64,000 bases of DNA from Rhodovulum sulfidophilum DSM 1374 (lineage in GTDB: Bacteria > Pseudomonadota > Alphaproteobacteria > Rhodobacterales > Rhodobacteraceae). Position 1 is the stretch's first letter, and every line of letters starts with the position of its first letter. The stretch lies in the NCBI RefSeq assembly GCF_001633165.1, contig NZ_CP015418.1, positions 1,406,501-1,470,500 of the forward strand, given 5' to 3'. Below are positions 1 to 64,000 of this stretch, piece by piece. The notes below the pieces were generated by a model that worked only from the letters and a program-made list of their open reading frames with translations, did no database searches and had not been told where the DNA came from. The translations under genes and the position numbers were made by a program.

Positions 1-68
1 CGGGGCATCTTGCCCTGAAAACGGACAGTAGGCCCGGGAGGCCCGGGCCGGGAAAAAATGCGGGACGC

Positions 69-848
69 TCAGATCCCGAAATCAGAGATAACCTGCCTCA
101 GAGCAAGGTTCCAACCTTTCGGACCGGCTGCGGCGATCCGCTGGATCCGTCCCGTCTCTTCGCCGTCCAGCGGCGGCATCGGCCTGCGGTGCGGATTGGC
201 GATGATGAAGCCCTGATCGGCCTGTTCCAGCATCTCGCGGTCATTCGGCGCATCGCCCAGCGCCACGACGAAAGGCGTGCTGTAGCGCGCCGCGATCTCG
301 GCCATCTGCCCGGCCTTGCTGGCCCCGAAGGACAGCGTCAGAAACCGTCCGCCCTCGCGGCCGCTGATCCCCTGCGCCTGCAACGCGGCCAGGAACCCGG
401 CCTTTTCGGCCTCGCTGCCCGACCAGATGCCGGGTTCGGAATAGAGCCTCTGCGCGGCCAGCGCGGCGGCCTCGGGGGCAAGCCCGGTGACTTCGGCGAT
501 CCAGTCCGCGCCGCCATCGCCGAAGCCCCTGAAGCGGCTTCGGAGCGGGGCGGGCACCTGGCTGAGCGCGGTGCGAAGCGCGCGGTAGCGACCGCCGGTC
601 CGGGGCGCTTCGGCGCCCGGTTCGAGACGGCCCGCGCCGTTCTCGACAATCGCCGGATGCGCCGAAAGCCCCAGCTCGGCCCGGAGCGGCGCGATTTCGG
701 CGGCGGTCTTCGATGAGGCGAGGATCACTGGCACCCCGGCTGCGCGCAGCGCCGTCAGGGCCGGGGCGGCCTCTGCATGGGAATAGGTCTCGTGGTCCAG
801 AAGCGTGCCGTCGAGGTCGGTGAAGATCAGCAGGGCTGGGCGGGGCAT
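69..848 (-). CDS. HAD-IIB phosphatase, mannosyl-3-phosphoglycerate phosphatase family
   Basis: A cytoplasmic Mg2+-dependent HAD hydrolase of about 259 residues. HAD motif I (DLDGT) is at residues 11-15 with Asp11 as the predicted nucleophile, and motif III/IV appears near the C-terminus as ALGDAPNDREML. The length and the segments VENGAG and SFGASKAG match the mannosyl-3-phosphoglycerate/glucosylglycerol-type phosphatases (YedP-like), which make the compatible solute mannosylglycerate or hydrolyse related phosphosugars. The frame stays open further upstream, but the extra 45 residues are Arg/Pro-rich and unlike the family, so I start at the ATG at 848; an in-frame ATG at 854 is equally possible. 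No synthase gene is adjacent, so the true substrate is uncertain. It is divergent from cysH. Confidence 0.8.
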   Translation of the reverse strand: MPRPALLIFTDLDGTLLDHETYSHAEAAPALTALRAAGVPVILASSKTAAEIAPLRAELGLSAHPAIVENGAGRLEPGAEAPRTGGRYRALRTALSQVPAPLRSRFRGFGDGGADWIAEVTGLAPEAAALAAQRLYSEPGIWSGSEAEKAGFLAALQAQGISGREGGRFLTLSFGASKAGQMAEIAARYSTPFVVALGDAPNDREMLEQADQGFIIANPHRRPMPPLDGEETGRIQRIAAAGPKGWNLALRQVISDFGI

Positions 849-1065
849 CGGCATCCTCTGGTCGGCGGGTCGGGCTCGGGATACGCCGCCCGGCGGCGCT
901 TGGCCAGTGCGGCGATCTTCTGCCCGCAAATGTGACAGGCGCATGTCAGGGCGTTGCGGAAAGTCCCGCCGTGGCGGCAACGGATCGCCGGTCGCCCCGG
1001 TCCGGGTTTTCCCGGCCGAACGCGAATGCTAGGGCGGAAAGATCGCCGCAGGAGGGAATGTTCCG

Positions 1066-1839
1066 ATGTCCGATCCCGTTTCTGACGCGTCTTCCGACCC
1101 CGGCAGCTCATGGCCGCCGGGCGGCACGGACCGCGTCCTCGAGGCGCTGCAGGCCGATCACATGCCCGATCTCGGCCATGTCGACATGGTGGGGCTCCTG
1201 CACGATCCGCGGCTCGGAACGCGCGCGCTGGTCTCGTCCTTCGGCACCGAAAGCGCGGTCTTGCTGCATCATGTCACCCGGATCCTGCCGCGGATCGAGG
1301 TGCTCTTCATCGATACCGGACGGCATTTCGACGAGACGCTGGCCTATCGCGACCGGCTGGTCCGTCTGCTCGACCTCAATCTGGTCGAGGTCCGGCCCGA
1401 TCCTGCCGCCATCGCGGCCGAGGATCCCGATCACCGGCTGGCGGAGCGCGATCCGAACATGTGCTGCCTGCTGCGCAAGACCTTTCCGCTGGCGGATGCG
1501 CTGGCGGGGGTCGACACCTGGATCTCGGGGCGCAAGCGCTACCAGGGCGCGACCCGCGCGGCCCTGCCCGCGATCGAGCGCGACGGGACGCATCTCAAGG
1601 TCAATCCGCTGGCTTTCTGGAGCCGCGCCGATCTCGAGGCCTATTTCGCCGCCCATGATCTGCCGCGCCATCCGCTGGAGGGCCGGGGGTTCCGGTCGGT
1701 CGGCTGCGCGCCCTGCACCCGTCCGGTCCGGCCGGGCGAGGATGCGCGGGCCGGGCGCTGGGCCGACAATCCCGACAAGACCGAATGCGGCATCCATCTC
1801 GGCCCGGACGGGCGGTTCGTGCGGCGCCGTTCGGGCTGA
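1066..1839 (+). CDS. cysH: Assimilatory adenylyl-sulfate (APS) reductase
   Basis: It reduces adenylyl sulfate to sulfite in cysteine biosynthesis, using thioredoxin and a [4Fe-4S] cluster. The 257-residue protein has the P-loop-like SFGTESAV (residues 58-65) and the CC-X80-CXXC iron-sulfur set: Cys133-Cys134 and Cys214-Cys217. The catalytic ECGIH motif is at 240-244. The CC/CXXC pair separates APS reductases from cluster-free PAPS reductases, so APS is the likely substrate. AGGAGGG ends about 10 bases before the ATG at 1066. It stands alone here, without cysI, cysG or cysDN, which is unusual for the lineage. Confidence 0.93.
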   Translation: MSDPVSDASSDPGSSWPPGGTDRVLEALQADHMPDLGHVDMVGLLHDPRLGTRALVSSFGTESAVLLHHVTRILPRIEVLFIDTGRHFDETLAYRDRLVRLLDLNLVEVRPDPAAIAAEDPDHRLAERDPNMCCLLRKTFPLADALAGVDTWISGRKRYQGATRAALPAIERDGTHLKVNPLAFWSRADLEAYFAAHDLPRHPLEGRGFRSVGCAPCTRPVRPGEDARAGRWADNPDKTECGIHLGPDGRFVRRRSG

Positions 1840-2086
1840 GGCACGGGCGCGTGCGGCTGCGCTGCCCGGTGCGCCGCGCGATCTGTCGGCCAGTCGGAGG
1901 CCTGAGCGATTCAGCGGCCGGATCGTGGTCCAGACGTGCCCCGACATGGCCGCCAAATGGCCGGGGCGGCTGTCGTCGCTTGCATTGGCGCCGGTAGCAC
2001 GCCTGCGGCGAGGTATCCGGATGGATATGCTGAACCGCCGGATCGGTGCGCATAGCTCTGACCTGACCGCTGGCTATAAGCCCTCC
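1840..2086. other. Intergenic stretch after cysH
   Basis: No gene could be supported. Open frames here lack a family match and overlap cysH or the degraded ABC ATPase next to it. The stretch probably belongs to the same decayed segment. Confidence 0.4.
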
Positions 2087-2350
2087 CTAAGCCTGCACGC
2101 TGATCCGGTCGGCAATCCGGTAGATGGCCTCCATGTCATGCTTGACCATAAGGCTCGCACGCCGCGTGCTTCGGATGCCCGAGGCGTGGGGTCATCTCTC
2201 GGGCGTCCTCCGGTCCCATCGCGACCACCGGCGCGTCCAGCACGAAGGCGCAGTGCGATTGAGTTGGTGCCAGATCGAGCGGCTGCGCGGCCTGCGCCAG
2301 ATCGCCGGTGGACAGCCGGCATCGCCCGTCAAGCCCGGCACAGGTGATTA
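2087..2350 (-). pseudogene. Remnant of an ABC transporter ATP-binding subunit (LivG/UrtD-like C-terminus)
   Basis: No intact frame, but translated minus-strand pieces match the C-terminal half of branched-chain amino acid/urea-type ABC ATPases. In one frame a signature-like segment (LSTGDLAQAAQPLDLAP) is followed by a Walker B-like FVLDAPVVAMGPEDAREM, where functional proteins read roughly LLLDEPLAGMGPEE-REM. The catalytic Asp-Glu has become Asp-Ala. After a frame change the final piece reads LMVKHDMEAIYRIADRISV and stops at 2087, matching the H-loop region (VEHDM..VF.LADRI.V). The N-terminal half with Walker A is absent. It is a decayed fragment, identified by motif reading only. Confidence 0.6.
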
Positions 2351-2469
2351 GTCTCCCACGGGACCAGAGCCGGGGGGGCGCTTTATTGCCGGCGGTCGTG
2401 CCGCGACAAGCCGGGATCTCCGCCTTGACACTGAAAGTGGGGCGCGGGCTGGCGCGGTTGCCCTTGGGA

Positions 2470-3930
2470 TCAGGATGCGGGGAGCTCTCCGGCGAGGGCG
2501 AAAAGCGCGTCGATATCGAGATGGGTTTCAAGATGGAGGGCCAGCGCGTCGAGCGTGGCCTCGACCTTGGCGTCATAGCCCTCGGGGCCGGTCTCGGCGC
2601 CCAGCCGCCCGAGCCAGGCGCGGCGGAAGCCATCCTCGGAAAACAGCCCGTGCAGATAGCTGCCCGCGACCCGCCCGTCGGCCGAGATCGCGCCCTCGGG
2701 GCGGTCGCCGATATGGGCGAAGGGCCGCGCGCGGTCGGGCCCGTCGGTCGCGCCGATATGGATCTCGTAGCCCGAAAACGCGGCGCCGGTCGCGGCATGG
2801 CTGGCCTCGATCCGGGTCAGGGTCTTGTCGGCATGCATCACCGTCTCGACATCGAGCAGGCCAAGACCCTCGGTCACGCCCGGCGGGCCTTCGAGCCCCT
2901 CCGGATCGGCGATGCGGCGGCCGAGCATCTGGTAGCCGCCGCAGAGCCCCAGCACCCGCCCGCCGCGGCGCAGATGCGCGGCAAGGTCGATGTCCCAGCC
3001 CTGATCGCGCAGGAAGGCCAGATCGCCCCGGGTCGACTTGGTGCCGGGCAGGATCACCAGATCGGCATCGCCGGGCAGTGCGCGGCCCGGCGGCACCATG
3101 GTCAGCCGGATGCCGGGTTCCAGCTTGAGCGGGTCGAGATCGTCGAAATTGGCGATCCGCGAGAGCATCGGGCAGACGACGTGATAGCTGCCCCGGCCGG
3201 TGCCGCCCAGATCGACCGCATCCTCGGCCGGCAGGCGGCAGGCCTCGGGAAACCACGGGATGACGCCGAAGCCGGGCCAGCCGGTGCGGGCCTCGATCAG
3301 CCGGTAGCCGTCGTCGAAAAGCCGGGGATCGCCGCGGAACTTGTTGATGGCAAAGCCCCGGACCATGGCCAGATCGCCGGGATCGAGCACTGCCTGCGTG
3401 CCGACGATCTGGGCGATCACGCCGCCCCGGTCGATATCGCCGATCAGCACCACCGGCACCTCTGCCGCGCGGGCAAAGCCCATATTGGCGATGTCGCCCG
3501 CACGCAGGTTGACCTCGGCCGGGCTGCCCGCGCCCTCGACGATGATCAGATCGCGTCCGGTGGCCAGCCGGTGGAAGCTTTCCAGTACCGGGGCCATCAG
3601 CTTCGGCTTTTCGGCGGCGAAGGCGCGGGCGCGGAGCGCGCCCCGGGCGCGGCCCTGCACCACCACCTGCGCGCCGGTATCGGTTTCGGGTTTCAGGAGG
3701 ATCGGGTTCATGTCGGTCAGCGGCTCGAGCCCCGCGGCCCTTGCCTGCAGCGCCTGGGCCCGGCCGATCTCACCGCCATCGGCGGTGACTGCGGCATTGT
3801 TCGACATGTTTTGCGGCTTGAAGGGCGCGACCGACAGCCCGCGCCGAAGCGCCGCGCGGCAGAGCCCGGCTACCAGAAGCGACTTGCCGACATTCGAGCC
3901 TGTGCCCTGCAGCATGAGTGCGCGTGTCAT
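2470..3930 (-). CDS. cobQ: Cobyric acid synthase (adenosylcobyrate a,c-diamide amidotransferase)
   Basis: It amidates side chains b, d, e and g of adenosylcobyrinic acid a,c-diamide with glutamine and ATP, late in the cobalamin ring pathway. The 486-residue length fits the family. The N-terminal dethiobiotin-synthetase-like ATPase domain opens with GTGSNVGKS and has [10 protein letters not shown]. The C-terminal class-I-like glutaminase domain has the nucleophile motif [11 protein letters not shown] and a late GSYLHGLF. It is the third gene of the minus-strand riboswitch-led series btuB-btuF-cobQ, 89 bp after btuF, so B12-repressed control is likely. No other cob genes are in the window. Confidence 0.95.
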
Positions 3931-4019
3931 CGGTGGGGCTCCTGTCGCGACCGGACGCCGGTTGCAGGCGTCGCGTCATGGGTATTTGGCCCAAGAAGAA
4001 GCTGCAAGCGTATCGGGGC

Positions 4020-4883
4020 TCAGTCGGGCGCGGTGGCGGCGCCCGCGTCCCGGCGGCGGGTCATCTCGGCCAGGGCCCGGAGCGCATAGGGGGTGCCGCA
4101 GACCCAGTCGGGGCCGGAAAAGGCGGGGGCCGCCGCCGCGGGCAGGGCGCGGAGCGCGGGATGGGCCAGGATCTCCTCGGCGCGCGAGGTTTTCGGATAG
4201 GGGCGGGAGAGGATCAGCAGCTCGGGATCGGCCATCACCAGTTCCTCGAGCGCGAGATCGAAGCCGCCATGGCGCCCTTGGGCGGCCTGGTCGGTGCGGG
4301 CGAGATTGGCAAAGCCCGCACGGGTGAGGATGTCGTCCGCAAGCGTGCCCTCGCCCTGGGTGTAGCCGTTGGCATAGAAGAAGGCGGCCAGCGGCCGGGG
4401 CGGGCCGCTCTGCGACAGCCGGGCGAGGTCCTGTTCGAAGGCGCGGGCCAGGGCTTCGGCCCGGGCCTCGCGGCCCAAAAGCCTGCCGGTCTGGCGCAGC
4501 CGGTCGGTCACCTCGTCGAGCCGTGTCGTCAGGCCGATCCGCGCCACCCGGATGCCGAGGCGCTCGAGCATGGCGAGGGTTGCCGGGTTCGAATAGGTGC
4601 CGGCCAGCACCAGATCGGGGCGCATCAGGAAGATTTCCTCGGCGCCGCCGGTATTGGCGGGATAGGCGCGGGCGGCCTCGGCCATGGCAGAGTTCATCGG
4701 GTTGGCGGCCAGGTCGCTGACCGAGACCAGCTGGCCCGGGCGCGCGACCAGCATGGCAAGCTGGTCGGTGCAGAGATTCATCGACACCACCCGCCCGGGC
4801 GGGTCGGCCAGCGCCGCGGTCCCGGCAAGGGCCAGGGCCGCGGCGAGGCGGATCGCGCTAGAAGGAGGCACGCAGGCCCACAT
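4020..4883 (-). CDS. btuF: Periplasmic cobalamin/corrinoid-binding protein of an ABC importer, BtuF-like
   Basis: A class III solute-binding protein of about 287 residues. A signal peptide (RLAAALALAGTAALA) is followed by GRVVSMNLCTDQLAML, typical of BtuF/iron-siderophore binding proteins. The two-lobe family features ('LMRPDLVLAGTYSN' and the C-terminal helix region) are present. Position directly after btuB, overlapping it by 26 bp, and downstream of the cobalamin riboswitch argues for corrinoids as ligand. The start at 4883 (ATG) lies inside btuB; a GTG at 4871 is an alternative. No BtuC permease or BtuD ATPase gene follows, so the importer must be completed elsewhere. Ferric siderophore binding cannot be excluded from sequence alone. 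Confidence 0.82.
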   Translation of the reverse strand: MWACVPPSSAIRLAAALALAGTAALADPPGRVVSMNLCTDQLAMLVARPGQLVSVSDLAANPMNSAMAEAARAYPANTGGAEEIFLMRPDLVLAGTYSNPATLAMLERLGIRVARIGLTTRLDEVTDRLRQTGRLLGREARAEALARAFEQDLARLSQSGPPRPLAAFFYANGYTQGEGTLADDILTRAGFANLARTDQAAQGRHGGFDLALEELVMADPELLILSRPYPKTSRAEEILAHPALRALPAAAAPAFSGPDWVCGTPYALRALAEMTRRRDAGAATAPD

Positions 4884-6720
4884 AAAGCGCGCGGCCGGAG
4901 GTGTTGTAGTGATAGGCGCCGGTGTAATCGAGCGCGGTGTAGAAATCTTCGTTGAAGAGGTTCTCGATCCGGGCATAGAGCTCGGCGCCGCTGTCGAGGG
5001 TGTAGGAGATCCGGGCGGTGCCCAGGCCTGCGTCGGGCAGGGCGCCACCTGGGTCGAGGCGGTCGGCGAGGTATTGATAGGAAAGATCGGTCGTGATCCG
5101 CGGCGACAGCTCGGAACTGAGCCCGAGACCCAGGTCGTGACGCGGCACGCGCAGGAGGCGGTCGCCCTTCCAGCGCGCGTCTGTATAGGTGTATGCGCCA
5201 TAGATCGCGGTGGCAGGTGTCAGCTCGAAGCGGCCTGACAGTTCGAACCCTTGGCTGCGCGTGGTGCCGTCGAGATTGTCGTAACAGCCGTAGGCCGAGG
5301 TGCAGATCCCCGTGGGGGGGGTGGGGTTCCAGTCGATCTTGTCCTCGATCTCGGTGAAGAAGGCGGTGGCCTTCAGGAAACCTTCGCCCGAGAGCCTTTT
5401 TTCAAGCCCGATATCGAAGCTCGTGCCGGTTTCGGGGCTCAGGCCCCGGTTCCCGACCGTGTCGCCCTCGGAAGTGCCGTAAAGCTCGTAAAGCGAAGGA
5501 ACACGGTAGCCGGTGCCAAGCGAGGTACGGAAGATCAGGTCGGGCCCGATCCGCCAGGCCAGCGCGGCGCGGCCGGTCATCTGTTCGTCGAAGCTGGAAA
5601 AATCATCGTAGCGCAGCGACAGCGATAGGTCGATCGCGTCGGTTGCCGCCTGTCGGAGTTCGGCAAAGGCGGCGCGGGATATCTCGGTATCGGTGCTTCC
5701 GCTCTGAATGGCCTTGTCCTGCTTCCAGTCGGCGCCGAAGGACAGGTCGGTCCGGTCGCCCAGAGTGGTCGATCCGAGATAGCCGATTGTCCTGCTGCTG
5801 CCGTCCCAATGACTCGTCCCGAACGATCCATGATCGGTGCGTTCGGTCTGGGTCCTGGCCAGAGACAGCTCGTTCTCGACCGAGCCGAGGACGAAATGGG
5901 CATAGGCCCGCAGGCCCCTGCGCGTAGTGTCGCTCCTGATCGCAGGGTCGGTCCCGGTCGGGGTCGGGTCGTAATCGGCCGTCCCGTCGGAATAAAGCCC
6001 CGAGATGCCCAGGCGCAGGCTGTCGGTCAGGTCATAGGCCGCGTTCAGCGTGATGACGTCCTCGTCATAGCCGTCGGGTTCGTCATTGCCCGACAAGGTC
6101 GAGAAGCCGTCCGTCTGCACGCGGGAGAGGGTGGCCGAGATTTCGCCGTGTTCGCTCATATGACCGAAGCTGAGCTTGCCCGAATAGGTGCCATAGGTGC
6201 CGGCTTCGACCGAAGCCTGACCCGAGGTGCCGAGGGTCGTCGGTCGCCATGTCGTGATGTCGACGACGCCCGCAATGGCGTTCGAACCGTAAAGCGCCGA
6301 TTGCGCGCCCTTCAGCACCTCGATGCGGTCCGCAAGGCCGGAAGAGAGCGTGCCGAAATTCAGCGAGGGCGGAAGGTTGGTCGGGTCGGTGAAATCCATG
6401 CCGTTTATACGGGTCGCGATATAGCCGCTGTCGAGCCCTCGGATGCGCAATGTGCCGGTCTGCCCGAGCCCGCCATTCTGAGAGAACGACACGCCCGGCA
6501 GGGTGGCGAGGGTCTCGCCCAGATTCTGCCCGCCCGCCGCGATCTGGTCCCGGTCGAGGGTCTCGACCGTCGCGCCGGTTCGGTTGGTGGCGACGGGGGT
6601 GAGGCTGGCGCTGGCGGTGATCTCGTCGAGAAGGAGGCTGTCGTCGAGATCCTCGGCGAGGGCATGGAGGGGCGCGAGGGTGGCAAGGCCGAGCCCGAGG
6701 CAGAAGCTGGATCTGGTCAT
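4858..6720 (-). CDS. btuB: TonB-dependent cobalamin outer-membrane receptor
   Basis: A 620-residue outer-membrane barrel importing cobalamin with TonB energy. A signal peptide ends near residue 22 (LAPLHALA). A plug domain follows (GGQNLGETLATLPGVSF, IRGLDSGYIATRING, GAQSALYGSNAIAGVVDI) and then the 22-strand barrel with the terminal aromatic ALYVGLRASF, the usual BamA recognition end. The length fits BtuB (about 600) rather than larger siderophore receptors. The frame is open to 7038, but that part is the riboswitch leader; ATG at 6720 begins the signal peptide. Expression should be shut off by cobalamin through the leader. Confidence 0.93.
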   Translation of the reverse strand: MTRSSFCLGLGLATLAPLHALAEDLDDSLLLDEITASASLTPVATNRTGATVETLDRDQIAAGGQNLGETLATLPGVSFSQNGGLGQTGTLRIRGLDSGYIATRINGMDFTDPTNLPPSLNFGTLSSGLADRIEVLKGAQSALYGSNAIAGVVDITTWRPTTLGTSGQASVEAGTYGTYSGKLSFGHMSEHGEISATLSRVQTDGFSTLSGNDEPDGYDEDVITLNAAYDLTDSLRLGISGLYSDGTADYDPTPTGTDPAIRSDTTRRGLRAYAHFVLGSVENELSLARTQTERTDHGSFGTSHWDGSSRTIGYLGSTTLGDRTDLSFGADWKQDKAIQSGSTDTEISRAAFAELRQAATDAIDLSLSLRYDDFSSFDEQMTGRAALAWRIGPDLIFRTSLGTGYRVPSLYELYGTSEGDTVGNRGLSPETGTSFDIGLEKRLSGEGFLKATAFFTEIEDKIDWNPTPPTGICTSAYGCYDNLDGTTRSQGFELSGRFELTPATAIYGAYTYTDARWKGDRLLRVPRHDLGLGLSSELSPRITTDLSYQYLADRLDPGGALPDAGLGTARISYTLDSGAELYARIENLFNEDFYTALDYTGAYHYNTSGRALYVGLRASF

Positions 6721-6859
6721 GTCCGTTCCGGTCTGTCGAACCGCGATGCGGCCCGTATTGTAGAGAAGCCCTTGGAAAGAAACGCTTTCCGCAGACGGTG
6801 AAAGCGTCACCACTGCGGATTTGCCGCCGCCCGTCGCGCGCCCCGCGGACCGGCTGGGT

Positions 6860-7050
6860 GATCGTCCTGGCAGGTCTCCTGGCTTGCGGGTCGTCGCTTG
6901 GCTGGCCTTCCCGGGGAACATCCCCAGTGGCACGATCAGCCGCGCTCGCCGCTTACAGTTGCGGGGGCAGCCGCGGCATGAGCCCCATCCGAGGCGGCAC
7001 CGCGTTCCCTTTTCATCGCCCGTCGCCGGGCGAACCAAGACGATTCGGGG
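6860..7050 (-). ncRNA. Cobalamin riboswitch (AdoCbl-type leader) of btuB
   Basis: Read on the minus strand, the leader has the hallmark cobalamin-riboswitch blocks in order: GCTGCCCCCGCAACTGTAAG, GGCGAGC, TGCCACTGGG, GGGAAGGCC, CGACGACCCGCAAGCCAGG and AGACCTGCC. The B12 box GCCACTGG and the AGCCAGGAGACCTGCC end match the Rfam family in wording and order. It lies about 140 bp before the btuB ATG and should reduce btuB-btuF-cobQ expression when coenzyme B12 is abundant. Confidence 0.96.
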
Positions 7051-7772
7051 TTAATCCGGGGCCCCGGACCTGTCAAGCGGGACGCCGGGGCGGCAGGCTG
7101 CGACGATTGCGGCCAGCTCGGTGCCGGGCGCCAGCAGCAGCGCGGTCTCGGTGCCGCGGGTGACCCGGACCAGCAGCAGATCGACGGGCGGAGGCGCGCG
7201 TAGGATCGCGCAGGCGGTCTTGGGTCTGGCGGCGGTGCTGGCTTGGGCATCGAGCCCCAGCGTGGTGCAGCCGGTCAGCCTGTGGGTGAGGTCCGGATCG
7301 CCCACCGCCTGGACGATGCGTCCGTCGCAAAGCCGGAGCCCGGCGGCGGCCCGGGCCGGGCAGGCGCCGACCGGGTCGTCGCCCTCGGGGGCTGCCCCGG
7401 CCGTCCTGTCGGCGTCGGACAGGGCGGGGCTTTCAGAAGTGGCCTTTTCATGGCAGGCGATCGCGCGCAGCGCATCGATGGGCAGCCAGGCTCGGTCGGC
7501 TCGACCCGGCAGGCCGGTCGCGCCGCGGTGATCGACAGATCGGCGGCGGCGGAGACAAAGCGGCGGACCCGGTCCTGAAAGGCGGCGATGAGCGGCGCGG
7601 CCCTGTCGCCTTGCATGTCGGGCGGCAGCGGCACCGTGGCATGGGCGGCAGGGCGTGGCCGTCCGACCCGCAGCAGATGACGGCGCGCGACCAGCAGCCG
7701 GGTCTCCTCCTGCCCCTTGCCGTCGCCGAGGGCCATATCGCGCGGCGGGATCGTCTCGGAGATTTCGGCCAT
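7051..7772 (-). pseudogene. Frameshifted hypothetical gene downstream of the Roadblock/GTPase pair
   Basis: Two minus-strand frames together give one plausible protein. The first begins at ATG 7772 (MAEISETIPPRDMALGDG) and reads well to about 7530, then turns into Pro/Arg-rich shadow sequence. The second frame takes over around 7500 (LPIDALRAIACHEK) and runs to the stop at 7051 through PPPVDLLLVRVTRGTETALL. A one- or two-base indel between roughly 7495 and 7530 would join them into about 235 residues. No family recognised. The start lies 18 bp after the Roadblock-like gene, so they were probably one operon. It could be a real pseudogene or a sequencing error. Confidence 0.5.
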
Positions 7773-7790
7773 CAGGGCATCGAGCTGGTC

Positions 7791-8309
7791 TTAGATGTCG
7801 CCGGTCCCGGGTCTGTCGCGGGCCTCTTGCCGGGGCTTCAGCTTTGCGCGCATGGTCGCCAGGGGGGCGATTTCGGTCATGTCAACCGCCTCTGCCGCGC
7901 CGCGTGTCGTGTCGTGTCGGGCGGTGCCCGCCGCGATCTCGACGATTTCGGCGATGGCCCGGCGCATCTGCGACAGCGCGGCTTCGACACCGGTATCCGG
8001 TCCGACCAGGGCGCAAAGCGCCTCGTAGGGATCGCGGGGCGCCCGCAGGAAAAGCTCGATTCCGCCATTGCGCATGAGCACGGCCTCACGGGGCGGCTGG
8101 TCGATGCCGAACACCTCGGTCAAGGCGGCCGCGGCCTGGCCGCCCAGAAGCCGGGCGCCGCAGAGACAGAGCGCATCGTAATAGTCCTGCGGCAGGGGCT
8201 CTTGGGCCTCGCTTTTCAGCACCAGCCGCGCCGAGAGGTCGACGAATGCGATGGCGCGGCAACCGGGAATTGCCCGCAGCAGGGCCTGAATGGTGAAGGT
8301 AAACGGCAT
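7791..8309 (-). CDS. Roadblock/LC7-like small protein beside a GTPase
   Basis: 172 residues. The N-terminal 120 look like the Roadblock/LC7 (MglB-like) fold: an opening helix LLRAIPGCRAIAFVDLS, a Gly-rich turn (GARLLGG), a hairpin (EAVLMRNGGIELFLR), and a last helix VEAALSQMRRAIAEI after a Gly-containing turn. Roadblock proteins dimerise and regulate small GTPases. The gene lies 33 bp downstream of a GTPase gene on the same strand, which supports a GTPase-regulator pair. The fold call rests on pattern reading, not on a profile search, so the function is a hypothesis. The C-terminal 40 residues are charged and probably flexible. Confidence 0.5.
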   Translation of the reverse strand: MPFTFTIQALLRAIPGCRAIAFVDLSARLVLKSEAQEPLPQDYYDALCLCGARLLGGQAAAALTEVFGIDQPPREAVLMRNGGIELFLRAPRDPYEALCALVGPDTGVEAALSQMRRAIAEIVEIAAGTARHDTTRGAAEAVDMTEIAPLATMRAKLKPRQEARDRPGTGDI

Positions 8310-8342
8310 CTGCGCGGAGTGTGTCCGAAATCGTGCTGTCTG

Positions 8343-9590
8343 CTACGGCAATGGGCCGGACCGCTCAGAACGGGTGTGGCTCGTGACCGGGGGCTCGGTG
8401 CCGGTCGGACGCGGGCTGCGGCTGCGGCTTGCATCGACCCGCACCCGGCGCGGGCGCACCGTGCCGTGAGTGCCGCAATCGGGTGGGCCGCAATCGGGTG
8501 GATCGGCGATACGCCAGGCCGGATCGAGCCGCATCGGCCCCGCGTCCTGACCCGTTCTGCCGCCCAGCCCGCGCAGGATCCGCATCAGGGCATGGCCGAG
8601 CGCCTCTGCGCCGTTAGCGGTCCGGCCCGACGGCGCCTCCAGCGCCTCGGTCAGCGCGATCGGCAGGACGCCCGCGAACAGCCCGGCGGTTTCACGACGG
8701 ACCCGGCGCAGCACCCGCTCGCGGTCGCGTTCGGATGCGAGCCTGTCGAACCGGGTCAGCAGCAACAGGCTCGATCCGCCCAAACGTGGGCCGAACATGT
8801 CCCAGATCGCGGCTTCGGACGGGCGCCAGGCCTCGGGTGCATGGCTGCACCAGAGCACGCCGTCCGCGAGGCCGGTCGCGTATTCCCAGACGTCCGGACC
8901 TATCTCCGGGTCCGAAATGCCGGGGGTGTCGATGAGATCGCAATGCCGGAGGATTTCGGCCTCGGCCTGGAGCCGGATCAGCCGGGTATCGGCGGGCGAG
9001 AGGCGGGCCAGATCGGCCAGATCGACCGGGGCGGTTCGGCCGCGATCGTCCTCGCGACAGGGCGGCGCGGTGCCGTGTGTGATCCTGCCCGGGGGCAAGC
9101 GGGTCGCGGTGCTCGTCCTTGGCATGAGCGGTCGGCCGACCAGCAGATGGGCGAGCGTGGTCTTGCCCGCACCGATTTCGCCCATCAGGGCGATGCAGGG
9201 CGGAACACCGGAGGCCGGGTTCGGGGCCCCTCTGGCGTTGCTGCGAGGGAACGCGGCGACAGGCCGGGTCTGATCGGCCGGGGCTATGGCTGCGGGCGGC
9301 CCGTCCTGTGCAGAGCCGCCCGGCCGAGCGGCTGCGGAGATGGTCGCCGGGTCTTCAGAGGGCTGTGGCAGGATCTCGGTCGCGGTGCCGTCGACGATGT
9401 CAGGAGCCGGAGCTGGTACGGGGCGGCCGAACCGGGCGCGCACCGCCTCTTCGGGCGACGGCGCCTCGGGGGGCGTGTCATGGGCTGTGCCGGAGGTTGT
9501 GTCGGGGGCGGGCCGTTCTGCGGGAGCCCTATCCTGCCTCCGGACGCGTTTCGGCATCGCGCGGATATCGAGATCGTAGGGGGCCTTCAT
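8343..9590 (-). CDS. Dynamin-like/TRAFAC GTPase with long disordered N-terminus
   Basis: 415 residues. Residues 1-130 are Pro/Ala-rich and low complexity. Then a GTPase core: G1 P-loop GEIGAGKTT (137-145), a threonine-rich switch region (RTSTATRLP, 158-166), G3 DTPG (221-224), and a degenerate G4, TRFD (279-282), in place of N/TKxD. The last 60 residues are Pro/Arg/Asp-rich and may be out of frame. Core layout resembles the dynamin-like GTPases often annotated 'dynamin family protein' in Rhodobacteraceae. It sits between a frameshifted gene upstream and a Roadblock-like gene downstream. Role unknown; membrane remodelling or polarity are guesses from relatives. Confidence 0.65.
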   Translation of the reverse strand: MKAPYDLDIRAMPKRVRRQDRAPAERPAPDTTSGTAHDTPPEAPSPEEAVRARFGRPVPAPAPDIVDGTATEILPQPSEDPATISAAARPGGSAQDGPPAAIAPADQTRPVAAFPRSNARGAPNPASGVPPCIALMGEIGAGKTTLAHLLVGRPLMPRTSTATRLPPGRITHGTAPPCREDDRGRTAPVDLADLARLSPADTRLIRLQAEAEILRHCDLIDTPGISDPEIGPDVWEYATGLADGVLWCSHAPEAWRPSEAAIWDMFGPRLGGSSLLLLTRFDRLASERDRERVLRRVRRETAGLFAGVLPIALTEALEAPSGRTANGAEALGHALMRILRGLGGRTGQDAGPMRLDPAWRIADPPDCGPPDCGTHGTVRPRRVRVDASRSRSPRPTGTEPPVTSHTRSERSGPLP

Positions 9591-9632
9591 CTGACTGCCT
9601 TTCTCTTTCTGTCTTTCCCCTTGCGCATCCTC

Positions 9633-10219
9633 TCAGGCGGGCTCGTGCAACATTATCGGCATGGCGTTTTCGCCGGCCTGCATGCGTTCCTGCCCCGTCC
9701 GAAGCCCCGGGGCGCTATCGAGATCGCCCGGCGTGACCCCGGCCTTGCGCGACAGCGCCCCGACAGTCTTGCGTCTGTCCCCAGTGCCTACGGCAAGCAT
9801 CGGCATCGGATCGACGCGATTCCGCTTGGCAGGGTCGTGACGCAGCGCCTCGCGGATGGAGCCGGTCTCGTCCGGCATGCGGCCGACCGGGCCCGCAGGC
9901 GGAGGGTAAAGGCCTTGCAGCCCGGGCACGGCAGCATCCGCGAGTTGGTCCGTTCGTCGGTCCGGATGCTGTCCTCGTCTTTGCGGCCGAGATGGGGGAT
10001 ACGTGGCCCGGTTGCATAATCGGGAATGCCGCGCCGCGCTGGCACAACCGATCCGGCCGGGATCGCCCAGCGGCAGGCTTCGCCCTTCGATCATCGCCGC
10101 GGCCCCGTCTAGCCCGTCGCCCAGAACCGGGTGCAGAAGTGTGGCCAGATGCTCGGCCAGAGCCTCGGGGTGGCGGGCCGGACTGCCTCGATCCGCGTGG
10201 TGGCGGCGGCGTCCTGCAT
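9633..10219 (-). pseudogene. Frameshifted hypothetical gene upstream of the GTPase
   Basis: A plausible protein is only recovered by switching frame three times. It would begin at ATG 10219 (MQDAAATTRIEAVR), continue as ARHPEALAEHLATLLHPVL to IEGRSLPLGDPGRI, then GIPDYATGPRIPHLGRKDED, then DAAVPGLQGLYPPPAGPVGR down to the stop at 9633 (AMPIMLHEPA). Indels near 10180, 10050 and 9950 explain the breaks. About 195 residues, no family recognised. Its stop is 43 bp before the GTPase start, so it was probably the first gene of the same unit. Confidence 0.45.
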
Positions 10220-10899
10220 GACCTGTTCGTTACCCCTTTTGGCGGCGGTGCCGTCCGGCCGCGCAGAGGCCAGCTGGGCGAAAGCAGGTGTTTTGATGTG
10301 ACATATGACGACATTTGGGTCGAAGATGACGGCCCTTGCGAGGCGCAGGTGAGGAGTACCTCAGGCGGCGTGCCGAGGCTCGAAGCCGTGCCGCCACGGC
10401 ACTGGTCCCGTCGTGGCATCGGCGCGGATGCGGCTCTGGACCGAGGGTCCTGTCGATCCGGTCCATGCCCGGTGGGCGCCTGGTGTCCGGGCGAAGGCCA
10501 TTCGTCGGTTCCTCGGGCGAAGCACGGGATGCCGATCCCGCCTGTGGCGGTCATGCTGGCGGAGGGGCTGCCCGTTTTGGGGAACGGCGTTCGGTGTCGG
10601 GCAGGGGCCGGTGGAACGGAACTCGCCGGGCTGTTGCGTAAAACCTGAGCCGGAACATGACTGTCCCCCGGACCGATCGGCGTTTCCGCGGCAATGGGCC
10701 AGTTTTTCCAAACCTTTCGGCGGTCCGGGCGCAGCTGCGGGATGAAAGCTGCCTTGTCGGCAATGCGGGCCGGGGTAAGGGACTGTTTTGACGGTTGCGG
10801 AGCCCTTTGGCGCCGGACGACAGGGGTTTCGACATGCTCCGCCCGCCGGTCTATAGAGGGGCACCCGCCAGGGGCGGCGGGCAAGGTGAAAGGTTGGCG
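10220..10899. other. Non-coding or decayed stretch upstream of the PdxY-like gene
   Basis: No supported gene. Open frames on both strands are Arg/Pro-rich shadows without family features. A GGGCTGTTGCGTAAA string near 10628 resembles the end of some IS5-family elements, but no partner repeat or transposase was found. The last part must hold the promoter of the kinase gene at 10900. Confidence 0.4.
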
Positions 10900-11700
10900 A
10901 TGGCGCGGGTTCTGATCGTTTCCAGCTATGTGGCCTCGGGCCATGTCGGGCTTTCGGCCGCGACCGCGGTGCTGCAGGCGCTTGGCCATGAGGTGACCGC
11001 TCTGCCCAGCGTGGTGCTCTCGAACCATCTCGGCTGGCCGCATGCGGCGGGCGGACCGCTGCCCGCGGGTGAACTCTGCGAGATGACGGCGGCGCTGCGG
11101 GAGAACGGGTTGCTGGCGGGTCATGACGCGGTGCTGATCGGCTATCTGCCCAGCCCCGAGCATGTCGCTTTCGCTGCCGATCTGGTGGCCGAACTGCGTG
11201 CGGCCGGGCCTGCGCCCCGGATCGTCATCGACCCGATCCTCGGTGACGCGCCGGGCGGGCTTTACGTGCCTGTGGCGGTGGCCGAGGCGGTCCGCGCGCG
11301 GCTGGTGCCGCTGGCCGACACGATGACGCCCAACCATTTCGAACTGAGCTGGCTTGCCGGGCGCGCATTGTCCGACCTCGAGGCCACGGCCGGGGCGGCG
11401 GCGGCGCTGGCGCCGGAGGTGCTGGTCACCTCGCCGCCGCTCGGTCCCGAGACCACCGGCGTTCTGGCGGTGCGGGGCGGGCGGCGGGAGCTGTTCCGAA
11501 CCCTTCGGCGGGGCTCTGTGCCGCATGGGGTGGGCGACGCCTTCGCGGCGATGATCGCCGCCGGGCTCGCGCCGGGCGAGGCGCTGGGTCGGCTGGACGC
11601 CCTGGTCCTGTGCAGCATCGGCGCGCCTTGCCTGGCGATCGCAAGCGCCGCGCCGCGCTGGATCTCTGCCCCCGCGATCGGACCCGAGCCACATCCCTGA
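10900..11700 (+). CDS. Pyridoxal kinase-like protein (PdxY family)
   Basis: 266 residues of the ribokinase superfamily. It would phosphorylate pyridoxal, pyridoxine or pyridoxamine in B6 salvage. Family traits are the N-terminal VSSYVASGHVGLSAATAVLQ, the VLSNHLGW segment (pyridoxal kinases: QFSNHTGYG), VIDPILGD, TPNHFELSWLAGR, and the anion hole/base region HGVGDAFAAMI, where the family has GTGD. The first Gly of GTGD is replaced by His-Gly-Val-Gly-Asp, but the catalytic Asp remains. The start at 10900 follows GTGAAAGGTTGGCG. The substrate within the B6/thiamine kinase group is not proven. Confidence 0.8.
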   Translation: MARVLIVSSYVASGHVGLSAATAVLQALGHEVTALPSVVLSNHLGWPHAAGGPLPAGELCEMTAALRENGLLAGHDAVLIGYLPSPEHVAFAADLVAELRAAGPAPRIVIDPILGDAPGGLYVPVAVAEAVRARLVPLADTMTPNHFELSWLAGRALSDLEATAGAAAALAPEVLVTSPPLGPETTGVLAVRGGRRELFRTLRRGSVPHGVGDAFAAMIAAGLAPGEALGRLDALVLCSIGAPCLAIASAAPRWISAPAIGPEPHP

Positions 11701-11745
11701 CCGGGCGGGGCGCTCTCGAATACCGGGGGGCAGGCCTGCCTTGTG

Positions 11746-13239
11746 TCAGCTCAGCGCTGCACGAAGCCGGACCAGCGTCGTTTCGAGCCCGCCATTGGTA
11801 TCGATCCGCGGCCAGGAAATCCCTTCGGTGCCATGGACAAGCTGTGTTTCAAGCACGTCCAGCGTGGCATCCGAGGCGCTTTCGCCACGGGTCGCGATCC
11901 GCTCGCGCAACCGCTCGGGCGCGGCCTCGAGCCAGATCGTGTCGACCCGAAGCCCGGCAAGCCTGCCTTCGATCTGGGCCCGGTGCGCGGCGGTGTCGAA
12001 GACAGCGCCGAGGATGACCGTGGCGCCGCCCTCTGCCAGCGCCCGGCTTCGTGCCGCGATCCGGGCATAGACCTCGTCCGAGACGCCCGGGGCATAGGCC
12101 TCCCGCGGCAGATGCTCGGTCGCCTCGACGCCGAACAGCGCCTTGCGGGCGCGGTCGCTTTCCACGATGCGCGCGCCCGGGGCGCGGCCCAGATGCGGGG
12201 CGAGCCGTTCGGCGAGCGTTGTCTTGCCGCTGCCCGACAGCCCGCCCAGCACCACCACCCGGCCCGGCGCGGGCGTCAGGAAATCTCGGGCGAGATCGAA
12301 ATAGACCCGCGCCTGTGTCGCCCGGGCCGGATCGTCGCTGGCGGCGGTGGCGGTGACATGGGCCCGGACCTCGGCCCGGACCGCCATCAGGAAGGGCAGC
12401 AGACCATGGGCATCCTCGGCCCCCGCGGCGTCGAAATAGCGGTTGGCCACGCGGTTGGCGATCTCGGGCAGGCCGCGATGCCACAGATCCATCAGCAGGA
12501 AGGCGAGGTCATAGGCGACATCGACGGTGGCCAGCGCGTCGTTGAAATCGATCGCGTCGAACAGCTCGGGGCGACCGTCATGGCGGACGATATTGGCCAG
12601 ATGCAGATCGCCGTGGCACAGCCGGACCAGCCCGCGCGCGCCGCGCCGGTCAAGCTGCCCGCGATCGCGGCGGAAGGTACGGCGAAAGCTCTCGTCGAGC
12701 GCCGCGACCTCGGCGGGGGCGAAGACCCGGCTTGTGGCAAAGCCCGCCCGGTTGATGTCGAGGACGGCGTCCATCCGCGCGGCGCCGCCGGGATGGCGGC
12801 GGATCGGGGCCCGGGCATGCATCGCGGCCACCGTCCGGGCCAGGCATTCGGCATCGGCCTCTGTCAGGTCTCCGGCCTCGGCCACCCGGTCGAGAATGTC
12901 GTCCTGCGAAAAGCGCACCATCTCGACCACGGCATCGACCAGCGGCCCGTCGCCGTCGAAGCCAAGCCCGTCCGCCTGCCGGGTGATCCGCCGCACGCCC
13001 AGATAGATGCCGGGCGCGGTCGGCCGGTTCAGCGCGAATTCCTTCTCGCAGGTCCGGAGCCGGATTTCGGGCGTCGAGAAATCGGCATAGGGGAGGCGCA
13101 CCGCGCGCTTCAGCTTCCAGGCGCGGTCCCCGGTCAGGAAGATGCGCGAGATATGGGTTTCGATCTCGCGCAGCGGGTCCGGCCCGCGTTTCTGCGCGCG
13201 CAGGAAGGCCGTGACCTCGGTCTGGTCGTCCAGGATCAT
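11746..13239 (-). CDS. Fused aminoglycoside-phosphotransferase-like domain and P-loop kinase
   Basis: 497 residues with two domains. Residues about 30-290 form an aminoglycoside phosphotransferase/choline-kinase-like fold with the catalytic loop HGDLHLANI (209-217) and a DFND metal site near 231. Residues about 325-497 are a zeta-toxin/gluconate-kinase-like P-loop domain with GLSGSGKTT (333-341) and a Lid-like SDRARKALF. This COG2187-COG0645 fusion is widespread in alphaproteobacteria and uncharacterised; small-molecule phosphorylation is expected but the substrate is unknown. ATG at 13239 opens a normal N-terminus. Divergent from the FNT channel gene. Confidence 0.85.
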   Translation of the reverse strand: MILDDQTEVTAFLRAQKRGPDPLREIETHISRIFLTGDRAWKLKRAVRLPYADFSTPEIRLRTCEKEFALNRPTAPGIYLGVRRITRQADGLGFDGDGPLVDAVVEMVRFSQDDILDRVAEAGDLTEADAECLARTVAAMHARAPIRRHPGGAARMDAVLDINRAGFATSRVFAPAEVAALDESFRRTFRRDRGQLDRRGARGLVRLCHGDLHLANIVRHDGRPELFDAIDFNDALATVDVAYDLAFLLMDLWHRGLPEIANRVANRYFDAAGAEDAHGLLPFLMAVRAEVRAHVTATAASDDPARATQARVYFDLARDFLTPAPGRVVVLGGLSGSGKTTLAERLAPHLGRAPGARIVESDRARKALFGVEATEHLPREAYAPGVSDEVYARIAARSRALAEGGATVILGAVFDTAAHRAQIEGRLAGLRVDTIWLEAAPERLRERIATRGESASDATLDVLETQLVHGTEGISWPRIDTNGGLETTLVRLRAALS

Positions 13240-13426
13240 GGGGCAGTCTCCTCGGCGCCGAGCCTAGACCCGGCCCCGGGCGGCGAACAGGGGACAGATC
13301 CGCCCGGCCCGGCAGCTGCGGTTGTTCTGCTCGGGGTCACGCGGCCCCTTGGCCGGAGCGCGCTTCCTGCTAATTGCTGACGGCAGGGGGCCGCTTCGGG
13401 CGCCGTGGACCGCGAGGGGAGGGCCG

Positions 13427-14290
13427 ATGGCCGCCAGCACGCAGAAGAAATACGAGGACCGCATCGCCGAGCACGAGCTCGAGGCGATCGATGCCAAGGC
13501 GCCGATCCGGGCGCTGGCGCTGTTCGAGTCGATCCGCCGGGAGGGCGCGCATGAGCTCAACCGCCCGGCCTCGGCCCTGGCGCTGTCGGGGCTGACGGCG
13601 GGGCTTGCGATCGGGTTCTCGGTCTTGTCCGAGGCGCTGCTGCGGACCCATCTGCCCGACGCGCCCTGGCGGCCGCTGATCGAGAATATCGGGTATTCGG
13701 TGGGTTTCGTGCTGGTCATCCTCGGTCAGCTTCAGCTGTTCACCGAGAATACCATCACCGCGGTCTGCCCGGTTCTGGACGATCCGCGGCCCCGGGTTTT
13801 CGCCAGTCTCGCCCGGCTCTGGTCGCTGGTGCTGGCCACCAACCTGATCGGGGCCGCGGCCTTCGGCTGGGTGCTGCATGCCGGGACGGTCTACGAGCCC
13901 GAATTGCGGGCCGCGGTGGTTGCGCTGTCCGATCACGCCACGGGCTATGGCTGGTGGGAGACCGCGGTCCGGGGCATCGGCGCGGGCTGGCTGATCGCGG
14001 CGCTGGTCTGGGTCAAGCCGAATGCGCGCAATTCCGAACTGCTCCTGATCGTGGTGGTGACCTACCTGATTGCGCTGGCCGATTTCTCGCATGTGATCGC
14101 GGGGACGACCGAGGCGGCGGTGATGGTCTATTCCGGCGGGATGAGCGTGTTCGAGGCCCTGGGCGGCTTCGTACTGCCCGCGCTTGTGGGGAATATTCTG
14201 GGCGGGACGGTGTTCTTCACGCTGCTGACCTATGCCCAGATCCGCAGCGAATTGGTGGGCGACCCGGAATCCGGCCGGACGCGATACTGA
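13427..14290 (+). CDS. Formate/nitrite transporter (FNT) family channel, YfdC-like
   Basis: 287 residues with a charged N-terminus and about six hydrophobic segments, in keeping with pentameric FNT channels that move formate, nitrite or other small monocarboxylates across the inner membrane. Recognisable pieces are LTAGLAIGFSVLSEALL, the pore loop-like LGQLQLFTENT, and the tail half GTTEAAVMVYSGG, as in the YfdC branch. GAGGGGAGGG precedes the ATG at 13427. The next gene, 202 bp downstream on the same strand, is a formamidase that releases formate, which makes formate a plausible cargo. Confidence 0.8.
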   Translation: MAASTQKKYEDRIAEHELEAIDAKAPIRALALFESIRREGAHELNRPASALALSGLTAGLAIGFSVLSEALLRTHLPDAPWRPLIENIGYSVGFVLVILGQLQLFTENTITAVCPVLDDPRPRVFASLARLWSLVLATNLIGAAAFGWVLHAGTVYEPELRAAVVALSDHATGYGWWETAVRGIGAGWLIAALVWVKPNARNSELLLIVVVTYLIALADFSHVIAGTTEAAVMVYSGGMSVFEALGGFVLPALVGNILGGTVFFTLLTYAQIRSELVGDPESGRTRY

Positions 14291-14404
14291 CCGCCTTGCC
14301 TGCAGCGGCCCGTTCTCTGCACCGGCCCTTGTCTCCGGGCGGATCCGCTCGGTGGATGGTCTGGCGGGGAGGATCCCGGATGGCCGGGGCCGGTCAGGAC
14401 CCCG

Positions 14405-14433
14405 GCCCTCGCGCGCGACGCGCCCGCGAGGGC
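14405..14433 (+). terminator. Hairpin between the FNT and formamidase genes
   Basis: A perfect 9-bp stem, GCCCTCGCG (14405-14413) with CGCGAGGGC (14425-14433), closes an 11-nt loop. No T-run follows, so it is either a Rho-type/weak terminator of the FNT gene or a processing hairpin. Confidence 0.4.
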
Positions 14434-14492
14434 TGGAACTGCCTCGTTCCGGCTGCTAGCTATCGGCGGGCGAACAACAAGGAGACGCCGAA

Positions 14493-15812
14493 ATGGCCGA
14501 TGGAAGCAGAACCGGCGGCGCGTGCCGCAGTGTCATCATCAACGGGTTCACGAACAGCGTTCTCGACCCCGATGCGCCGATGCTGGGACCGGTCGAGAAT
14601 GGCGGGACGGTCATCGCCAACACCGCGCCCGGGTGCTGGGGACCGATGATCACGCCCAGCCTGCGCGGCGGCCATGAGGTTACCCGCCCGGTCGCGGTCG
14701 AGGGCGCAGAGCCCGGCGATGGCATCGCGATCCGCATCCGCGACGTCACCGTGACCTCGCTGGCGACTGCCTCGGGCCATGACAGCTCGCCCGAAGGGTT
14801 CTGCCTCGGCGATCCCTATGTCGCCGCGCGCTGCCCGACCTGCGATGCGCTCTGGCCCGAGACCCATCTCGAGGGCATCGGCCAGGAGGCCGTGCGCTGC
14901 AATGTCTGCGGCAATCCGGTGACCCCCTTCTCGATCGTGCATGGCTATACCGTTACCTTCGACGATACCCGCAGCGTCGGCGTCACCCTGCCGAGCGATG
15001 CGGCCGAGGCCATTGCCCGTGACGCGCCCCATTACGCGGCCCTGCCCGATGCCAGCCACCAGCATTCGATTCTGGTCTATGCGCCCTCGGACATGCCGGG
15101 CGCGCTGGTCCGGATGCGGCCCTTCCTCGGCCAGCTCGGCACCTGCCCCTCGAAGGCGATGCCCGACAGCCACAATGCCGGCGATTTCGGCGCCTTCCTG
15201 GTCGGTGCGCCGCATCCCTATGCGCTGACCCCCGAGGAGCTCGCAGAGCACAAGACAGACGGCCATATGGATATCGACGCGGTTCGTCCCGGCGCGATCC
15301 TGGTCTGTCCGGTCAAGGTCCAGGGCGGCGGGCTTTACATGGGCGACATGCATGCCGGTCAGGGCGATGGCGAGATCGCGGGCCACACCATGGATGTGGC
15401 GGGCAGCGTCACGCTGCAGGTCGAGGTGGTCAAGGACTATCCCATCGATGGCCCGGTCCTGTTCCCGCTGGCCGAGGACCTGCCGCCGATGGCGCGGCCC
15501 TTCAGCGATGTCGAGAGGGCGCGGGGCGAGCGGCTGGCGCGGCGCTGGCATGTCAATGCGCTTGAAGAGGTCGCGCCGGTTTCGGTGATCGGCACCGGTG
15601 CCAACCTGAACATCGCCATCGAGAACGGGCTGGAGCGCGCGGCGAAGCTTCTCGACCTCTCCGTGGCCGAGATCCGCAACCGTGCCACGATCAACGGCGC
15701 CATCGAGATCGGACGGGCGCCGGGGGTGATCCAGGTCACCTTCCTCGCCCCGCTCGACAGGCTCGATGCGGTCGGGCTCGGTGGCTATGCGCGCGAACAA
15801 TACGGCCTTTGA
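14493..15812 (+). CDS. Acetamidase/formamidase family amidohydrolase
   Basis: 439 residues. FmdA/AmdA-family enzymes hydrolyse formamide or acetamide to formate or acetate plus ammonia. The family fold is visible in IRIRDVTVTS, the long central LFLGQLGTCPSKAMPDS-like region, GGGLYMGDMHAGQGDGE and the metal-site neighbourhood HAGQGDGEI. A four-Cys knot, CPTC (114-117) and CNVC (136-139), looks like an inserted zinc ribbon seen in a subset of the family. ACAAGGAGA lies ahead of ATG 14493. With the FNT channel upstream, formamide to formate export or use is the simplest reading. Confidence 0.85.
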   Translation: MADGSRTGGACRSVIINGFTNSVLDPDAPMLGPVENGGTVIANTAPGCWGPMITPSLRGGHEVTRPVAVEGAEPGDGIAIRIRDVTVTSLATASGHDSSPEGFCLGDPYVAARCPTCDALWPETHLEGIGQEAVRCNVCGNPVTPFSIVHGYTVTFDDTRSVGVTLPSDAAEAIARDAPHYAALPDASHQHSILVYAPSDMPGALVRMRPFLGQLGTCPSKAMPDSHNAGDFGAFLVGAPHPYALTPEELAEHKTDGHMDIDAVRPGAILVCPVKVQGGGLYMGDMHAGQGDGEIAGHTMDVAGSVTLQVEVVKDYPIDGPVLFPLAEDLPPMARPFSDVERARGERLARRWHVNALEEVAPVSVIGTGANLNIAIENGLERAAKLLDLSVAEIRNRATINGAIEIGRAPGVIQVTFLAPLDRLDAVGLGGYAREQYGL

Positions 15813-15822
15813 ACCGTAGTTT

Positions 15823-15857
15823 CCCGGAGCGCGCGGTCTTTCCTCGCGCGCTCCGGG
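15823..15857 (+). terminator. Strong hairpin after the formamidase gene
   Basis: A perfect 13-bp GC-rich stem (15823-15835 with 15845-15857) closes a 9-nt loop, starting 10 bp after the formamidase stop. The T content after it is low, but position and strength suit a transcription terminator. Confidence 0.6.
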
Positions 15858-16470
15858 GTCCGGGATCGTTCCGGTCCCGTCCAGGCCGTGTTCGGGCCGC
15901 ATCCGGCAGCAGTGCCGGGCCCGGAAGCGGCATCAAGGCGGTGCTGATGGCCCGGGCATTGCCGGGATCGTGTCATGTCTGGTGGCCCCCGGCGGATCGG
16001 GGGCTCTCCGCCCGAAGCTTGGACCGGCGGTTGCCTCGTCCCGGCGCCCGGTTTCCGATGGAAGGGTGCGGTCTGACACAAAGGCTCGCCCGTGGGTGCG
16101 GCCATGACGGTGGGAGGCCGCGATTGCTGTCCCGGCCTGGGCATGTCCATGGCCTTTCCGGCAAAGGTCCTGATTGCCAGCACTTTATCCGGCCGGTCCC
16201 GGGCAGATCTCCGGGCGCATCGCGAGAGCCGGTCAGCCTCGGGGACTGAGCTGAAGGAAGCTGCGCGTCAAGCGTGGCGGCTTTGGCGAGCGTGGGTTGC
16301 CTTGGGTGAAACGCGGCGGTCAGCGCCTAGGTGGATATCCGTTTCGACTGGGATACAGCTGCGCCTGCAGGGTGCCGGCTGACTGGCGTGGATCAGAGCT
16401 GTGGCCGGTGCACTGGCTTGTGGCCGGGCGCCGCCTGCATATGGGGCTTCGGCCGGCCGGAGTTCGGGGC
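15858..16470. other. Gene-free stretch between formamidase and the BMC regulator
   Basis: About 610 bp between convergent genes. No open frame with family features was found on either strand and no repeat stood out. Confidence 0.5.
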
Positions 16471-17556
16471 CTAGCGGAAACGGCGGCGATATTCGGACGG
16501 CGACAGGCCGACCTCTTTCTTGAACGCCTTGCCGAAATAGTTGGCATCCTGGAAGGACAGGTCGAGAGAGACGTTCGTGATGGGCAGGTCGCTGTCCTGC
16601 AACAGCTGCTTGGCACGCTCGATGCGCTGGGCCTTGAGGTAGGAGATGAAGGTCACGTCCATCTCCTTGCGGAACAGGCGGCTGAGATAGCAGGGGCTGA
16701 TCTGCGCGAAATCGGCCGCATCCTCCAGCGTCACGCCCTTGTGCAGGTTGCGTTCGATATAGTTCAGCACATCCTGGATCCGGTCCGAGGCATGGGCGCC
16801 GCCGGATTCGTTGGCCTCGAACAGCACGTCGGTGATCTGACAGAGGATCTCCTGCACCTGGAAATGGCTGTGCAGGTCCAGCCGCTGCGTTTCGAGCGCT
16901 TCGACATGACGGGCGAGGGTGGCGGGCAGCGCCAAGCCGCGCCGTTCGACCATCTGCAGCATGATGCGCATGAATTCCATCACGGCGCGGCGGGGCGCGG
17001 CCTCGCGCTGGGCGTATATCGTTTCGAGATGACGGCGCACCAGCGCCAGGCATTCGCGATAGGCGCTTTGGTCGACCAGCTCGGCGATACGGTCGGCGAC
17101 CGGCGGCTCCGGCGCGCGGATCGAGTCCGGCGCGGGCGCGGGGGCGGTCACGGTCCAGGCATCGGCGGCGCGCGCCGCCACCGGCTCATGCTCCGGCAGA
17201 CACTCGCGCACCGCCTTCAGAAGATCGGCGGTGCGGATCGGCTTGAGCAGGAAATTGTCGGCCTTGAGGTGGATCGCGCTCTGCATGAGTTCGAAATAGT
17301 CATAGGCCGTCAGGATCATGACCTTGGTTGCGAGGCCGCGATCGCGCACCGACTGGATGACCTCGAGCCCGGTCGGGCGCGGGATCTTGATGTCGACCAG
17401 CATCAGGTCGATATGCTGGCTGTCGATCAGGGCCATTGCCTCGGTGCCGTTGCGGGCCTCGCCCACGATCCGGCAGCCGTCGAGGTTCTTCTCCAGGATG
17501 CTGCGCAGGGCGCGGCGCTCCAGCTCCTCGTCTTCGATGATAGCGATATCGAACAT
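16471..17556 (-). CDS. Response regulator with AraC-type DNA-binding domain, BMC locus regulator
   Basis: 361 residues of the YesN type. The receiver domain (1-115) has the acid pair near Glu8-Asp9-Glu10, phospho-acceptor Asp55 (LMLVDIKIP) and Lys105 (LLKPI). A middle helical linker leads to an AraC/XylS double helix-turn-helix (about 260-361) with DAADFAQISPCYLSRLFRK and LPITNVSLDLSF. It is the last gene of the minus-strand microcompartment series, 12 bp after its histidine kinase, so it most likely activates the BMC operons at 32.9-33.6 kb in response to the diol substrate. Confidence 0.88.
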   Translation of the reverse strand: MFDIAIIEDEELERRALRSILEKNLDGCRIVGEARNGTEAMALIDSQHIDLMLVDIKIPRPTGLEVIQSVRDRGLATKVMILTAYDYFELMQSAIHLKADNFLLKPIRTADLLKAVRECLPEHEPVAARAADAWTVTAPAPAPDSIRAPEPPVADRIAELVDQSAYRECLALVRRHLETIYAQREAAPRRAVMEFMRIMLQMVERRGLALPATLARHVEALETQRLDLHSHFQVQEILCQITDVLFEANESGGAHASDRIQDVLNYIERNLHKGVTLEDAADFAQISPCYLSRLFRKEMDVTFISYLKAQRIERAKQLLQDSDLPITNVSLDLSFQDANYFGKAFKKEVGLSPSEYRRRFR

Positions 17557-17568
17557 GGGGTCCGTTCC

Positions 17569-18969
17569 TTAGTCCTGTCGCGCCTGGGCCGTGGCTTCGT
17601 CGAAGCCGGTCGGCAGCCGCAGCCGCACCAGGGTGCCGCGTCCGTCGCGAAACGGGCTGACGATTTCTAGACCGTGGCCGTCGCCGAAATAGTGCCGGAG
17701 GCGGCTGTCAACATTATGAATGCCGATGCTTTTGCGGCCGCGCCGGTCGGCGGTTCCGGCCAGCACTTCGATCCGGCGTTCGGTCGAGATGCCGTCGCCA
17801 TTGTCGGTGATGTCGACGATCACGTCCTGACCGTCGCGATAGGCGCGGATCTCGACCAGACCGTCTCTTTCGCGCGGCTCGACGGCATAGTTGATGCAGT
17901 TCTCGACGATGGGTTGCAGCACCATGAACGGGCAGGACACCTCGCTCAGCTGCTCGGGCAGGTCGATCGAGAAGCTGAAGCGGTCGCCCAGCCGCAGCTG
18001 CAGCAGGAACAGGTAGTTCCGGACATGCTCGACCTCGGTGGCGAGCGGCACGAACTGGGTGCCGCTTTTCTTGAGAATGTAGCGCATCATGTCGGCGAAG
18101 GCATGCACCGTGCTTTCGGTCTGTTCGGCATCCTCGATCAGCGCGAGCCGGCCGATGGTGTTCAGCACGTTGAACAGGAAATGCGGGTTCACCTGATAGG
18201 ACAGGGCCTGCAATTCGGCCTCGCGGAGCGAGCGTTCCAGCTCGGCGCGGTGCTTGGATTCCTCCATCAGCCGCAGGTTCTTGGCGTAAAGCTCCTGGGT
18301 GACGCTGCTGGAATAGCTCTCCTCGACGATATGCGAGGCGATGTAGAACAGCGAATAGGCGGCCGAGCGCAGCCGCCCGTAGGAAATCTCGCCGATGTCA
18401 TGGTACAGCGCCATCAGGCGCGGATCTTCGCGCCAGGACGCCTCGACCGGGAAGAGCCCCGAGAAATCGATGAGATCGGGGGCCATCTCGCCGGGCCGCA
18501 TCTTGACCTGGCCGCAGATCACCGCCCCCAGATATTCGCCCCGCATGATGATCGGCGCGGCGAAGTCGACGAGGCCCGCATGGCATTTGTAGATCGAGGG
18601 ATCGCCGGTCGAAAGCGCCGTGCGACCGCCCACCGCGTCGCAGTGATAGCAGCGCTCGCGCCATTTCGGATGGTGCCGGATGGTGTCGCAGAACGAGCTG
18701 AAGCCGCTTGGCCGGGTGACCGGCTCGCCCTCGGGGTCGACGATCACCATGGCGACGCCCACCGCCGCGCTGAAATTGTCCTGGACCTTCTGCAGCATGT
18801 CGATGCTCATCAGGTCGGCAAGGCGCTGGCGGCGGGCGGTTTTGGCCTCGAGGGTCTCGCCGCCGCCGCCACGCGGAGAAGGTGTATTCTTGATGTATGA
18901 ATTCGGGTGGGCTTCGGGGTTCAGTTGAAAGCCTTCTGCAAGGCGACCGCCCGATCCGTCCGCTCCCAT
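17569..18969 (-). CDS. PocR-domain sensor histidine kinase (LytS/YesM type), BMC locus
   Basis: Up to 466 residues. A PocR ligand-binding domain (about 50-215) carries four Cys (94, 107, 110, 129) in the arrangement FC..(12)C..C..(18)C. A coiled region follows, then a His_kinase/HATPase pair with phospho-acceptor His263 (QVNPHFLFNVLN), the N box IVENCINYAV and the Gly box SIGIHNVDSRL. PocR is the sensory domain of the propanediol regulator PocR in Salmonella, so a diol signal fits. The longest start (18969) overlaps metK by 49 bp; an internal ATG at 18810 would remove the first PocR helix. It partners the response regulator 12 bp downstream. Confidence 0.88.
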   Translation of the reverse strand: MGADGSGGRLAEGFQLNPEAHPNSYIKNTPSPRGGGGETLEAKTARRQRLADLMSIDMLQKVQDNFSAAVGVAMVIVDPEGEPVTRPSGFSSFCDTIRHHPKWRERCYHCDAVGGRTALSTGDPSIYKCHAGLVDFAAPIIMRGEYLGAVICGQVKMRPGEMAPDLIDFSGLFPVEASWREDPRLMALYHDIGEISYGRLRSAAYSLFYIASHIVEESYSSSVTQELYAKNLRLMEESKHRAELERSLREAELQALSYQVNPHFLFNVLNTIGRLALIEDAEQTESTVHAFADMMRYILKKSGTQFVPLATEVEHVRNYLFLLQLRLGDRFSFSIDLPEQLSEVSCPFMVLQPIVENCINYAVEPRERDGLVEIRAYRDGQDVIVDITDNGDGISTERRIEVLAGTADRRGRKSIGIHNVDSRLRHYFGDGHGLEIVSPFRDGRGTLVRLRLPTGFDEATAQARQD

Positions 18970-20072
18970 GGGAACCCCTCTGTGTCCCGCCCAAAATGCC
19001 CGTAGGCCGCCGTTCTTTCAAAGACCGGCCGACGAAGCTCCAAGGTTTCGATCATTCCCGCTACCGAAAGCGGGAAGACCGACCGGACCGCTTTTTCAAG
19101 CTTGTCCGGATCTGCCTCGCAGCCAGAAGGTAAGGTAATCCCTACCATCTCGGGAAGTAACTGACCTATCGCAAATGCGAGCGACACTTCACAACTTTGT
19201 GCGATCCGTGCCGCAACGATATTTTTCGCGATATAGCGGCACATATAGGCCGCCGTGCGGTCGACCTTGGTCGAATCCTTGCCCGAGAAGGCGCCGCCGC
19301 CATGACGGCCGATGCCGCCATAGGTATCGACCATCAGCTTGCGCCCGGTAAGCCCGGTATCGGCGGCGGGGCCGCCCAGCACGAAGCGCCCGGTCGGGTT
19401 GATCAGCACCCGGGTCTCGGCGCGCAGCCAATGGCCCATCACCGGCGCGATCACCTCTCCGATCAGGCCGCGCAGCATGTCCTCGCGGTCGATCTCGGGG
19501 TCGTGCTGGGCCGAAAGCACCAGACTGCGCAGCACCGCCGGCCGGCCATCGGCGCCGATCTCGAAGGTGACCTGCGCCTTGCCGTCGGGGCGCAGCCAGG
19601 GCAGCCGGCCGGAATGGCGCACCGCCGCCAGCGTTTCGGTCAGCCGGTGGGCATAATGGATCGTGGCGGGCATCAGCGTCGGCGTCTCGTCGCAGGCGAA
19701 GCCGTAGAAGATGCCCTGATCGCCCGCGCCGATCTCGGCATCGCGCGACACGCCCTGGGCGATGTCGGGCGACTGTTCGTGCAGGTCGGTCAGGATGAAG
19801 CAGCCCTCGGCATCGAAGCCGAGCGCGGGGTCGCTATAGCCGATCCGGCGGAGCACGCCGCGCGCAACGGCCGACACGTCCACATGGGCGGTCGAGGTGA
19901 TCTCGCCCGCGATATGCAGGGTGTTGCCCGAGGCCAGCACCTCGGCCGCGACGCGCGCCATCGGGTCCTTGGCGACATAGGCATCGAGGATGGCGTCCGA
20001 GATCTGGTCGCAGACCTTGTCCGGGTGACCTTCGGTGACCGATTCAGAGCTTATGCAGGTTGTCATGGCCAA
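18921..20072 (-). CDS. metK: S-adenosylmethionine synthetase embedded in the BMC locus
   Basis: 383 residues, full length. It makes SAM from ATP and methionine. Signature motifs are intact: TEGHPDKVCDQISDAILD near the N-terminus, GAGDQGIFYGFACDET, and the P-loop-like GGGAFSGKD. It lies 36 bp downstream of the radical-SAM activase gene in the same minus-strand series. SAM is the activase's co-substrate, so this looks like a dedicated copy supplying the glycyl-radical system. The sequence is divergent for an alphaproteobacterial MetK (FYGF where many read MFGY), consistent with a second, locus-specific paralogue; the housekeeping copy would be elsewhere. Confidence 0.93.
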   Translation of the reverse strand: MAMTTCISSESVTEGHPDKVCDQISDAILDAYVAKDPMARVAAEVLASGNTLHIAGEITSTAHVDVSAVARGVLRRIGYSDPALGFDAEGCFILTDLHEQSPDIAQGVSRDAEIGAGDQGIFYGFACDETPTLMPATIHYAHRLTETLAAVRHSGRLPWLRPDGKAQVTFEIGADGRPAVLRSLVLSAQHDPEIDREDMLRGLIGEVIAPVMGHWLRAETRVLINPTGRFVLGGPAADTGLTGRKLMVDTYGGIGRHGGGAFSGKDSTKVDRTAAYMCRYIAKNIVAARIAQSCEVSLAFAIGQLLPEMVGITLPSGCEADPDKLEKAVRSVFPLSVAGMIETLELRRPVFERTAAYGHFGRDTEGFPWERTDRAVALQKAFN

Positions 20073-20108
20073 CGCCTCCTTTCAGTGCAGGGTCGGATGC
20101 GGTCGGGG

Positions 20109-21026
20109 TCAGCCCCCGACCACGCAGGTCAGTCCGAAGGATTCGATGGCCTCGACCAGAGGCGTGACCGTTTCGGGTTTCATGTTCGGGGTGTCGCCCA
20201 TCGGATAGGAGCGGCCGAGCAGCGAGTACTTGTTCTCGCCATAGGTATGGTAGGGCAGCAGATGGACGGTATCGACGCCCCGCATCAGCTTGGCGAAACG
20301 GGCAACCGCCTCGGCGGCCTCGATGCTGTCATTGACGCCCGGCACCACCGGGACCCGCACCACGGTATGGGTCAGCGACGAGATGCACAGCGCGTTTTCC
20401 AGGATGATCCGGTTGTCGACACCGGTATTGGCGACATGCGCGTCGGGGTCGATCGACTTCATGTCGAGCAGCACATGGTCGACATGGGGGATCACGTCGC
20501 GCACGATCTCGCGCGTGGTGTAGCCCGTCGTCTCCATCGCGGTGTTCCAGCCCTGTTCGTGGCAGGCCATCAGCAGCTGCTTGGCGAATTCGTGCTGGAA
20601 CAGCGGCTCGCCGCCCGACAGCGTCACGCCGCCGCCCGAACGGCGATAGTGGATCGCATCCTTGCGCAATTCCTGCATGACCTGGGTCACGCTCATCTTC
20701 TTGCCGGACATGCTCAGCGCCTGGGTCGGGCAGACCGTCGTGCAGGTGCCGCATTCGACGCATTTCGAGCGGTCGACAAAGCCTGGATTGGTCGGGGCCA
20801 GCGCCTGGGTCGGGCAGACCGGCACGCATTGGCCGCATTTGATGCAGCTTGACGAGCGGAAGAAGAGTTCCGGTTCGGGATTCTGGCTTTCGGGGTTCGA
20901 GCACCAGCGGCAGCGCAGCGGGCAGCCTTTCAGAAAGACGATGGTGCGGAGCCCGGGCCCGTCATGGATCGAATAGCGTTGAATGTCGAAGACCGTGCCT
21001 TCGCAGGAATAGTCGATGTCGGTCAT
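20109..21026 (-). CDS. Glycyl-radical enzyme activase (radical SAM, PflA family)
   Basis: 305 residues. It installs the glycyl radical on the dehydratase by reductive cleavage of SAM. The radical-SAM cluster motif is Cys35-X3-Cys39-X2-Cys42 (KGCPLRCRWCSNPE). Between it and the core lies a two-[4Fe-4S] ferredoxin-like insert, Cys61/64/67/71 and Cys89/92/95/99, as in activases of CutC, glycerol dehydratase and HPAD. SGGEPLFQ is the conserved SAM-binding GGE motif. It needs anaerobic conditions and a flavodoxin/ferredoxin donor. Its partner is the dehydratase at 29690-32227; it is often labelled cutD-like, but the partner here is not a choline lyase. Confidence 0.94.
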   Translation of the reverse strand: MTDIDYSCEGTVFDIQRYSIHDGPGLRTIVFLKGCPLRCRWCSNPESQNPEPELFFRSSSCIKCGQCVPVCPTQALAPTNPGFVDRSKCVECGTCTTVCPTQALSMSGKKMSVTQVMQELRKDAIHYRRSGGGVTLSGGEPLFQHEFAKQLLMACHEQGWNTAMETTGYTTREIVRDVIPHVDHVLLDMKSIDPDAHVANTGVDNRIILENALCISSLTHTVVRVPVVPGVNDSIEAAEAVARFAKLMRGVDTVHLLPYHTYGENKYSLLGRSYPMGDTPNMKPETVTPLVEAIESFGLTCVVGG

Positions 21027-21072
21027 CCCGTGGTTCCTTCCGTATTTCCTGGGACCTGCTCATCGGTGCAGG

Positions 21073-21381
21073 TCAGAAGGCAGCGGGTTGTGCCGCCGCC
21101 TCGATTGCCGCCATCGCCATGCGCACGGCCGAGGTCTCGCCCAGCACCGCCAGGGTGGTGGTGGTCTGCGGGCAGGAGCCGAAAAGCTCGACCGTGTAGA
21201 CATTGGCCGTCTTTCCGGCCAGGTCGGCGTAATAGAAGAGATCCGGGACGGAGGTCTGGACAAAGCCGATCGCCGAGATCGGATTGGCCTCGATCCACTT
21301 GCGCGTATGCGGAGCAATGCGCCTCGTGAGCATATCCATGATATTCTCTTGCGGCGCGTTGATGACCCTCATCATGTGCAT
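21073..21381 (-). CDS. grpU: GrpU-type BMC shell protein with Fe-S cluster motif
   Basis: 102 residues of the hexameric BMC-domain fold, in the permuted/PduU-like GrpU group that is confined to glycyl-radical microcompartments. The signature GSCPQ (68-72, Cys70) sits where GrpU proteins coordinate an iron-sulfur cluster at the hexamer pore, one Cys per subunit. That makes an electron conduit across the shell conceivable, for example to re-reduce the activase. Three possible starts lie close together (21381, 21375, 21372). It sits between the activase and the aldehyde dehydrogenase genes. Confidence 0.8.
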   Translation of the reverse strand: MHMMRVINAPQENIMDMLTRRIAPHTRKWIEANPISAIGFVQTSVPDLFYYADLAGKTANVYTVELFGSCPQTTTTLAVLGETSAVRMAMAAIEAAAQPAAF

Positions 21382-21431
21382 TGTCGCGTCTCCCCGGATC
21401 TCTTCTTTTCACCTGTTGCCGATGCCCGCGC

Positions 21432-23108
21432 TCAGCGGACGTTCAGCGCCTCGACCATCACGCATTTGCGTTTGCGCGCGAACGATTTGGGCGAGGTCAG
21501 CCCTTCGCCGGTCGGGCCCGCGATGGTGAAGGTCGTGTAGCCTTCGCCGCCGACGGCCAGACCGGCATAGGAGGGGCCGTTCTTGACGAAGATCGTGGTC
21601 TGGATGAGCTTGGCCATCTTGGTCAGCTTGCGCACGTTGGTCGAATGCATCATCGCCGTGTGCCGGTTGCCGTTTTCCAGCTCGACCGCCAGATCGATGG
21701 CATCGTCGACACTGGGCGCGCGCACCACCGGCAGGACCGGCATCATCAGCTCTTCGCGGACGAAGACATGATCCTTGTCGGCCTCGGTCAGGATGACCTT
21801 GACATCGTCGCCCACGGTGATGCCGATCAGGCCCAGAAGATGGGCCGCGCTCTTGCCGACGCAGGAGGTTTTCGGCCCGCCCTTCTCGTTGATGACAACG
21901 CCCTCAAGCTGTTTGACGACCGCCGGGTCCTTGATGAGATAGGCCCCGCATTTCTGCATTTCCGAGATCAGGAAGTCGGCGATCTGGTTGACCGCGATCA
22001 CTTCCTTTTCGGCGATGCAGGGCAGGTTGTTGTCGAAGCTGCAGCCGTTGACGATGTCGCGGGCGGCCTTCTCGATATCGGCGGTCTCGTCGACCACCAC
22101 CGGCGGGTTGCCCGCGCCCGCGCCGATCGCCTTCTTGCCGGTCGACATCACCGTTTTGACGATGCCCGGGCCGCCGGTCGCGACCAGCATCCGGACCTTG
22201 GGATGGGCCATCATCGCGTTGGTGTTGTCGATCGAGGGCGTCTGCACCGTCACCACCAGGTTGGCGGGCGCGCCGAGCGTCGCGAGCTTGCGGTTGATCA
22301 GCTTGATCGTCAGCAGCGAGACCTTGGTCGCGCGCGGATGGACGCTGAACACCGCCGAGTTGCCGGCCGCCAGCATGCCGATCGAGTTGCAGATGATCGT
22401 CTCGGTCGGGTTGGTGGTGGGGGTGATCGCACCGACCACGCCGAAGGGCGAGTATTCGACCAGCGTCAGCCCGTCATCGCCGCTGACCGCAGCGGTGGTC
22501 AGATCCTCGATGCCGGGGGTCTTCTCGCAGGCCAGCCGGTTCTTGATGATCTTGTGGGCGGGGTTGCCCATCCCGGTTTCCTCGGCCGCCATATGCGAGA
22601 TCCGCTCGAGCGTGCCATTCGACAGGATCACCTCGCGGATGCCGTCGATGAACTGCTTGCGGGCCGCCATGGTGCAGAACAGGTACTGGCGCTGGGCCAG
22701 TTCGGCCGCCGCGATGGCCTCGTCCATGGTCGCGAAGACGCCGTCGCCGAGGGTGGTCGCTTCATCATCCGAGATCGCGACGCCTTCGGAGCTGTCCGAA
22801 TGCGGGCAGACCGAGCAGGGTTTCTTGTCGCCGAGCGCCTGCGAGACCAGATCGTTGACGATGTCGTCGATCGGGTCGCCATTGGGGTCGGATTTCGTCC
22901 AGCAGCAGCGTTTCGAGCCGGGCACGTAGGCGGGCTTGGTGTCGGCCGCCGGGGCTTCCGAGCTCGACTCGGCCAGGATCCGGGCCACGAGGTCGGACAT
23001 GGGCTCGCCGCTTTTCGGCTTGGCCGGCGGAAGGCCGGCCTCGGCCGCCGTGCTGCCATAGCCGCTCAGCACCTGGGCCACGGCGTCGCTGATATCCTTG
23101 TCGTTCAT
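21432..23108 (-). CDS. CoA-acylating aldehyde dehydrogenase with triple encapsulation-like N-terminus
   Basis: 558 residues, about 90 longer than PduP/EutE. It would oxidise propionaldehyde (or a related aldehyde) to acyl-CoA with NAD+ inside the shell. The catalytic domain starts near residue 120; Cys364 (NNLPC) is the predicted nucleophile and TGGPGIVK (311-318) is the nucleotide loop. The extra N-terminus holds three spaced amphipathic segments of the form D-I/L-V-x-x-L: residues 4-16, 35-48 and 78-94. They look like successive encapsulation peptides. Four Cys (68, 69, 98, 101) bracket the third one, suggesting a metal or Fe-S site. It is encoded between grpU and the GlcG-like gene. Confidence 0.92.
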   Translation of the reverse strand: MNDKDISDAVAQVLSGYGSTAAEAGLPPAKPKSGEPMSDLVARILAESSSEAPAADTKPAYVPGSKRCCWTKSDPNGDPIDDIVNDLVSQALGDKKPCSVCPHSDSSEGVAISDDEATTLGDGVFATMDEAIAAAELAQRQYLFCTMAARKQFIDGIREVILSNGTLERISHMAAEETGMGNPAHKIIKNRLACEKTPGIEDLTTAAVSGDDGLTLVEYSPFGVVGAITPTTNPTETIICNSIGMLAAGNSAVFSVHPRATKVSLLTIKLINRKLATLGAPANLVVTVQTPSIDNTNAMMAHPKVRMLVATGGPGIVKTVMSTGKKAIGAGAGNPPVVVDETADIEKAARDIVNGCSFDNNLPCIAEKEVIAVNQIADFLISEMQKCGAYLIKDPAVVKQLEGVVINEKGGPKTSCVGKSAAHLLGLIGITVGDDVKVILTEADKDHVFVREELMMPVLPVVRAPSVDDAIDLAVELENGNRHTAMMHSTNVRKLTKMAKLIQTTIFVKNGPSYAGLAVGGEGYTTFTIAGPTGEGLTSPKSFARKRKCVMVEALNVR

Positions 23109-23137
23109 CTTTCCGCTCCTTCTTCGGGGCCGAGCCC

Positions 23138-23629
23138 CTATTCGTTCGAAATTCCGTTCAAGGCCTGACGCGCGATGGCCATGTCCTCGTCGACGGTGCC
23201 GCCGCTGATGCCGACCGCGCCGACCACGGTGCCGCCGCGGCGGACCGGCAGCCCGCCGCCGAAGGCCACGACGCGGCCGTCATGGGTGCTTTCGACGCCG
23301 AAGAGCATGCCGCCCGGTTGCGCCAGACGGCCAAGCTCGTCGGTGCCCATGCGGAAGGCCGCGGCTGTCCATGCCTTGCCGGGGGCCAGCGCGGCGCTGG
23401 CGGGAAGGCTGCCCTCCATCCGGTGGAACAGGATCTGGTCGCCGGTTGCATCGGCCACCGCGATCACCACCGGCACGCCCATCGCCACCGAGGCGGCCTG
23501 GGCGCGGGCGGCGATGGCCTCGGCCTCGGCCAGGCTCAGCCCGGCCGCCGGGGCAGGGGCCACCCCGCGCCGTTCCAGCGCGGCCGTCACCAGCCGTTCG
23601 ATCAGTTGGGTTTCGTCGCGGTTCATCAT
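23138..23629 (-). CDS. GlcG/HbpS-family protein (PduO C-terminal-like), BMC associated
   Basis: 163 residues. GlcG/HbpS-like proteins form small octamers; the domain is also the C-terminal half of PduO and has been linked to haem or cobalamin binding, with no firm catalytic role. Motifs: SLAEAEAIAARAQ, AFRMGTDELG, GGMLFGVES and the Gly-rich PVRRGGTVVGAVGISGG. The N-terminal ETQLIERLVTAALERRG, separated by an Ala/Pro linker, looks like an encapsulation helix. Start at ATG 23629, after GAGGAGG. It overlaps nothing but sits 13 bp after eutN. Such genes are regular members of GRE microcompartment loci. Confidence 0.82.
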   Translation of the reverse strand: MMNRDETQLIERLVTAALERRGVAPAPAAGLSLAEAEAIAARAQAASVAMGVPVVIAVADATGDQILFHRMEGSLPASAALAPGKAWTAAAFRMGTDELGRLAQPGGMLFGVESTHDGRVVAFGGGLPVRRGGTVVGAVGISGGTVDEDMAIARQALNGISNE

Positions 23630-23642
23630 CGCATCCGCCTCC

Positions 23643-23909
23643 TCAATGGGTCTCGACGGTGTCGACGATGCCGACGATGGCAGCATCCGAGACCGATTTG
23701 CCCAGCGTGCCCGCCATCCGCGCGCCGCTGCCCTTGGCGACGATCACCGTCTCGCCCCAGCCCGCGCCGACCGTGTCGACGGCGATCTCGGTGAAGCCGG
23801 TGGGTTCCAGCTGCGGGGTCAGCCGCGCCACGATCAGCAGCTTGGAGCCGGTGAGGCTCGGGTCCTTGCTGGTCGAGACGACGGTCCCGATTACGCGTCC
23901 CAGATGCAT
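23643..23909 (-). CDS. eutN: EutN/CcmL-type pentameric BMC vertex protein
   Basis: 88 residues with the full BMC-P signature: MHLGRVIGTVVSTSKDPSL, GSKLLIVARL, AVDTVGAGWGETVIV and a closing GIVDTV. Pentamers cap the vertices of the icosahedral shell. It is the only BMC-P gene in the locus, which is enough to close a shell. It lies between the flavoprotein and GlcG-like genes with 11-13 bp spacers, so it is part of the same transcript. Confidence 0.95.
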   Translation of the reverse strand: MHLGRVIGTVVSTSKDPSLTGSKLLIVARLTPQLEPTGFTEIAVDTVGAGWGETVIVAKGSGARMAGTLGKSVSDAAIVGIVDTVETH

Positions 23910-23920
23910 CGGCCTTCTCC

Positions 23921-24715
23921 TTACGCTCTCACGACCCGGACGTGCCGGGCCCGCAATTCTTCCGCCGCCAGCGGCGTGATCAGGACATCGGCGTCGAGCT
24001 TCAGTTCGGCGCTGTCGAAGGTCTTGGCCTGGCTCCAGCCGAAGACCCGCGACCCGGGCACGGGAGGTGTCGCGGTCCCCCGGCCCGGGCCCGGCCCCCG
24101 GTCGCCCGGCCGCGGGGACGCGATGGCATCGCCCAGCTTCGCGGCCCAGGCCAACTCGACTCCATAGCTTTGCAGGCGGAGCAGATGTCCGGTCAGCATC
24201 TCGCGATAGGCTTCGTTCCCGGTCAGCCCGCGCGCCTTGCGCTCGCGGCTGGCGGGGCAGAGGCCGTCGCGGGCCGCCACCACGCGGCGGCCGCGTTCGA
24301 GCGCGCCGGTCAGGAGCGCCGAGACCTCGTCCTCGGCCATGCCGAGCGACGCGCGGGCGGCCAGCGCCGCGCTGAGCGCGGGCACCACCACAAGGCCGTG
24401 ACGTGCCAGAACGCCGTCTATGTCGGTCTCGCCGGGGGCCGCCATCGGCGGGATCGCCCGGGCGCCGCCCAGCAGGCGCAGCCGTTCCGGGGTCAGAAGC
24501 CCGGCCGCGTCGGGGCTGCGGCGGATCTCGAAGGACCAGCCCGCGGCGTTCAGCGGCGACAGCGACCGGATCGCCGCGTCGAGCCCCAGATCGGTGCCCG
24601 AGACCAGCAGCAGCGCCGAGCGCTCGCGGGCCTTCAGGCGGGCCACGATGCGGTCGGACAGCAGGTCCAGCAGGGCCCGGTCGAGCAGGGTATCGAGCAC
24701 GGCGCGGTCCATCAT
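23921..24715 (-). CDS. Flavoprotein-like BMC-associated protein
   Basis: 264 residues. The first 170 residues resemble the flavoprotein (PF02441-like) proteins that accompany glycyl-radical and some Eut-type microcompartment loci: LLLVSGTDLGLD near the nucleotide-binding start, VVPALSAALAARASLG and a conserved Asn/Glu-rich middle (LTGNEAYREML). A Pro/Gly-rich linker (about 200-225) precedes a final DVLITPLAAEEL segment. Known relatives may supply a reduced flavin to the activase or enzymes; that is inferred from neighbourhood. The start ATG at 24715 overlaps the eutJ stop by 4 bp (ATGA), indicating translational coupling. Confidence 0.68.
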   Translation of the reverse strand: MMDRAVLDTLLDRALLDLLSDRIVARLKARERSALLLVSGTDLGLDAAIRSLSPLNAAGWSFEIRRSPDAAGLLTPERLRLLGGARAIPPMAAPGETDIDGVLARHGLVVVPALSAALAARASLGMAEDEVSALLTGALERGRRVVAARDGLCPASRERKARGLTGNEAYREMLTGHLLRLQSYGVELAWAAKLGDAIASPRPGDRGPGPGRGTATPPVPGSRVFGWSQAKTFDSAELKLDADVLITPLAAEELRARHVRVVRA

Positions 24716-25551
24716 TTCTCTCCTGTCGCTTGCGGGAACATCGCGATCCCCAGCGGGGTCACCAGGAGCGGCTCGGCCGGTTTCACGATCCGGCGGCCGG
24801 TCTGCTTGGCAAAGACCTGTTCGAAGTCGCTGAAGCTGCAGGCGCCGCCGACGATATGGACGCTGTCGAGATCGGGATAGGCCTCGAGGAAGCGGGCGAC
24901 GATGCTGGCCATCTTGTCGGCCACCGGGCGGATGACGGCGAAGACATCGCGTTCGGCCGCGGGGTCCAGCTTTTCGGCCTCGGCTTCCTCGAAGCTCACG
25001 CCGCGCGCCCCGGCCAGGACCAGGGTCATATGGGTGCCGCCGGTCGCCTCGTCGAAGGAGGCAAGGACCTCGCCGCCCTTCAGCACGCTGATGCCGGTGG
25101 TGCCGCCGCCGACATCGACCACGGCGCCGTCGGCGATGCCGAGGAAGCGCGCCGCGGCGGCGGGCTCGTCGACGATCTCGGCCAGCTCGAAATCGGCGGC
25201 CTCGACGACATTGCCGATGGCCTTGGTGCTGCCCGAATGGATGCCGGGAGGGATCGCGGCGGCGGCCCGGATCAGGGGCTCGCCCAGGCGCTCTTCGAGC
25301 GCGGCCTTCATCTCGCGCACGGCGCGGACCGCGCCGATATAGTCGACGACGATACCGTCGCGGACCACGGTCGAGCGATAGGTGGTGCCGGCGACCGGGC
25401 GGTTGGCCGCGTCGAGCACGGCCAGCACCAGATTGGCGGTGCCGAGATCGACGCCGATCTTCAGCGGGCCCGGCGCGCGGAGGTCGGCGGGCAGCACGTC
25501 GCCCGAGCGGATCAGCTCGGCGAAGTCGCGCAATGTCCTGTCGGTGCTCAT
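24712..25551 (-). CDS. eutJ: EutJ-family chaperone-like ATPase
   Basis: 279 residues of the actin/Hsp70-like ATPase fold without a substrate-binding domain. Phosphate-1 loop IGVDLGTANLVL, the phosphate-2 loop DVGGGTTGISVLKGG and the adenosine motif VHIVGGACSF are all present. EutJ is thought to help load or fold cargo in ethanolamine and related microcompartments. The N-terminal 25 residues (LRDFAELIRSGDVL) form a helix outside the ATPase core that might direct it to the shell. It lies between pduL and the flavoprotein gene. Confidence 0.9.
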   Translation of the reverse strand: MSTDRTLRDFAELIRSGDVLPADLRAPGPLKIGVDLGTANLVLAVLDAANRPVAGTTYRSTVVRDGIVVDYIGAVRAVREMKAALEERLGEPLIRAAAAIPPGIHSGSTKAIGNVVEAADFELAEIVDEPAAAARFLGIADGAVVDVGGGTTGISVLKGGEVLASFDEATGGTHMTLVLAGARGVSFEEAEAEKLDPAAERDVFAVIRPVADKMASIVARFLEAYPDLDSVHIVGGACSFSDFEQVFAKQTGRRIVKPAEPLLVTPLGIAMFPQATGEK

Positions 25552-25581
25552 CGTTCTGGTCCCGTCCCTGCGTCTGCCCGG

Positions 25582-26256
25582 TTAATCCCTGAGGATCCGG
25601 ACCATGTCGTCATTCTTCAGCCCGAAGGCGTTCGCTTCCTCGACATCGATATGCATCTCGGTGGCCGAGGCTTCGGCGGCCCGGATCGCAACGTGATGCA
25701 TGATCCCGCCGCGCGGTCCGCCGACCAGCACGCTGACCTCGTCGCCATTGGCGAGGCCGAGCAGAGCGGCGGTTTCGGGCAGCATGTGGATGTGGCGCAT
25801 CGCGACGATCACGCCCGAGCTCTTGCGGACCGAGCCATGCGGGCCGACGATCTCGAGACCGGGCGTGTCTTCCAGCTTGCCCGACATCCGGAGCGGCGGC
25901 CGGACGCCAAGCGCGAAGCCGTCGGCGGTCGAGACCTCGACCTGGGTGTCCTTGCGCAAGGGCCCGAGAACCCGGACCTTGCCGATCTCGCCCTTGGGGC
26001 CGCGCAGGATCACGGTTTCCTCGGCGGCATACTGGCCGGGCTGCTTCATCGCCTTCTTGCGGGTCAGCATGACGCCGGGGCCGAACAGCGCATCCATGTC
26101 CTGGCGCGACAGGTGGATATGCCGGTTCGAGACGCCGACCGGAACCAGCGCGGGGTCGGATCCCGCATTGGTTCCGGCCGTGTCCCGCGCTGCCGCACGC
26201 CCTTGCGCCAGCACCTCGGAGACGATCCGATCAATCATGTTTCCAGTTTCCAGCAT
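25582..26256 (-). CDS. pduL: PduL-type phosphate acyltransferase
   Basis: 224 residues. It converts acyl-CoA to acyl-phosphate inside the shell, recycling CoA for the aldehyde dehydrogenase. The two zinc-binding His clusters are present: VSNRHIHLS and MRHIHML, plus MHHVAIR near the end. Residues 6-20 (NMIDRIVSEVLAQGR) are a textbook encapsulation peptide followed by an Ala-rich linker. The ATG at 26256 is chosen because it places this helix at the N-terminus and follows GAGGAACAGGAC. The acyl-phosphate would feed the kinase at 34633. Confidence 0.94.
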   Translation of the reverse strand: MLETGNMIDRIVSEVLAQGRAAARDTAGTNAGSDPALVPVGVSNRHIHLSRQDMDALFGPGVMLTRKKAMKQPGQYAAEETVILRGPKGEIGKVRVLGPLRKDTQVEVSTADGFALGVRPPLRMSGKLEDTPGLEIVGPHGSVRKSSGVIVAMRHIHMLPETAALLGLANGDEVSVLVGGPRGGIMHHVAIRAAEASATEMHIDVEEANAFGLKNDDMVRILRD

Positions 26257-26399
26257 CGTCCTGTCCTGTTCCTCTCGACCCGCCCCCACGCCGCGTCCCG
26301 CTGCGGCGGTTTCGGGGGCCCTGGTCCCGGGCGCATCGGGCGCCCGGCTCCTGGCCGCTTCCGGTTCTTGCCCCGCGCTCTGCGCCGGGGCGGTTCACA

Positions 26400-27182
26400 T
26401 CACTTCCCGGAGCGTCCGGGTTTCCTGGCCGGGGTGGACCGGCGGCGGTTTCGCCGCGCCGCATTCGACGTCCCGGCCCCGGCAGCCGTCGTCTCGCCGG
26501 AGGCGTCAGCGGCTGTCTCAGAAGGTGCGGCTTCGGCCGTGGCCTCGGAGCCTGTCTCGGCCGGTGTTTCTGTTTCGGTCGGTGTTTCCGTCTGGGGCTG
26601 TGTTTCCGGCCCGGTCTCCGGAGCCGTCTCGGCCCCGGCTGCGGGCGCTGCCTCGGTCGGGGTCTCCGCCGGGGTGTTGGGGGTGTCGTCGGACGCCAGT
26701 GTCCCAGTGGCGTCCGACGCGGCCGCCGCATCCGTTTCCGCGCGCGTTTCAGCCTCGGCCGTGTCGACCTCCGCCGACGCGGGCTTAGCCGCTTCGACAG
26801 GGGACGGTCCGGCTTCGGCCGCGGGCCCGGAAGCTGCAGCCAGGCCGCCATCGGGATCCGGGTCCGGATCCGTCGGCGGCAGCGTGCCCACGGTTGCGGG
26901 ACTGTCCACCAGCAAGGACACGTCCCGCGCCGGGCGCGCGATAACCTGGGTCGACACGACGCGGTTGACCCGCTCGGCCGCTGCGGCGCCGGCCGCGACC
27001 GCGGCCTTGATGGCGCCCACTTCTCCGCGAAGCTTGACGACCGTCATGCCGTCGCCATTGGTCAGCTCGTAGCCCACCAGCTGGACATTTGCCGATTTCA
27101 CCGCAGCGTCGGCGGCTTCGACGGCAGCAGCCAGGCCGATGGTTTCGATCAATCCAAGGCTTTGCTCGGTCATGACGGTCAT
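26400..27182 (-). CDS. BMC-H shell protein with long acidic disordered tail
   Basis: 260 residues. Residues 4-92 are a complete single BMC domain (LGLIETIGLAAAVEAADA, GEVGAIKAAVAAG, STQVIARP). The other 168 residues are a low-complexity tail rich in Ala, Glu, Thr, Pro and Asp, ending in a basic stretch ARRNRRRSTPARKPGRSGK. PduK-type shell proteins also carry extensions, but usually a Cys-rich or shorter one. In the hexamer the six tails would form an acidic brush with basic ends, probably at the shell face, possibly binding cytoplasmic partners. It follows pduB by 12 bp. Start at 27182 or 27170. Confidence 0.9.
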   Translation of the reverse strand: MTVMTEQSLGLIETIGLAAAVEAADAAVKSANVQLVGYELTNGDGMTVVKLRGEVGAIKAAVAAGAAAAERVNRVVSTQVIARPARDVSLLVDSPATVGTLPPTDPDPDPDGGLAAASGPAAEAGPSPVEAAKPASAEVDTAEAETRAETDAAAASDATGTLASDDTPNTPAETPTEAAPAAGAETAPETGPETQPQTETPTETETPAETGSEATAEAAPSETAADASGETTAAGAGTSNAARRNRRRSTPARKPGRSGK

Positions 27183-27194
27183 CCTCTTTCAGGC

Positions 27195-28013
27195 TCAGAT
27201 GTACGGCGTGGTGGTCGACTCGAGCGGAGCCGGGTCCATGGCGCCCAGAAGCTGCTTGCCGACATCGCGAGCAGCATGGATCGCCTGGCGCACCGCGCCG
27301 GAATCGCCGCTGAACGTGTAGATGGCCTCGTTCGAGTAGCTGGTCCCGCCATTGCCGGGCGAGGCGTAGCCGATGGTCTCGACCGTGGCTGCCTTGGCCG
27401 CGGTATCGGCCATCAGCACCCCGATGGCGGCAGGCGCCCCCACGGTGATGCCGAACGCCTGGCCGACCGGCGCACCGAAGGCCTTGTTCAGGGCATAGCT
27501 GGCACGGGCGGTGTACTGGAATTCCAGGTGGCCCGCGTCGTTGCCGTAGACATCGCCGAAGGTCCGGTCCAGTTCGCCAAGCATCACCTCGACCGCCCGA
27601 CGGGCGTCGGAGACGTCCGCGGCGCCGAAGATGACCAGCGAGCCGTGGCCGCCGCCGCCCTTGGTATCGCGCGGCAGTTCGATCACCAGCACTTCGCTGT
27701 TGGTGGCCTTCACCGCCTCATCGGCCGCGAAGATATGGGGACCGGCCCCGGTCCGCGCGCCGACGATGCCGATCGACCGGTATTTCTTGTCGATCTTCAT
27801 TGCTTCGTGCAGGGACGGATCGACATTGGCGATGACCATGCCGATCGTGTCGCCGATCGCGGTGCCGACGAATTCGGTCAGCTGGCAGGCCTTGGGCGCC
27901 TTTGCGGGCGCGGCCTTGGTCTCGGGTTGGGGCTCGGAGGAGGAGGAGCTTTCGCTCCCCCCCATTTTCCGGATCACTTCCCCCATGAGTTGTTCGACAA
28001 GATCGTCTTTCAT
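27195..28013 (-). CDS. pduB: PduB-type tandem BMC shell protein (trimer)
   Basis: 272 residues. Two fused, permuted BMC domains occupy about 45-155 and 156-265, as in PduB trimers that form large pores. The N-terminal DLVEQLMGEVIRKMG is the conserved PduB helix that tethers cargo or the core to the shell, followed by a Ser/Pro-rich linker. Motifs such as EFVGTAIGDTIGMVIANVD and GVLMADTAAKAA are characteristic. It lies between the small BMC-H gene and the tailed shell-protein gene. Confidence 0.93.
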   Translation of the reverse strand: MKDDLVEQLMGEVIRKMGGSESSSSSEPQPETKAAPAKAPKACQLTEFVGTAIGDTIGMVIANVDPSLHEAMKIDKKYRSIGIVGARTGAGPHIFAADEAVKATNSEVLVIELPRDTKGGGGHGSLVIFGAADVSDARRAVEVMLGELDRTFGDVYGNDAGHLEFQYTARASYALNKAFGAPVGQAFGITVGAPAAIGVLMADTAAKAATVETIGYASPGNGGTSYSNEAIYTFSGDSGAVRQAIHAARDVGKQLLGAMDPAPLESTTTPYI

Positions 28014-28042
28014 GACCGATCCTCCTAGTCTTCAGTCAGGGG

Positions 28043-28333
28043 TTACTCGGCGGCCGGGGCGGGATGGGGCAGAATGCGTTCCACCTCGGTATGCGGCCGC
28101 GGGATGACGTGGACCGAGGTCACGGTGCCGACCTTGCCGGCCGCCACGGCGCCCGCATCGGTGGCGGCCTTGACCGCGCCGACATCGCCACGCACCATCA
28201 CGGTGACGAGGCCCGAGCCGATTTTCTCGTAGCCGATCATCGTCACGTTGGCCGATTTGACCATGGCATCCGCCGCCTCGATGGCGCCGACCAGACCTTT
28301 GGTTTCGACCATTCCCAGTGCTTCCTGTTGCAT
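28043..28333 (-). CDS. Canonical BMC-H hexameric shell protein (PduA/EutM-like)
   Basis: 96 residues with the standard BMC domain: [49 protein letters not shown] and SVHVIPRPH. This is the main facet tile of the shell; the pore loop around KIGSG resembles PduA-type pores that pass diols. The ATG at 28333 is preceded by AAGGAGAG and places the standard N-terminus; the frame extends to 28351. It lies 88 bp after the alcohol dehydrogenase gene. Confidence 0.94.
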
Positions 28334-28420
28334 CGCTCTCTCCTTGCTCACGATGTTGCGTTGATGAAGTTAGACTTGGGGTCTTCGCGCTTTCTGCTCT
28401 GCTGCATTCTCCCTCGTCTC

Positions 28421-29539
28421 CTAACCGCCGACCTGCGCCAGCAGGTCTTCCAGGTCTGCCTGGGACGGTTGTCGTGGGTTGCTGGTCGTGCAGGCATCGG
28501 CCAGCGCAGCCGCCGCGACGACAGAGCGAACGCGACGGTATTCCTCCTTGTCGGCACCGATCTCGGGGATCGTTGCGGGGATGCCGAACAGGGTGTTGAA
28601 CTCGCGGATCTTGGCGATCAGCGCGGTGACGGCGGCACCCGTATCGGGGGCGTCGAGGCCGATCAGCCGGGCGATCCGGGCATAGGCGGCGGCGGCCCTG
28701 GGCTCGACCGCGTTCCACGGGATCACCACCGGCAGCAGCACCGAGTTGGTGCGGCCATGGACCACGTGCAGCTTGCCGCCCAGCGCATGGGCGAGGCTGT
28801 GATTGACGCCAAGCCCCGCGGCGGCGAAGGCGAAGCCCGCCAGGCAGGAGGCCTGGTGCATCGCGTCGCGCGCTTCCATGTCATTGCCATCGGCATAGGC
28901 GCGGGGCAGGTGGGCGAAGGCGAGGCTCAGCGCCTTGTCGGCGAAAGCGTCGGTGAAGTGGTTCGCGCCCCTTGCCACCACGGCCTCGAGCGCGTGGGTG
29001 ATGACGTCCATGCCGGTATCGGCGGTCACCTTGGGGGGGGCCGTGCGCACGAATTCGGGGTCGAGCAGCGCCACGTCGGGCACCAGCTCTTCCGAGATCA
29101 GCGGGAATTTGCGTCCGTTGGCCGGATCCGAGATCACGGCGAAGGTCGTCACTTCGGACCCGGTGCCGCTGGTCGTCGGGATCGCGACGAAGGGGATGTA
29201 GCGGTCGGGATGCATCTCGCGGACGATGGCGAGGATGGCTTTCGCGCCGTCGATCGGCGAGCCGCCGCCAAGCGCGATGATGACTTCGGGGCCGAAGCCG
29301 CCCAGATGGCGGGCGCCGGCGGAAACGGCGTCGATGGGGGTGTCCGGGACAACCTCGTCAAAGACCCGGATCTGGCAGTCGGGCAATGCCTTGCGGACCC
29401 GGTCGAGGGCGCCTGACTGGGCCAGGAAGGCGTCGGTCACGATCCCCACCTTCTGGCCGCGATAGGCGTGCAGGCGGTCCAGCAGGCCGGGGCCGAAGAC
29501 GATCTCGGTCCTGGTTTGGAAACTCGTGTAGCGGGTCAT
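28421..29539 (-). CDS. Iron-type alcohol dehydrogenase of the BMC (PduQ/CutO-like)
   Basis: 372 residues of the Fe-dependent ADH family. It reduces part of the aldehyde to alcohol inside the shell and regenerates the NAD+ used by the aldehyde dehydrogenase. GGGSPIDGAKAI and IPTTSGTGSEVT form the nucleotide site; metal ligands lie in DTGMDVITHALEA and GVNHSLAHALGG. The C-terminal ADACTTSNPRQPSQADLEDLL is typical of BMC ADHs. The ATG at 29539 gives the conserved N-terminus MTRYTSFQTRTEIVFGPG. Located between the dehydratase and the first shell gene. Confidence 0.92.
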   Translation of the reverse strand: MTRYTSFQTRTEIVFGPGLLDRLHAYRGQKVGIVTDAFLAQSGALDRVRKALPDCQIRVFDEVVPDTPIDAVSAGARHLGGFGPEVIIALGGGSPIDGAKAILAIVREMHPDRYIPFVAIPTTSGTGSEVTTFAVISDPANGRKFPLISEELVPDVALLDPEFVRTAPPKVTADTGMDVITHALEAVVARGANHFTDAFADKALSLAFAHLPRAYADGNDMEARDAMHQASCLAGFAFAAAGLGVNHSLAHALGGKLHVVHGRTNSVLLPVVIPWNAVEPRAAAAYARIARLIGLDAPDTGAAVTALIAKIREFNTLFGIPATIPEIGADKEEYRRVRSVVAAAALADACTTSNPRQPSQADLEDLLAQVGG

Positions 29540-29689
29540 TCGGGTCACCTGTTCTTCGCGGGTCGTCGGGTCGGACAGTCTTTCGTGGGCGGCGGACACG
29601 GGCGACGGGGGTCAGGGGAGGAGCCGCCCGTGTCTCTGCCCGGTCGGCCCCCGCTTGCTGCATTGCGGGGACCGGCCTTTCTTGTCGGA

Positions 29690-32227
29690 TCAGAACGTCT
29701 GTTCGGTCCGGCTGATGATGTCGTCCTGCACCTCTTTCGCGAGGACGACGAACTGGGCGCTGTACCCGGCCACGCGGACCACGAGGTCGTTATGGGCTTC
29801 GGGGTGTTTCTGTGCGTCCAGCAGGGTTTCGCGATCGATCACGTTGAACTGCACATGCATGCCCTTGTGATCGAAGTACGACCGCACCAGCGAGGCGAAG
29901 TTCTGCAGGCCCTGGTCACCGGCCAGCGCCGAAGGCAGGAACTTCTGGTTGTAGAGGGTGCCGTTCGAAGCGATGAAGTGGTCCAGCTTGGCCACCGAGT
30001 TGGCAGCGGCGGTCGGGCCCTTCGCGTCCTTGCCTTGCCGCGGCGACACACCGTCCGAAAGCGGCTGCTTGGCGAGACGGCCGTCGGGCAGCGCACCCAC
30101 GTCCTTGCCGAAGAGCACGTTCGCGGACACCGGGTAGATCCCGGCCTGGAACTGGCCGCCACGCGGGTTGGTGTATTTCTCCACCTCGAGGCAGTAGATC
30201 CGGGCGCATTTCCGGGCGATCAGGTCGACATCGTCAATGTCGTTGCCGAAGCATTCGGCCGAGTCCATCAGGCGCCGGATGTTTTCGTACTTGGACGAGT
30301 CCGATGTCGGAGCGCTGTTGGTGGCAAGGGTCCGGTAGACCTCGTCCTTCAGCGTGGCCACATCGACCGAGCTGTTGGTGGAGAGAACCTTGCGCACCGC
30401 GGCGTAGACTTCTTCCTCGGACGGCCCCTTGCTGTTGTCCGCCGGAGCGGACGAGCCGAGCGCGACACCGAAGTTCGCGTCCATGGCTTCCTTGAGGTCG
30501 GCCATCGACACTTTCTTCTCGTCGAAGACGAATTTCTCCATCGCGTAGACCGAGTCGCCGCTATCCGCGACGCCGAAGGCCTGCGGGCCGGTGAAGTTGT
30601 AGATCGCGCCGCCTTCCTGGACCGACTTGCCGCGGCCGAGGCAGTCATCGACCATGGCCGAGAGGAAGGGCAGGGGCGCCCGTTCGGCATGGGCGATGTC
30701 GACGCAGTTGTCGGCTTCGGCGAGGTGTTTGACGAAGAAGGCCATCTGCGCCTTGAACGCCGCGTAGAAGTCGTCGAGCGATTTCCACTCGGTCATCTCG
30801 CCGGTTTTCGGACCCAGCTGCGTGTCGCCCACGCGGCCGTTGTTCATGGTGATTTCCAGAACCTTGGCCACGTTGAAGAACGCCGCGTCGTGCCAGCCTT
30901 CGGTGCGGTGGATCGATTGCGGTTCGACGCAGCCGACAAGACCGTAGTCGCGGGCATGGGCCAGCGAGACACCGCGGTTCTGCAGCGCCGGGATGATCAC
31001 CTCGTCGTTGTAGACGGCCGGAACCCCAAGCCCGAGACGCACGACTTCGGCCGCACGGAACAGGAACTCGTCAGGGGTGCCCTGCCAGACGCGGATCGAG
31101 AAGGACGGCTGCGGCAGCTTCACATGCGCGGTGGCTTCCATGCACATGTAGGACATCTCGTTGGTGGCATCGAGACCGTCTTCGGTCTGACCACCCACGC
31201 AGAGGTTCTGGAACACGGCGTAACCGGCAAAGGCTTGGGCCGAGATTTCGTCGCGGGTCTTGTTGACGTCGTTCAGCTTGATCCAGACGCAGTCGACCAG
31301 TTCCTGGGCGAACTCCTTGCTGATCGACTTGTCGGCCAGGAAGTAGGGGTTCATGTACTGGTCGAACCGGCCGGGCGAGATCGAGTGGCCCGAGGATTCG
31401 ATCTGCAGCATGCACTGGATGAACCACATCGTCTGGCAGGCTTCCCAGAACGTCGAGGCCGGGTTTTCAGGCACGCGGCGGCAGTTCTTGGCGATCTGTT
31501 CCAGTTCCGCCTTGCGGGCCGGGTTCGATTCCTGCGCCGCCAGTTCCTCGGCCTTCGCGGCATAGCGATGGGCGAAGTTGATCGCGGCGTTGTAGGCGAT
31601 CACGGTCGCGTTGTAGAACTGTTTCTTCTTGATGAAGTCCGGGTCTTTCTCGTCCAGGCATTCGATCGACTTGATCGCCTGCTCGATGACGCCGCGGAAG
31701 CCGATCTTGAGGATCTTGCCATAGTCCGCGCAGACGTGGCCGACGCCGCCGAAGTAGTAGTTGCCGACGGTGAAGACGCCATTGTTCATGCAGTCATGGG
31801 TCTTCTTCGACATGTACGAGGCCGCAAGCGCCTGGGTGGTCTTGCCCGGCCAGTACTTGAAGGCCTCATGCAGCTCGGCTGCGGTTTCCTTCGGGATCTC
31901 GAAGGGGTCGGCCATCCGGGTGGCCATCGTGTCGAATTCGGCTTCCACCCATTCGAACGAGAATTCGGGGCAGATTTCGGTCGAGCGCGGGTTCTTGGTG
32001 ACGGCGCCGACGATCAACTCGTCTTCGCGGATGGTGACCGGAAGCTCGTTGAAGATCTTCTCGACGACCTTTGCGCGCCGCAGGATCGCCGGCAGCCCTT
32101 CGGTCGCCTTGTAGGCTTCGGTCGCAAGAACAGCGCGCTCGGACTCGACATAAGGCTTCGCGTCGATGATCTGCTTCTTCAGCCGCAATACGCGGTCCGT
32201 CGGTTTCGTAAAGCCCTTCTCAATCAT
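29690..32227 (-). CDS. Glycyl-radical diol dehydratase (B12-independent propanediol/glycerol dehydratase type)
   Basis: 845 residues. It dehydrates a 1,2-diol to the aldehyde by radical chemistry. Thiyl Cys433 and Glu435 lie in GCVEP, and the glycyl radical is Gly821 in RVAGYSA. The residues that bind diol in Clostridium butyricum glycerol dehydratase (from memory of that structure: His164, His281, Ser282, Asp447) fall at identical numbers: GGVGH164, GH281S282ISPGR, GWHD447. Choline lyase CutC instead has Thr and Tyr at +13 and +17 from its Cys; here they are His446 and Phe450. The protein is about 58 residues longer than that enzyme because of an insert at about 591-645 with two amphipathic helices. 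Partner of the activase at 20109. Confidence 0.9.
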   Translation of the reverse strand: MIEKGFTKPTDRVLRLKKQIIDAKPYVESERAVLATEAYKATEGLPAILRRAKVVEKIFNELPVTIREDELIVGAVTKNPRSTEICPEFSFEWVEAEFDTMATRMADPFEIPKETAAELHEAFKYWPGKTTQALAASYMSKKTHDCMNNGVFTVGNYYFGGVGHVCADYGKILKIGFRGVIEQAIKSIECLDEKDPDFIKKKQFYNATVIAYNAAINFAHRYAAKAEELAAQESNPARKAELEQIAKNCRRVPENPASTFWEACQTMWFIQCMLQIESSGHSISPGRFDQYMNPYFLADKSISKEFAQELVDCVWIKLNDVNKTRDEISAQAFAGYAVFQNLCVGGQTEDGLDATNEMSYMCMEATAHVKLPQPSFSIRVWQGTPDEFLFRAAEVVRLGLGVPAVYNDEVIIPALQNRGVSLAHARDYGLVGCVEPQSIHRTEGWHDAAFFNVAKVLEITMNNGRVGDTQLGPKTGEMTEWKSLDDFYAAFKAQMAFFVKHLAEADNCVDIAHAERAPLPFLSAMVDDCLGRGKSVQEGGAIYNFTGPQAFGVADSGDSVYAMEKFVFDEKKVSMADLKEAMDANFGVALGSSAPADNSKGPSEEEVYAAVRKVLSTNSSVDVATLKDEVYRTLATNSAPTSDSSKYENIRRLMDSAECFGNDIDDVDLIARKCARIYCLEVEKYTNPRGGQFQAGIYPVSANVLFGKDVGALPDGRLAKQPLSDGVSPRQGKDAKGPTAAANSVAKLDHFIASNGTLYNQKFLPSALAGDQGLQNFASLVRSYFDHKGMHVQFNVIDRETLLDAQKHPEAHNDLVVRVAGYSAQFVVLAKEVQDDIISRTEQTF

Positions 32228-32290
32228 GGTATCCTCCAGGCTGTTATGCCCCGCCGAGCCCTCGCGGCCCGCCGGCGCCGATAGGTTCGT

Positions 32291-32881
32291 TCAGTTCACG
32301 GCATCGGGGGCGATGCGGCGCAGGAAGGCGCGCAGGAGCCCCGGGTGACCGGGCCAGGCCGGCGATGTCGCGAGATTTCCGTCGATTACGGTGTCTTCCG
32401 GCGCGACGGCGACATAGGTGCCACCGACGGCGCGGATCTCGGGGGCGACGGCCGGGTAGGCCGTCAGGTTGCGGCCGGCGAGCACGCCCGCGGCTGCAAG
32501 GATCTGCGGCCCGTGGCAGATCGCGGCGACGGGCCGGTCGTCATTCATGAAGGTGCGGACCAGGCCCAGCACCTCGTCGTCGAGCCGCAGATATTCGCAG
32601 GCGCGGCCGCCGGCGAGATAGAGCCCGTGATAGCTGTCGGGTTCGATCAGTCCGAAGGCGGCGGTCAGGCGAAACAGGTGACCGGGCTTTTCGCTATAGG
32701 TCTGGTCGCCCTCGAAATCGTGGATCGCGGTCCGGATGGTGTCGCCCTTGCATTTGCCGGGGCAGACCGCGTCGACCGCGATGCCGACCATGTCCAGCGC
32801 CTGGAGGGGAACCATCACTTCATAATCTTCGGAATAGTCACCGACGATCATGAGGACTTTGTATTTCGAGGAACCGAACAT
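32291..32881 (-). CDS. DJ-1/PfpI family protein, first gene of the BMC series
   Basis: 196 residues of the class-I glutaminase-like DJ-1/PfpI superfamily. The nucleophile elbow is [10 protein letters not shown] with Cys in the elbow, and an acidic partner near [11 protein letters not shown]. PfpI-like enzymes include glyoxalase III/deglycases, so dealing with reactive aldehyde leaking from the compartment is possible but unproven. It is 63 bp upstream of the dehydratase gene and is a common companion in GRE microcompartment loci. The ATG at 32881 follows GCGAAGGAA; the open frame upstream of it is leader sequence. Confidence 0.85.
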
Positions 32882-33608
32882 TCCATTTCCTTCGCGATGG
32901 GCCGCGTCGTTGAATGGAGAATAGGTGTTTGCCGGGTCTCGGAGCAACGCGAAGGGTTTGACAATGACGGGTAATTGCTTGCCGGAGGGCGGCAAAACGG
33001 GCGCAATGGCCTTGAAAACAAGGAGATTGACGTTGGGGGAAGCCGAGCGGCGAAAATCGGGTCGATGACAATAAAATACCCGGGCGGGTAAAATCTTGTC
33101 ATGGGAAGGTCAAGATAACCCTGCAAGGGCCGCGCGAAGCTGTGTCGCCTGCTGTGCCCGCGGTTCGGCGTGGGAATCGCTGTAGGAGCACAACCTATTG
33201 AAATAAAATATTAAATTTTGGAATTTGGCGTGCCGGTCAAGCCTTTTCTGCATCCCTGAGAGGGCGCGTTCCTGGTCTTTCCCGTTTCTGGCAAGAAATC
33301 ACCTGCAGAGGCCAAGTTCCCCGCGTTGACCGTTTTCAGAAATTCGCACACCATTATTTACGACGACGCGCCCAAATTCGGGTTTCGTTTCGATATTCCG
33401 ATATCGGGGGATGTAGGTTTTCCATCCGGGCAGGCGATCTGTTTTCCGGTCTGGGTGATTTACATTTTCGAAATCCGGCGGCGGTTGCGGAGCGAATGGA
33501 AACCGAAAGAAACGACACGAGGTCTTGAAAGCGGAATCGAAGTGAGCGCGCAAATCCAGTTTCTGGATTTCGGGCAAACGATGTCGGTTGCGTTGCAAGG
33601 AGGAACAA
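32882..33608. promoter_or_regulatory. Divergent control region of the two BMC operons
   Basis: 727 bp without a supported gene between the minus-strand BMC series and the plus-strand pair. It includes the most AT-rich run of the window (33192-33232, about ATAAAATATTAAATTTTGG), a palindrome CCGATATCGG at 33398-33407, and on the minus strand TTGACC elements near 33240 and 33110. Both promoters and the binding sites of the AraC-type response regulator should be here. No clear -24/-12 or FNR site was found. Confidence 0.6.
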
Positions 33609-34520
33609 ATGACTGCACTCGGTTTACTGGTCGCCTTCGGGGGCGGCATTTTCGGGGCGGCGATCGGCGCATTGCCGGCCTTCGCCTTCGTGGGCATCCT
33701 GACGATCGCGGGCGTCGCGATCCAGCTGGCGGTCGCGCCCGCGGCCACCGACTTTTTCGGGATCCCCTTCGGCGTTTTCGGTCCGCATGTGGGCGGGTTC
33801 GCCTCGGGCGTTGCCGCCGCGGCCTATGCGGCCTCGAAGGGCAAGCTTGACAGCGGCCGCAACATCGTGACCGCGGGGATGGGGCTGAACAGTCCCGACG
33901 TGCTGCTGGTCGGCGGCATCTTCGGGATCGTCGGCTACGTGATCTGCTGGGGTGTCGCGATGGTGCCCGATGTGGGCCCGGGCCTGCCCTGGACCGACTA
34001 TCCCGGCATGAGCGTCGTGATCTCGGCCTTCATCGTGCGCTTCATCTGGGGCACCTGCGGGCTGTGCGGCAAGGCGCCTGAAGGCGAGCGCTTCTTCCAT
34101 CCGACCGATGCCACCAAATGGCTGGTCTTCCAGAGCAGCTTTGGCCAGATCGCCATGATCGGTGTCGGCGTCGGGCTTCTGGGCGGCTGGCTGGGCATCA
34201 CCTACGGCATGCCCGGTGCGCTTCTGGCCTTCGGCATCGCGGCGGCGAGCCTGCTGTTCCTGACCGTCGGCGTGCTGACCCCCGTCACCCACCACATCGC
34301 GTTGCCGGCCGCCATCGTCGGCGTGGCCTCGGGCAGCATCATCTGGGCCGGTATCGCGGGTCTCGTCTGCGCCTTCGTCGGCGAGTTCTTCGCCCGCATC
34401 TTCCTTGATCGCGGCGACACCCATATCGACCCGCCGGCCTGCACCATCGCGGCCATGACGCTGGTCTTCAACGTCCTGACCTCCATCGGTTTCTGGGCTC
34501 TCCTCCCAATGCCGGTGTGA
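33609..34520 (+). CDS. Polytopic membrane protein of unknown function in the BMC locus
   Basis: 303 residues with about eight to ten hydrophobic segments rich in Gly, Ala, Ile and Val (e.g. LLVAFGGGIFGAAIGALPA, IVGYVICWGVAMVPD, MIGVGVGLLGGWLG). No signal peptide; two Cys in WGTCGLCGK. A strong AAGGAGG lies before ATG 33609. It is the first gene of a two-gene plus-strand unit with the acyl kinase, divergent from the BMC genes. I do not recognise the family. Uptake of the diol or export of the acid/alcohol products are the obvious guesses from context, without direct evidence. Confidence 0.82.
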   Translation: MTALGLLVAFGGGIFGAAIGALPAFAFVGILTIAGVAIQLAVAPAATDFFGIPFGVFGPHVGGFASGVAAAAYAASKGKLDSGRNIVTAGMGLNSPDVLLVGGIFGIVGYVICWGVAMVPDVGPGLPWTDYPGMSVVISAFIVRFIWGTCGLCGKAPEGERFFHPTDATKWLVFQSSFGQIAMIGVGVGLLGGWLGITYGMPGALLAFGIAAASLLFLTVGVLTPVTHHIALPAAIVGVASGSIIWAGIAGLVCAFVGEFFARIFLDRGDTHIDPPACTIAAMTLVFNVLTSIGFWALLPMPV

Positions 34521-34551
34521 TCCGGGGGCAGACCGACACCCTGCACCCCGA

Positions 34552-34603
34552 ACGGGCGGCACGACACCCCTCCTCCCAAACTCCCCCCTGTCGTGCCGCC
34601 CGT
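34552..34603 (+). repeat. 15-bp perfect inverted repeat between the membrane protein and kinase genes
   Basis: ACGGGCGGCACGACA (34552-34566) pairs perfectly with 34589-34603 across a C-rich 22-nt loop. There is no T-run after it. It sits 30 bp before the kinase start, so it may be an intercistronic stability element, an attenuator or a partial terminator that sets kinase level. Confidence 0.7.
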
Positions 34604-34632
34604 CCTTGCTGTTTCAAAGAAAGGACGATCTC

Positions 34633-35886
34633 ATGATCCTGACCATCAACTGCGGCAGTTCCAGCCTGAAGTATCAGCTTTACACGACCGATCTGTCCGA
34701 AGTCGTGGCGAAGGGTCTGATTGCCAGGATCGGAGAGACCGGTTCCTATTCGGATCACAAGGCCGGATGCCGCGGCGAGAAGGTCGCGCTTCCGGTTCCT
34801 GACCACAAGACTGCGCTGGAGCTGATGCTGGCCAGCCTCATGCATGCCGATTACGGCGTGATCGACGGCCCCGCGGCGATCTCGGCGATCGGCCACCGCG
34901 CGGTTCATGGCGGAGATGTCTTCGTCGATTCGGTGGTCGTCGATGACGAGGTCATGGCCCAGCTTCGCGCCTGCATCGGCTTTGCGCCGCTGCACAACCC
35001 CTGCAACATCGCCGGCATCGACGCCGCGAAACGGCTGTTCCCGGGCGTGCCGAATGTCGTGGTGTTCGATACCGCGTTTCACCAGACCGTTCCGCCCGAA
35101 GCGCATGTCTATGCGCTGCCCTATGAGCTCTATTCCAAGCATGGTGTGCGGAAATACGGCTTTCACGGCACCTCCTGCCGCTATGTCAGCCAGGCCGCAG
35201 CCGATCTGCTGAACTGGCCGATCGGGGACATGAAGATGGTGATCTGCCATCTCGGCAACGGGGTCACGCTGACCGCAGTCGATGGCGGCAAGTCGGTCGA
35301 TACCTCGATCGGGTTCGGCACTGTCGGCGGGGTTCCCATGGGCACCCGGTCGGGGGATTTCGACCCCACGATCATCTTCCACCTGGTCAACCAGCTCGGC
35401 ATGGATCTGAAGGATGTCGAGAAGCTCTGCTATCACAAGAGCGGTCTGCTGGGCGTCTCGGGCGTCAGCAACGACATGCGCGAAGTGACCATGCGGGCAG
35501 AGCATGGCGACGAACGCTGCGCGCTGGCGGTCGAGATCTTCGTCTATCAGATCAAGAAGACCATCGGCGCCTATGCCGCCGCGATGAACGGGCTCGATGC
35601 CCTGGTCTTCACCGCGGGCATTGGCGAGAACAGTGCCGAGATCCGGTCGCGGGTCTGCGCCGGGCTGGGGGTTCTCGGGGTCCGGATCGACGAGGCGTCG
35701 AACGAGGTGGCGCGCGACGGCTATCCGAATATCAGCGCCCCCGACGCCTCGGTCGCGACCCTGGTCGTACCGACCGACGAGGAGCGGATGATCGCGATGG
35801 ACACGCTGCGTCTGACGCCCGAGCACCTCCTGACCACTCCGCGTGGCGTCTCTTCGCGCGGATACGAACAGGCGCGGCCGATCTAG
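34633..35886 (+). CDS. ackA: Acetate/propionate kinase
   Basis: 417 residues. It makes ATP from acyl-phosphate supplied by PduL, the only energy-yielding step of the BMC pathway. The family motifs are intact: MILTINCGSSSLKYQ at the N-terminus, AIGHRAVHGG, VFDTAFHQTVP, YGFHGTS, HLGNG and TAGIGENS near the end. The length is about 15 longer than AckA. Start at ATG 34633 after AAAGAAAGGACGATCTC. Whether acetate or propionate is preferred cannot be read from sequence; propionate is expected if the compartment uses 1,2-propanediol. Confidence 0.94.
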   Translation: MILTINCGSSSLKYQLYTTDLSEVVAKGLIARIGETGSYSDHKAGCRGEKVALPVPDHKTALELMLASLMHADYGVIDGPAAISAIGHRAVHGGDVFVDSVVVDDEVMAQLRACIGFAPLHNPCNIAGIDAAKRLFPGVPNVVVFDTAFHQTVPPEAHVYALPYELYSKHGVRKYGFHGTSCRYVSQAAADLLNWPIGDMKMVICHLGNGVTLTAVDGGKSVDTSIGFGTVGGVPMGTRSGDFDPTIIFHLVNQLGMDLKDVEKLCYHKSGLLGVSGVSNDMREVTMRAEHGDERCALAVEIFVYQIKKTIGAYAAAMNGLDALVFTAGIGENSAEIRSRVCAGLGVLGVRIDEASNEVARDGYPNISAPDASVATLVVPTDEERMIAMDTLRLTPEHLLTTPRGVSSRGYEQARPI

Positions 35887-35970
35887 GCCGTCCCTGCCGT
35901 CGTCCGGCGGCCTGTCGGGGAGCAGCGGGAGAAGCCTCTTCCGCGGGCCCGGCAGGTCGTCGGCGGCTTT

Positions 35971-35998
35971 GGTGGCCGTGCCTTCGGCCGCCTTTTTC
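35971..35998 (+). terminator. Rho-independent terminator after the acyl kinase gene
   Basis: Stem GGTGGCC/GGCCGCC (one G-T pair) with loop GTGCCTTC, followed by TTTTTCC. It sits about 85 bp after the kinase stop on the plus strand. Confidence 0.7.
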
Positions 35999-36009
35999 CT
36001 GTCCTGATC

Positions 36010-36296
36010 GCGGGCGATGTGGATCGAGGATGGTGACGGCCGTCCCGGCGGGCGCGAAACGCGCGATCAGGCGCCGCGCTGGCAGACCGAAGCGCCGGTT
36101 GGCGGCCCGCACCGACGAGCGCTGACATTCCGGCCGAGATCACGATGGTGAAGATCCTCCCCGAAGATCCCTGGAAGATCGCGCGGTCGACCCCGAAGGT
36201 GACGAGGATGATGGCGGCGGTGACCCCGGTCTGGATCGGGACTCCACCGGTTCGAAACCGTCGCATGACGACATGGCTGAGCGGTCGGTCGCGCAT
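36010..36296 (-). pseudogene. Possible remnant of a small membrane protein gene
   Basis: A minus-strand frame from about 36263 reads MRRFRTGGVPIQTGVTAAII with one hydrophobic segment, then IFTIVISAGMSALV. After a frame change near 36125 a second frame continues as RAANRRFGLPARRL to VTILDPHR. Joined they would give a basic one- or two-helix membrane protein. Coding is doubtful and no family was recognised. This stretch (35999-36364) holds no other supported gene. Confidence 0.25.
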
Positions 36297-36364
36297 GCGG
36301 GGCTCTGCCGATGGAGGAGGGGCGGCCGCCTTGCGCGGCGGCCGGTGCGTCCTTCGGGCGGGGC

Positions 36365-36859
36365 TCAGGCGCCCTGCACCTCGATCCGTCTGACCCGCGA
36401 CTGCGCCTCGGCCGTCTGCGGCAGGCGGATCGTCAGCACCCCGTTCCGGAACGAGGCCTCGGCCTTGCTGCCATCGACGCCGGGCGGCAGCGGCAGGCTG
36501 CGGTAGATCGCGCCATAGCTGCGTTCGGACAGATAATAGCCGGTCTTCTCTTCCTGGCGCTCGACCCTCTTCTCACCCTTGATGGTGAGGGTGTCGTCGG
36601 TGACGGAGACCTCTATGTCCTTCATCTCCATGCCCGGCAGCTCGATCGACACCTCGATGGCATTGGCGGTTTCGACGACATCGGATTTCGCATCGCTCCC
36701 CAGCGGCCAGTCGAGCGCGCCGAGGCGGTTCCAGAACCCCTCGAAGACGCGGTTCATGTCGTGTTGCAACGTGGCGATCGGGTTGTCCTCGCCGGTTCGG
36801 GTCTTGGGCTCGGGGCTGTGCTCTTTCCGCGCCCAGGGGATGAGATCCCTGATCTGCAT
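36365..36859 (-). CDS. Hsp20-family small heat-shock chaperone (third of three)
   Basis: 164 residues. A 50-residue N-terminal arm with DMNRVFEGFWNRL leads to an alpha-crystallin domain (about 58-155) with the typical VSIELPGMEMKDIEVSVTDD, LTIKGEK and the conserved GVLTIRLPQ. ATP-independent holdase binding unfolding proteins in the cytoplasm. Last of three hsp20 genes on the minus strand with 14-30 bp spacers, so co-transcribed. The three paralogues are divergent from each other and probably form mixed oligomers. Confidence 0.94.
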   Translation of the reverse strand: MQIRDLIPWARKEHSPEPKTRTGEDNPIATLQHDMNRVFEGFWNRLGALDWPLGSDAKSDVVETANAIEVSIELPGMEMKDIEVSVTDDTLTIKGEKRVERQEEKTGYYLSERSYGAIYRSLPLPPGVDGSKAEASFRNGVLTIRLPQTAEAQSRVRRIEVQGA

Positions 36860-36889
36860 GATATGTCCTCCTTTCCATGCGCGATCCGC

Positions 36890-37285
36890 TCAGGCGGACC
36901 TGACGGCGATCTTCTTCGGTTGTGCGGCTTCGGCGCGCGGCAGCGTCACGCGCAGCAGCCCGTCCTTCATCTCGGCCGCGATCCGGTCGGGGTCGATATC
37001 CTCCGACAGGGTGAAGGCGCGTTCGTAATCGCCCTCGCCATATTCGGCATGAACCAGCTGCAGCCGCCCGGGCCGGGCGGTTCCGGCGTGGCCGCTGATC
37101 GTCAGCACCCGGTTTTCCAGCGCGATCTCGACATCGGGCGCGGCGACGCCCGGCATTTCCAGCAGCAGCGTCACCGTGCCGTCGCGTTCGACGATATCGG
37201 CCAGCGGACGGTAGATGCGGCCGCCACGGGCGGTTTCCGGCGCGTCGGCGGGGCGTTTGTCGGGGGCAGTCATCTCGGTGGTCAT
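36890..37285 (-). CDS. Hsp20-family small heat-shock chaperone (second of three)
   Basis: 131 residues. Short N-terminus with Pro/Ala-rich linker, then an alpha-crystallin domain: ADIVERDGTVTLLLEMPGVAAPDVEI, NRVLTISG and GLLRVTLPRAEA. AGAGGAGG lies just before the ATG at 37285. It is shorter than its neighbours and lacks the C-terminal I-x-I/V anchor, ending PKKIAVRSA, in which IAV may serve that purpose. Confidence 0.93.
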   Translation of the reverse strand: MTTEMTAPDKRPADAPETARGGRIYRPLADIVERDGTVTLLLEMPGVAAPDVEIALENRVLTISGHAGTARPGRLQLVHAEYGEGDYERAFTLSEDIDPDRIAAEMKDGLLRVTLPRAEAAQPKKIAVRSA

Positions 37286-37299
37286 TCTCGATCCTCCTC

Positions 37300-37731
37300 T
37301 CACGCGGCCTTGATCTCGATCCGGCGCGGCTTGTCTTCCTCGGGGCGCGCCACGACCACCCGGAGCACGCCATTGATGAAGCGCGCCTCGACCTGGTCGT
37401 CGCGGGCAGGGAAGGGCAGGCGGATCGCCCGGCTGAAGCGGCCATAGGCGCGGTCGCGCCGGTGCCAGATGGCGGTGTCGCCGAGATCCGGCGCGCGGCG
37501 CTCGCCCGACAGCGTCAGGACATTGTCCTTGATCGTGATGTCGATGTCGGACGGGGCGATGCCCGGCAGTTCGGCGGTGATCGCCACGGCCTCGTCATTC
37601 TGCCAGACATTGATCGCCGGAAAGGCGGCTGTCCCGGCCCCGAGCCTTGGGCCGAGGGCGCTGTCGAGATCGCGGCCCATCTGGCGCATCAGCGCGAAGG
37701 GATCCGCAGCGAATGTGGATGGATAGAGCAT
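37300..37731 (-). CDS. Hsp20-family small heat-shock chaperone (first of three)
   Basis: 143 residues of the class with N-terminal FALMRQMGRDLDS and an alpha-crystallin domain with VAITAELPGIAPSDIDITIKDN, LTLSGER, FSRAIRLPF and NGVLRVVVARPE; the C-terminal RRIEIKAA supplies the I-x-I anchor. ATG 37731 follows GCAAGGAGA. First gene of the three-gene heat-shock unit; its upstream region holds a candidate RpoH promoter. Confidence 0.94.
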   Translation of the reverse strand: MLYPSTFAADPFALMRQMGRDLDSALGPRLGAGTAAFPAINVWQNDEAVAITAELPGIAPSDIDITIKDNVLTLSGERRAPDLGDTAIWHRRDRAYGRFSRAIRLPFPARDDQVEARFINGVLRVVVARPEEDKPRRIEIKAA

Positions 37732-37950
37732 GACACGTCTCCTTGCTTGCGTCGGTCGCAATACCGGGGCGCTCTGGCGCACCGGCGGAGACGCCCCTGG
37801 GGGCGAACATGCTTCAGGTCCCGCCGCGGGGCGGCGGTTGATGTCCTGACGACCCCGGCGGTTTTCCCTGCGGACAAACCCCGGCGGTCCGCTCGTCGAG
37901 CCGGACCTGTCGCGTGTTCCCGAAAACCCCGAACGGGCGTTTCCTAAACT

Positions 37951-37980
37951 GATAAAGGGAGGCCCGGCCGCGCCTTCAAG
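37951..37980 (-). promoter_or_regulatory. Candidate RpoH (sigma-32) promoter of the hsp20 operon
   Basis: On the minus strand CTTGAA (37980-37975) is followed after 13 bp by CTCCCTTTATC, close to the alphaproteobacterial RpoH pattern CTTGAA-N(13-14)-C.CCTATAT. It is about 220 bp ahead of the first hsp20 start. Pattern reading only. Confidence 0.4.
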
Positions 37981-38083
37981 ATCTTCGAAAACGAAAAATC
38001 ATCCCCATTTTAGAGGAGAGGGCCGAGCAGGCGGCAAGGGCTTGCCGGTCGCTTGCAGAGGCGCAAGGAAGGGGGCTTGCCTT
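37981..38083. other. Intergenic stretch between hsp20 operon and haem cluster
   Basis: Together with 37732-37950 it forms a 350-bp gene-free region. Apart from the candidate RpoH promoter and the iron-type motif listed next, nothing was seen. Confidence 0.4.
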
Positions 38084-38107
38084 ACCCGACTAATTTTGTC
38101 AGATTAG
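38084..38107 (+). promoter_or_regulatory. Putative iron-responsive box, copy A
   Basis: ACCCGACTAATTTTGTCAG followed by ATTAG. The core GACTAATTTTGTC is a near palindrome (GACAAAATTAGTC on the other strand). The same 24-bp motif recurs at 42232 with 20 of 24 identities, and the two copies flank a haem gene cluster. It resembles the Iron-Rhodo-box idea for Rhodobacteraceae, read by IscR; I recall the name better than its exact consensus. Confidence 0.55.
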
Positions 38108-38243
38108 GCGCAAGCTCATGCCAGAGGCGGTTTGCGCCCAGCCGAGACCGGAACATCAGGCTTTCGGGGAGGCCTGCGGGCAGCTGGCCGCCGCGGTCGG
38201 TGCGCCTGCCGCCTCCCCGGAAACGAAACTGGAGGATCTGCCC

Positions 38244-38393
38244 ATGATGTCATCCGAAGGCGCTGCCGTTTGCCGCTCGGGTCGCCACCCCGGCCCTCGC
38301 ATCGCCCTGCAACCGGCCGTGGCCGGGGCATGGGGGCCGCGCAATCCGGTTCCTTCCGGCAAGCTCTGCCGTCTGGCGGAGCGCGCGGCATGA
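38244..38393 (+). CDS. Small protein of unknown function, coupled to the next gene
   Basis: 49 residues from ATG 38244, which has GGAGG nine bases upstream (an earlier in-frame ATG at 38118 lacks one). The stop overlaps the next start by 4 bp (ATGA), implying translational coupling. Basic, Ala/Pro-rich, with two Cys (AAVCRSGRH, KLCRLAERAA). No family recognised. It follows the iron-type box A by about 137 bp, so it may be iron-regulated with the next gene. Confidence 0.5.
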   Translation: MMSSEGAAVCRSGRHPGPRIALQPAVAGAWGPRNPVPSGKLCRLAERAA

Positions 38394-38917
38394 GCGGGTC
38401 CGGCTGCGAGCGCCGCCTCGGGCCGCTGGACCGGCCGCTGGCCGAGGCGGGCTACGATCCTTCCGAACATGGCGTGCTGACCGTTGCCCGCTACTATTTC
38501 CAGAGTTTCGCCTTTCCGAACAGCCAGGCCTGGATCAACGCCTTCGCAAAGGCCGAGTCGCTGTTCCCGCCGGGTATGGCCCGGGCGGGCGCCTCCGAGA
38601 TCGCGGTGGCGGTGCTGGCGGCGGTGCAGCAGATGCGCGCCGCGCGGGGCTCGGGCTTCCGCTTCTCGAACCCCGACTGCCCGGGCTGTGCCCGGATCCT
38701 CAGTCCGCATGAGCGCCAGTTCATGGAAGTGCTGGTGGCATTGCGCCGGGGCCGGCGCAGCCGGGCCCATACCGCGGCGATGCTGATCTGCGAGGGGAAT
38801 GCCTCCGAGACCTTTCTCGTGGCGATGTCCGACCTGGCGGCTCTGACCGGTGCCCTGTCTCCCGGGCAGGTGCACCCTGTCGGGGCGCAATGTGATCGGG
38901 GACCGGCGGTTTCCTGA
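38390..38917 (+). CDS. Conserved-looking hypothetical protein with CPGC motif
   Basis: 175 residues, mostly helical: GVLTVARYYFQSFAFPNSQAW, ASEIAVAVLAAVQQMRAARG, then NPDCPGCARILSPHERQFME and a long C-terminal helix region ending near ALTGAL. The CPGC pair suggests metal or redox chemistry, but two Cys alone do not make a cluster site. Second gene of the iron-box-A unit. I do not recognise it. The surrounding haem genes (hemP, hutW) suggest a role in iron or haem metabolism. Confidence 0.65.
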   Translation: MSGSGCERRLGPLDRPLAEAGYDPSEHGVLTVARYYFQSFAFPNSQAWINAFAKAESLFPPGMARAGASEIAVAVLAAVQQMRAARGSGFRFSNPDCPGCARILSPHERQFMEVLVALRRGRRSRAHTAAMLICEGNASETFLVAMSDLAALTGALSPGQVHPVGAQCDRGPAVS

Positions 38918-39017
38918 TGCATCCCCCCTGCCGACGCGCCGCGGCGTGCCGGCCATCGCGCGCGCCCCGCAGTGCATCGGGGTCGGCAGGGGGGCAATTT
39001 CCTCCGCGGCGGTCAGG

Positions 39018-39047
39018 ACGGCCGGGCCCTTGTCGGGGCCCGGCCGT
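39018..39047. terminator. Convergent-gene hairpin
   Basis: A perfect 12-bp stem (39018-39029 with 39036-39047) rich in GC between the convergent genes ending at 38917 and 39049. No T-run on either side; likely a shared terminator. Confidence 0.55.
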
Positions 39048-39048
39048 G

Positions 39049-39516
39049 TCAGTGCAGTACGGGGCTGCTGACGTGGGCATTGGCGGGATGCGCCCGCACC
39101 AGCCCCAACAGCGCAAATCCCAGCTCTTCCGCGATCGCGACCGCCTGCGAGGCGGCATGCGGTCCCAATAGCGCCAGCGCGAACAGGAACGCGTCCTCGC
39201 GCTCGCCGCCAAGGGCCGCGGCCACCATCTGGGCGAAGGCATTCTCGTCGCCGCCGACCTCGCGATGTGCAGGGCGGTGGCTGGCCATCGGGCGCCGCCC
39301 GCCGCCCCGGACAAGATCCGTCAGCGCATCGAGCAGCTCTTCCTGCGCTTCGGCGCGCGGGCCGAGGATCTGCCCGAAATTGCGACGCATGCGGGCCCGG
39401 GTCATCGGGCCGTCGGACCAGCCGCGGAGGCAGCGGATCGCGGCACGCTCGAGCGGCGGCAGCTCGTCGAGCGTGGCGACGGGGGCGGCCCCCCGTGAAC
39501 CGCGATCCGGGGTCAT
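39049..39516 (-). CDS. Hypothetical protein coupled to hemP
   Basis: 155 residues. An N-terminal helical part (LPPLERAAIRCLRGWSDG), then a His/Arg linker, then a helical bundle (ENAFAQMVAAALGGEREDAFLFALALLG and AIAEELGFALLGLVRAHP). Its ATG at 39516 overlaps the hemP stop by 4 bp (ATGA). No family recognised. Proteins with this arrangement next to hemP are found in Rhodobacteraceae haem clusters, as far as I recall, without known function. Confidence 0.65.
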   Translation of the reverse strand: MTPDRGSRGAAPVATLDELPPLERAAIRCLRGWSDGPMTRARMRRNFGQILGPRAEAQEELLDALTDLVRGGGRRPMASHRPAHREVGGDENAFAQMVAAALGGEREDAFLFALALLGPHAASQAVAIAEELGFALLGLVRAHPANAHVSSPVLH

Positions 39517-39668
39517 TTCGTCAGGATCAGCTTGCCCGCGCGGGTGATGCGCAGGGTGTAGGCGACGCCGTCCAGAAGGATCTGGGTCGTGACCTCGCCA
39601 TCGGTCAGGGCGCGTGCGTCGTGAACCGGAGTGGCGCCGGTGCGGAAGCTGTACTCGACGCGGCTCAT
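39513..39668 (-). CDS. hemP: Hemin uptake protein HemP
   Basis: 51 residues. The C-terminal half carries the HemP signature: HDARALTDGE, a strand pair around ILLDGVAYTLRITRAGKLILTK, ending exactly at the conserved LILTK. HemP is a small cytoplasmic protein encoded with haem uptake genes; in several bacteria it promotes expression of the haem receptor. ATG 39668. It lies downstream of the Rossmann protein gene and overlaps the hypothetical gene behind it. Presence of hemP identifies the cluster as haem-related. Confidence 0.9.
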   Translation of the reverse strand: MSRVEYSFRTGATPVHDARALTDGEVTTQILLDGVAYTLRITRAGKLILTK

Positions 39669-39771
39669 GGGCGGCCTCGCGGGGTCTTCGGCGTTGCGGG
39701 GGGCATCATGTCATGTCTCCTTCTTGCGGACGCTCCGGCGGGTGGAGCCCTTGGGTGATAAGGTGCCGCGG

Positions 39772-40740
39772 CTATTCCGCGGCGGTGGTGGCGCTTGCGC
39801 GCTCGTCGGCAAGGATGGCGGCAAGTCCCTCGCGATAGGTGGGATAGCGCAGCGCGAAACCGGGCAGGGCCTTCAGCCGGTCGTTGCGGATGCGCCGGTT
39901 CTCGGCCCAGAACGCGGCCGCGCCGGGCGGCAGCCCGGCCGCGTCAAAGGGCACCCTCGGCGCAGGCGGACGGCCCAGCAACCGCGCGGCATGATCCAGA
40001 AGCGCATGCGCGGGGGCGGGCAGGTCGTCGGTGAGGTTCAGGCGGCGCAGGCCCGCAGGGGCGGACATGGCAGCCAGGATCGCGCCGGCCGCATCTTCGA
40101 CATGGATACGGTTGAACACCTGGCCGTGGCGCAGGACGGCTTGGATGCCGGGGCTCCGCATCCGGTCCAGCGCGTTGCGGCGCCCGGGGCCGTAGAGACC
40201 GGACAGGCGCAGGATGTCGAGTGCGGCTCCCCGCTCGGCGGCCAGTGCGGCCCAGTCGCGTTCGGCGATCAGCCGGGCGCGGGCATCGGCGGTTTGCGGG
40301 GCCGGGCTGCGGGTCTCGTCGATCCAGGCGCCGCCGCAATCGCCATAGACCCCGGTCGAGGACAGATAGCCGATCCAGCCCAGTCCGGAGGGCAGCGCCC
40401 CGGCGGCGGTCAGCGCGGCAAGCGCCGGGCAGCCCCCCTCGCCGGGCGGGATCGAGATCAGAAGATCGGTGACGCCCTCCAGCATCTCGGCCAGCGCCGC
40501 CCGGCGTCCGCTGGCGGCCGTGTCGAAAAGATGCATGCCGATGCCCTGCTCGACCAGCTCGGCCGCGCGCAGCGGGTCGCGGGTGGTGGCCGAGACCCGG
40601 GCGCCCGCGGCCTGCGCGCGCAGCGCCACGAGGCCCGCGCAGAAACCCGCCCCGAACACGAAGAGATGACGCTCCGCAAGCGGGCGTGCGGTCGGGGTCG
40701 GCCCGGTGCTGGACGGAATGACGGTGAGCTCTGCGGTCAT
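39772..40740 (-). CDS. NAD(P)-binding Rossmann (epimerase-like) protein of the haem cluster
   Basis: 322 residues. The atypical extended-SDR fold begins with HLFVFGAGFCAGLVALRAQ (Gly-rich nucleotide loop GAGFCA) and has the family elements YLSSTGVYGD, LRLSGLYGPGR and FNRIHVEDAAGAI. The YxxxK catalytic pair is not evident, as in YeeZ-like proteins. ATG 40740 overlaps the hutW stop by 4 bp, so it is translationally coupled to the radical-SAM haem enzyme. An auxiliary oxidoreductase role in haem breakdown is an inference from this coupling. Confidence 0.8.
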   Translation of the reverse strand: MTAELTVIPSSTGPTPTARPLAERHLFVFGAGFCAGLVALRAQAAGARVSATTRDPLRAAELVEQGIGMHLFDTAASGRRAALAEMLEGVTDLLISIPPGEGGCPALAALTAAGALPSGLGWIGYLSSTGVYGDCGGAWIDETRSPAPQTADARARLIAERDWAALAAERGAALDILRLSGLYGPGRRNALDRMRSPGIQAVLRHGQVFNRIHVEDAAGAILAAMSAPAGLRRLNLTDDLPAPAHALLDHAARLLGRPPAPRVPFDAAGLPPGAAAFWAENRRIRNDRLKALPGFALRYPTYREGLAAILADERASATTAAE

Positions 40741-42134
40741 CTTGCATTCTCCTTCGCGCTGGTGTCCTCGCGGACCGCTTGATCGGTCCAGGCGATGATC
40801 CTGGCGGTCATCGCCACCTGCCAGAACCGCCCGGCCAGCGTCAGCGGCAACGCCCCGGCCTCGACGGTCATCAACCCCGCCTCCTGCCACTGCGCCAGAA
40901 GCGGCGCGGCCAGATCCTCGAAGCGGCGCGCGTGGCCGCAATCCGCGAGCGCCCGGTCGACGGGGCCGGGGTCGAGCCGTCCGCGTTCCATCCCGGCCTT
41001 TATCGCGTTATGCACCGCTGCCAGGGCGGAGGGGCGCATCAGCCCCGCCAGCAGCGCGCTGCCGCCCTGCCGGGTCGCCTCGGCATAGGCATCGAGATCG
41101 GGCTGCAACCTGTAGCCATGGCCGTGCAGATTGCCGCCCGCGCCCGCGCCGAAGGCAAGGCAGGCGGCGCCGGACTTGACATCGGCATTGTAAAGATTGC
41201 GTTCGCGCAGGCCGCGCCGCCAATGGGTGGTCGAGATCGGTTCCCATCCGGCCCGGTCCATCTCCTCGCAGCCATCGGCGTAATAATGGCCAAGGCTGTG
41301 GGGCGCGGCCGGAAGCAGCTTGCCCTTCTCCTGCGCCAGCAGGAGCGGCGTGCCGGGGATCGTCTTCAGCGCATAGAGATCGAGCCCGTCGAGCCCCAGC
41401 GCCGCGGCCGTCCGCAGGTCCTCGCGGAAGGTGGCGCGGTCCTGGCCCGGAAGGCCGTAGATCAGGTCGATCACCACCGCCCCGCAATCGGCCGCGATGA
41501 GACCTTCCAGAAAGCGCAGCGTTTCGCTTCGGGTCGATTTGCGGCCGAGGCGGCGGCGCACGCGGTCGTCGAAGCTCTGGACACCCAGCGAGACGCGGTT
41601 GACCCCGGCGTCGAAGGCCGCGCGCGCCTTCTCGAGCCCGAAGCTGACGATCCGGCCCTCCAGCGTGATCTCGCAATCGGGGCTCAGCGGCAGGGTCTCG
41701 CGCAGGCCGCCGACCAGCCGGGCGAGATCGCGAGCCGACAGGGCAGAGGGGGTGCCGCCGCCAAGATAGAGGGCACGGATCGGGTGGCCCTGCTGCACCG
41801 CCATTGCCGCGCCGGCCTGCATCTGCGCCAGCACCGCGTCGACATAGGGCGCGCCCGCCTCACGGCGCCACGGGTTCTGATAGAAGCCGCAGAACAGGCA
41901 GTGGTTCTCGCAGAAGGGCACATGGACATAGGCCACCGTGGGGCCCTGGCGCGGCGTCTCGCAGAGCCGGTCCCAAAGCGCGGGCACATCCTCGGCCGGT
42001 ACCGCGCTGACGTGACCATGGGCATGCGCCCGTATCCCGCCCGAGAAGGCGCCCGCAAGCGGGTCGTCCGAGATGCGGGCGAAGAACGGATCAGAGCGGC
42101 TTTCGTCGGACGGTGTCACGTTTTGCACAGTCAT
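40737..42134 (-). CDS. hutW: HutW/ChuW-type radical SAM haem-degrading enzyme (HemN family)
   Basis: 465 residues. ChuW/HutW enzymes open the haem ring by radical methyl transfer under anaerobic conditions, releasing iron; HemN homologues instead decarboxylate coproporphyrinogen. The Cys motif is HVPFCENHCLFCGFYQN, matching the HutW wording HCxFCGFYQN better than HemN. LYLGGGTPSALS, SLGVQSFDDRVRRRLGR and LIYGLPGQ are the HemN-core motifs. hemP in the same cluster supports haem use as iron source. Iron-type box B lies 98 bp upstream. HemN-like or HemW function cannot be strictly ruled out. Confidence 0.82.
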   Translation of the reverse strand: MTVQNVTPSDESRSDPFFARISDDPLAGAFSGGIRAHAHGHVSAVPAEDVPALWDRLCETPRQGPTVAYVHVPFCENHCLFCGFYQNPWRREAGAPYVDAVLAQMQAGAAMAVQQGHPIRALYLGGGTPSALSARDLARLVGGLRETLPLSPDCEITLEGRIVSFGLEKARAAFDAGVNRVSLGVQSFDDRVRRRLGRKSTRSETLRFLEGLIAADCGAVVIDLIYGLPGQDRATFREDLRTAAALGLDGLDLYALKTIPGTPLLLAQEKGKLLPAAPHSLGHYYADGCEEMDRAGWEPISTTHWRRGLRERNLYNADVKSGAACLAFGAGAGGNLHGHGYRLQPDLDAYAEATRQGGSALLAGLMRPSALAAVHNAIKAGMERGRLDPGPVDRALADCGHARRFEDLAAPLLAQWQEAGLMTVEAGALPLTLAGRFWQVAMTARIIAWTDQAVREDTSAKENAR

Positions 42135-42231
42135 CCATGTCCTCCGGAAAGCGGGCAGGGGCCGGGCAAAGAGCTGGGTCCTGTCGTGACGCGTAGCGGT
42201 ATTTGTGGCGGGGCCGAAATGGCGCCCTTTA

Positions 42232-42255
42232 ACCCGACTCTTTTTATCAGGTTAG
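42232..42255 (-). promoter_or_regulatory. Putative iron-responsive box, copy B, upstream of hutW
   Basis: ACCCGACTCTTTTTATCAG then GTTAG on the plus strand, 20 of 24 bases identical to copy A at 38084. It is 98 bp upstream of the hutW start. The core GACTCTTTTTATC is less palindromic than in copy A. Confidence 0.55.
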
Positions 42256-42514
42256 AGCGGCGAGGGAAAGAGCCTTGCCTCCGTTCCGCGCGGCGACAGG
42301 CGGTCGGCCGCAGGCCCCGGGTGCCGGAGGAGGAAAAGGCGGTGGCGGCGGCCGGTCCAATTCTGACTGAAAAAGTCACGGATTGATGTCTGACAATATC
42401 TATCAACCATTTGATTTCTAACAGAAATTTATTGCGCTCTGCGGGTGGAGGTGTTATGATGAGTACATGGCGCCGCGGCTGGGTGGCGCCTCTGAAACAA
42501 CAAGGAGACATCCG
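42256..42514. other. AT-rich intergenic stretch upstream of the small Cys protein
   Basis: About 260 bp. Contains TTGATGTCTGACAATATCTATCAA at 42383-42406, whose TTGAT and ATCAA ends are spaced too far (14 bp) for a standard FNR site. It should hold the promoter of the gene at 42515. Confidence 0.4.
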
Positions 42515-42706
42515 ATGTCCGCCCAAGCTTGCAGCAGCTGCACCTTCTTCCAGGATCATGCCCTCAACAGCGGCAAGAGCGCCGAAGCCGCCGGGCTGTG
42601 CCGGTACAATCCGCCGGTTACGCAACCCGAAGCCGATTCCCGCGGCCTGTGGCCGGTGGTGAAGACCGACGACTGGTGCGGTCACTTCGAACAAGAAAAC
42701 GCCTGA
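42515..42706 (+). CDS. Small four-cysteine protein
   Basis: 63 residues. Four Cys: CSSC (7-10), one in AGLCRYNPP and one in DDWCGHFE. The C-x2-C ... C-R-x-x-P-P ... D-W-C-G layout recurs in many small bacterial proteins that may bind zinc or an Fe-S cluster, but no function is established to my knowledge. ACAAGGAGA precedes the ATG. Stands alone, divergent from hutW, across the iron-type box B, so iron-linked expression is possible. Confidence 0.72.
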   Translation: MSAQACSSCTFFQDHALNSGKSAEAAGLCRYNPPVTQPEADSRGLWPVVKTDDWCGHFEQENA

Positions 42707-42800
42707 TCGGTCTGCGCCAGCCAGGTCCCTTCGCCGCCAGCCGCTAGTCGAGCCAGCGATGCGGATCCCCAGCCAGCCATGACGTGACAGATCTTGCGAA

Positions 42801-42838
42801 ACGGGGCGGTGCAATGCATCGCCCCGTGGGCTTTTCCG
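42801..42838 (+). terminator. Terminator of the small Cys protein gene
   Basis: Stem ACGGGGCG with CGCCCCGT (42801-42808 with 42820-42827), loop 11 nt, then TGGGCTTTTCC. Confidence 0.6.
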
Positions 42839-42906
42839 GCTCTGCCCGGTTCTGTTCGGGGCGCGCGGTTGCCCGGGCCGGACGGTCTTCCCCGCCCGGC
42901 GCCGTC

Positions 42907-45204
42907 TTACGCGCCGATGAGGGCTTCGAAGGCCGCGATTTCAAGCCCCGGGCTGACCAGAAAGCCCTGACCGAATTCGCAGCCGTTTTCGGCCAGCCAG
43001 GCCAGTTGTTCCTCGGTCTCGATCCCCTCTGCCACGGTCGAGAGCTGCAGGCTCTCGGCCAGGGCCAGCATCGCCCGCACGATACGCTCCGAAGCCCCAT
43101 CGCCGTCGCCGTCCCCGGTATCGAGATGGGCGATGAAGCTGCGGTCGATCTTCAGCTCGCTCGGGCGCAGTTTCTGCAGATAGGCGAGCGACGAATAGCC
43201 GGTGCCGAAATCGTCGATCGAGATCCGCACCCCGGCATCGGCCAGGTTCCGGGTCGCCTCGCCGGTGCAGTTCATCAGCCGGGTCTCGGTGATCTCTAGC
43301 AACAGCAATTCGGGCGGGATCTCGTGATAGTCGAGCAGCGCCAGAACCGAGGGCACGAGCTCGGTGCCTTGCAGCGAGCGTGCCGAGATGTTCACCGAGA
43401 CCGGCACCTGCAGCCCGCGCCGCACCCAGTCGCCCTGCTGCCGGGCGAACAGCTTGAGCACCCGCAGGTCGAGCGCGTTGTAAAGGCCGTTGGCCTCGGC
43501 CAGAGGCACGAATTCGGCCGGAGAGATGTCCCCCAATTGCGGATCGCGCCAACGCAGCAGCGCCTCGGCGCCGATGATACTGTGCCGGTCGGAAATGTCG
43601 AATTTCGGCTGGAACACCAGCCGGAAGCTGTCCTCGCAAAGCGCCTTTCGCAATGCGCTGAACACCCGCAGCCGCCGTTCGCTGGTAAAGCGCAGGCTCT
43701 CCTTGAAATGCGAAATCCGGTCGCGGCCATTCGACTTGGCGGAATAGAGCGCCATGTCGGCGGCGCGCAGCAGGTCCTCGGCGCGCTCGGCATCACGCGG
43801 ATAGTGGCTGAGCCCGGCGCTGCAGGTCAGCAGCACCCTGGTTCCGGCCACCTCATAGGGCGAGCGGATGTCGCCGAGCGTTCTTTGCAGCAGGCGCTCG
43901 GCCTCTTCGGGGGTGCTGTCGGCGATGAAGAACAGGAATTCGTCGCCGCCGAACCGGCCGAGGCAGGCCCGCTCGCCCATGATGTCTTCCAGCCGCCGGG
44001 CGAAGGCCGACAGGATCGCATCGCCGACCTCGTGGCCCATGCCGTCATTGATGTCCTTGAAGGCGTCGATGTCGAGAAATCCCAGCGCCAGTCCCTTGCC
44101 CATCGGGTCGAGCCTGGACAGCGCGTCGCGCAGCCGTTCCAAGAAACCCGGCCGGTTGGCGAGCCCGGTCAGCGGATCGCGATTGGCAAGGTCGTTGGCG
44201 AGGCTGAAGGCGGCATGGAGATCGGAGTGGCCTGCCATCAGGGTGCTGACATCGGTCGAGGTGCCGCCGACGGCGACGATCTTGCCGCTGTCATCGCGAA
44301 GCGGAAATTTCTGGATCAGAAAGCTGCGCCGGTCATCCGGGGCGGTGGCATGGCGGCCCTGATTGCTGGTCGGCTTGCCCGCGATCAGCACCTCGATATC
44401 GAGCGCGCGCGAGCCCAGCAGCCCGTCGAAGGCGCGGCGCTGCTCGACGCTCAGGGTCTCGGCGCCGTCCAGATAGGCGCTGACGGCCCGGTTGGCGAAG
44501 ATCAGGTTGCCGGTCAGGTCGAAGGCATGGATCAGGGTCGAGGTCGACTCGCTCAGCATCTGGTGGCAATGGCTCTCGTGCTCCTGCCGGTCGTCGGAAT
44601 GACGGTCGACCAGCAGCATATGCACCCGGCCGTCCTCTTCGGCACAGGCCGGAAGACGGGCCAGATGGGCGTCATAGGACAGATACCCCCCGTCGCGGGG
44701 CCTGCCGACATGCACCGGGATCGCGGTGGTGGGGCCCTCCTCGGTGCCCGACGGAGGCGCGGCGAGATAGGCATGCAGGCGGCTTCGGGCGGTCTCGTCG
44801 AGCATGCGATAGACGGAGCGGTTGCAGAGCCGGTCGGTCGTGGCAAAGCCGAACACGGCGGCCGCGGCCTCGTTGGCCTCGCGCACCACCCCGCCCCGGT
44901 CGAGCACAACTGCGGGTAGCGGCAGGCGTTCGAAGAGGGTGAGATATTTGCGCCGCTCCCGTTCCGAGGCGGCATGTGCCTCGAGCAATTCCCGGTTCTG
45001 CAGGTCCAGCTCGACCTGGATCAGGTCGAGCCGGTCGGAACGGGTCGCAGATGTGTCGGGCCCGCAGGCGGCAAGCTGACGGGTGAAGGCCTGGAGCTCC
45101 AGCTCGAATGATTGGCCGGAAGGCCGGGGCGCGACCTGCCCGATGTCACTCGTCCTACCGTCTTCTGCGGCCGGGAGGGTGGGCGGCGCATCATGTCGTC
45201 CCAT
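42907..45204 (-). CDS. PAS-GGDEF-EAL c-di-GMP turnover protein
   Basis: 765 residues from ATG 45204. Two PAS-like domains (about 75-190 and 215-330), a GGDEF domain (about 345-505) with intact RFGGDEFLFF, and an EAL domain (about 515-765) with GAEALLRW, EITETRLM and DDFGTGYSSLAYL. The inhibitory RxxD site five residues before GGDEF is missing, so product inhibition is unlikely. Both active sites look intact. No membrane segment. Its start overlaps the CheB-like frame by 184 bp, far more than normal coupling, so the two may be one fused gene split by a frameshift. Confidence 0.88.
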   Translation of the reverse strand: MGRHDAPPTLPAAEDGRTSDIGQVAPRPSGQSFELELQAFTRQLAACGPDTSATRSDRLDLIQVELDLQNRELLEAHAASERERRKYLTLFERLPLPAVVLDRGGVVREANEAAAAVFGFATTDRLCNRSVYRMLDETARSRLHAYLAAPPSGTEEGPTTAIPVHVGRPRDGGYLSYDAHLARLPACAEEDGRVHMLLVDRHSDDRQEHESHCHQMLSESTSTLIHAFDLTGNLIFANRAVSAYLDGAETLSVEQRRAFDGLLGSRALDIEVLIAGKPTSNQGRHATAPDDRRSFLIQKFPLRDDSGKIVAVGGTSTDVSTLMAGHSDLHAAFSLANDLANRDPLTGLANRPGFLERLRDALSRLDPMGKGLALGFLDIDAFKDINDGMGHEVGDAILSAFARRLEDIMGERACLGRFGGDEFLFFIADSTPEEAERLLQRTLGDIRSPYEVAGTRVLLTCSAGLSHYPRDAERAEDLLRAADMALYSAKSNGRDRISHFKESLRFTSERRLRVFSALRKALCEDSFRLVFQPKFDISDRHSIIGAEALLRWRDPQLGDISPAEFVPLAEANGLYNALDLRVLKLFARQQGDWVRRGLQVPVSVNISARSLQGTELVPSVLALLDYHEIPPELLLLEITETRLMNCTGEATRNLADAGVRISIDDFGTGYSSLAYLQKLRPSELKIDRSFIAHLDTGDGDGDGASERIVRAMLALAESLQLSTVAEGIETEEQLAWLAENGCEFGQGFLVSPGLEIAAFEALIGA

Positions 45205-45923
45205 TTCAGGTAGAATCTTCGAGCCCCCTGGAAGATCGCTGCGATCTCTTCCGAGAGCGCCTCTTTCTTGCCGTCGGGCCGCGCTACGTCGGCTACCGGC
45301 GCCGACCCGAAAGGGATCTGTGGCGGCCGCTGTCGGTGCGCGAGCGCGCGCCGGGCGAGGTCGGTTACCGGCAATTCGGCATCGACAATTCCGGCGCGGT
45401 GCAGGCTCATCGGTGTGCCGTCGAAATGCGGGTCGCCGGGGTGCTGGATCAGAACCAGCCCGCCGGCGGCGTTGATGGCGCTGGCGCCGTCCGAGCCGGT
45501 GCCCGACAACAGGATGCCGCTGGCCCGATCGCCGTAAGCCTCGGCCAGAGAGGTGAAGAAGCTGTCGATGGGCAATGACCGCCCCTCGTCGCAGGGCGTG
45601 AGCCGCAGCACGCCCTTCTCGATCCGCATCATCGTGCCGGGCGGGTTCAGGTAGACATGGTCGGGCCGGACCCGGGTGTCGGTCTCGATCATCTCGACCG
45701 GCATCCGCGTGCGCTGTGCCAGAAGATCTGCCGTCAGGCTTTCATGCTTGGTCGGGATGTCCTGTATCACCACGAAGGCGGTCCCGGACTCGGCCGGACA
45801 ATTCTCGAAGAAGGTTTCGAGGGCGGCTGATCCGCCTGCCGATGCGCCAATCCCGATAATCGCCGCAGCATCTTTTTGAGGGGAACCGAAGGGGCACGAA
45901 CGGGGATCGGTTTCGGTGTCCAT
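45021..45923 (-). CDS. CheB-type methylesterase domain, catalytic His lost
   Basis: 300 residues; the CheB fold spans about 20-210. Ser28 (GIGASAG) is the nucleophile and GTGSDGASAI supplies the Asp. In CheB the third residue is the His of VVxQH; here the sequence reads VVIQD (Asp55), so the triad is broken unless His60 takes over. PDHVYLNPPG is the substrate loop. The final 60 residues, overlapping the GGDEF-EAL gene in another frame, are Pro/Ser/Arg-rich and probably not genuine. CheB-PAS fusions are common, so this was likely the N-terminal part of a CheB-PAS-GGDEF-EAL protein. A TTG at 45950 is an alternative start. Confidence 0.75.
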   Translation of the reverse strand: MDTETDPRSCPFGSPQKDAAAIIGIGASAGGSAALETFFENCPAESGTAFVVIQDIPTKHESLTADLLAQRTRMPVEMIETDTRVRPDHVYLNPPGTMMRIEKGVLRLTPCDEGRSLPIDSFFTSLAEAYGDRASGILLSGTGSDGASAINAAGGLVLIQHPGDPHFDGTPMSLHRAGIVDAELPVTDLARRALAHRQRPPQIPFGSAPVADVARPDGKKEALSEEIAAIFQGARRFYLKWDDMMRRPPSRPQKTVGRVTSGRSRPGLPANHSSWSSRPSPVSLPPAGPTHLRPVPTGST

Positions 45924-46173
45924 CAGGAACGCGTGCCCCGCTTTTTTCAAGCCCGCGCATGCGGTTGATCACGTCTATGAAGCCTTGCGCTCCATCCTTT
46001 CGAGCGTTCTTGCATGCGACCAAGGGTTGACCAACCTGTTTCCGGAACAAGCTTTTCCTGCGCCGCGGCATGGTTTCCGTCAGGGCGCGCTCGCGCCTGG
46101 ACCGCAATCGCAGGGCCTGTTTTCCCGGTTCGGATGCGATGCAGGCGGGGTAGGGCAGGGAAAGACAGGCCGG

Positions 46174-46212
46174 AAAAAGCAAGGACACCTGCCGCGGGGC
46201 GGCCGGTGTCCT
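46174..46212 (-). terminator. Rho-independent terminator of carD
   Basis: Stem AGGACACC (46182-46189) with GGTGTCCT (46205-46212), GC-rich loop, and on the minus strand TTGCTTTTTCC follows. It lies 40 bp after the carD stop. The rest of 45924-46252 holds no gene. Confidence 0.7.
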
Positions 46213-46252
46213 GCTGAGACCCGATGGAACGGGCGGTGATCCGGCGCTGGGC

Positions 46253-46765
46253 TCAGGCAGCCGCGCGCGAGATCAGAACTTCGTCGACCTGCTTCTGCGC
46301 GCCGGCCTCGTCCATGCCCGCAACCGCGGCCACTTCGCGGGTCAGCCGCTCGAGCGCGGCCTCGTAGAGCTGACGTTCGGAATAGCTCTGCTCGCGCTGG
46401 TCGTCGGCGCGGTGAAGGTCGCGCACCACCTCGGCGATCGAGATCAGGTCGCCCGAATTGATCTTCTGTTCGTATTCCTGGGCACGACGCGACCACATCG
46501 CGCGCTTGACCTTGGCCTTGCCTTTCAGCGTCGCCATCGCCTTCGACACCACATCGGGGGTCGAGAGCGAGCGCATGCCCACTTCGGTCGCCTTGTTGGT
46601 CGGCACCCGCAGGGTCATCTTGTCCTTTTCGAAGGAGATGACGAAGAGTTCGAGCGGGATGCCTGCGATTTCCTGCTCCTCGATAGACACGATCTGACCC
46701 ACGCCATGAGCGGGATAGACCACGTAATCGTTGGGGCGGAACTCGGATTTCTTGGTCTTTGTCAT
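46253..46765 (-). CDS. carD: CarD-family RNA polymerase-binding transcription factor
   Basis: 170 residues. The N-terminal Tudor-like RNAP-interaction domain (FRPNDYVVYPAHGVGQIVSIEEQEIAG) is followed by the helical DNA-contacting domain (MWSRRAQEYEQKINSGDLISIAEVVRDL). CarD stabilises open promoter complexes, notably at rRNA promoters in alphaproteobacteria including Rhodobacter sphaeroides. The ATG at 46765 begins the conserved domain; the open frame upstream to 46933 is leader. Monocistronic between two hairpin terminators. Confidence 0.95.
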   Translation of the reverse strand: MTKTKKSEFRPNDYVVYPAHGVGQIVSIEEQEIAGIPLELFVISFEKDKMTLRVPTNKATEVGMRSLSTPDVVSKAMATLKGKAKVKRAMWSRRAQEYEQKINSGDLISIAEVVRDLHRADDQREQSYSERQLYEAALERLTREVAAVAGMDEAGAQKQVDEVLISRAAA

Positions 46766-46933
46766 ACAGCACTTCCTCGCATAGACCGCTGGGGCAGCGA
46801 CAAGAGAAAGGCCCGGGCCGGGGGCGTCCGGTTCATCCAGTCTTTCGGCGCTGAAAAACCACCCCGCAGAAGGCAGATTCTGCGTGTGGTTTAAGGATTC
46901 GGTCTGCCATTTTGTAAAGGAACGATAACACAA

Positions 46934-46972
46934 AAAACGCCCTACGGAAAGCGCTACGCTCTTTCCGTAGGG
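46934..46972 (-). terminator. Strong terminator of fdxA
   Basis: A perfect 12-bp stem CCCTACGGAAAG (46940-46951) with CTTTCCGTAGGG (46961-46972) and a 9-nt loop. On the minus strand it is followed by CGTTTTTTG, a classical intrinsic terminator, 66 bp after the fdxA stop. Confidence 0.9.
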
Positions 46973-47037
46973 GCAAGCACATGAATGTGTGGGCTATTCC
47001 CCGCCTAGGGCGAAACGCGGCAGGCGTTAACGAGAAA

Positions 47038-47376
47038 TCAGCCGCCGGCGCCGGGGGTTTCCGAGAAATACTTGGCGCGTTTTCCTTCTTCGCCGTCCCG
47101 CTCTTCCGCCTCGGGCAGCGGATCCTTGCGGGTGATGATGCAGGGCCAGGTTTCGGCATATTTCCGGTTGAACTCGACCCACTCGTCCATGTCGGGCTCG
47201 GTATCGGGCCGGATCGCGTCGGCCGGGCATTCGGGCTCGCAGACTCCGCAGTCGATGCACTCGTCGGGATGGATCACCAGCATGTTCTCGCCCTCGTAGA
47301 AACAATCCACGGGGCAGACCTCGACACAGTCGGTATATTTGCAGGCAATGCAGTTGTCGGTGACGACGTAAGTCAT
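47038..47376 (-). CDS. fdxA: 7Fe ferredoxin FdxA ([3Fe-4S][4Fe-4S])
   Basis: 112 residues. The N-terminus [24 protein letters not shown] and [12 protein letters not shown] give the seven-plus Cys pattern of FdxA (first cluster C-x7-C-x3-C type, second CxxCxxC...CP). Cytoplasmic low-potential electron carrier, common next to carD in alphaproteobacteria. The ATG at 47376 gives the conserved start. Possibly shared by the reductive activation needs of the window's radical-SAM enzymes, but that is speculation. Confidence 0.95.
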
Positions 47377-47427
47377 GGGCGAACTCTCGATTTTCCGATC
47401 TGGCAGGACGTAAACCACGACTGCCGA

Positions 47428-47808
47428 TCATTCAAGCGGCGGTTTGCGGCTTCGGTCAAGGTCGCGCCGCTCCTTTTTCGTCGGGCGACCTCCACCGTCG
47501 TATCTAGGGCTTGCGGGCGCGGGCGCCTTGATCGGGGTCAAGTCCTCGTAGAGGGTGCGCGCCTCGGTCGCGGGGCCGCGACGCTCGGTCAGGGCGAGCA
47601 CGCGGACCACGCGGATGTCCCGGCCCTGCGGAAAGGTCAGGGTGTCGCCCGGGCCGATCTTCTGGGCGGGCTTGTCGGTCTTGGTGCCGTTCACACGCAC
47701 ATGCGCGCCGGCCACCACCTTGGCGGCCAGCGTGCGTGTCTTGAAGAAGCGGGCCTGCCAGAGCCACTTGTCCAGCCTGACGGTCCGGCGCGGGGCCTCG
47801 TCGGTCAC
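47428..47808 (-). CDS. S4-domain RNA-binding protein (HslR/Hsp15-like)
   Basis: 126 residues. The S4 domain (RLDKWLWQARFFKTRTLAAKVVAGAHVRVNG) occupies the first 70 residues; a basic Pro-rich tail follows. Hsp15-type proteins bind free 50S subunits carrying nascent chains. Seven bp downstream of the helicase gene and 51 bp upstream of fdxA on the same strand, a conserved order in alphaproteobacteria. Confidence 0.92.
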   Translation of the reverse strand: MTDEAPRRTVRLDKWLWQARFFKTRTLAAKVVAGAHVRVNGTKTDKPAQKIGPGDTLTFPQGRDIRVVRVLALTERRGPATEARTLYEDLTPIKAPAPASPRYDGGGRPTKKERRDLDRSRKPPLE

Positions 47809-47814
47809 CCGGAA

Positions 47815-50751
47815 CTACTTCTTGGTCTTCAGCCCCATCAGCGCGGCGGCGAAGGGGTTGTCGGGGTCGATGGGCTTTTCCTTGCGGGGCGGACGGGCCT
47901 CGAAGGTCTTGGGGCCGTCATGGCGCGGCCCGCCCTTGCCGCCGGGCTTGCCGCCATGCTTGCCCTTGCTGCCGCCGCCGGGCTTGCCGCCGCGACCGCG
48001 CGCGCCGTCGCCTGCCTGCTGCGGGCGGTCGCCGCGCGGGCGGCCGCCGGGCCGCCGCCGGGGCGCCCAGGTGAAGGTGTAGAAGACCTCGGTCTCGACC
48101 TCGGCCGAAGCGGCGTCGGGTGCCTCCTTCTCCGCCTCGGTGTCTGCGGGCGTGTCGGCCTGGGGCTCAGCCGGCGCGTCCGCCGCCGTATCCGCCTTCG
48201 TTTCCGCGGGCTGGGCTTCGGGGGCCTCGGGGGTGGCCTCCGCCACGGGGGGATCGGCCGGCGTTTCAGGCGCGGCGGTTTCGATTGCCGTCCCGGGCGC
48301 GCTTTCCTCCGCGTTCTGCGCCGCCGACTCGGCTGGGGTTTCGGTGGGGTGCTCCGCAGTGGCGGCGGAGGCCTTGACCTTGGGTCGCTCGCCTTTCTCG
48401 GCGCGGTAGCCGAGCCCCTGCATCAGGTCGGCGAATTGCTCGAGCGTGGTGCCGGTGATCGACAGCATGTCGGCCTTGGCCTCGAAGCCCGCCCGGGTGT
48501 CTTCCGAGCGGATCTGGTCGGCCAGCCGTTCGAGCATGTCGATCCGGATCGCGCGGGTCCCGGCGGGACGGTATCCGGCCAGCCGGTGGACCTCGTCGGA
48601 GACGCCCTGCATCACCGGGATCGTCACCAGCCCGGGCGGCGGGCTTTCGGGGAATTCGTCCAGATTGCTCGAAAGCGACCACAGCACCAGCCGCAGGCGG
48701 GTCGGTGCGGGCTTCAGCAGGAGCGGCATGAAGATCGTGAACTGCCCGAAGCGGATGCCGTGCTTGCGCAGGGCCGAGCGGGCCTCCTGGTCAAGTTCCT
48801 TGACCTCCTGCGCGACGCCGTCGCGCGACAGGACGCCCATCGCCTCGACCATGCGGAAGGCAAAGCCCCGGGTCAGCCCGGTCAGGGTCTCGTCGCGCTG
48901 CAGGTTCAGCAGCGGCTCGAACAGCGTCGCGACCCGGCGGTCGATGAAATGCTGCAGCCGCCGGCGGACCTTCTCGATCACGTCGGGGCCGGCCTCCTCG
49001 TCGACGAAGGCGTCGATGCCGGGTTTCAGCGGATCTGCGCCCGCCACCAGCTTGCCAACCGCGTGCTCGCCCCACATCAGCCCGCCCTGCTCGGTGAAAT
49101 CGAGCTCGGTATCGGGCGCGTTGTAGAAACGATCGGCGCGGAGATGGAATTCGGGGGCAAGCGCCACCAGCGCCGCCTGGCGCAGGGTCTTGGCTTCATC
49201 GGGGCTGGCTGACGCATCCTGCCGGAAGCGGAAGCCCTCCAGGCGGCCGACGAACTGTCCTTCGACCGTCACCTCTCCCTTGTCGTTCACCTCGGCCACA
49301 AGGCTCTCCTTCTGTTTCAACCGGCGGAGCAGAACGGACGTCCGCCGGTCTACGAATCTTTGCGTCAATGCGCCGTGCAGCGCGTCCGACAGGCGGTCCT
49401 CTACAGCACGGGTCTGGGCGCGCCAATGCGGTTCGTCCGCGACCCACCCCGTGCGCTGGGCGACATACGTCCAGGTGCGGATATAGGCCAGACGTTTCGA
49501 CAGCGTGTCAATGTCGCCGTCTGTCCGGTCGATCCGCCGGACCTGGCGTGCCAGCCAGTCGTCGGGCACCCGCCCGCCATGGTGCAGGAAGCCGAAGATG
49601 CGTTCCAGTAATCCGGCATGCTCGGCGCCCGAGATCCCCCGGAAATCGGGTATTCGGCAGACATCCCAGAGAAGTTTCACATCGCGCGAGTCGCGGATCC
49701 GGGCGCGCAGCTCGGGCAGGCCCGACAGCGACTTCAGCGCATGGAGGTCGTCGGATTCGCGCACGCGGGTCAGCAATTCGCCCTCTGCGTGTGTCTCAAG
49801 CGCGGCAATCAGCCGCTCCGGCGTTCCGAAGTCAAGCCTGGAATTGCGCCACTGCAGCCGTGCGACCGGGTCGAAGCGGTTTTCGACGATGGCCTCGGCC
49901 ACCTCCTCGGGCACCGGGCGGGCCTCGCCGGTGACGCCGAAGCTGCCATTCTGGGTATGGCGCCCGGCGCGGCCCGCGATCTGGGCCAGTTCGTTCGGCC
50001 AGAGCGGGCGCATCCGGCGGCCGTCGAATTTCGACAGCGCCGAGAAGGCCACATGCTTGATGTCGAGATTGAGCCCCATGCCGATGGCGTCGGTCGCGAC
50101 CAGGTAATCGACATCGCCATTCTGGTAGAGCGCGACCTGGGCGTTCCGGGTCCGGGGCGACAGCGCCCCCATCACCACCGCGCAGCCGCCCTTCTGGCGC
50201 CGGATCAGCTCGGCGATGGCATAGACGTTCTCGACCGAGAAGCCGACGATGGCCGAGCGGGGCGGCATCCGGCTGATCTTTTTCGAGCCCGCGTGGATCA
50301 GCTCGGAGAATCGCTCGCGGCGCAGGAACTGGGCCTTGGGTACCAGCGCCGCGATGGCATTGCGCATCGTCTCGGCGCCCAGAAACAGCGTCTCGTGCTG
50401 GCCGCGGGCATTCAGCAGGCGGTCGGTGAAGACATGGCCGCGTTCGGGATCGGCACAAAGCTGGATCTCGTCGATGGCCAGAAAGTCGGCGCCGGTGCCT
50501 TCGGGCATCGCCTCGACCGTCGCCACCCAGTATTGCGTGCGCTCGGGCACGATCCGCTCCTCGCCGGTGACGAGCGCCACCACCGACGGCCCGCGCAGGG
50601 CGACGATCCGGTCATAGACCTCGCGCGCCAGCAGGCGCAGCGGCAGGCCGATCACGCCGGTGCGGTGGGCCAGCATCCGCTCGATCGCGTAATGGGTCTT
50701 GCCGGTATTGGTGGGCCCGAGGACCGCGGTGATCCTCGATTGCGCTGTCAT
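47815..50751 (-). CDS. SUV3-like DEx(D/H) RNA helicase with long acidic/basic tail
   Basis: 978 residues. Walker A GPTNTGKTHYA (11-21), Walker B-like AIDEIQL, motif III, and QIAGRAGRHTQNG (motif VI) match the SUV3/MgpS-like helicase family typical of alphaproteobacteria, thought to act in RNA turnover. A central helical domain continues to about residue 800. The last 180 residues are first Ala/Glu/Pro-rich and then Gly/Lys/Arg-rich (GGKPGGGSKGKHGGK), an RNA-binding-like disordered tail, ending in the conserved NPFAAALMGLK. Start ATG 50751 opens directly on the P-loop strand. Upstream TPR gene is separated by 23 bp. Confidence 0.93.
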   Translation of the reverse strand: MTAQSRITAVLGPTNTGKTHYAIERMLAHRTGVIGLPLRLLAREVYDRIVALRGPSVVALVTGEERIVPERTQYWVATVEAMPEGTGADFLAIDEIQLCADPERGHVFTDRLLNARGQHETLFLGAETMRNAIAALVPKAQFLRRERFSELIHAGSKKISRMPPRSAIVGFSVENVYAIAELIRRQKGGCAVVMGALSPRTRNAQVALYQNGDVDYLVATDAIGMGLNLDIKHVAFSALSKFDGRRMRPLWPNELAQIAGRAGRHTQNGSFGVTGEARPVPEEVAEAIVENRFDPVARLQWRNSRLDFGTPERLIAALETHAEGELLTRVRESDDLHALKSLSGLPELRARIRDSRDVKLLWDVCRIPDFRGISGAEHAGLLERIFGFLHHGGRVPDDWLARQVRRIDRTDGDIDTLSKRLAYIRTWTYVAQRTGWVADEPHWRAQTRAVEDRLSDALHGALTQRFVDRRTSVLLRRLKQKESLVAEVNDKGEVTVEGQFVGRLEGFRFRQDASASPDEAKTLRQAALVALAPEFHLRADRFYNAPDTELDFTEQGGLMWGEHAVGKLVAGADPLKPGIDAFVDEEAGPDVIEKVRRRLQHFIDRRVATLFEPLLNLQRDETLTGLTRGFAFRMVEAMGVLSRDGVAQEVKELDQEARSALRKHGIRFGQFTIFMPLLLKPAPTRLRLVLWSLSSNLDEFPESPPPGLVTIPVMQGVSDEVHRLAGYRPAGTRAIRIDMLERLADQIRSEDTRAGFEAKADMLSITGTTLEQFADLMQGLGYRAEKGERPKVKASAATAEHPTETPAESAAQNAEESAPGTAIETAAPETPADPPVAEATPEAPEAQPAETKADTAADAPAEPQADTPADTEAEKEAPDAASAEVETEVFYTFTWAPRRRPGGRPRGDRPQQAGDGARGRGGKPGGGSKGKHGGKPGGKGGPRHDGPKTFEARPPRKEKPIDPDNPFAAALMGLKTKK

Positions 50752-50774
50752 CCTTCAGCCCCTTCGCCCGTCGT

Positions 50775-51335
50775 TCAGAGGGTCCGGCCAGAGGTGACGA
50801 TCTCGAGCCGGCGCACGGCGTCTTCTAGGTCAGGATCGTGGGGATGTATAGCGTGCGCCGCGCGATAGGCGCCGAGCGCCGCTGCATCCTGCCCGGTTTC
50901 CTCGAGAAGGGTGCCAAGCCCGGTCAGGGCGCCGAAATGGCGCGGGTTCAGGTCGAGCGTGCGGGCGAGATCGGCCAGCGCCGGGCCGTAGAGCCCCGAG
51001 CGGTAATAGGCCAGGGCCCGCGAATTGTAGCCTTCGGCGAAATCGGGGGCATGGTCGACCAGCGCGGTCAGATGGCCGATGGCGGCGCCGTAATCCTCGG
51101 CCTCGATGGCGTCGCGCCCGCGCCTGAGCAGCAGGTCCATCGCCGCCGAGCCCGATTTCGACCATTCGCCCCAGAGCGCGTCCTCGACCCGCTGCCAGTT
51201 CGGCAGGTCGGGCCGCTGCAATTCCTCAAGCAGATCCTCGGCGCGCCCGGAATCGGCGATGCCCTGCCCGGCGATCAGCGCCGCGCCGGAAAATACCGCC
51301 AAGGCAAGATTGAGAAAGCGCAGCGTATTGGCCAT
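50775..51335 (-). CDS. Exported TPR-repeat protein
   Basis: 186 residues. A signal peptide (MANTLRFLNLALAVFSGAALIAGQ) leads to a periplasmic protein with about three TPR units: DAIEAEDYGAAIGHLTALVDHAP, GYNSRALAYYRSGLYGPALADL and ALTGLGTLLEETGQDAAALGAYRAAHAI. The ATG at 51335 starts the signal peptide; the frame upstream to 51386 is not needed. Probably a periplasmic scaffold; partner unknown. Encoded 23 bp before the helicase gene. Confidence 0.85.
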   Translation of the reverse strand: MANTLRFLNLALAVFSGAALIAGQGIADSGRAEDLLEELQRPDLPNWQRVEDALWGEWSKSGSAAMDLLLRRGRDAIEAEDYGAAIGHLTALVDHAPDFAEGYNSRALAYYRSGLYGPALADLARTLDLNPRHFGALTGLGTLLEETGQDAAALGAYRAAHAIHPHDPDLEDAVRRLEIVTSGRTL

Positions 51336-51407
51336 AACGGGGAGCAAGATAGCGCAACAGGCGGAAAAAGGCGACATGCCCCGCATTCACAAATCGGAGG
51401 TACCCGA

Positions 51408-51695
51408 ATGAGCGATACGCTGGACAAGGCCGTCGAGGCCCTGAACGACAAACTGTCGGGCGGTTTCAACGGCATTGCCAAGTTCTCCATCAAGGATACC
51501 GGCGACATCATCGTCGATGAAGATGGCGCCCATGCGGGCGATGCCGAGGCCGATGTGACGCTCTCGGCCAGCCTCGAGACGTTCCGGGCGATGATGGAGG
51601 GCGATCTGAACCCGACCACGGCGTTCATGACCGGCAAGCTCATGATCGAGGGCGACATGGGCAAGGCGATGCAACTGGCCCAGATCTTTACCTGA
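51408..51695 (+). CDS. SCP2 sterol-binding domain protein
   Basis: 95 residues, a single SCP2-like domain: FNGIAKFSIKDTGDIIVDEDG, DVTLSASLETFRAMMEGDLNP and AFMTGKLMIEGDMGKAMQLAQIF. Such small proteins bind fatty acyl or other lipids. AAATCGGAGG lies ahead of ATG 51408. It stops 5 bp before the alpha/beta hydrolase start, so the two form an operon, possibly a lipid carrier with a lipase. Confidence 0.92.
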   Translation: MSDTLDKAVEALNDKLSGGFNGIAKFSIKDTGDIIVDEDGAHAGDAEADVTLSASLETFRAMMEGDLNPTTAFMTGKLMIEGDMGKAMQLAQIFT

Positions 51696-51700
51696 CCCGG

Positions 51701-52627
51701 ATGGATCGGGCGCCGCTTTATGCCGATGTCGCCGACGGTCCCGCAGATGGCAGCGCCTGGTGGCTGCGCACCGAGGACGGTGTGCGGATCAGGATCGGCG
51801 TCTGGGGGCAGGAAGAGACCGGGGGCACTGTGCTCCTGTTCTGCGGCCGGACCGAATATGCCGAGAAATACGGCAGTGCCGCGGCCGCGCTCCGCGCGCG
51901 GGGCTTTGCGACGCTGGCCGTTGACTGGCGCGGGCAGGGGCTGGCCGACCGGGCCTTGGGCGATGCGTCGCTCGGCCATGTCGCGCGATTTGGCGATTTC
52001 CAGGCCGATGTGCGGGCGGTGAGGCGGGCGGCCGAGGCGCTGGGCCTGCCGCGGCCCTATCACGTGCTTGCGCATTCGATGGGCGGCGCCATCGCGCTGC
52101 GCGCGCTGAACGAGGGGCTCGACGTGGCGAGCGCGGCGTTCTCGGCGCCGATGTGGGGGATCCGGCTGGGTCCCGTCGCGGCGCCCCTGGTCTGGGCGCT
52201 GAGCGGTGTCGGGCGCGGCGCGGCGCGGGTGCCGGGGACCGGTGCCAAGCCCTATGTGCTGGCGACGGACTTCGAGGCCAATGACCTGACCGGAGACCGC
52301 GCGATGTACGAGAATCTGCGCCGCCAGGTGACGGTGCATCCCGATCTGGGCATCGCCGGCCCGACCGTGACCTGGTTGCGCGAGGCCCTGTCAGAGGCGG
52401 CGCGGCTGTCGCGGCTGCCCGCGCCGCCGGTTCCGGCGCTGACCTTTCTGGGCGGGCGCGAGCGGATCGTCAGCCCCGCCGCGATCCGGCGGCGGATGGC
52501 GAACTGGCCGGGCGGGACGCTCGATCTCGTCGAGGACGGGCGCCACGAAATCCTAATGGACCGGCCGGAGATCCGCGAAAGGGCCTATGATGCCGCCGCG
52601 GCGCATTTCCGGGCCCATGGCGGCTGA
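51701..52627 (+). CDS. Alpha/beta hydrolase, lysophospholipase-like
   Basis: 308 residues. Monoacylglycerol/lysophospholipase-type fold: VLLFCGRTEYAEKY (oxyanion side), AVDWRGQGLA, the nucleophile elbow AHSMGGAI, and the late acid/His pair in LGGRERIVSP and DGRHEIL. No signal peptide, so cytoplasmic. It is 5 bp downstream of the SCP2 gene. PldB-like annotations are common for this group; substrate unproven. Confidence 0.9.
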   Translation: MDRAPLYADVADGPADGSAWWLRTEDGVRIRIGVWGQEETGGTVLLFCGRTEYAEKYGSAAAALRARGFATLAVDWRGQGLADRALGDASLGHVARFGDFQADVRAVRRAAEALGLPRPYHVLAHSMGGAIALRALNEGLDVASAAFSAPMWGIRLGPVAAPLVWALSGVGRGAARVPGTGAKPYVLATDFEANDLTGDRAMYENLRRQVTVHPDLGIAGPTVTWLREALSEAARLSRLPAPPVPALTFLGGRERIVSPAAIRRRMANWPGGTLDLVEDGRHEILMDRPEIRERAYDAAAAHFRAHGG

Positions 52628-52665
52628 GGGCGCGCGCCAACGGCGGCCCTCCCTGCCGATCGGTG

Positions 52666-52893
52666 TCAGTGAACGTTGACGGGGGCCATGTCGTTCTGGC
52701 GCGCCAGCAGGAAGGCCAGCTTGCGGTCGCGCACCAGCGCAAGGCGGTCGCCGTTCGAATCGTGCACGGCGTAAAGCTCGTCCAGATCGGGGGCCTGGCG
52801 GCGCAGCTCTTCGGGCAGCTCTGCCACCTTGACCGGCCGGACATAGACGATGCGTTCGCCCGTATCGGGCAGGGGATCGTATTTCACATTCAT
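52666..52893 (-). CDS. DUF1150 family small protein
   Basis: 75 residues with the family's conserved IVYVRPV...ELPEELR and the closing KLAFLLARQNDMAPVNVH. Function unknown. It lies 11 bp downstream of the Hsp20 gene on the same strand; the Hsp20-DUF1150 pair is conserved across alphaproteobacteria, suggesting a heat-shock related role. Confidence 0.9.
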   Translation of the reverse strand: MNVKYDPLPDTGERIVYVRPVKVAELPEELRRQAPDLDELYAVHDSNGDRLALVRDRKLAFLLARQNDMAPVNVH

Positions 52894-52904
52894 GACCGTT
52901 TACC

Positions 52905-53318
52905 TCACGCTGTGGAAATCCGGATCGTCTGCACGACGCTTTCGGGCACCGCCCGGCTCAGATCGACATGCAGCAGGCCGTTTTCCATGGTTGCCCCGCT
53001 GACTTCCACGCCGTCGGCCAGCACGAAGCTGCGCTGGAACTGCCGTGCCGCGATGCCGCGATGCAGGAAGATCCGCTCGGCGCCGTCCTCGACCTGACGG
53101 CCGCGGATCACCAGCTGCCGGTCCTCGACCGTGATCGCAAGATCGCCTTCGCGAAAGCCCGCGACGGCGAGGGTGATCCGGTAGCCCGTTTCGGATGTCT
53201 GTTCGATATTGAAGGGCGGGTAGCCTTCGTTTCCGGATTTGGCGGTTCGCTCGACAAGGCGTTCGAGCTGCTCGAAGCCCAGAAGGAAAGGGTGCGAGCC
53301 GAGGGTGAGTTTCGTCAT
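52905..53318 (-). CDS. ibpA: IbpA-type Hsp20 small heat-shock protein
   Basis: 137 residues. Class A alphaproteobacterial sHsp: SHPFLLGFEQLERLVER at the start, PPFNIEQTSETGYRITLAVAGF, and RQFQRSFVLADGVEV in the crystallin domain. ATG 53318; the frame extends to 53336. Distinct from the three Hsp20 proteins at 36-38 kb, making four in the window. A -35-like CTTGCG and CCCATAT upstream may be an RpoH promoter. Confidence 0.92.
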   Translation of the reverse strand: MTKLTLGSHPFLLGFEQLERLVERTAKSGNEGYPPFNIEQTSETGYRITLAVAGFREGDLAITVEDRQLVIRGRQVEDGAERIFLHRGIAARQFQRSFVLADGVEVSGATMENGLLHVDLSRAVPESVVQTIRISTA

Positions 53319-53474
53319 GGGCAAGTCCTTGAACAAGCGACCTGGAATTTCCGGGACCCCGCATCCGCGGCGGTCCGACCCAGGATATGGGAACCGGAGC
53401 GGCTTCCCGCAAGGCCATTCGCCCGCTATGTTAACACTTGAAGCAACCTCAGCGACTCAGCCCCCGGGAACCAG

Positions 53475-53693
53475 ATGAACATCGCCAGCGAGATGAAATC
53501 CGACGAGGTCTTGCGCGTCAAACTGGAGGTTCTGCGGCGCGAGCACCGCGATCTCGACGACGCGATCCATGCCCTGCAGGAAAAGAGCACCGGCGACAGC
53601 TTCACGCTCAAGCGGCTCAAGAAGCAGAAATTGTCGCTGAAGGACCGGATCGCGCAGATCGAGGACCAGCTGACCCCCGACATCATTGCGTAG
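53475..53693 (+). CDS. YdcH/DUF465 family coiled-coil protein
   Basis: 72 residues forming one helical hairpin: LRVKLEVLRREHRDLDDAIHAL and LKRLKKQKLSLKDRIAQIEDQL. DUF465 proteins are small cytoplasmic coiled coils of unknown role, commonly near purE in Rhodobacteraceae. Confidence 0.92.
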   Translation: MNIASEMKSDEVLRVKLEVLRREHRDLDDAIHALQEKSTGDSFTLKRLKKQKLSLKDRIAQIEDQLTPDIIA

Positions 53694-53745
53694 CCGCCGC
53701 ACGGGGCTATAGTGCCCGCTCGCAAAAACGAGGGGGTCGAACCGC

Positions 53746-54234
53746 ATGGGCGACGTGAAAGTGGGCATCATCATGGGCAGCCAGTCGGACTGGTCCACGA
53801 TGAGGCAGGCAGCCGACATCCTGGACGCGCTGGAGGTGCCTTACGAGACGCGGATCGTCTCGGCCCACCGAACCCCGGACCGGCTCTGGGATTACGGCAA
53901 ATCCGCTGTCGGGCGCGGGTTGCAGGTGATCATTGCGGGCGCGGGCGGTGCCGCCCATCTGCCGGGCATGATGGCCTCGAAGACCCGGGTGCCGGTGATC
54001 GGCGTGCCGGTCCAGACCCGGGCGCTGTCGGGCGTCGACAGCCTGTATTCGATCCTGCAGATGCCCAAGGGCTTTCCGGTCGCGACCATGGCGATCGGGG
54101 CGGCGGGTGCTGCCAATGCCGGGCTGATGGCCGCGGGCATCCTCGCGCTCAACGATCCCGCGCTGGCCGGGCGGCTCGACCGCTGGCGGGCCGATCTCTC
54201 GGCCTCGATCCCCGAGGTGCCCGCAGATGAGTGA
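53746..54234 (+). CDS. purE: N5-carboxyaminoimidazole ribonucleotide mutase
   Basis: 162 residues. Class I Pur[41 protein letters not shown] and [11 protein letters not shown] are all intact. It converts N5-CAIR to CAIR in purine synthesis and works with PurK, whose start overlaps it by 8 bp. Confidence 0.97.
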
Positions 54235-55321
54235 GCCGCGCGTCTCCGCCCGTCTCGCCCCCGGCGCCACCATCGGCATTCTCGGCGGCGGCCAGCTTGG
54301 CCGGATGCTGTCGGTCGCGGCCGCGCGGCTGGGGTTCCGCTGTCATGTCTTCGAGCCCGCCGCCGCGCCGCCCGCCGGTCAGGTCGCCGAGCGTGTGACC
54401 ACCGCGCCCTATGAGGATACCGGGGCGCTGGCCCGCTTTGCCGCCTCTGTCGATGTCGTCACCTATGAATTCGAGAACATCCCCACCGCCGCGCTGGACG
54501 CGATCGAGGCGGTGGTGCCGATCCGTCCGGGCCGGAAGGCGCTGGCCGTCAGCCAGGACCGGCTGGTCGAGAAATCCTTCCTGAACGGGCAAGGGCTCGC
54601 GACCGCGCCCTTCGCCGCGGTCGATGACGAGGTCGATCTGGCCGAGGCGTTGGAGGAAATCGGCGCGCCCGCGATCCTGAAGACCCGCCGCTTCGGCTAT
54701 GACGGCAAGGGCCAGGCCCGCATCATGGCGCCCGAGGACGGCCCGGCGGCGCTGGCCGGGATGACCGGCGCCCCCGCGATCCTTGAGGGATTCGTCGAGT
54801 TCTCGTCCGAGATTTCGGTGATCGCGGCGCGCGGCGTCTCGGGCGAGGTCGCCTGTTTCGATCCGGGCGCCAATATCCATCGCGACGGCATCCTGCACAC
54901 GACCACCGTGCCCGCGCCGCTGAGCGTGGCGCAGCGCACCGATGCTGTGCTGCTGGCGGGGCGCATCCTGAACGCGCTCGATTATGTCGGGGTGATGGGG
55001 GTCGAGCTTTTCGTGACGAAGGCCGGGCTCGTGGTCAACGAGATCGCGCCCCGGGTGCACAATTCCGGCCACTGGACCCAGAACGGCTGTGTCATCGACC
55101 AGTTCGAGCAGCATATCCGCGCCGTGGCGGGCTGGCCTCTGGGGGACGGGGCGCGCCATTCCGATATCGTGATGGAGAACCTGATCGGCGAGGACATGGA
55201 CCGGGTGCCCGATCTGGCCGCCGATCCGAAGGTGGCGCTGCATCTCTATGGCAAGGCCGAGACCCGCGCCGGCCGCAAGATGGGCCATGCCAACCGCTGG
55301 ACCGGCCCGGCCGCCTCGTGA
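54227..55321 (+). CDS. purK: N5-carboxyaminoimidazole ribonucleotide synthase
   Basis: 364 residues of the ATP-grasp family. [16 protein letters not shown] at the N-terminus, [34 protein letters not shown] and [15 protein letters not shown] are the PurK signatures. It makes N5-CAIR from AIR, bicarbonate and ATP; co-translated with purE. Confidence 0.97.
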
Positions 55322-55345
55322 AGGCGTGGCGCCGGGCGCGGGCGA

Positions 55346-55708
55346 TCAGTCGCGCGCCCGGTCGCTGCTGCCGGGCTTGCGGGCGGCGCGCCCGGCCTCG
55401 AGCCCGGCCGCGAAACCCTCGGCCATGTGGATGAAGGGGGTATAGGGATCGGCCGGCGGCGCGGTTCGTTCCGGCTGGCGCGGGCGCAGGCTCAGGGCCC
55501 AGAGGATCAGCCCCGCCCCGAGATAGGCCGAGCCGATCACGGTGGCGGCAAAGACCGCCCCGTGACCGGCGCTCAGCACCAGCCAGGCCGCGACCGTGAG
55601 GAAAGCGGCGCCCACCCCCGCGCAAAGGCTGCCTGCGGTGCCGAGCGCCAGCCGGTGCGAAAAGGCGCGCGCCCGGCGTTCGGCCTCGTCGAGGGGCAGC
55701 GAGAACAT
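55346..55708 (-). CDS. Small two-helix membrane protein (holin-X/DUF1469-like)
   Basis: 120 residues: two hydrophobic segments (AGVGAAFLTVAAWLVLSAG and FAATVIGSAYLGAGLILWAL) in the N-terminal 75, then a soluble tail with a short helix. It overlaps the DUF883 gene by 1 bp, and both follow an EcfG-type promoter. The DUF883-plus-holin-like pair is a recurrent stress-envelope unit. Family call by topology, not by a search. Confidence 0.7.
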   Translation of the reverse strand: MFSLPLDEAERRARAFSHRLALGTAGSLCAGVGAAFLTVAAWLVLSAGHGAVFAATVIGSAYLGAGLILWALSLRPRQPERTAPPADPYTPFIHMAEGFAAGLEAGRAARKPGSSDRARD

Positions 55709-56037
55709 CAGCGGCGGCCCGTCATCAGCCCGACGAGAAAACCCAGCCCGACCGCGATGCCCATCGCGGCGGCGGGCTGGCGGCGCACGGCATCGGCCGC
55801 CTGTTCGCCAAGTTCGGCGCCGCGGTCCTGGACCCCGGCGACCGTCGCCTCCCCGCGTTCGCGCAGCTCCGAGGCCCGGCGCTGCACCGTGTCGCGCATG
55901 TCGTTCTTCTTGGCCTCGCTCAGGTCGCCCAGGGTGCGCGCAATCTGGGCGATGTCGTCCTTCAGCGCCTCGATCTGGACCTCGAGATCCTGAACGCTGG
56001 CGCTGCTGTCGTTCCGCTTTTCCGCCGATTGTGCCAT
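55708..56037 (-). CDS. DUF883 (YqjD/ElaB-like) membrane-anchored protein
   Basis: 109 residues. A long helical N-terminal domain ([22 protein letters not shown]) ends in one C-terminal membrane anchor with the family's motif [27 protein letters not shown]. coli YqjD binds ribosomes at the membrane in stationary phase. The EcfG-type promoter at 56084-56109 lies 47 bp upstream. Confidence 0.9.
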
Positions 56038-56083
56038 GACGGCCTCCTTGCTGTTATTGCATCTGCTGCATCTCAGCGCAGGA

Positions 56084-56109
56084 AACGTCCGCCTGTGCTG
56101 CGCGGTTCC
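56084..56109 (-). promoter_or_regulatory. EcfG-type promoter for DUF883 operon (GGAAC-N17-CGTT)
   Basis: On the minus strand GGAAC (56109-56105), 17 bp, then CGTT (56087-56084). Exact match to both core elements of the alphaproteobacterial general-stress promoter. Confidence 0.8.
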
Positions 56110-56158
56110 GTCTGCTCGCGGTGAAATCACGGTTGCGAGAGGCCCTCTGCATTGGGCT

Positions 56159-56183
56159 GGAACCACTCTGCCCGCTCGACGTT
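56159..56183 (+). promoter_or_regulatory. EcfG-type promoter for the DUF1328 gene (GGAAC-N16-CGTT)
   Basis: GGAAC 56159-56163, 16 bp, CGTT 56180-56183, then 35 bp to the ATG at 56219. Exact match, divergent from the DUF883 promoter. Confidence 0.8.
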
Positions 56184-56218
56184 GGGTCAATACAACCGGA
56201 CATGAAAGGAGCCAAGAA

Positions 56219-56389
56219 ATGCTTTACTGGGCACTGGTTTTTCTCGTCGTCGCGCTGATTGCGGCCGCCTTCGGGTTCGGGGGCATCGCCTCGGCCTCGG
56301 CCGGCATCGCGCAGATCCTGTTCTTCGTCTTCCTCGTCCTCTTCGTCGTTGCGCTGGTGGCGCGGGCGCTCCGGGGCCGTATGCCGTAA
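56219..56389 (+). CDS. DUF1328 (YtjA) small membrane protein
   Basis: 56 residues, two hydrophobic helices: [20 protein letters not shown] and [22 protein letters not shown]. This is the full-length YtjA family pattern (starting MLYWA and ending in a basic tail). Role unknown, stress-induced in several proteobacteria. AAAGGAGCC lies before the ATG; EcfG promoter listed above. Confidence 0.93.
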
Positions 56390-56444
56390 CATGAGAAGGA
56401 TGACGGCTGCACGTCATTCGCAGGTTCGCGCGGATGGCACAAAA

Positions 56445-56471
56445 GACCCCGCCGTGTAACCCGGCGGGGTC
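56445..56471 (-). terminator. Terminator between the DUF1328 and phyR genes
   Basis: Stem GACCCCGCCG (56445-56454) with CGGCGGGGTC (56462-56471), 7-nt loop. On the minus strand TTTTG follows, so it ends phyR transcripts; it can also serve the plus strand. Confidence 0.8.
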
Positions 56472-56529
56472 GACTGTTTCAGGCTGTTTCAGGGCTGGCC
56501 GCCGGCACTGACGCCAGCCCCGGGGCAGC

Positions 56530-57342
56530 TCAGGCGCCGAGCGTCTCGGTGCTCGAGAAGAACATCGCCTGGCTCACCGCCGAGCGCACCTGGTCCTCGG
56601 TATAGGGTTTCGAGATCAGGAAGGCGGGTTCCGGCCGCTCGCCGGTCAGCAGGCGTTCGGGGAAGGCGGTGATGAACACCACCGGCCGGTCGCCGAGGTC
56701 GCCGAGGATGTCGTTCACCGCGTCGATCCCGGAGGATTTGTCGGCCAGCTGGATATCGGCGAGGATCAGGTCCGGCGGGTCCTTCTTCGCCAGATCGACG
56801 GCGCCGCGCCGGGTGCGGCCGATCCCGGTCACCTCATGGCCCAGCCCCTGGACGATGGCCGAGATGTCGATGGCGATGATCGCCTCGTCCTCGATGATCA
56901 GCACGCGCCCGGCGATGCTGCGGGCCATTTCGTCGCGGGCGATCCGGATCAGCTGTTCGGCCTCGGTGCCCGGCAGGCCCATGATCGTGCCGACCTCCTC
57001 GGTCGTGAAGCCCTCGATCGACTGCAGCAGCAGGGCCTCGCGGGTATTGCGGGTCAGGCCCGCAAGCCGGGTCTGGGCCTCGATGGCCGAGGCGGGTTGC
57101 GACTCGCTCAGCGGCGCGCCCGAGGATCCCCAGATCCGGTTGAACGCCTTGAACAGCGCGACCTTTGGCGGCAGCCCCTGTTCGAAGACCTCCCGATCTG
57201 AAAGGATCGCCTCGAGTGTCGCGATCGCATAGGCGTCGCCGCTGGTCTGGCTGCCAGTCAGCGCCCGCGCGTAGCGTCTGAGATAGGGCAGTTCCGACCC
57301 GATCACTCGGGAAAGATCGTCAGAATGTGGTGCATGCGTCAT
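56530..57342 (-). CDS. phyR: PhyR anti-anti-sigma response regulator
   Basis: 270 residues. An N-terminal sigma-like domain (about 10-135, SRVIGSELPYLRRYARALTGS, TREALLLQSIEGFTTEEVGTIMG) precedes a receiver domain (about 140-262) with EDEAI and phospho-acceptor Asp in LILADIQLA and Lys in LISKPYTEDQ. Phosphorylated PhyR sequesters NepR and frees EcfG. ATG 57342; the frame continues upstream by four residues. Divergent from nepR-ecfG, from a shared palindromic promoter. Confidence 0.97.
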   Translation of the reverse strand: MTHAPHSDDLSRVIGSELPYLRRYARALTGSQTSGDAYAIATLEAILSDREVFEQGLPPKVALFKAFNRIWGSSGAPLSESQPASAIEAQTRLAGLTRNTREALLLQSIEGFTTEEVGTIMGLPGTEAEQLIRIARDEMARSIAGRVLIIEDEAIIAIDISAIVQGLGHEVTGIGRTRRGAVDLAKKDPPDLILADIQLADKSSGIDAVNDILGDLGDRPVVFITAFPERLLTGERPEPAFLISKPYTEDQVRSAVSQAMFFSSTETLGA

Positions 57343-57371
57343 GCGCGACCTCAAAAAAACAATGTCTCATG

Positions 57372-57396
57372 GGAACCGAACGCGATTACCGGCGTT
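57372..57396 (+). promoter_or_regulatory. EcfG promoter for nepR-ecfG (GGAAC-N16-CGTT)
   Basis: GGAAC 57372-57376, 16 bp, CGTT 57393-57396, 38 bp before the nepR start. Same bases as the opposed promoter on the other strand. Confidence 0.88.
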
Positions 57397-57403
57397 TGGT
57401 TCC
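57379..57403 (-). promoter_or_regulatory. EcfG promoter for phyR (GGAAC-N16-CGTT), overlapping the nepR promoter
   Basis: On the minus strand GGAAC (57403-57399), 16 bp, CGTT (57382-57379), then 36 bp to the phyR ATG. It interlocks with the plus-strand promoter inside a near-palindrome of 32 bp (57372-57403). Confidence 0.88.
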
Positions 57404-57434
57404 GCAGTCTGAAAGTTAAGGCGGGCCGACCGGA

Positions 57435-57614
57435 ATGGAACACAAGGACCGTAGGGGTCGCATGGAAGAGCAAATCGACGACAATTTGCGGCGCGTCTAT
57501 GCGCAGGCCGTGGAGGAGCAGGTCCCCGACCGCTTCCTCAAGCTGCTTGAGCAGCTGCGCGGCGCTGGCGCCGAGGCGTCCAATGGCAGCAGCGGCAAGG
57601 GTAGCGATACGTGA
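57435..57614 (+). CDS. nepR: NepR anti-sigma factor
   Basis: 59 residues from ATG 57435 (50 from an in-frame ATG at 57462). Core motif IDDNLRRVYAQAVEEQVPDRF and LKLLEQLR is the conserved NepR two-helix region that binds EcfG or PhyR. Its stop overlaps the ecfG start (GTGA), so the two are translationally coupled, keeping anti-sigma and sigma factor levels matched. Confidence 0.93.
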   Translation: MEHKDRRGRMEEQIDDNLRRVYAQAVEEQVPDRFLKLLEQLRGAGAEASNGSSGKGSDT

Positions 57615-58165
57615 GCGTGGCGTCGGACCCCCGGGAAGACCTGGTGACGCATCTCCCGGCGATGCGGGCCTTTGCCCTCAGCCTCACGCGCAATTCGGCC
57701 ACGGCCGATGACCTGGTGCAGGATGCGATCGTGAAGGCCTGGAGCAATTTCGACAAGTTCGAACCCGGCACCAACCTGAGGGCCTGGCTGTTCACGATCC
57801 TGCGCAACACCTATTATTCGATGCATCGCAAGCGTCGGCGCGAGGTCGAGGACCCGGATGGCGCGCTTGCCGCGCATCTCTCGGAAAAGCCGCATCATGA
57901 CGGCAGGCTTGCGCTGGCGGACTTCAAGGTCGCTTTCGCCAAGCTGCCCGACGAGCAGCGCGAGGCGCTGATCCTGGTCGGCGCCGAAGGCTTCTCCTAC
58001 GAGGAGGCCGCCGCGACCTGCGGCTGTGCCGTGGGTACCATCAAGAGCCGGGTCAACAGGGCCCGGGTGCGGCTGGCCGAGCTGATGCATCTGAACGATG
58101 CCGACGATATTGCGATGACCGATCCCGTGACGCTGGCCGGTCTTTCCTCCAAGCGACCTGCATGA
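57611..58165 (+). CDS. ecfG: EcfG general stress sigma factor
   Basis: 184 residues of ECF15. Sigma-2 region MRAFALSLTRNSATADDLVQDAIVKAW and TNLRAWLFTILRNTYYSMHRK, sigma-4 region LPDEQREALILVGAEGFSYEEAA and GTIKSRVNRAR. Start GTG 57611, overlapping the nepR stop. It directs transcription from GGAAC-N16/17-CGTT promoters, including its own. Confidence 0.96.
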   Translation: MSVASDPREDLVTHLPAMRAFALSLTRNSATADDLVQDAIVKAWSNFDKFEPGTNLRAWLFTILRNTYYSMHRKRRREVEDPDGALAAHLSEKPHHDGRLALADFKVAFAKLPDEQREALILVGAEGFSYEEAAATCGCAVGTIKSRVNRARVRLAELMHLNDADDIAMTDPVTLAGLSSKRPA

Positions 58166-59994
58166 CCGATACTCTCAAGGCGCGCATTTCGACGCGCCGT
58201 CTGACCAAGAGCCTGGCGCTCTGGCTGATCGGTGCCCTGACCGTCGCCATGCTGCCGCTGGGGCTGATCTCCGTGTCGCAGACCTCGAAGGTCCTGCACG
58301 AGACCGAGCGGCTTTCGGGCGTGGCGCTCATGGACCGGACCCAGCGCGCCGCGGTGCGGACCCAGGCGCTGATCCAGGAGGCCTTCGGTGCGGCCCGTTC
58401 CGTTGCCGCGGCCAATGTGGTGTTCGAGGGCGGCGGTCTTTCCTGCGACGCGGTGATGGCGCGGCTGGTCAAGGACAACCCGACCTATCTCTTCGCCGGG
58501 TTCGTCGAGCCCGATGGCAGGATCACCTGTTCCTCGAATGGCGAACATCTCAGCCTCGTCGATCAGGCCTATTTCCTCAATCTTCTGCGCGATCCGCAGC
58601 CTCGCGTCGACACCCGGTTCAGCGTTCCGCTGGAGGGCGCCCGGGTGGTGCGGGTCAGCGTGCCGGTCTTCGAGGAGGGCGAGCTGCAGGGGTTCGTTCT
58701 CATCTCGATGCCCTATGCCGCGGCCTATTACACGCTCGATGACGGCGGCGCCGAGGTCGATCTGCTGGTGTTCGACCATGAGGGCGAATTCCTCACCGCC
58801 GAGGCGGCCACGCGCGAGGAGGGCGCTCCGCCCGAGACCTTCGAGGAGGTCTTGCCGCGCAACCATACCCTCGAGGCGCTTGCCGCGGCGGGGCGGCAGT
58901 CGTTCCGCGGTACCAACCGGCTTGGCGAGACCCGCGATTTCGCGGTGGTTCCGGTGATCGACGACCGCATTTTCGTGATGGGCAGCTGGGCGCCCGACCG
59001 CAATGGCACGGTGCCGACGACGGGCCGGGCCTTGGCGCTCTATTTCCCGATCCTGATGTGGGTGGCCGGCATCGTCGTCGCCTATTTCGCCGTGCACCGG
59101 CTGGTGATCCGTCACATCAAGCGGCTGCAGAGCTGGATGCGGCTCTATGCCAGCGGACATACCGATTTCGGGCAGGCCCGGCTCGATCACGCCCCGCACG
59201 AGCTTGAAGTGGTGGCCGAGGCCTTCCGCAGCATGACCCGGCGTCTGGCCGAACAGGACCGCGCTCTCGAGGAGGATCTGGCCGAGAAGACGATCCTGCT
59301 GAAGGAGGTCCATCACCGGGTCAAGAACAACCTTCAGCTCATCACCTCGCTGATGAACATGCAGATCCGCAACGCCCGCAGCGCCGAGGCGCGCCGGCTT
59401 CTCAAGCGGGTGCAGGACCGGGTGATGGCGCTTGCCGCGATCCACCGTTATCTCTACATGGCCCGCAAGCTGTCCCTGGTCCGCGCCGACAGGCTGCTCG
59501 ACGACATCATCCGCCAGCTGGTGGTGGTCAGCGATATCGGCGGCGCCGAGAAGAGCGTCAAGATCGCCACCCAGTTCAGCCCCGTCGAGGTCAATCCCGA
59601 TCAGTCGGTCCCGCTGTCGCTGCTTGCGACCGAGGCCGCGATCAATGCGGTCAAGTATTGCGGGACGCCGCCGGAGGGCGGGCAGGCATGGATCACCATG
59701 GCGCTGCAGACGCTCGAGGACGGTCGGATCTGCCTCAGTGTGGTCAATTCCCGCAGCGAGGATCCCGAGCCCGATCCCGGTGCCGAGACTGGTGCCCTGA
59801 CCGACAGTTCGGGCATGGGGCGGCAGCTCATCTCGTCATTCGCGGCTCAGCTCGACGCCGAATTCGAGGTCCATTCCGAGCCCGATCGCTACGAGCTCCA
59901 TGTGACCTTCGCGCCGCTGGGGGCCTCCCTCGAGGAGGACGAGGCCGAGCCGGATGAAGAAGCGGCATCCGGCGGCGTTTCCGAGGGAACCTGA
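58162..59994 (+). CDS. Membrane sensor histidine kinase of the general stress response (HisKA_2, PhyK-like)
   Basis: 610 residues. A membrane segment (about 17-38, SLALWLIGALTVAMLPLGLI), a periplasmic dCache-like sensor domain (about 45-290), a second segment (about 297-318), a HAMP-like linker, then a HisKA_2/HATPase pair with phospho-acceptor His in LLKEVHHRVKNNLQLI. HisKA_2 kinases phosphorylate PhyR. It overlaps ecfG by 4 bp (ATGA). The tail after about 590 is acidic. Confidence 0.93.
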   Translation: MTDTLKARISTRRLTKSLALWLIGALTVAMLPLGLISVSQTSKVLHETERLSGVALMDRTQRAAVRTQALIQEAFGAARSVAAANVVFEGGGLSCDAVMARLVKDNPTYLFAGFVEPDGRITCSSNGEHLSLVDQAYFLNLLRDPQPRVDTRFSVPLEGARVVRVSVPVFEEGELQGFVLISMPYAAAYYTLDDGGAEVDLLVFDHEGEFLTAEAATREEGAPPETFEEVLPRNHTLEALAAAGRQSFRGTNRLGETRDFAVVPVIDDRIFVMGSWAPDRNGTVPTTGRALALYFPILMWVAGIVVAYFAVHRLVIRHIKRLQSWMRLYASGHTDFGQARLDHAPHELEVVAEAFRSMTRRLAEQDRALEEDLAEKTILLKEVHHRVKNNLQLITSLMNMQIRNARSAEARRLLKRVQDRVMALAAIHRYLYMARKLSLVRADRLLDDIIRQLVVVSDIGGAEKSVKIATQFSPVEVNPDQSVPLSLLATEAAINAVKYCGTPPEGGQAWITMALQTLEDGRICLSVVNSRSEDPEPDPGAETGALTDSSGMGRQLISSFAAQLDAEFEVHSEPDRYELHVTFAPLGASLEEDEAEPDEEAASGGVSEGT

Positions 59995-60010
59995 ACGCGG
60001 CCGGGGCGTT
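59986..60010 (+). promoter_or_regulatory. EcfG-type promoter for the entericidin-like gene (GGAAC-N16-CGTT)
   Basis: GGAAC 59986-59990, 16 bp, CGTT 60007-60010, 30 bp before the ATG at 60040. The -35 element lies in the last codons of the kinase gene. Confidence 0.78.
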
Positions 60011-60039
60011 GGTCTGCCATGATTGACACAGGAGGTTCC

Positions 60040-60180
60040 ATGACCCGTATCGTTGTTTTCTGCCTGTCCGCCGCCGCGCTTCTCGGTGTTGCTGCCTGTG
60101 AGACCGTCGAGGGCGCAGGCCAGGATATCCAGTCGGCCGGGGGCGCGATTTCGCAAGAGGCGCGCGAGGCTCAGAACTGA
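60040..60180 (+). CDS. Entericidin-like small lipoprotein
   Basis: 46 residues with a lipoprotein signal peptide (MTRIVVFCLSAAALLGVAAC; lipobox GVAAC) and a 26-residue mature part ETVEGAGQDIQSAGGAISQ typical of entericidin A/B. Membrane lipoprotein tied to stress or stationary phase. ACAGGAGG precedes the ATG. Placed under an EcfG-type promoter next to the stress genes. Confidence 0.9.
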   Translation: MTRIVVFCLSAAALLGVAACETVEGAGQDIQSAGGAISQEAREAQN

Positions 60181-60184
60181 CCGA

Positions 60185-60255
60185 CGAAAGGCGGGCCCGG
60201 GCCCGCCTTTCGTTACCGCCCGAGGCGTCCGGTCCGGTCCGGGCGCCTTTTTTTA
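60185..60255 (+). terminator. Tandem terminators after the entericidin-like gene
   Basis: First a perfect 12-bp stem CGAAAGGCGGGC (60185-60196) with 60201-60212 around a CCGG loop; then a second hairpin (60223-60248, AGGCG/CGCCT) followed by TTTTTTT. Confidence 0.85.
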
Positions 60256-60307
60256 TGCGGCCAATTCTGCGGCGGGCCGTTTCTTCATGGGCGGGGGCGC
60301 CGAGCCC

Positions 60308-60931
60308 TTATCCCAATTCCAGCACGCCGACGATCACGGCGAGGGCGGCCGCGAAAGGCGCCATTCCGATCAGGGCCAGAAGCCCGTCGCGGGCCAGCAT
60401 CGCCACCGACAATGTGACCACGGCCATGCCCAGCAGCGACGAGCTGAACGGCACCAGCTCCAGGAACGGCATCGCCAGACCGGCGAGGATGCAGAGCAGC
60501 TGAAGCACAGCCACCAGCGGCGGGGTGACCAGAAACTTCAGCCTCGGCCGCGCCGCCCATTCCAGCCAGCCCGCCGGACGGCGCAGCCAGGCGATCGCGG
60601 TGCGGGCGCGGTCGGCTCGGATCTCGCGCCGCATCAGCCAGTCCGGAGCCCAGAGATGGCGCCGCCGTACCAGCATCTGTCCGGCGATCAGCGCGATGCC
60701 GATGCCGCAGAGGCTTGAGAAGCCCGGAATGCCGCTCAGCGGCGAGACAACGGCCAGCGCCGGGGCCAGCATCAGCGGCAGGAACGAGACCGATCCCAGC
60801 GCTTCGAACATGCGCCTGACGGACAGCCGGTCGCCCTGCGCCGCCTGCTCGACCGCGTCGAGAACCGCCGAAACCGGCGCCTCGCGCATCCTGCCTATGC
60901 TGTCTTGCGAAAAATCTTCGGTTCGGGCCAT
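60308..60931 (-). CDS. ExoD family membrane protein
   Basis: 207 residues. ExoD-type: RLSVRRMFEALGSVSFLPLMLAPALAVVSPLSGIPG, LIAGQMLVRRRHLWAPDWL, and two or three hydrophobic C-terminal segments. Rhizobial exoD affects exopolysaccharide and alkali tolerance, mechanism unclear. Inner membrane. ATG 60931. Convergent with the entericidin-like gene. Confidence 0.9.
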   Translation of the reverse strand: MARTEDFSQDSIGRMREAPVSAVLDAVEQAAQGDRLSVRRMFEALGSVSFLPLMLAPALAVVSPLSGIPGFSSLCGIGIALIAGQMLVRRRHLWAPDWLMRREIRADRARTAIAWLRRPAGWLEWAARPRLKFLVTPPLVAVLQLLCILAGLAMPFLELVPFSSSLLGMAVVTLSVAMLARDGLLALIGMAPFAAALAVIVGVLELG

Positions 60932-61241
60932 GAGGTCCTCTCGGCTGCCGCAGTGGAAAGCACGGGTCCCGGCCGGTGCCGCGCCCGCCGTCTCAACGTG
61001 TCAGCAGCGGTTTCGTTCGCCGACATGAAGCAGGCCTGACCGGCCGGTCCGGGGGCGGCGTGCGTTTTCGATTCGTTCACCTCGGCAGGATAGCTCTCTT
61101 TTGAGCGAAAACCGCAATATTAGCCGGGCTTGGCCACAGGCAGGACACCGTTCCGGTTAATGACGCTTTCAGTCCTGAGGCCCAAATTCGGACCGCGGTT
61201 GCCGTTGGGTCAGGAAAAGGCCGATATGTCAGGAGAGCGCG
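60932..61241. other. Divergent promoter region between exoD and the TRAP gene
   Basis: 310 bp with no supported gene. AT-rich near 61085-61120. It should hold the promoters of both neighbours; no clear consensus recognised. Confidence 0.4.
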
Positions 61242-62366
61242 ATGCCGAACATCCTTCCGCCAGCCCCGATCCCCCTGCGTCCGGCGCTGGTTGCCTGCTG
61301 CCTCCTGATCCTGCTGCTCGGGGCGATGCTGGCGCCCGGTCCGGCCCGAGCACATCCGACCGGCGCGCCTTCGGCCAATATACAAGGCGGCATATCCGGG
61401 CCGGTCCAGCTTCGGATCGCCTCGTTTTTTCCCGTCGACATGCCGGTGCTTGGTCGTGCGGCGCTGGATCTGGCCGAACGGGTCGAGAGGATGTCGGGGG
61501 GTACGCTCCGGTTGTCGATCGCCTCGCCAAGCGCGGCCGCTCCGGCGCTCGATATCATCGTCGAGATGAACCATGGTGCCATAGACGGCGTCTGGGCGGC
61601 CGCCGGGTGGTATGCGCAACGCGACAGTGCCTTCGGTCTGCTCACGGGCATGCCCTTCGGCCCGACGCCCGACGAGTATCTGGCCTGGTATTTCTACGGC
61701 GGCGGGCGCGAACTCGCGCAGGACCTCTACCGGCCTTACGATGTTCACAACATCCTCTGCGGCATCATTCCGTCCGAAGCGTCGGGATGGTTCCCGCGCG
61801 AGATGACGTCGGCGGACGATCTCGCGGGGTTGCGGATGCGGTTTTTCGGTTTCGGGGCCCAGGTGATGCAGCGCTTCGGGGTCGAGGTTGTCCTGCTCGG
61901 CCCCGAGCAGATGTTCGAAGCGGTCGAGAGCGGCAGGATAGATGCGACGGAATTCTCGCTTCCGTCGATGGATGTCCCGCTCGGATTGCATAAGATTTTG
62001 AAATATTACTATTTTCCTGGATGGCATCAGCCTGCGACCCTGATCAACCTCTATCTCCCGCGGCCGGTCTGGGTCGGGCTTCCGGACCGCCACAAGGCCG
62101 TGCTCGAGGCCGGTTGCGGCGACATGATCCGGCAAACCCTCGCCGAGGGCGAGGCGGTGCAGGCGCAGGCGTTGCGGGCCATCGCGGCCGAAGGGGTCGA
62201 GCTGCATCGCTGGCCGGCCGAGATGCTGGTCGCCTTCGAAACCGCCTGGCAGGCGGTCGTGGCCGAGGAATCCCGGCTCAATCCGAATTTTGCGCGGGTC
62301 TACGCGTCGCTTGCGAAGTTTCGGGCCGATCGCCAGCAGTGGCGCCATTTCAGATTCCTGCAATAG
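61242..62366 (+). CDS. TRAP-type periplasmic solute-binding protein (DctP family)
   Basis: 374 residues with a long signal peptide (ALVACCLLILLLGAML... ending APGPARA). DctP features: LRIASFFPVDMPVLGRAA, the central GLRMRFFGFGAQVMQRFGVEVVLLGPEQMFEAVESGRIDATEF, which carries the conserved ligand-carboxylate Arg (RMRF), and PAEMLVAFETAWQAV. No DctQ/DctM permease genes follow; instead a membrane-bound diguanylate cyclase starts on the very next base. The protein may therefore serve as a periplasmic sensor subunit rather than a transporter. Confidence 0.9.
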   Translation: MPNILPPAPIPLRPALVACCLLILLLGAMLAPGPARAHPTGAPSANIQGGISGPVQLRIASFFPVDMPVLGRAALDLAERVERMSGGTLRLSIASPSAAAPALDIIVEMNHGAIDGVWAAAGWYAQRDSAFGLLTGMPFGPTPDEYLAWYFYGGGRELAQDLYRPYDVHNILCGIIPSEASGWFPREMTSADDLAGLRMRFFGFGAQVMQRFGVEVVLLGPEQMFEAVESGRIDATEFSLPSMDVPLGLHKILKYYYFPGWHQPATLINLYLPRPVWVGLPDRHKAVLEAGCGDMIRQTLAEGEAVQAQALRAIAAEGVELHRWPAEMLVAFETAWQAVVAEESRLNPNFARVYASLAKFRADRQQWRHFRFLQ

Positions 62367-64000
62367 ATGGAAAACGACCTGCGACAGCCCATGGCGCAGC
62401 GGTTGCGCGACAGCGGCGCGCGACGGGGCCGAATGGCTTCGGTTCTGCGCGGGGGTGAAAGCAGCATCCTGAACGGGTTGGGGCTTGCCGCGGCCACCTT
62501 CCTGACGCTGATCCTCGGGCTCGGGGCGCTCAGCCTCGGCCAGATCGGGTCGGTCACCGCGGTCTCTCTCGAGATGCGCGATGTGGCGCTTCCCAAGTTG
62601 CTGGCGGTGAACGAGATAGAGATCGCGCTCGATGCCCATGCGCTCCTCGCGCGTCGTCGTGTACAGGTCACGGATTTCAGGCAGGCCGCGGATATCGACC
62701 GCGAAATGCGCCGCGCCGCCGCGCGGTTTCTGACCGGTATCGAGCGCCTCGATCAGCTAACGCTCGGGGCGCGCGCGCTGGAGGTCGAACAGTCGCTCGA
62801 GGCCGCCTGGCTGAAGTATCTGGCCGCCCTCGACCGGGTCGGACGGCTTTACGAACGCGGCGCTCTGGCCGATGCAGAGGCCGCGATGCAGGACAGTGTC
62901 CGCGTGGCCGAGGCCGATGTCCGGCGCAGCGTCAGCGATCTGGTCGACGTCGTCCAGGCGGAGGCGGCCGGGATTTCGGCCGCGGCCGAGCGCGAGTGGC
63001 AGCGCGCCCGTGTGCTGACCCTCGGCGCGCTTCTGGCCGGGCTCGCGGCGACGCTGCTGACGATGCGTTGGGTGGTGCGCCGGGTCAGCCGACCATTGCT
63101 GGCGATCAGCGCGGCGATGCGGCGGCTGAACCGGGGCGAAGACGCCGCCATCCTGCCCGTTCTGCCGGGCCGGACCGATGAAATCGGCATTCTGGCCGAG
63201 GCCGCGGCAGCGTTTCGCGACAGTGTGCTGGAGGCCCGCGCCCTCGCCGCCGATCTCGAACTGCAGCGCGAAATCCTCGCGGCGTCGGTTCGCAACATGC
63301 CGCTCGGCCTTTGCATGCTCGACGAGCTGGGTCGGGTCGCGGTTTCGAACCGGGCCCTGGTCGAAATCTTCGATCTGTCCCCCGCCGACTGCGCCCCGGG
63401 TGTCGCCCAGCGCGATCTGCTCGACCGGCTGGCCGCGAGGGTCGACCGGGGACGGAAGAGTGCCGGTGAATTCAGCACCGGCATCGCCGCCACCGTGGCC
63501 CGGGGCGATCAGATGACCGGCACCTGGCAACTGATGGCAGGCGGCAGCGTCTCGGTCATCATCCAGCCCACGCCCGATGGCTGGATGATGATCGCGGAGG
63601 ATATCACCGAACGGGTCAGCCACGAGGCCAATATTCGGCACCTGGCGCGCCACGACCCGCTGACCGGCCTGCCCAACCGGCGCGCCTTCAGCGAGGCGAT
63701 CGACCGCGCGATCGCCGAGGCCGGGGCGGAATGTCCGGCCGCGGTTCTGTTCGTCGATCTCGACCGGTTCAAGAATGTCAACGACACGCTGGGCCACGGC
63801 ATCGGCGACGCGCTGCTGCGGCAGGTGGCGGCGCGGCTCAGCTGGGCCGTGCGCGATGCCGACACAGTGGCCCGTTTCGGCGGCGACGAATTTGCCGTAA
63901 TCCAGCGTGGCTGCGTCCAGCCCGAGGGGGCGCGGGGGCTCGGCGAGCGGATCATCGCGCTGCTGTCCTCGCCCTTCGAGATCGAGGGGAACAGCCTGCG
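62367..64000 (+). CDS. Membrane-bound HAMP-PAS-GGDEF diguanylate cyclase, truncated by the window end
   Basis: 544 codons visible, no stop before the edge. The first base of the ATG follows the TRAP stop directly. Residues about 32-54 and 212-234 are membrane helices flanking a periplasmic helical domain, then a HAMP-like segment (about 235-285), a PAS-like domain (about 300-415) and GGDEF at about 420 onward. The GGDEF motif RFGGDEFAV is intact, and RDAD five residues before it is a product-inhibition I-site. An EAL domain may follow beyond the window. The binding protein upstream probably docks to its periplasmic domain. Confidence 0.88.
   Translation, partial: MENDLRQPMAQRLRDSGARRGRMASVLRGGESSILNGLGLAAATFLTLILGLGALSLGQIGSVTAVSLEMRDVALPKLLAVNEIEIALDAHALLARRRVQVTDFRQAADIDREMRRAAARFLTGIERLDQLTLGARALEVEQSLEAAWLKYLAALDRVGRLYERGALADAEAAMQDSVRVAEADVRRSVSDLVDVVQAEAAGISAAAEREWQRARVLTLGALLAGLAATLLTMRWVVRRVSRPLLAISAAMRRLNRGEDAAILPVLPGRTDEIGILAEAAAAFRDSVLEARALAADLELQREILAASVRNMPLGLCMLDELGRVAVSNRALVEIFDLSPADCAPGVAQRDLLDRLAARVDRGRKSAGEFSTGIAATVARGDQMTGTWQLMAGGSVSVIIQPTPDGWMMIAEDITERVSHEANIRHLARHDPLTGLPNRRAFSEAIDRAIAEAGAECPAAVLFVDLDRFKNVNDTLGHGIGDALLRQVAARLSWAVRDADTVARFGGDEFAVIQRGCVQPEGARGLGERIIALLSSPFEIEGNSL

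Follow-up and report, generated by a model that had tools for sequence, protein, structure and literature searches.

A predicted GRM3-type metabolosome locus of Rhodovulum sulfidophilum, with a candidate diol channel and a candidate core-to-shell linker

What kind of organelle is encoded at 16471-35886 of the window (the whole stretch of 64,000 nucleotides analysed here), what would it degrade, and how would its substrate enter and its enzymes be tied to the shell? The locus comprises 17 minus-strand genes and a divergent plus-strand pair, all open frames (coordinates below are on the minus strand unless stated), and the signature residues of the encoded proteins are intact. Above curated cut-offs are the glycyl radical enzyme (GRE), its activase, an iron-dependent alcohol dehydrogenase (Fe-ADH), two BMC-H proteins, a GrpU-like BMC protein, a tandem BMC-T (PduB) and a BMC-P, and likewise PduL, EutJ, a DUF336/HbpS protein, an acylating aldehyde dehydrogenase (AldDH), MetK, a PocR-domain histidine kinase, an AraC-type response regulator and acetate kinase. 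GC3 lies at 0.77-0.90 in 17 of the 19 genes, the scored set excluding GrpU and the 102-aa BMC-H. A genome search placed all five of the genome's BMC-domain matches inside the locus, the GRE is its only glycyl-radical domain match, and the gene order from PfpI to activase is kept in 7/7 alphaproteobacterial relatives. The earlier note's claim of a complete BMC locus with this layout stands, as do the parts that it named, but its list omits the seventeenth gene, which encodes a DJ-1/PfpI protein (32291-32881; TIGR01382, 149.3 bits, cut-off 139.05). That frame can be extended to 32995, and translation probably starts at the ATG at 32881 behind GAAGGA, not at the TTG at 32995.

The assignment to GRM3 and 1,2-propanediol, also made earlier, is supported by gene content, synteny and the GRE itself (29690-32227; 845 aa; Cys433, Glu435 and Gly821; PF02901 E=1.2e-244, PF01228 E=4e-38), which is 76% identical to the Rhodopseudomonas palustris GRE P0042 and carries the ~60-residue insertion of the class. 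By alignment this is an internal two-helix encapsulation insertion at about residues 588-645 (30293-30466), which has no aligned counterpart in glycerol dehydratase 1r8w or chain 9rco and is present in 11/11 aligned GREs, the window's included. The start of the GRE coincides with that of glycerol dehydratase, with no N-terminal extension; identity and alignment together place it in the 1,2-propanediol dehydratase group of GRM3, in which the insertion is internal and an N-terminal targeting extension is lacking. The cognate activase (20109-21026; TIGR02494, 370.8 bits, cut-off 174.35) is a radical SAM protein with a CX3CX2C motif and two ferredoxin-type CX2CX2CX3C clusters. Next to it lies MetK, an S-adenosylmethionine synthetase (18921-20072; TIGR01034, 488.9 bits, cut-off 309.4); calling it dedicated, as had been done, is fair because a genome search turned up two copies, this being the second. 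A genome search for a B12 diol dehydratase gave no match, and neither did its control.

Two other substrate assignments have to be weighed. The GRE does fall in the family of the C. butyricum glycerol dehydratase (1080 bits to 1r8w), and several of its relatives are named 'cobalamin-independent glycerol dehydratase', but a glycerol dehydratase working mainly on glycerol (or another diol) is improbable: position 339 is Phe in 11/11 aligned GREs where 1r8w has Tyr, the class insertion is missing from glycerol dehydratase, and the enzyme of R. palustris BisB18, the species of the 76% identical GRE, is biochemically a 1,2-propanediol dehydratase and not a glycerol dehydratase, glycerol having yielded no product in the coupled assay (PMC5311937, in the part available). 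Degradation of choline (GRM1/2 type) or of fuculose or rhamnose phosphate (GRM5 type) would draw on the same GRE superfamily and on similar shell sets, yet it is scarcely credible here, given a CutC model score of 577 bits against a cut-off of 1050, a GRE that starts as glycerol dehydratase does, and no aldolase family match among the locus proteins scanned.

The remaining enzymes complete the expected set. The AldDH (PduP/EutE type, 558 aa; 21432-23108; NF011927, 701.8 bits, cut-off 403) has its catalytic Cys in NNLPC and an N-terminal extension of ~120 residues, and is accompanied by the Fe-ADH (28421-29599; PF25137 E=9.3e-51, PF00465 E=5.4e-42), PduL phosphate propanoyltransferase with an N-terminal helix judged by eye (25582-26289; PF06130 E=8.5e-72; NF011652, 260.8 bits, cut-off 209) and, on the plus strand, acetate/propionate kinase (34633-35886; TIGR00016, 459.2 bits, cut-off 293.4), whose first ATG is at 34633 in a frame extendable to 34606. 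The ancillary proteins of GRM3 listed by Axen 2014 (PMC4207490, in the part available), namely kinase, peptidase, flavoprotein, EutJ, MetK, two-component pair and DUF336, are all represented, the DJ-1/PfpI protein probably being the peptidase of that list and the flavoprotein being judged from relatives and fold. EutJ is a chaperone-like ATPase (24712-25551; NF011660, 358.5 bits, cut-off 182), and the GlcG/HbpS-like DUF336 protein (23138-23686; PF03928 E=1.7e-37) is, by its position in PDU stretches, a counterpart of the PduO C-terminal domain. One of the five BMC domains found in the genome is GrpU-like and none belongs to a second tandem protein, so that GrpU is present and PduT is not, as in GRM3b. 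From its sequence the locus is a canonical GRM3 of the GrpU-bearing, GRM3b-like kind, an organelle already known, and we put the probability that it is a complete metabolosome locus for B12-independent 1,2-propanediol use, as its genes predict, at about 0.9.

BMC-H, BMC-T and BMC-P shell genes are all present. The major BMC-H (28043-28351; PF00936 E=2.4e-28) holds the PduA/J position of PDU stretches and the BMC-P vertex protein (23643-23909; PF03319 E=1.9e-28) that of PduN. The GrpU-type BMC-H (21073-21381; PF00936 E=3.7e-7, 30.5 bits, cut-off 24.5) has the pore motif GSCPQT, which departs from G-x-C-P-Q-[N/H]; the same Thr occurs in three of the 19 loci of relatives that gave a GrpU hit (L006, L009 and L035). 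A further BMC-H, at the PduK position (26400-27182; PF00936 E=3.8e-24), carries a tail of ~168 residues (26403-26909) composed of an acidic linker of net charge -28 and a basic tip of net +9 over the last 20 residues; it probably serves cytosolic contacts or positioning. With no Cys in its tail, it differs from the PDU PduK proteins, 5/5 of which have the tetracysteine (Fe-S) motif.

The earlier note had singled out the targeting helices and the tailed shell protein as less usual, and here it did not hold up. For R. palustris, helices inside the GRE and a two-helix extension of the AldDH have already been published (PMC5311937), and the N-terminal helix of the BMC-T (27195-28013; NF011944, 430.3 bits, cut-off 173, residues 1-272) belongs to a full-length match to ordinary PduB. 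In a survey of the window and 41 of 80 fetched loci (L006-L045 and L074), 30/42 have a tailed BMC-H, which rules the tail out as an unusual feature; several of the 12 without one (L016, L028-L032, L037, L040-L044) are incomplete, and only 5 of these 12 have any BMC-H. Of the 30 tails, those of L009, L012, L022 and L023 do not reach p 0.05, and the charge pattern is broken in two, L022 (tip +1) and L023 (tip 0, linker +13).

What does look uncommon, on sequence comparison, is a motif P-x(2-6)-C-x-W in the AldDH extension, joined in some members by a Cys cluster; neither appears in the text of the earlier note. Of 71 long extensions, 32 carry the motif, that of the window among them, where shuffles lead one to expect 0.9; in the window its C-C-W occupies residues 68-70 (22899-22907) of an extension with three candidate helix segments, judged by eye. 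No link of an AldDH extension or encapsulation peptide to cysteine or iron-sulfur was found in the literature searched, as far as its text was available.

At one end of the locus lie a response regulator with a receiver and an AraC-type HTH (361 aa; 16471-17556; PF00072 E=1.8e-24, PF12833 E=6.1e-23) and a PocR-domain histidine kinase (466-aa frame; 17569-18969; PF10114 E=2.6e-50, PF06580 E=9.2e-27) with a QVNPHFLFN box. Shuffles and alignment point to candidate operator half-sites, GTAATTTCTTGTC, at 32971-33302 of the divergent region, each with two mismatches: 32971(+), an inverted pair 33067(-)/33088(+), and 33290(-). These are four in 713 bp, against a shuffle mean of 0.01; of the five matches in the window, one (27779) lies within the BMC-T coding region. 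Strict palindrome searches found none in the window or its relatives. Kinase and regulator probably act on the divergent promoter region at these repeated half-sites.

How, then, would the diol enter the cell? Paired with acetate kinase on the plus strand is a multi-helix membrane protein of the family DUF7973 (33609-34520, ATG at 33609), assigned through its homologues: of its 826 homologues, the 120 listed carry a precomputed PF25928 match, with identity of up to 96%. In a selection of 30 genomes with related loci, 24 have the family, its surroundings overlapping the fetched locus in 20 of these 24; within the order it occurs in only two of 292 genomes, both being the two with five BMC matches. 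All six genomes without DUF7973 have an MIP gene inside the locus, as against 0/11 DUF7973-bearing genomes tested. In three enterobacterial loci a PduF/GlpF-family channel directly follows the activase, the place that DUF7973 takes in syntenic relatives, and none of the loci compared had both. Comparison with relatives makes DUF7973 a likely entry channel for 1,2-propanediol. Its predicted fold offers a lead only: among the top 1000 Foldseek chains the 24 best are UT (ranks 1-13) or Amt/Rh (ranks 14-24), with a weak match, and the internal repeat is weak as well (25.4, against at most 22.0 in 40 shuffles). We found no paper on DUF7973 in the literature searched, nor, in texts available in part, a DUF7973-like permease or PduF exchange in GRM propanediol loci.

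The candidate linker is a 264-aa protein (23921-24715), studied through its relatives, predicted fold and comparison with PduM. An N-terminal helix precedes a predicted HFCD-flavoprotein fold at residues 26-206 (24098-24640), followed by a PduM C-terminal module at residues 219-264 (23924-24061). The label 'flavoprotein' finds no Pfam match of the protein's own, but relatives and predicted fold back it. The best NCBIfam match of the family is TIGR02536 (eut_hyp, 'ethanolamine utilization protein'), in 12 of 21 members with a best E of 7.9e-12; the window's own protein has no match to it at E 0.1. Likeness to PduM is seen for the C-terminal ~43 residues only, and the whole protein scores 19.2 bits on the curated PduM model, below its cut-off of 179. 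Over 18 genomes that model, TIGR04493, gave weak C-terminal matches in four and none in the window's genome. We do not claim that the N-terminal part of PduM is a decayed flavoprotein: it scores 22.9 over only 21 columns against the whole family (60 shuffles at most 16.5) and 19.5 over 46 columns against the proteobacterial subset (shuffles at most 17.2), and the two alignments lie in different registers. No link between PduM and flavoproteins in microcompartments was found in the literature searched.

We give somewhat better than even odds to a twofold reading: that DUF7973 is an undescribed family of small-solute channels importing 1,2-propanediol for GRM3 organelles and replacing the unrelated PduF/GlpF-type facilitator in most such loci, and that the PduM C-terminal module is common to the flavoprotein-fold linker, making the PDU and GRM3 core-to-shell linkers related. 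DUF7973 might carry something else tied to the pathway, exporting propionate or propanol, for instance, or moving an ion; its place beside acetate kinase in the window and some relatives (L006, L013, L026, L045) and the weakness of its fold match would suit this, but the enterobacterial exchange at the activase and the restriction to BMC-bearing genomes of the order make it a minority reading. Slightly more doubtful still is an electron-transfer role of the 264-aa protein, as a functional flavoprotein donating to the activase and not a structural linker: the Asn conserved in an HFCD motif is missing from 8/8 alphaproteobacterial members, and at its C-terminus the protein has the module of PduM, the shell-to-core linker of PDU (PMC9132943, in the part available). 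On the twofold reading, a membrane family of unassigned function gains a directly testable role in diol entry, backed by its natural exchange for channels of the aquaglyceroporin family where loci are otherwise syntenic. The molecular link of the GRM3 'flavoprotein' with PduM suggests a possible core-to-shell linker role for a protein that has been listed as a potential electron shuttle. Both leads bear on diol access to organelles and on cargo-to-shell attachment, and the locus is itself a further, well-preserved example of a known organelle from purple bacteria.

In shells of this class BMC-H pores admit 1,2-propanediol, and the AldDH/PduL/kinase branch yields propionate and ATP while the ADH branch yields propanol with NADH recycling. 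In the organelle proposed here, the diol would enter the cell via DUF7973 and cross the shell through the BMC-H pores; MetK would provide SAM, after which the activase would make the Gly821 radical on the GRE, which would turn the diol into propionaldehyde, as is in print for the BisB18 enzyme. Formation of propionyl-CoA and propionyl-phosphate would fall to AldDH and PduL, that of propionate and ATP to the kinase, and Fe-ADH would form propanol, recycling NADH. By analogy with PDU work, core and shell may be tied by the enzyme helices, the PduB N-terminus and the flavoprotein-fold/PduM-module protein, with the tailed BMC-H probably serving contacts with the cytosol or positioning and the regulator pair probably governing the divergent promoter.

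Among known systems, the GRM3/GRM3b loci of Rhodobacter capsulatus and R. palustris BisB18 have in common with the window the full enzyme, shell, ancillary and regulator set, the GRE with its intramolecular insertion, and GrpU. The gene-order comparison with R. capsulatus proposed earlier agrees, SP108 (L035) having the same order from PfpI to activase, although, unlike the window, it shows no MetK between activase and kinase; the BisB18 AldDH (P0295) is without P-x(2-6)-C-x-W, whereas the window's extension is longer and has it. HFCD flavoproteins (DmrB, EpiD, CoaC, UbiX) have the fold predicted for residues 26-206 of the 264-aa protein, which adds the N-terminal helix and the PduM module and in the alpha lineage is without the motif Asn; TIGR02536 matches some of its relatives and not the window's protein. 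Urea transporter and Amt channels are the best, though weak, structural matches of DUF7973. With the PDU metabolosome (pduJ-K-L-M-N-O-P) the locus is collinear for BMC-H, tailed BMC-H, PduL, PduM module, BMC-P and DUF336 across five PDU stretches, AldDH being reached in one of them, and the PduB-type BMC-T is common to both. In contrast to PDU, the window has a GRE and activase in place of B12 enzymes, BMC-T and EutJ inside the collinear run, a PduM module fused to a predicted flavoprotein fold, a BMC-H tail without the PduK tetracysteine, and DUF7973 where PDU has PduF.

The seventeen minus-strand genes of the locus occupy 16471-32995, separated by intergenic gaps of −49 to 110 bp, in a genome of 4.35 Mb of which the window covers 1406501-1470500 of contig 1. 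In order of transcription they encode a DJ-1/PfpI protein, the glycyl radical diol dehydratase (GRE), an Fe-ADH, BMC-H, tandem BMC-T, a tailed BMC-H, PduL and EutJ, followed by the 264-aa protein, BMC-P, DUF336, the acylating aldehyde dehydrogenase (AldDH), GrpU, the activase, MetK, a PocR-domain kinase and an AraC-type regulator. The divergent plus-strand pair encodes the DUF7973 membrane protein and acetate kinase. The GRE contains Cys433, Glu435, His164, Ser282, Asp447 and Gly821, which we take to be the functional residues of the enzyme, and the activase has, besides the radical-SAM triad, two Cys clusters of ferredoxin type. The closest other GRE in a protein search is that of Rhodovulum visakhapatnamense (92% identity). 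To the left of the locus lies an acetamidase/formamidase family gene (PF03069, 14493-15812), and to its right lie an HSP20 family gene (PF00011, 37300-37782) and a gene for a radical SAM protein (PF04055, 40737-42134) that appears HemN-like by eye.

The locus belongs to an already known kind of microcompartment. Among the best 80 loci from a longer list of GRE relatives in a GTDB-based genome collection, the genes between PfpI and activase are arranged as in the window in all seven alphaproteobacterial loci (L006-L011 and L035), and this shared order, together with gene content and the GRE insertion, bears out the assignment to the GRM3 class made in the earlier note. Within the fetched alphaproteobacterial stretches, the divergent membrane protein is present in six of seven, the kinase in four of seven, and MetK next after the activase in five of seven. 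MetK was not seen in the fetched stretches of L010, which stops near the activase, or of L035 (R. capsulatus SP108), where none lies between activase and kinase; because of the latter, the MetK of the locus may be dispensable in some relatives. BMC domains were found in 11 of 292 sampled genomes of the order, with five BMC matches in two of them, the window's genome and G140. In a regA mutant growing anaerobically, an R. capsulatus cluster of the same kind is reported to be up 76- to 250-fold (PMC5359404).

The GRE insertion, at approximately residues 588-645, is present in 11 of 11 aligned GREs, the window's among them, and has no counterpart in the alignment with glycerol dehydratase (1r8w). 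It is the intramolecular encapsulation peptide already published (PMC5311937). The match of BMC-T to the PduB model extends from the first residue to the last (430 bits, against a cut-off of 173), and its N-terminal helix is therefore the known N-terminal element of PduB, residues 1-37 (PMC9132943). The extra targeting helices, which had been considered less usual, are thus familiar features.

The AldDH extension carries a P-x(2-6)-C-x-W motif (with its C-C-W at 22899-22907, residues 68-70) between its second and third candidate helices. In an alignment of 121 AldDH rows, 71 have extensions of at least 60 residues (the window and two near-copies counted in), and 32 of these 71 possess the motif, where shuffles give an expectation of 0.9. 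A CxC/CxxC cluster is found just ahead of the catalytic domain in 14 of the 71. The AldDH of R. palustris BisB18 has neither, and no description of either in AldDH extensions was found in the literature searched. The motif and the downstream cysteines may bind metal or serve as a contact motif.

Between the PfpI and DUF7973 genes, the divergent region contains candidate half-sites (32971-33302) resembling GTAATTTCTTGTC, 13 bases long with at most two mismatches. Four lie in its 713 bp, versus a shuffle mean of 0.01, and the whole 64 kb holds five. The loci from which the pattern was drawn have three (L006) and five (L007); outside that set, L035 and L008 have two each, L011 one and L009 none, with shuffle means of 0.005-0.045. 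Two half-sites make up an inverted pair, whose starts are spaced by 21 bp in L006, L007 and the window and by 22 bp in L035. We propose these half-sites as a candidate site of the AraC-type regulator.

The tailed shell protein, also singled out as less usual, proves to be common: of the 42 loci examined, made up of the window's own and 41 of the fetched 80, 30 have a BMC-H with a tail of at least 40 residues. The last 20 residues have a net charge of at least +3 in 28 of these 30, the part of the tail before them is neutral or acidic in 29, and the tip is more basic than in permuted tails (p 0.05, relatedness not corrected) in 26. Across classes it is the charge layout that is conserved and not the sequence. 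One tailed BMC-H, from the Symbiopectobacterium locus L023 (8160-8798, minus strand), departs from the pattern with a basic linker and a neutral end, and its gene is perhaps decaying.

The interest of the locus lies in the exchange between DUF7973 and MIP and in the link between flavoprotein and PduM, both open to experimental test. BMC-H extensions in general are already known (PMC8217296), and PduK has a tetracysteine motif in its tail (5 of 5 PDU stretches) that the window's BMC-H tail lacks. GRM3b has been set apart as a subclass in which nearly all loci have GrpU (Ferlez 2019, PMC6325248); the window likewise has GrpU and, in a search of the genome for BMC domains, no second tandem shell protein.
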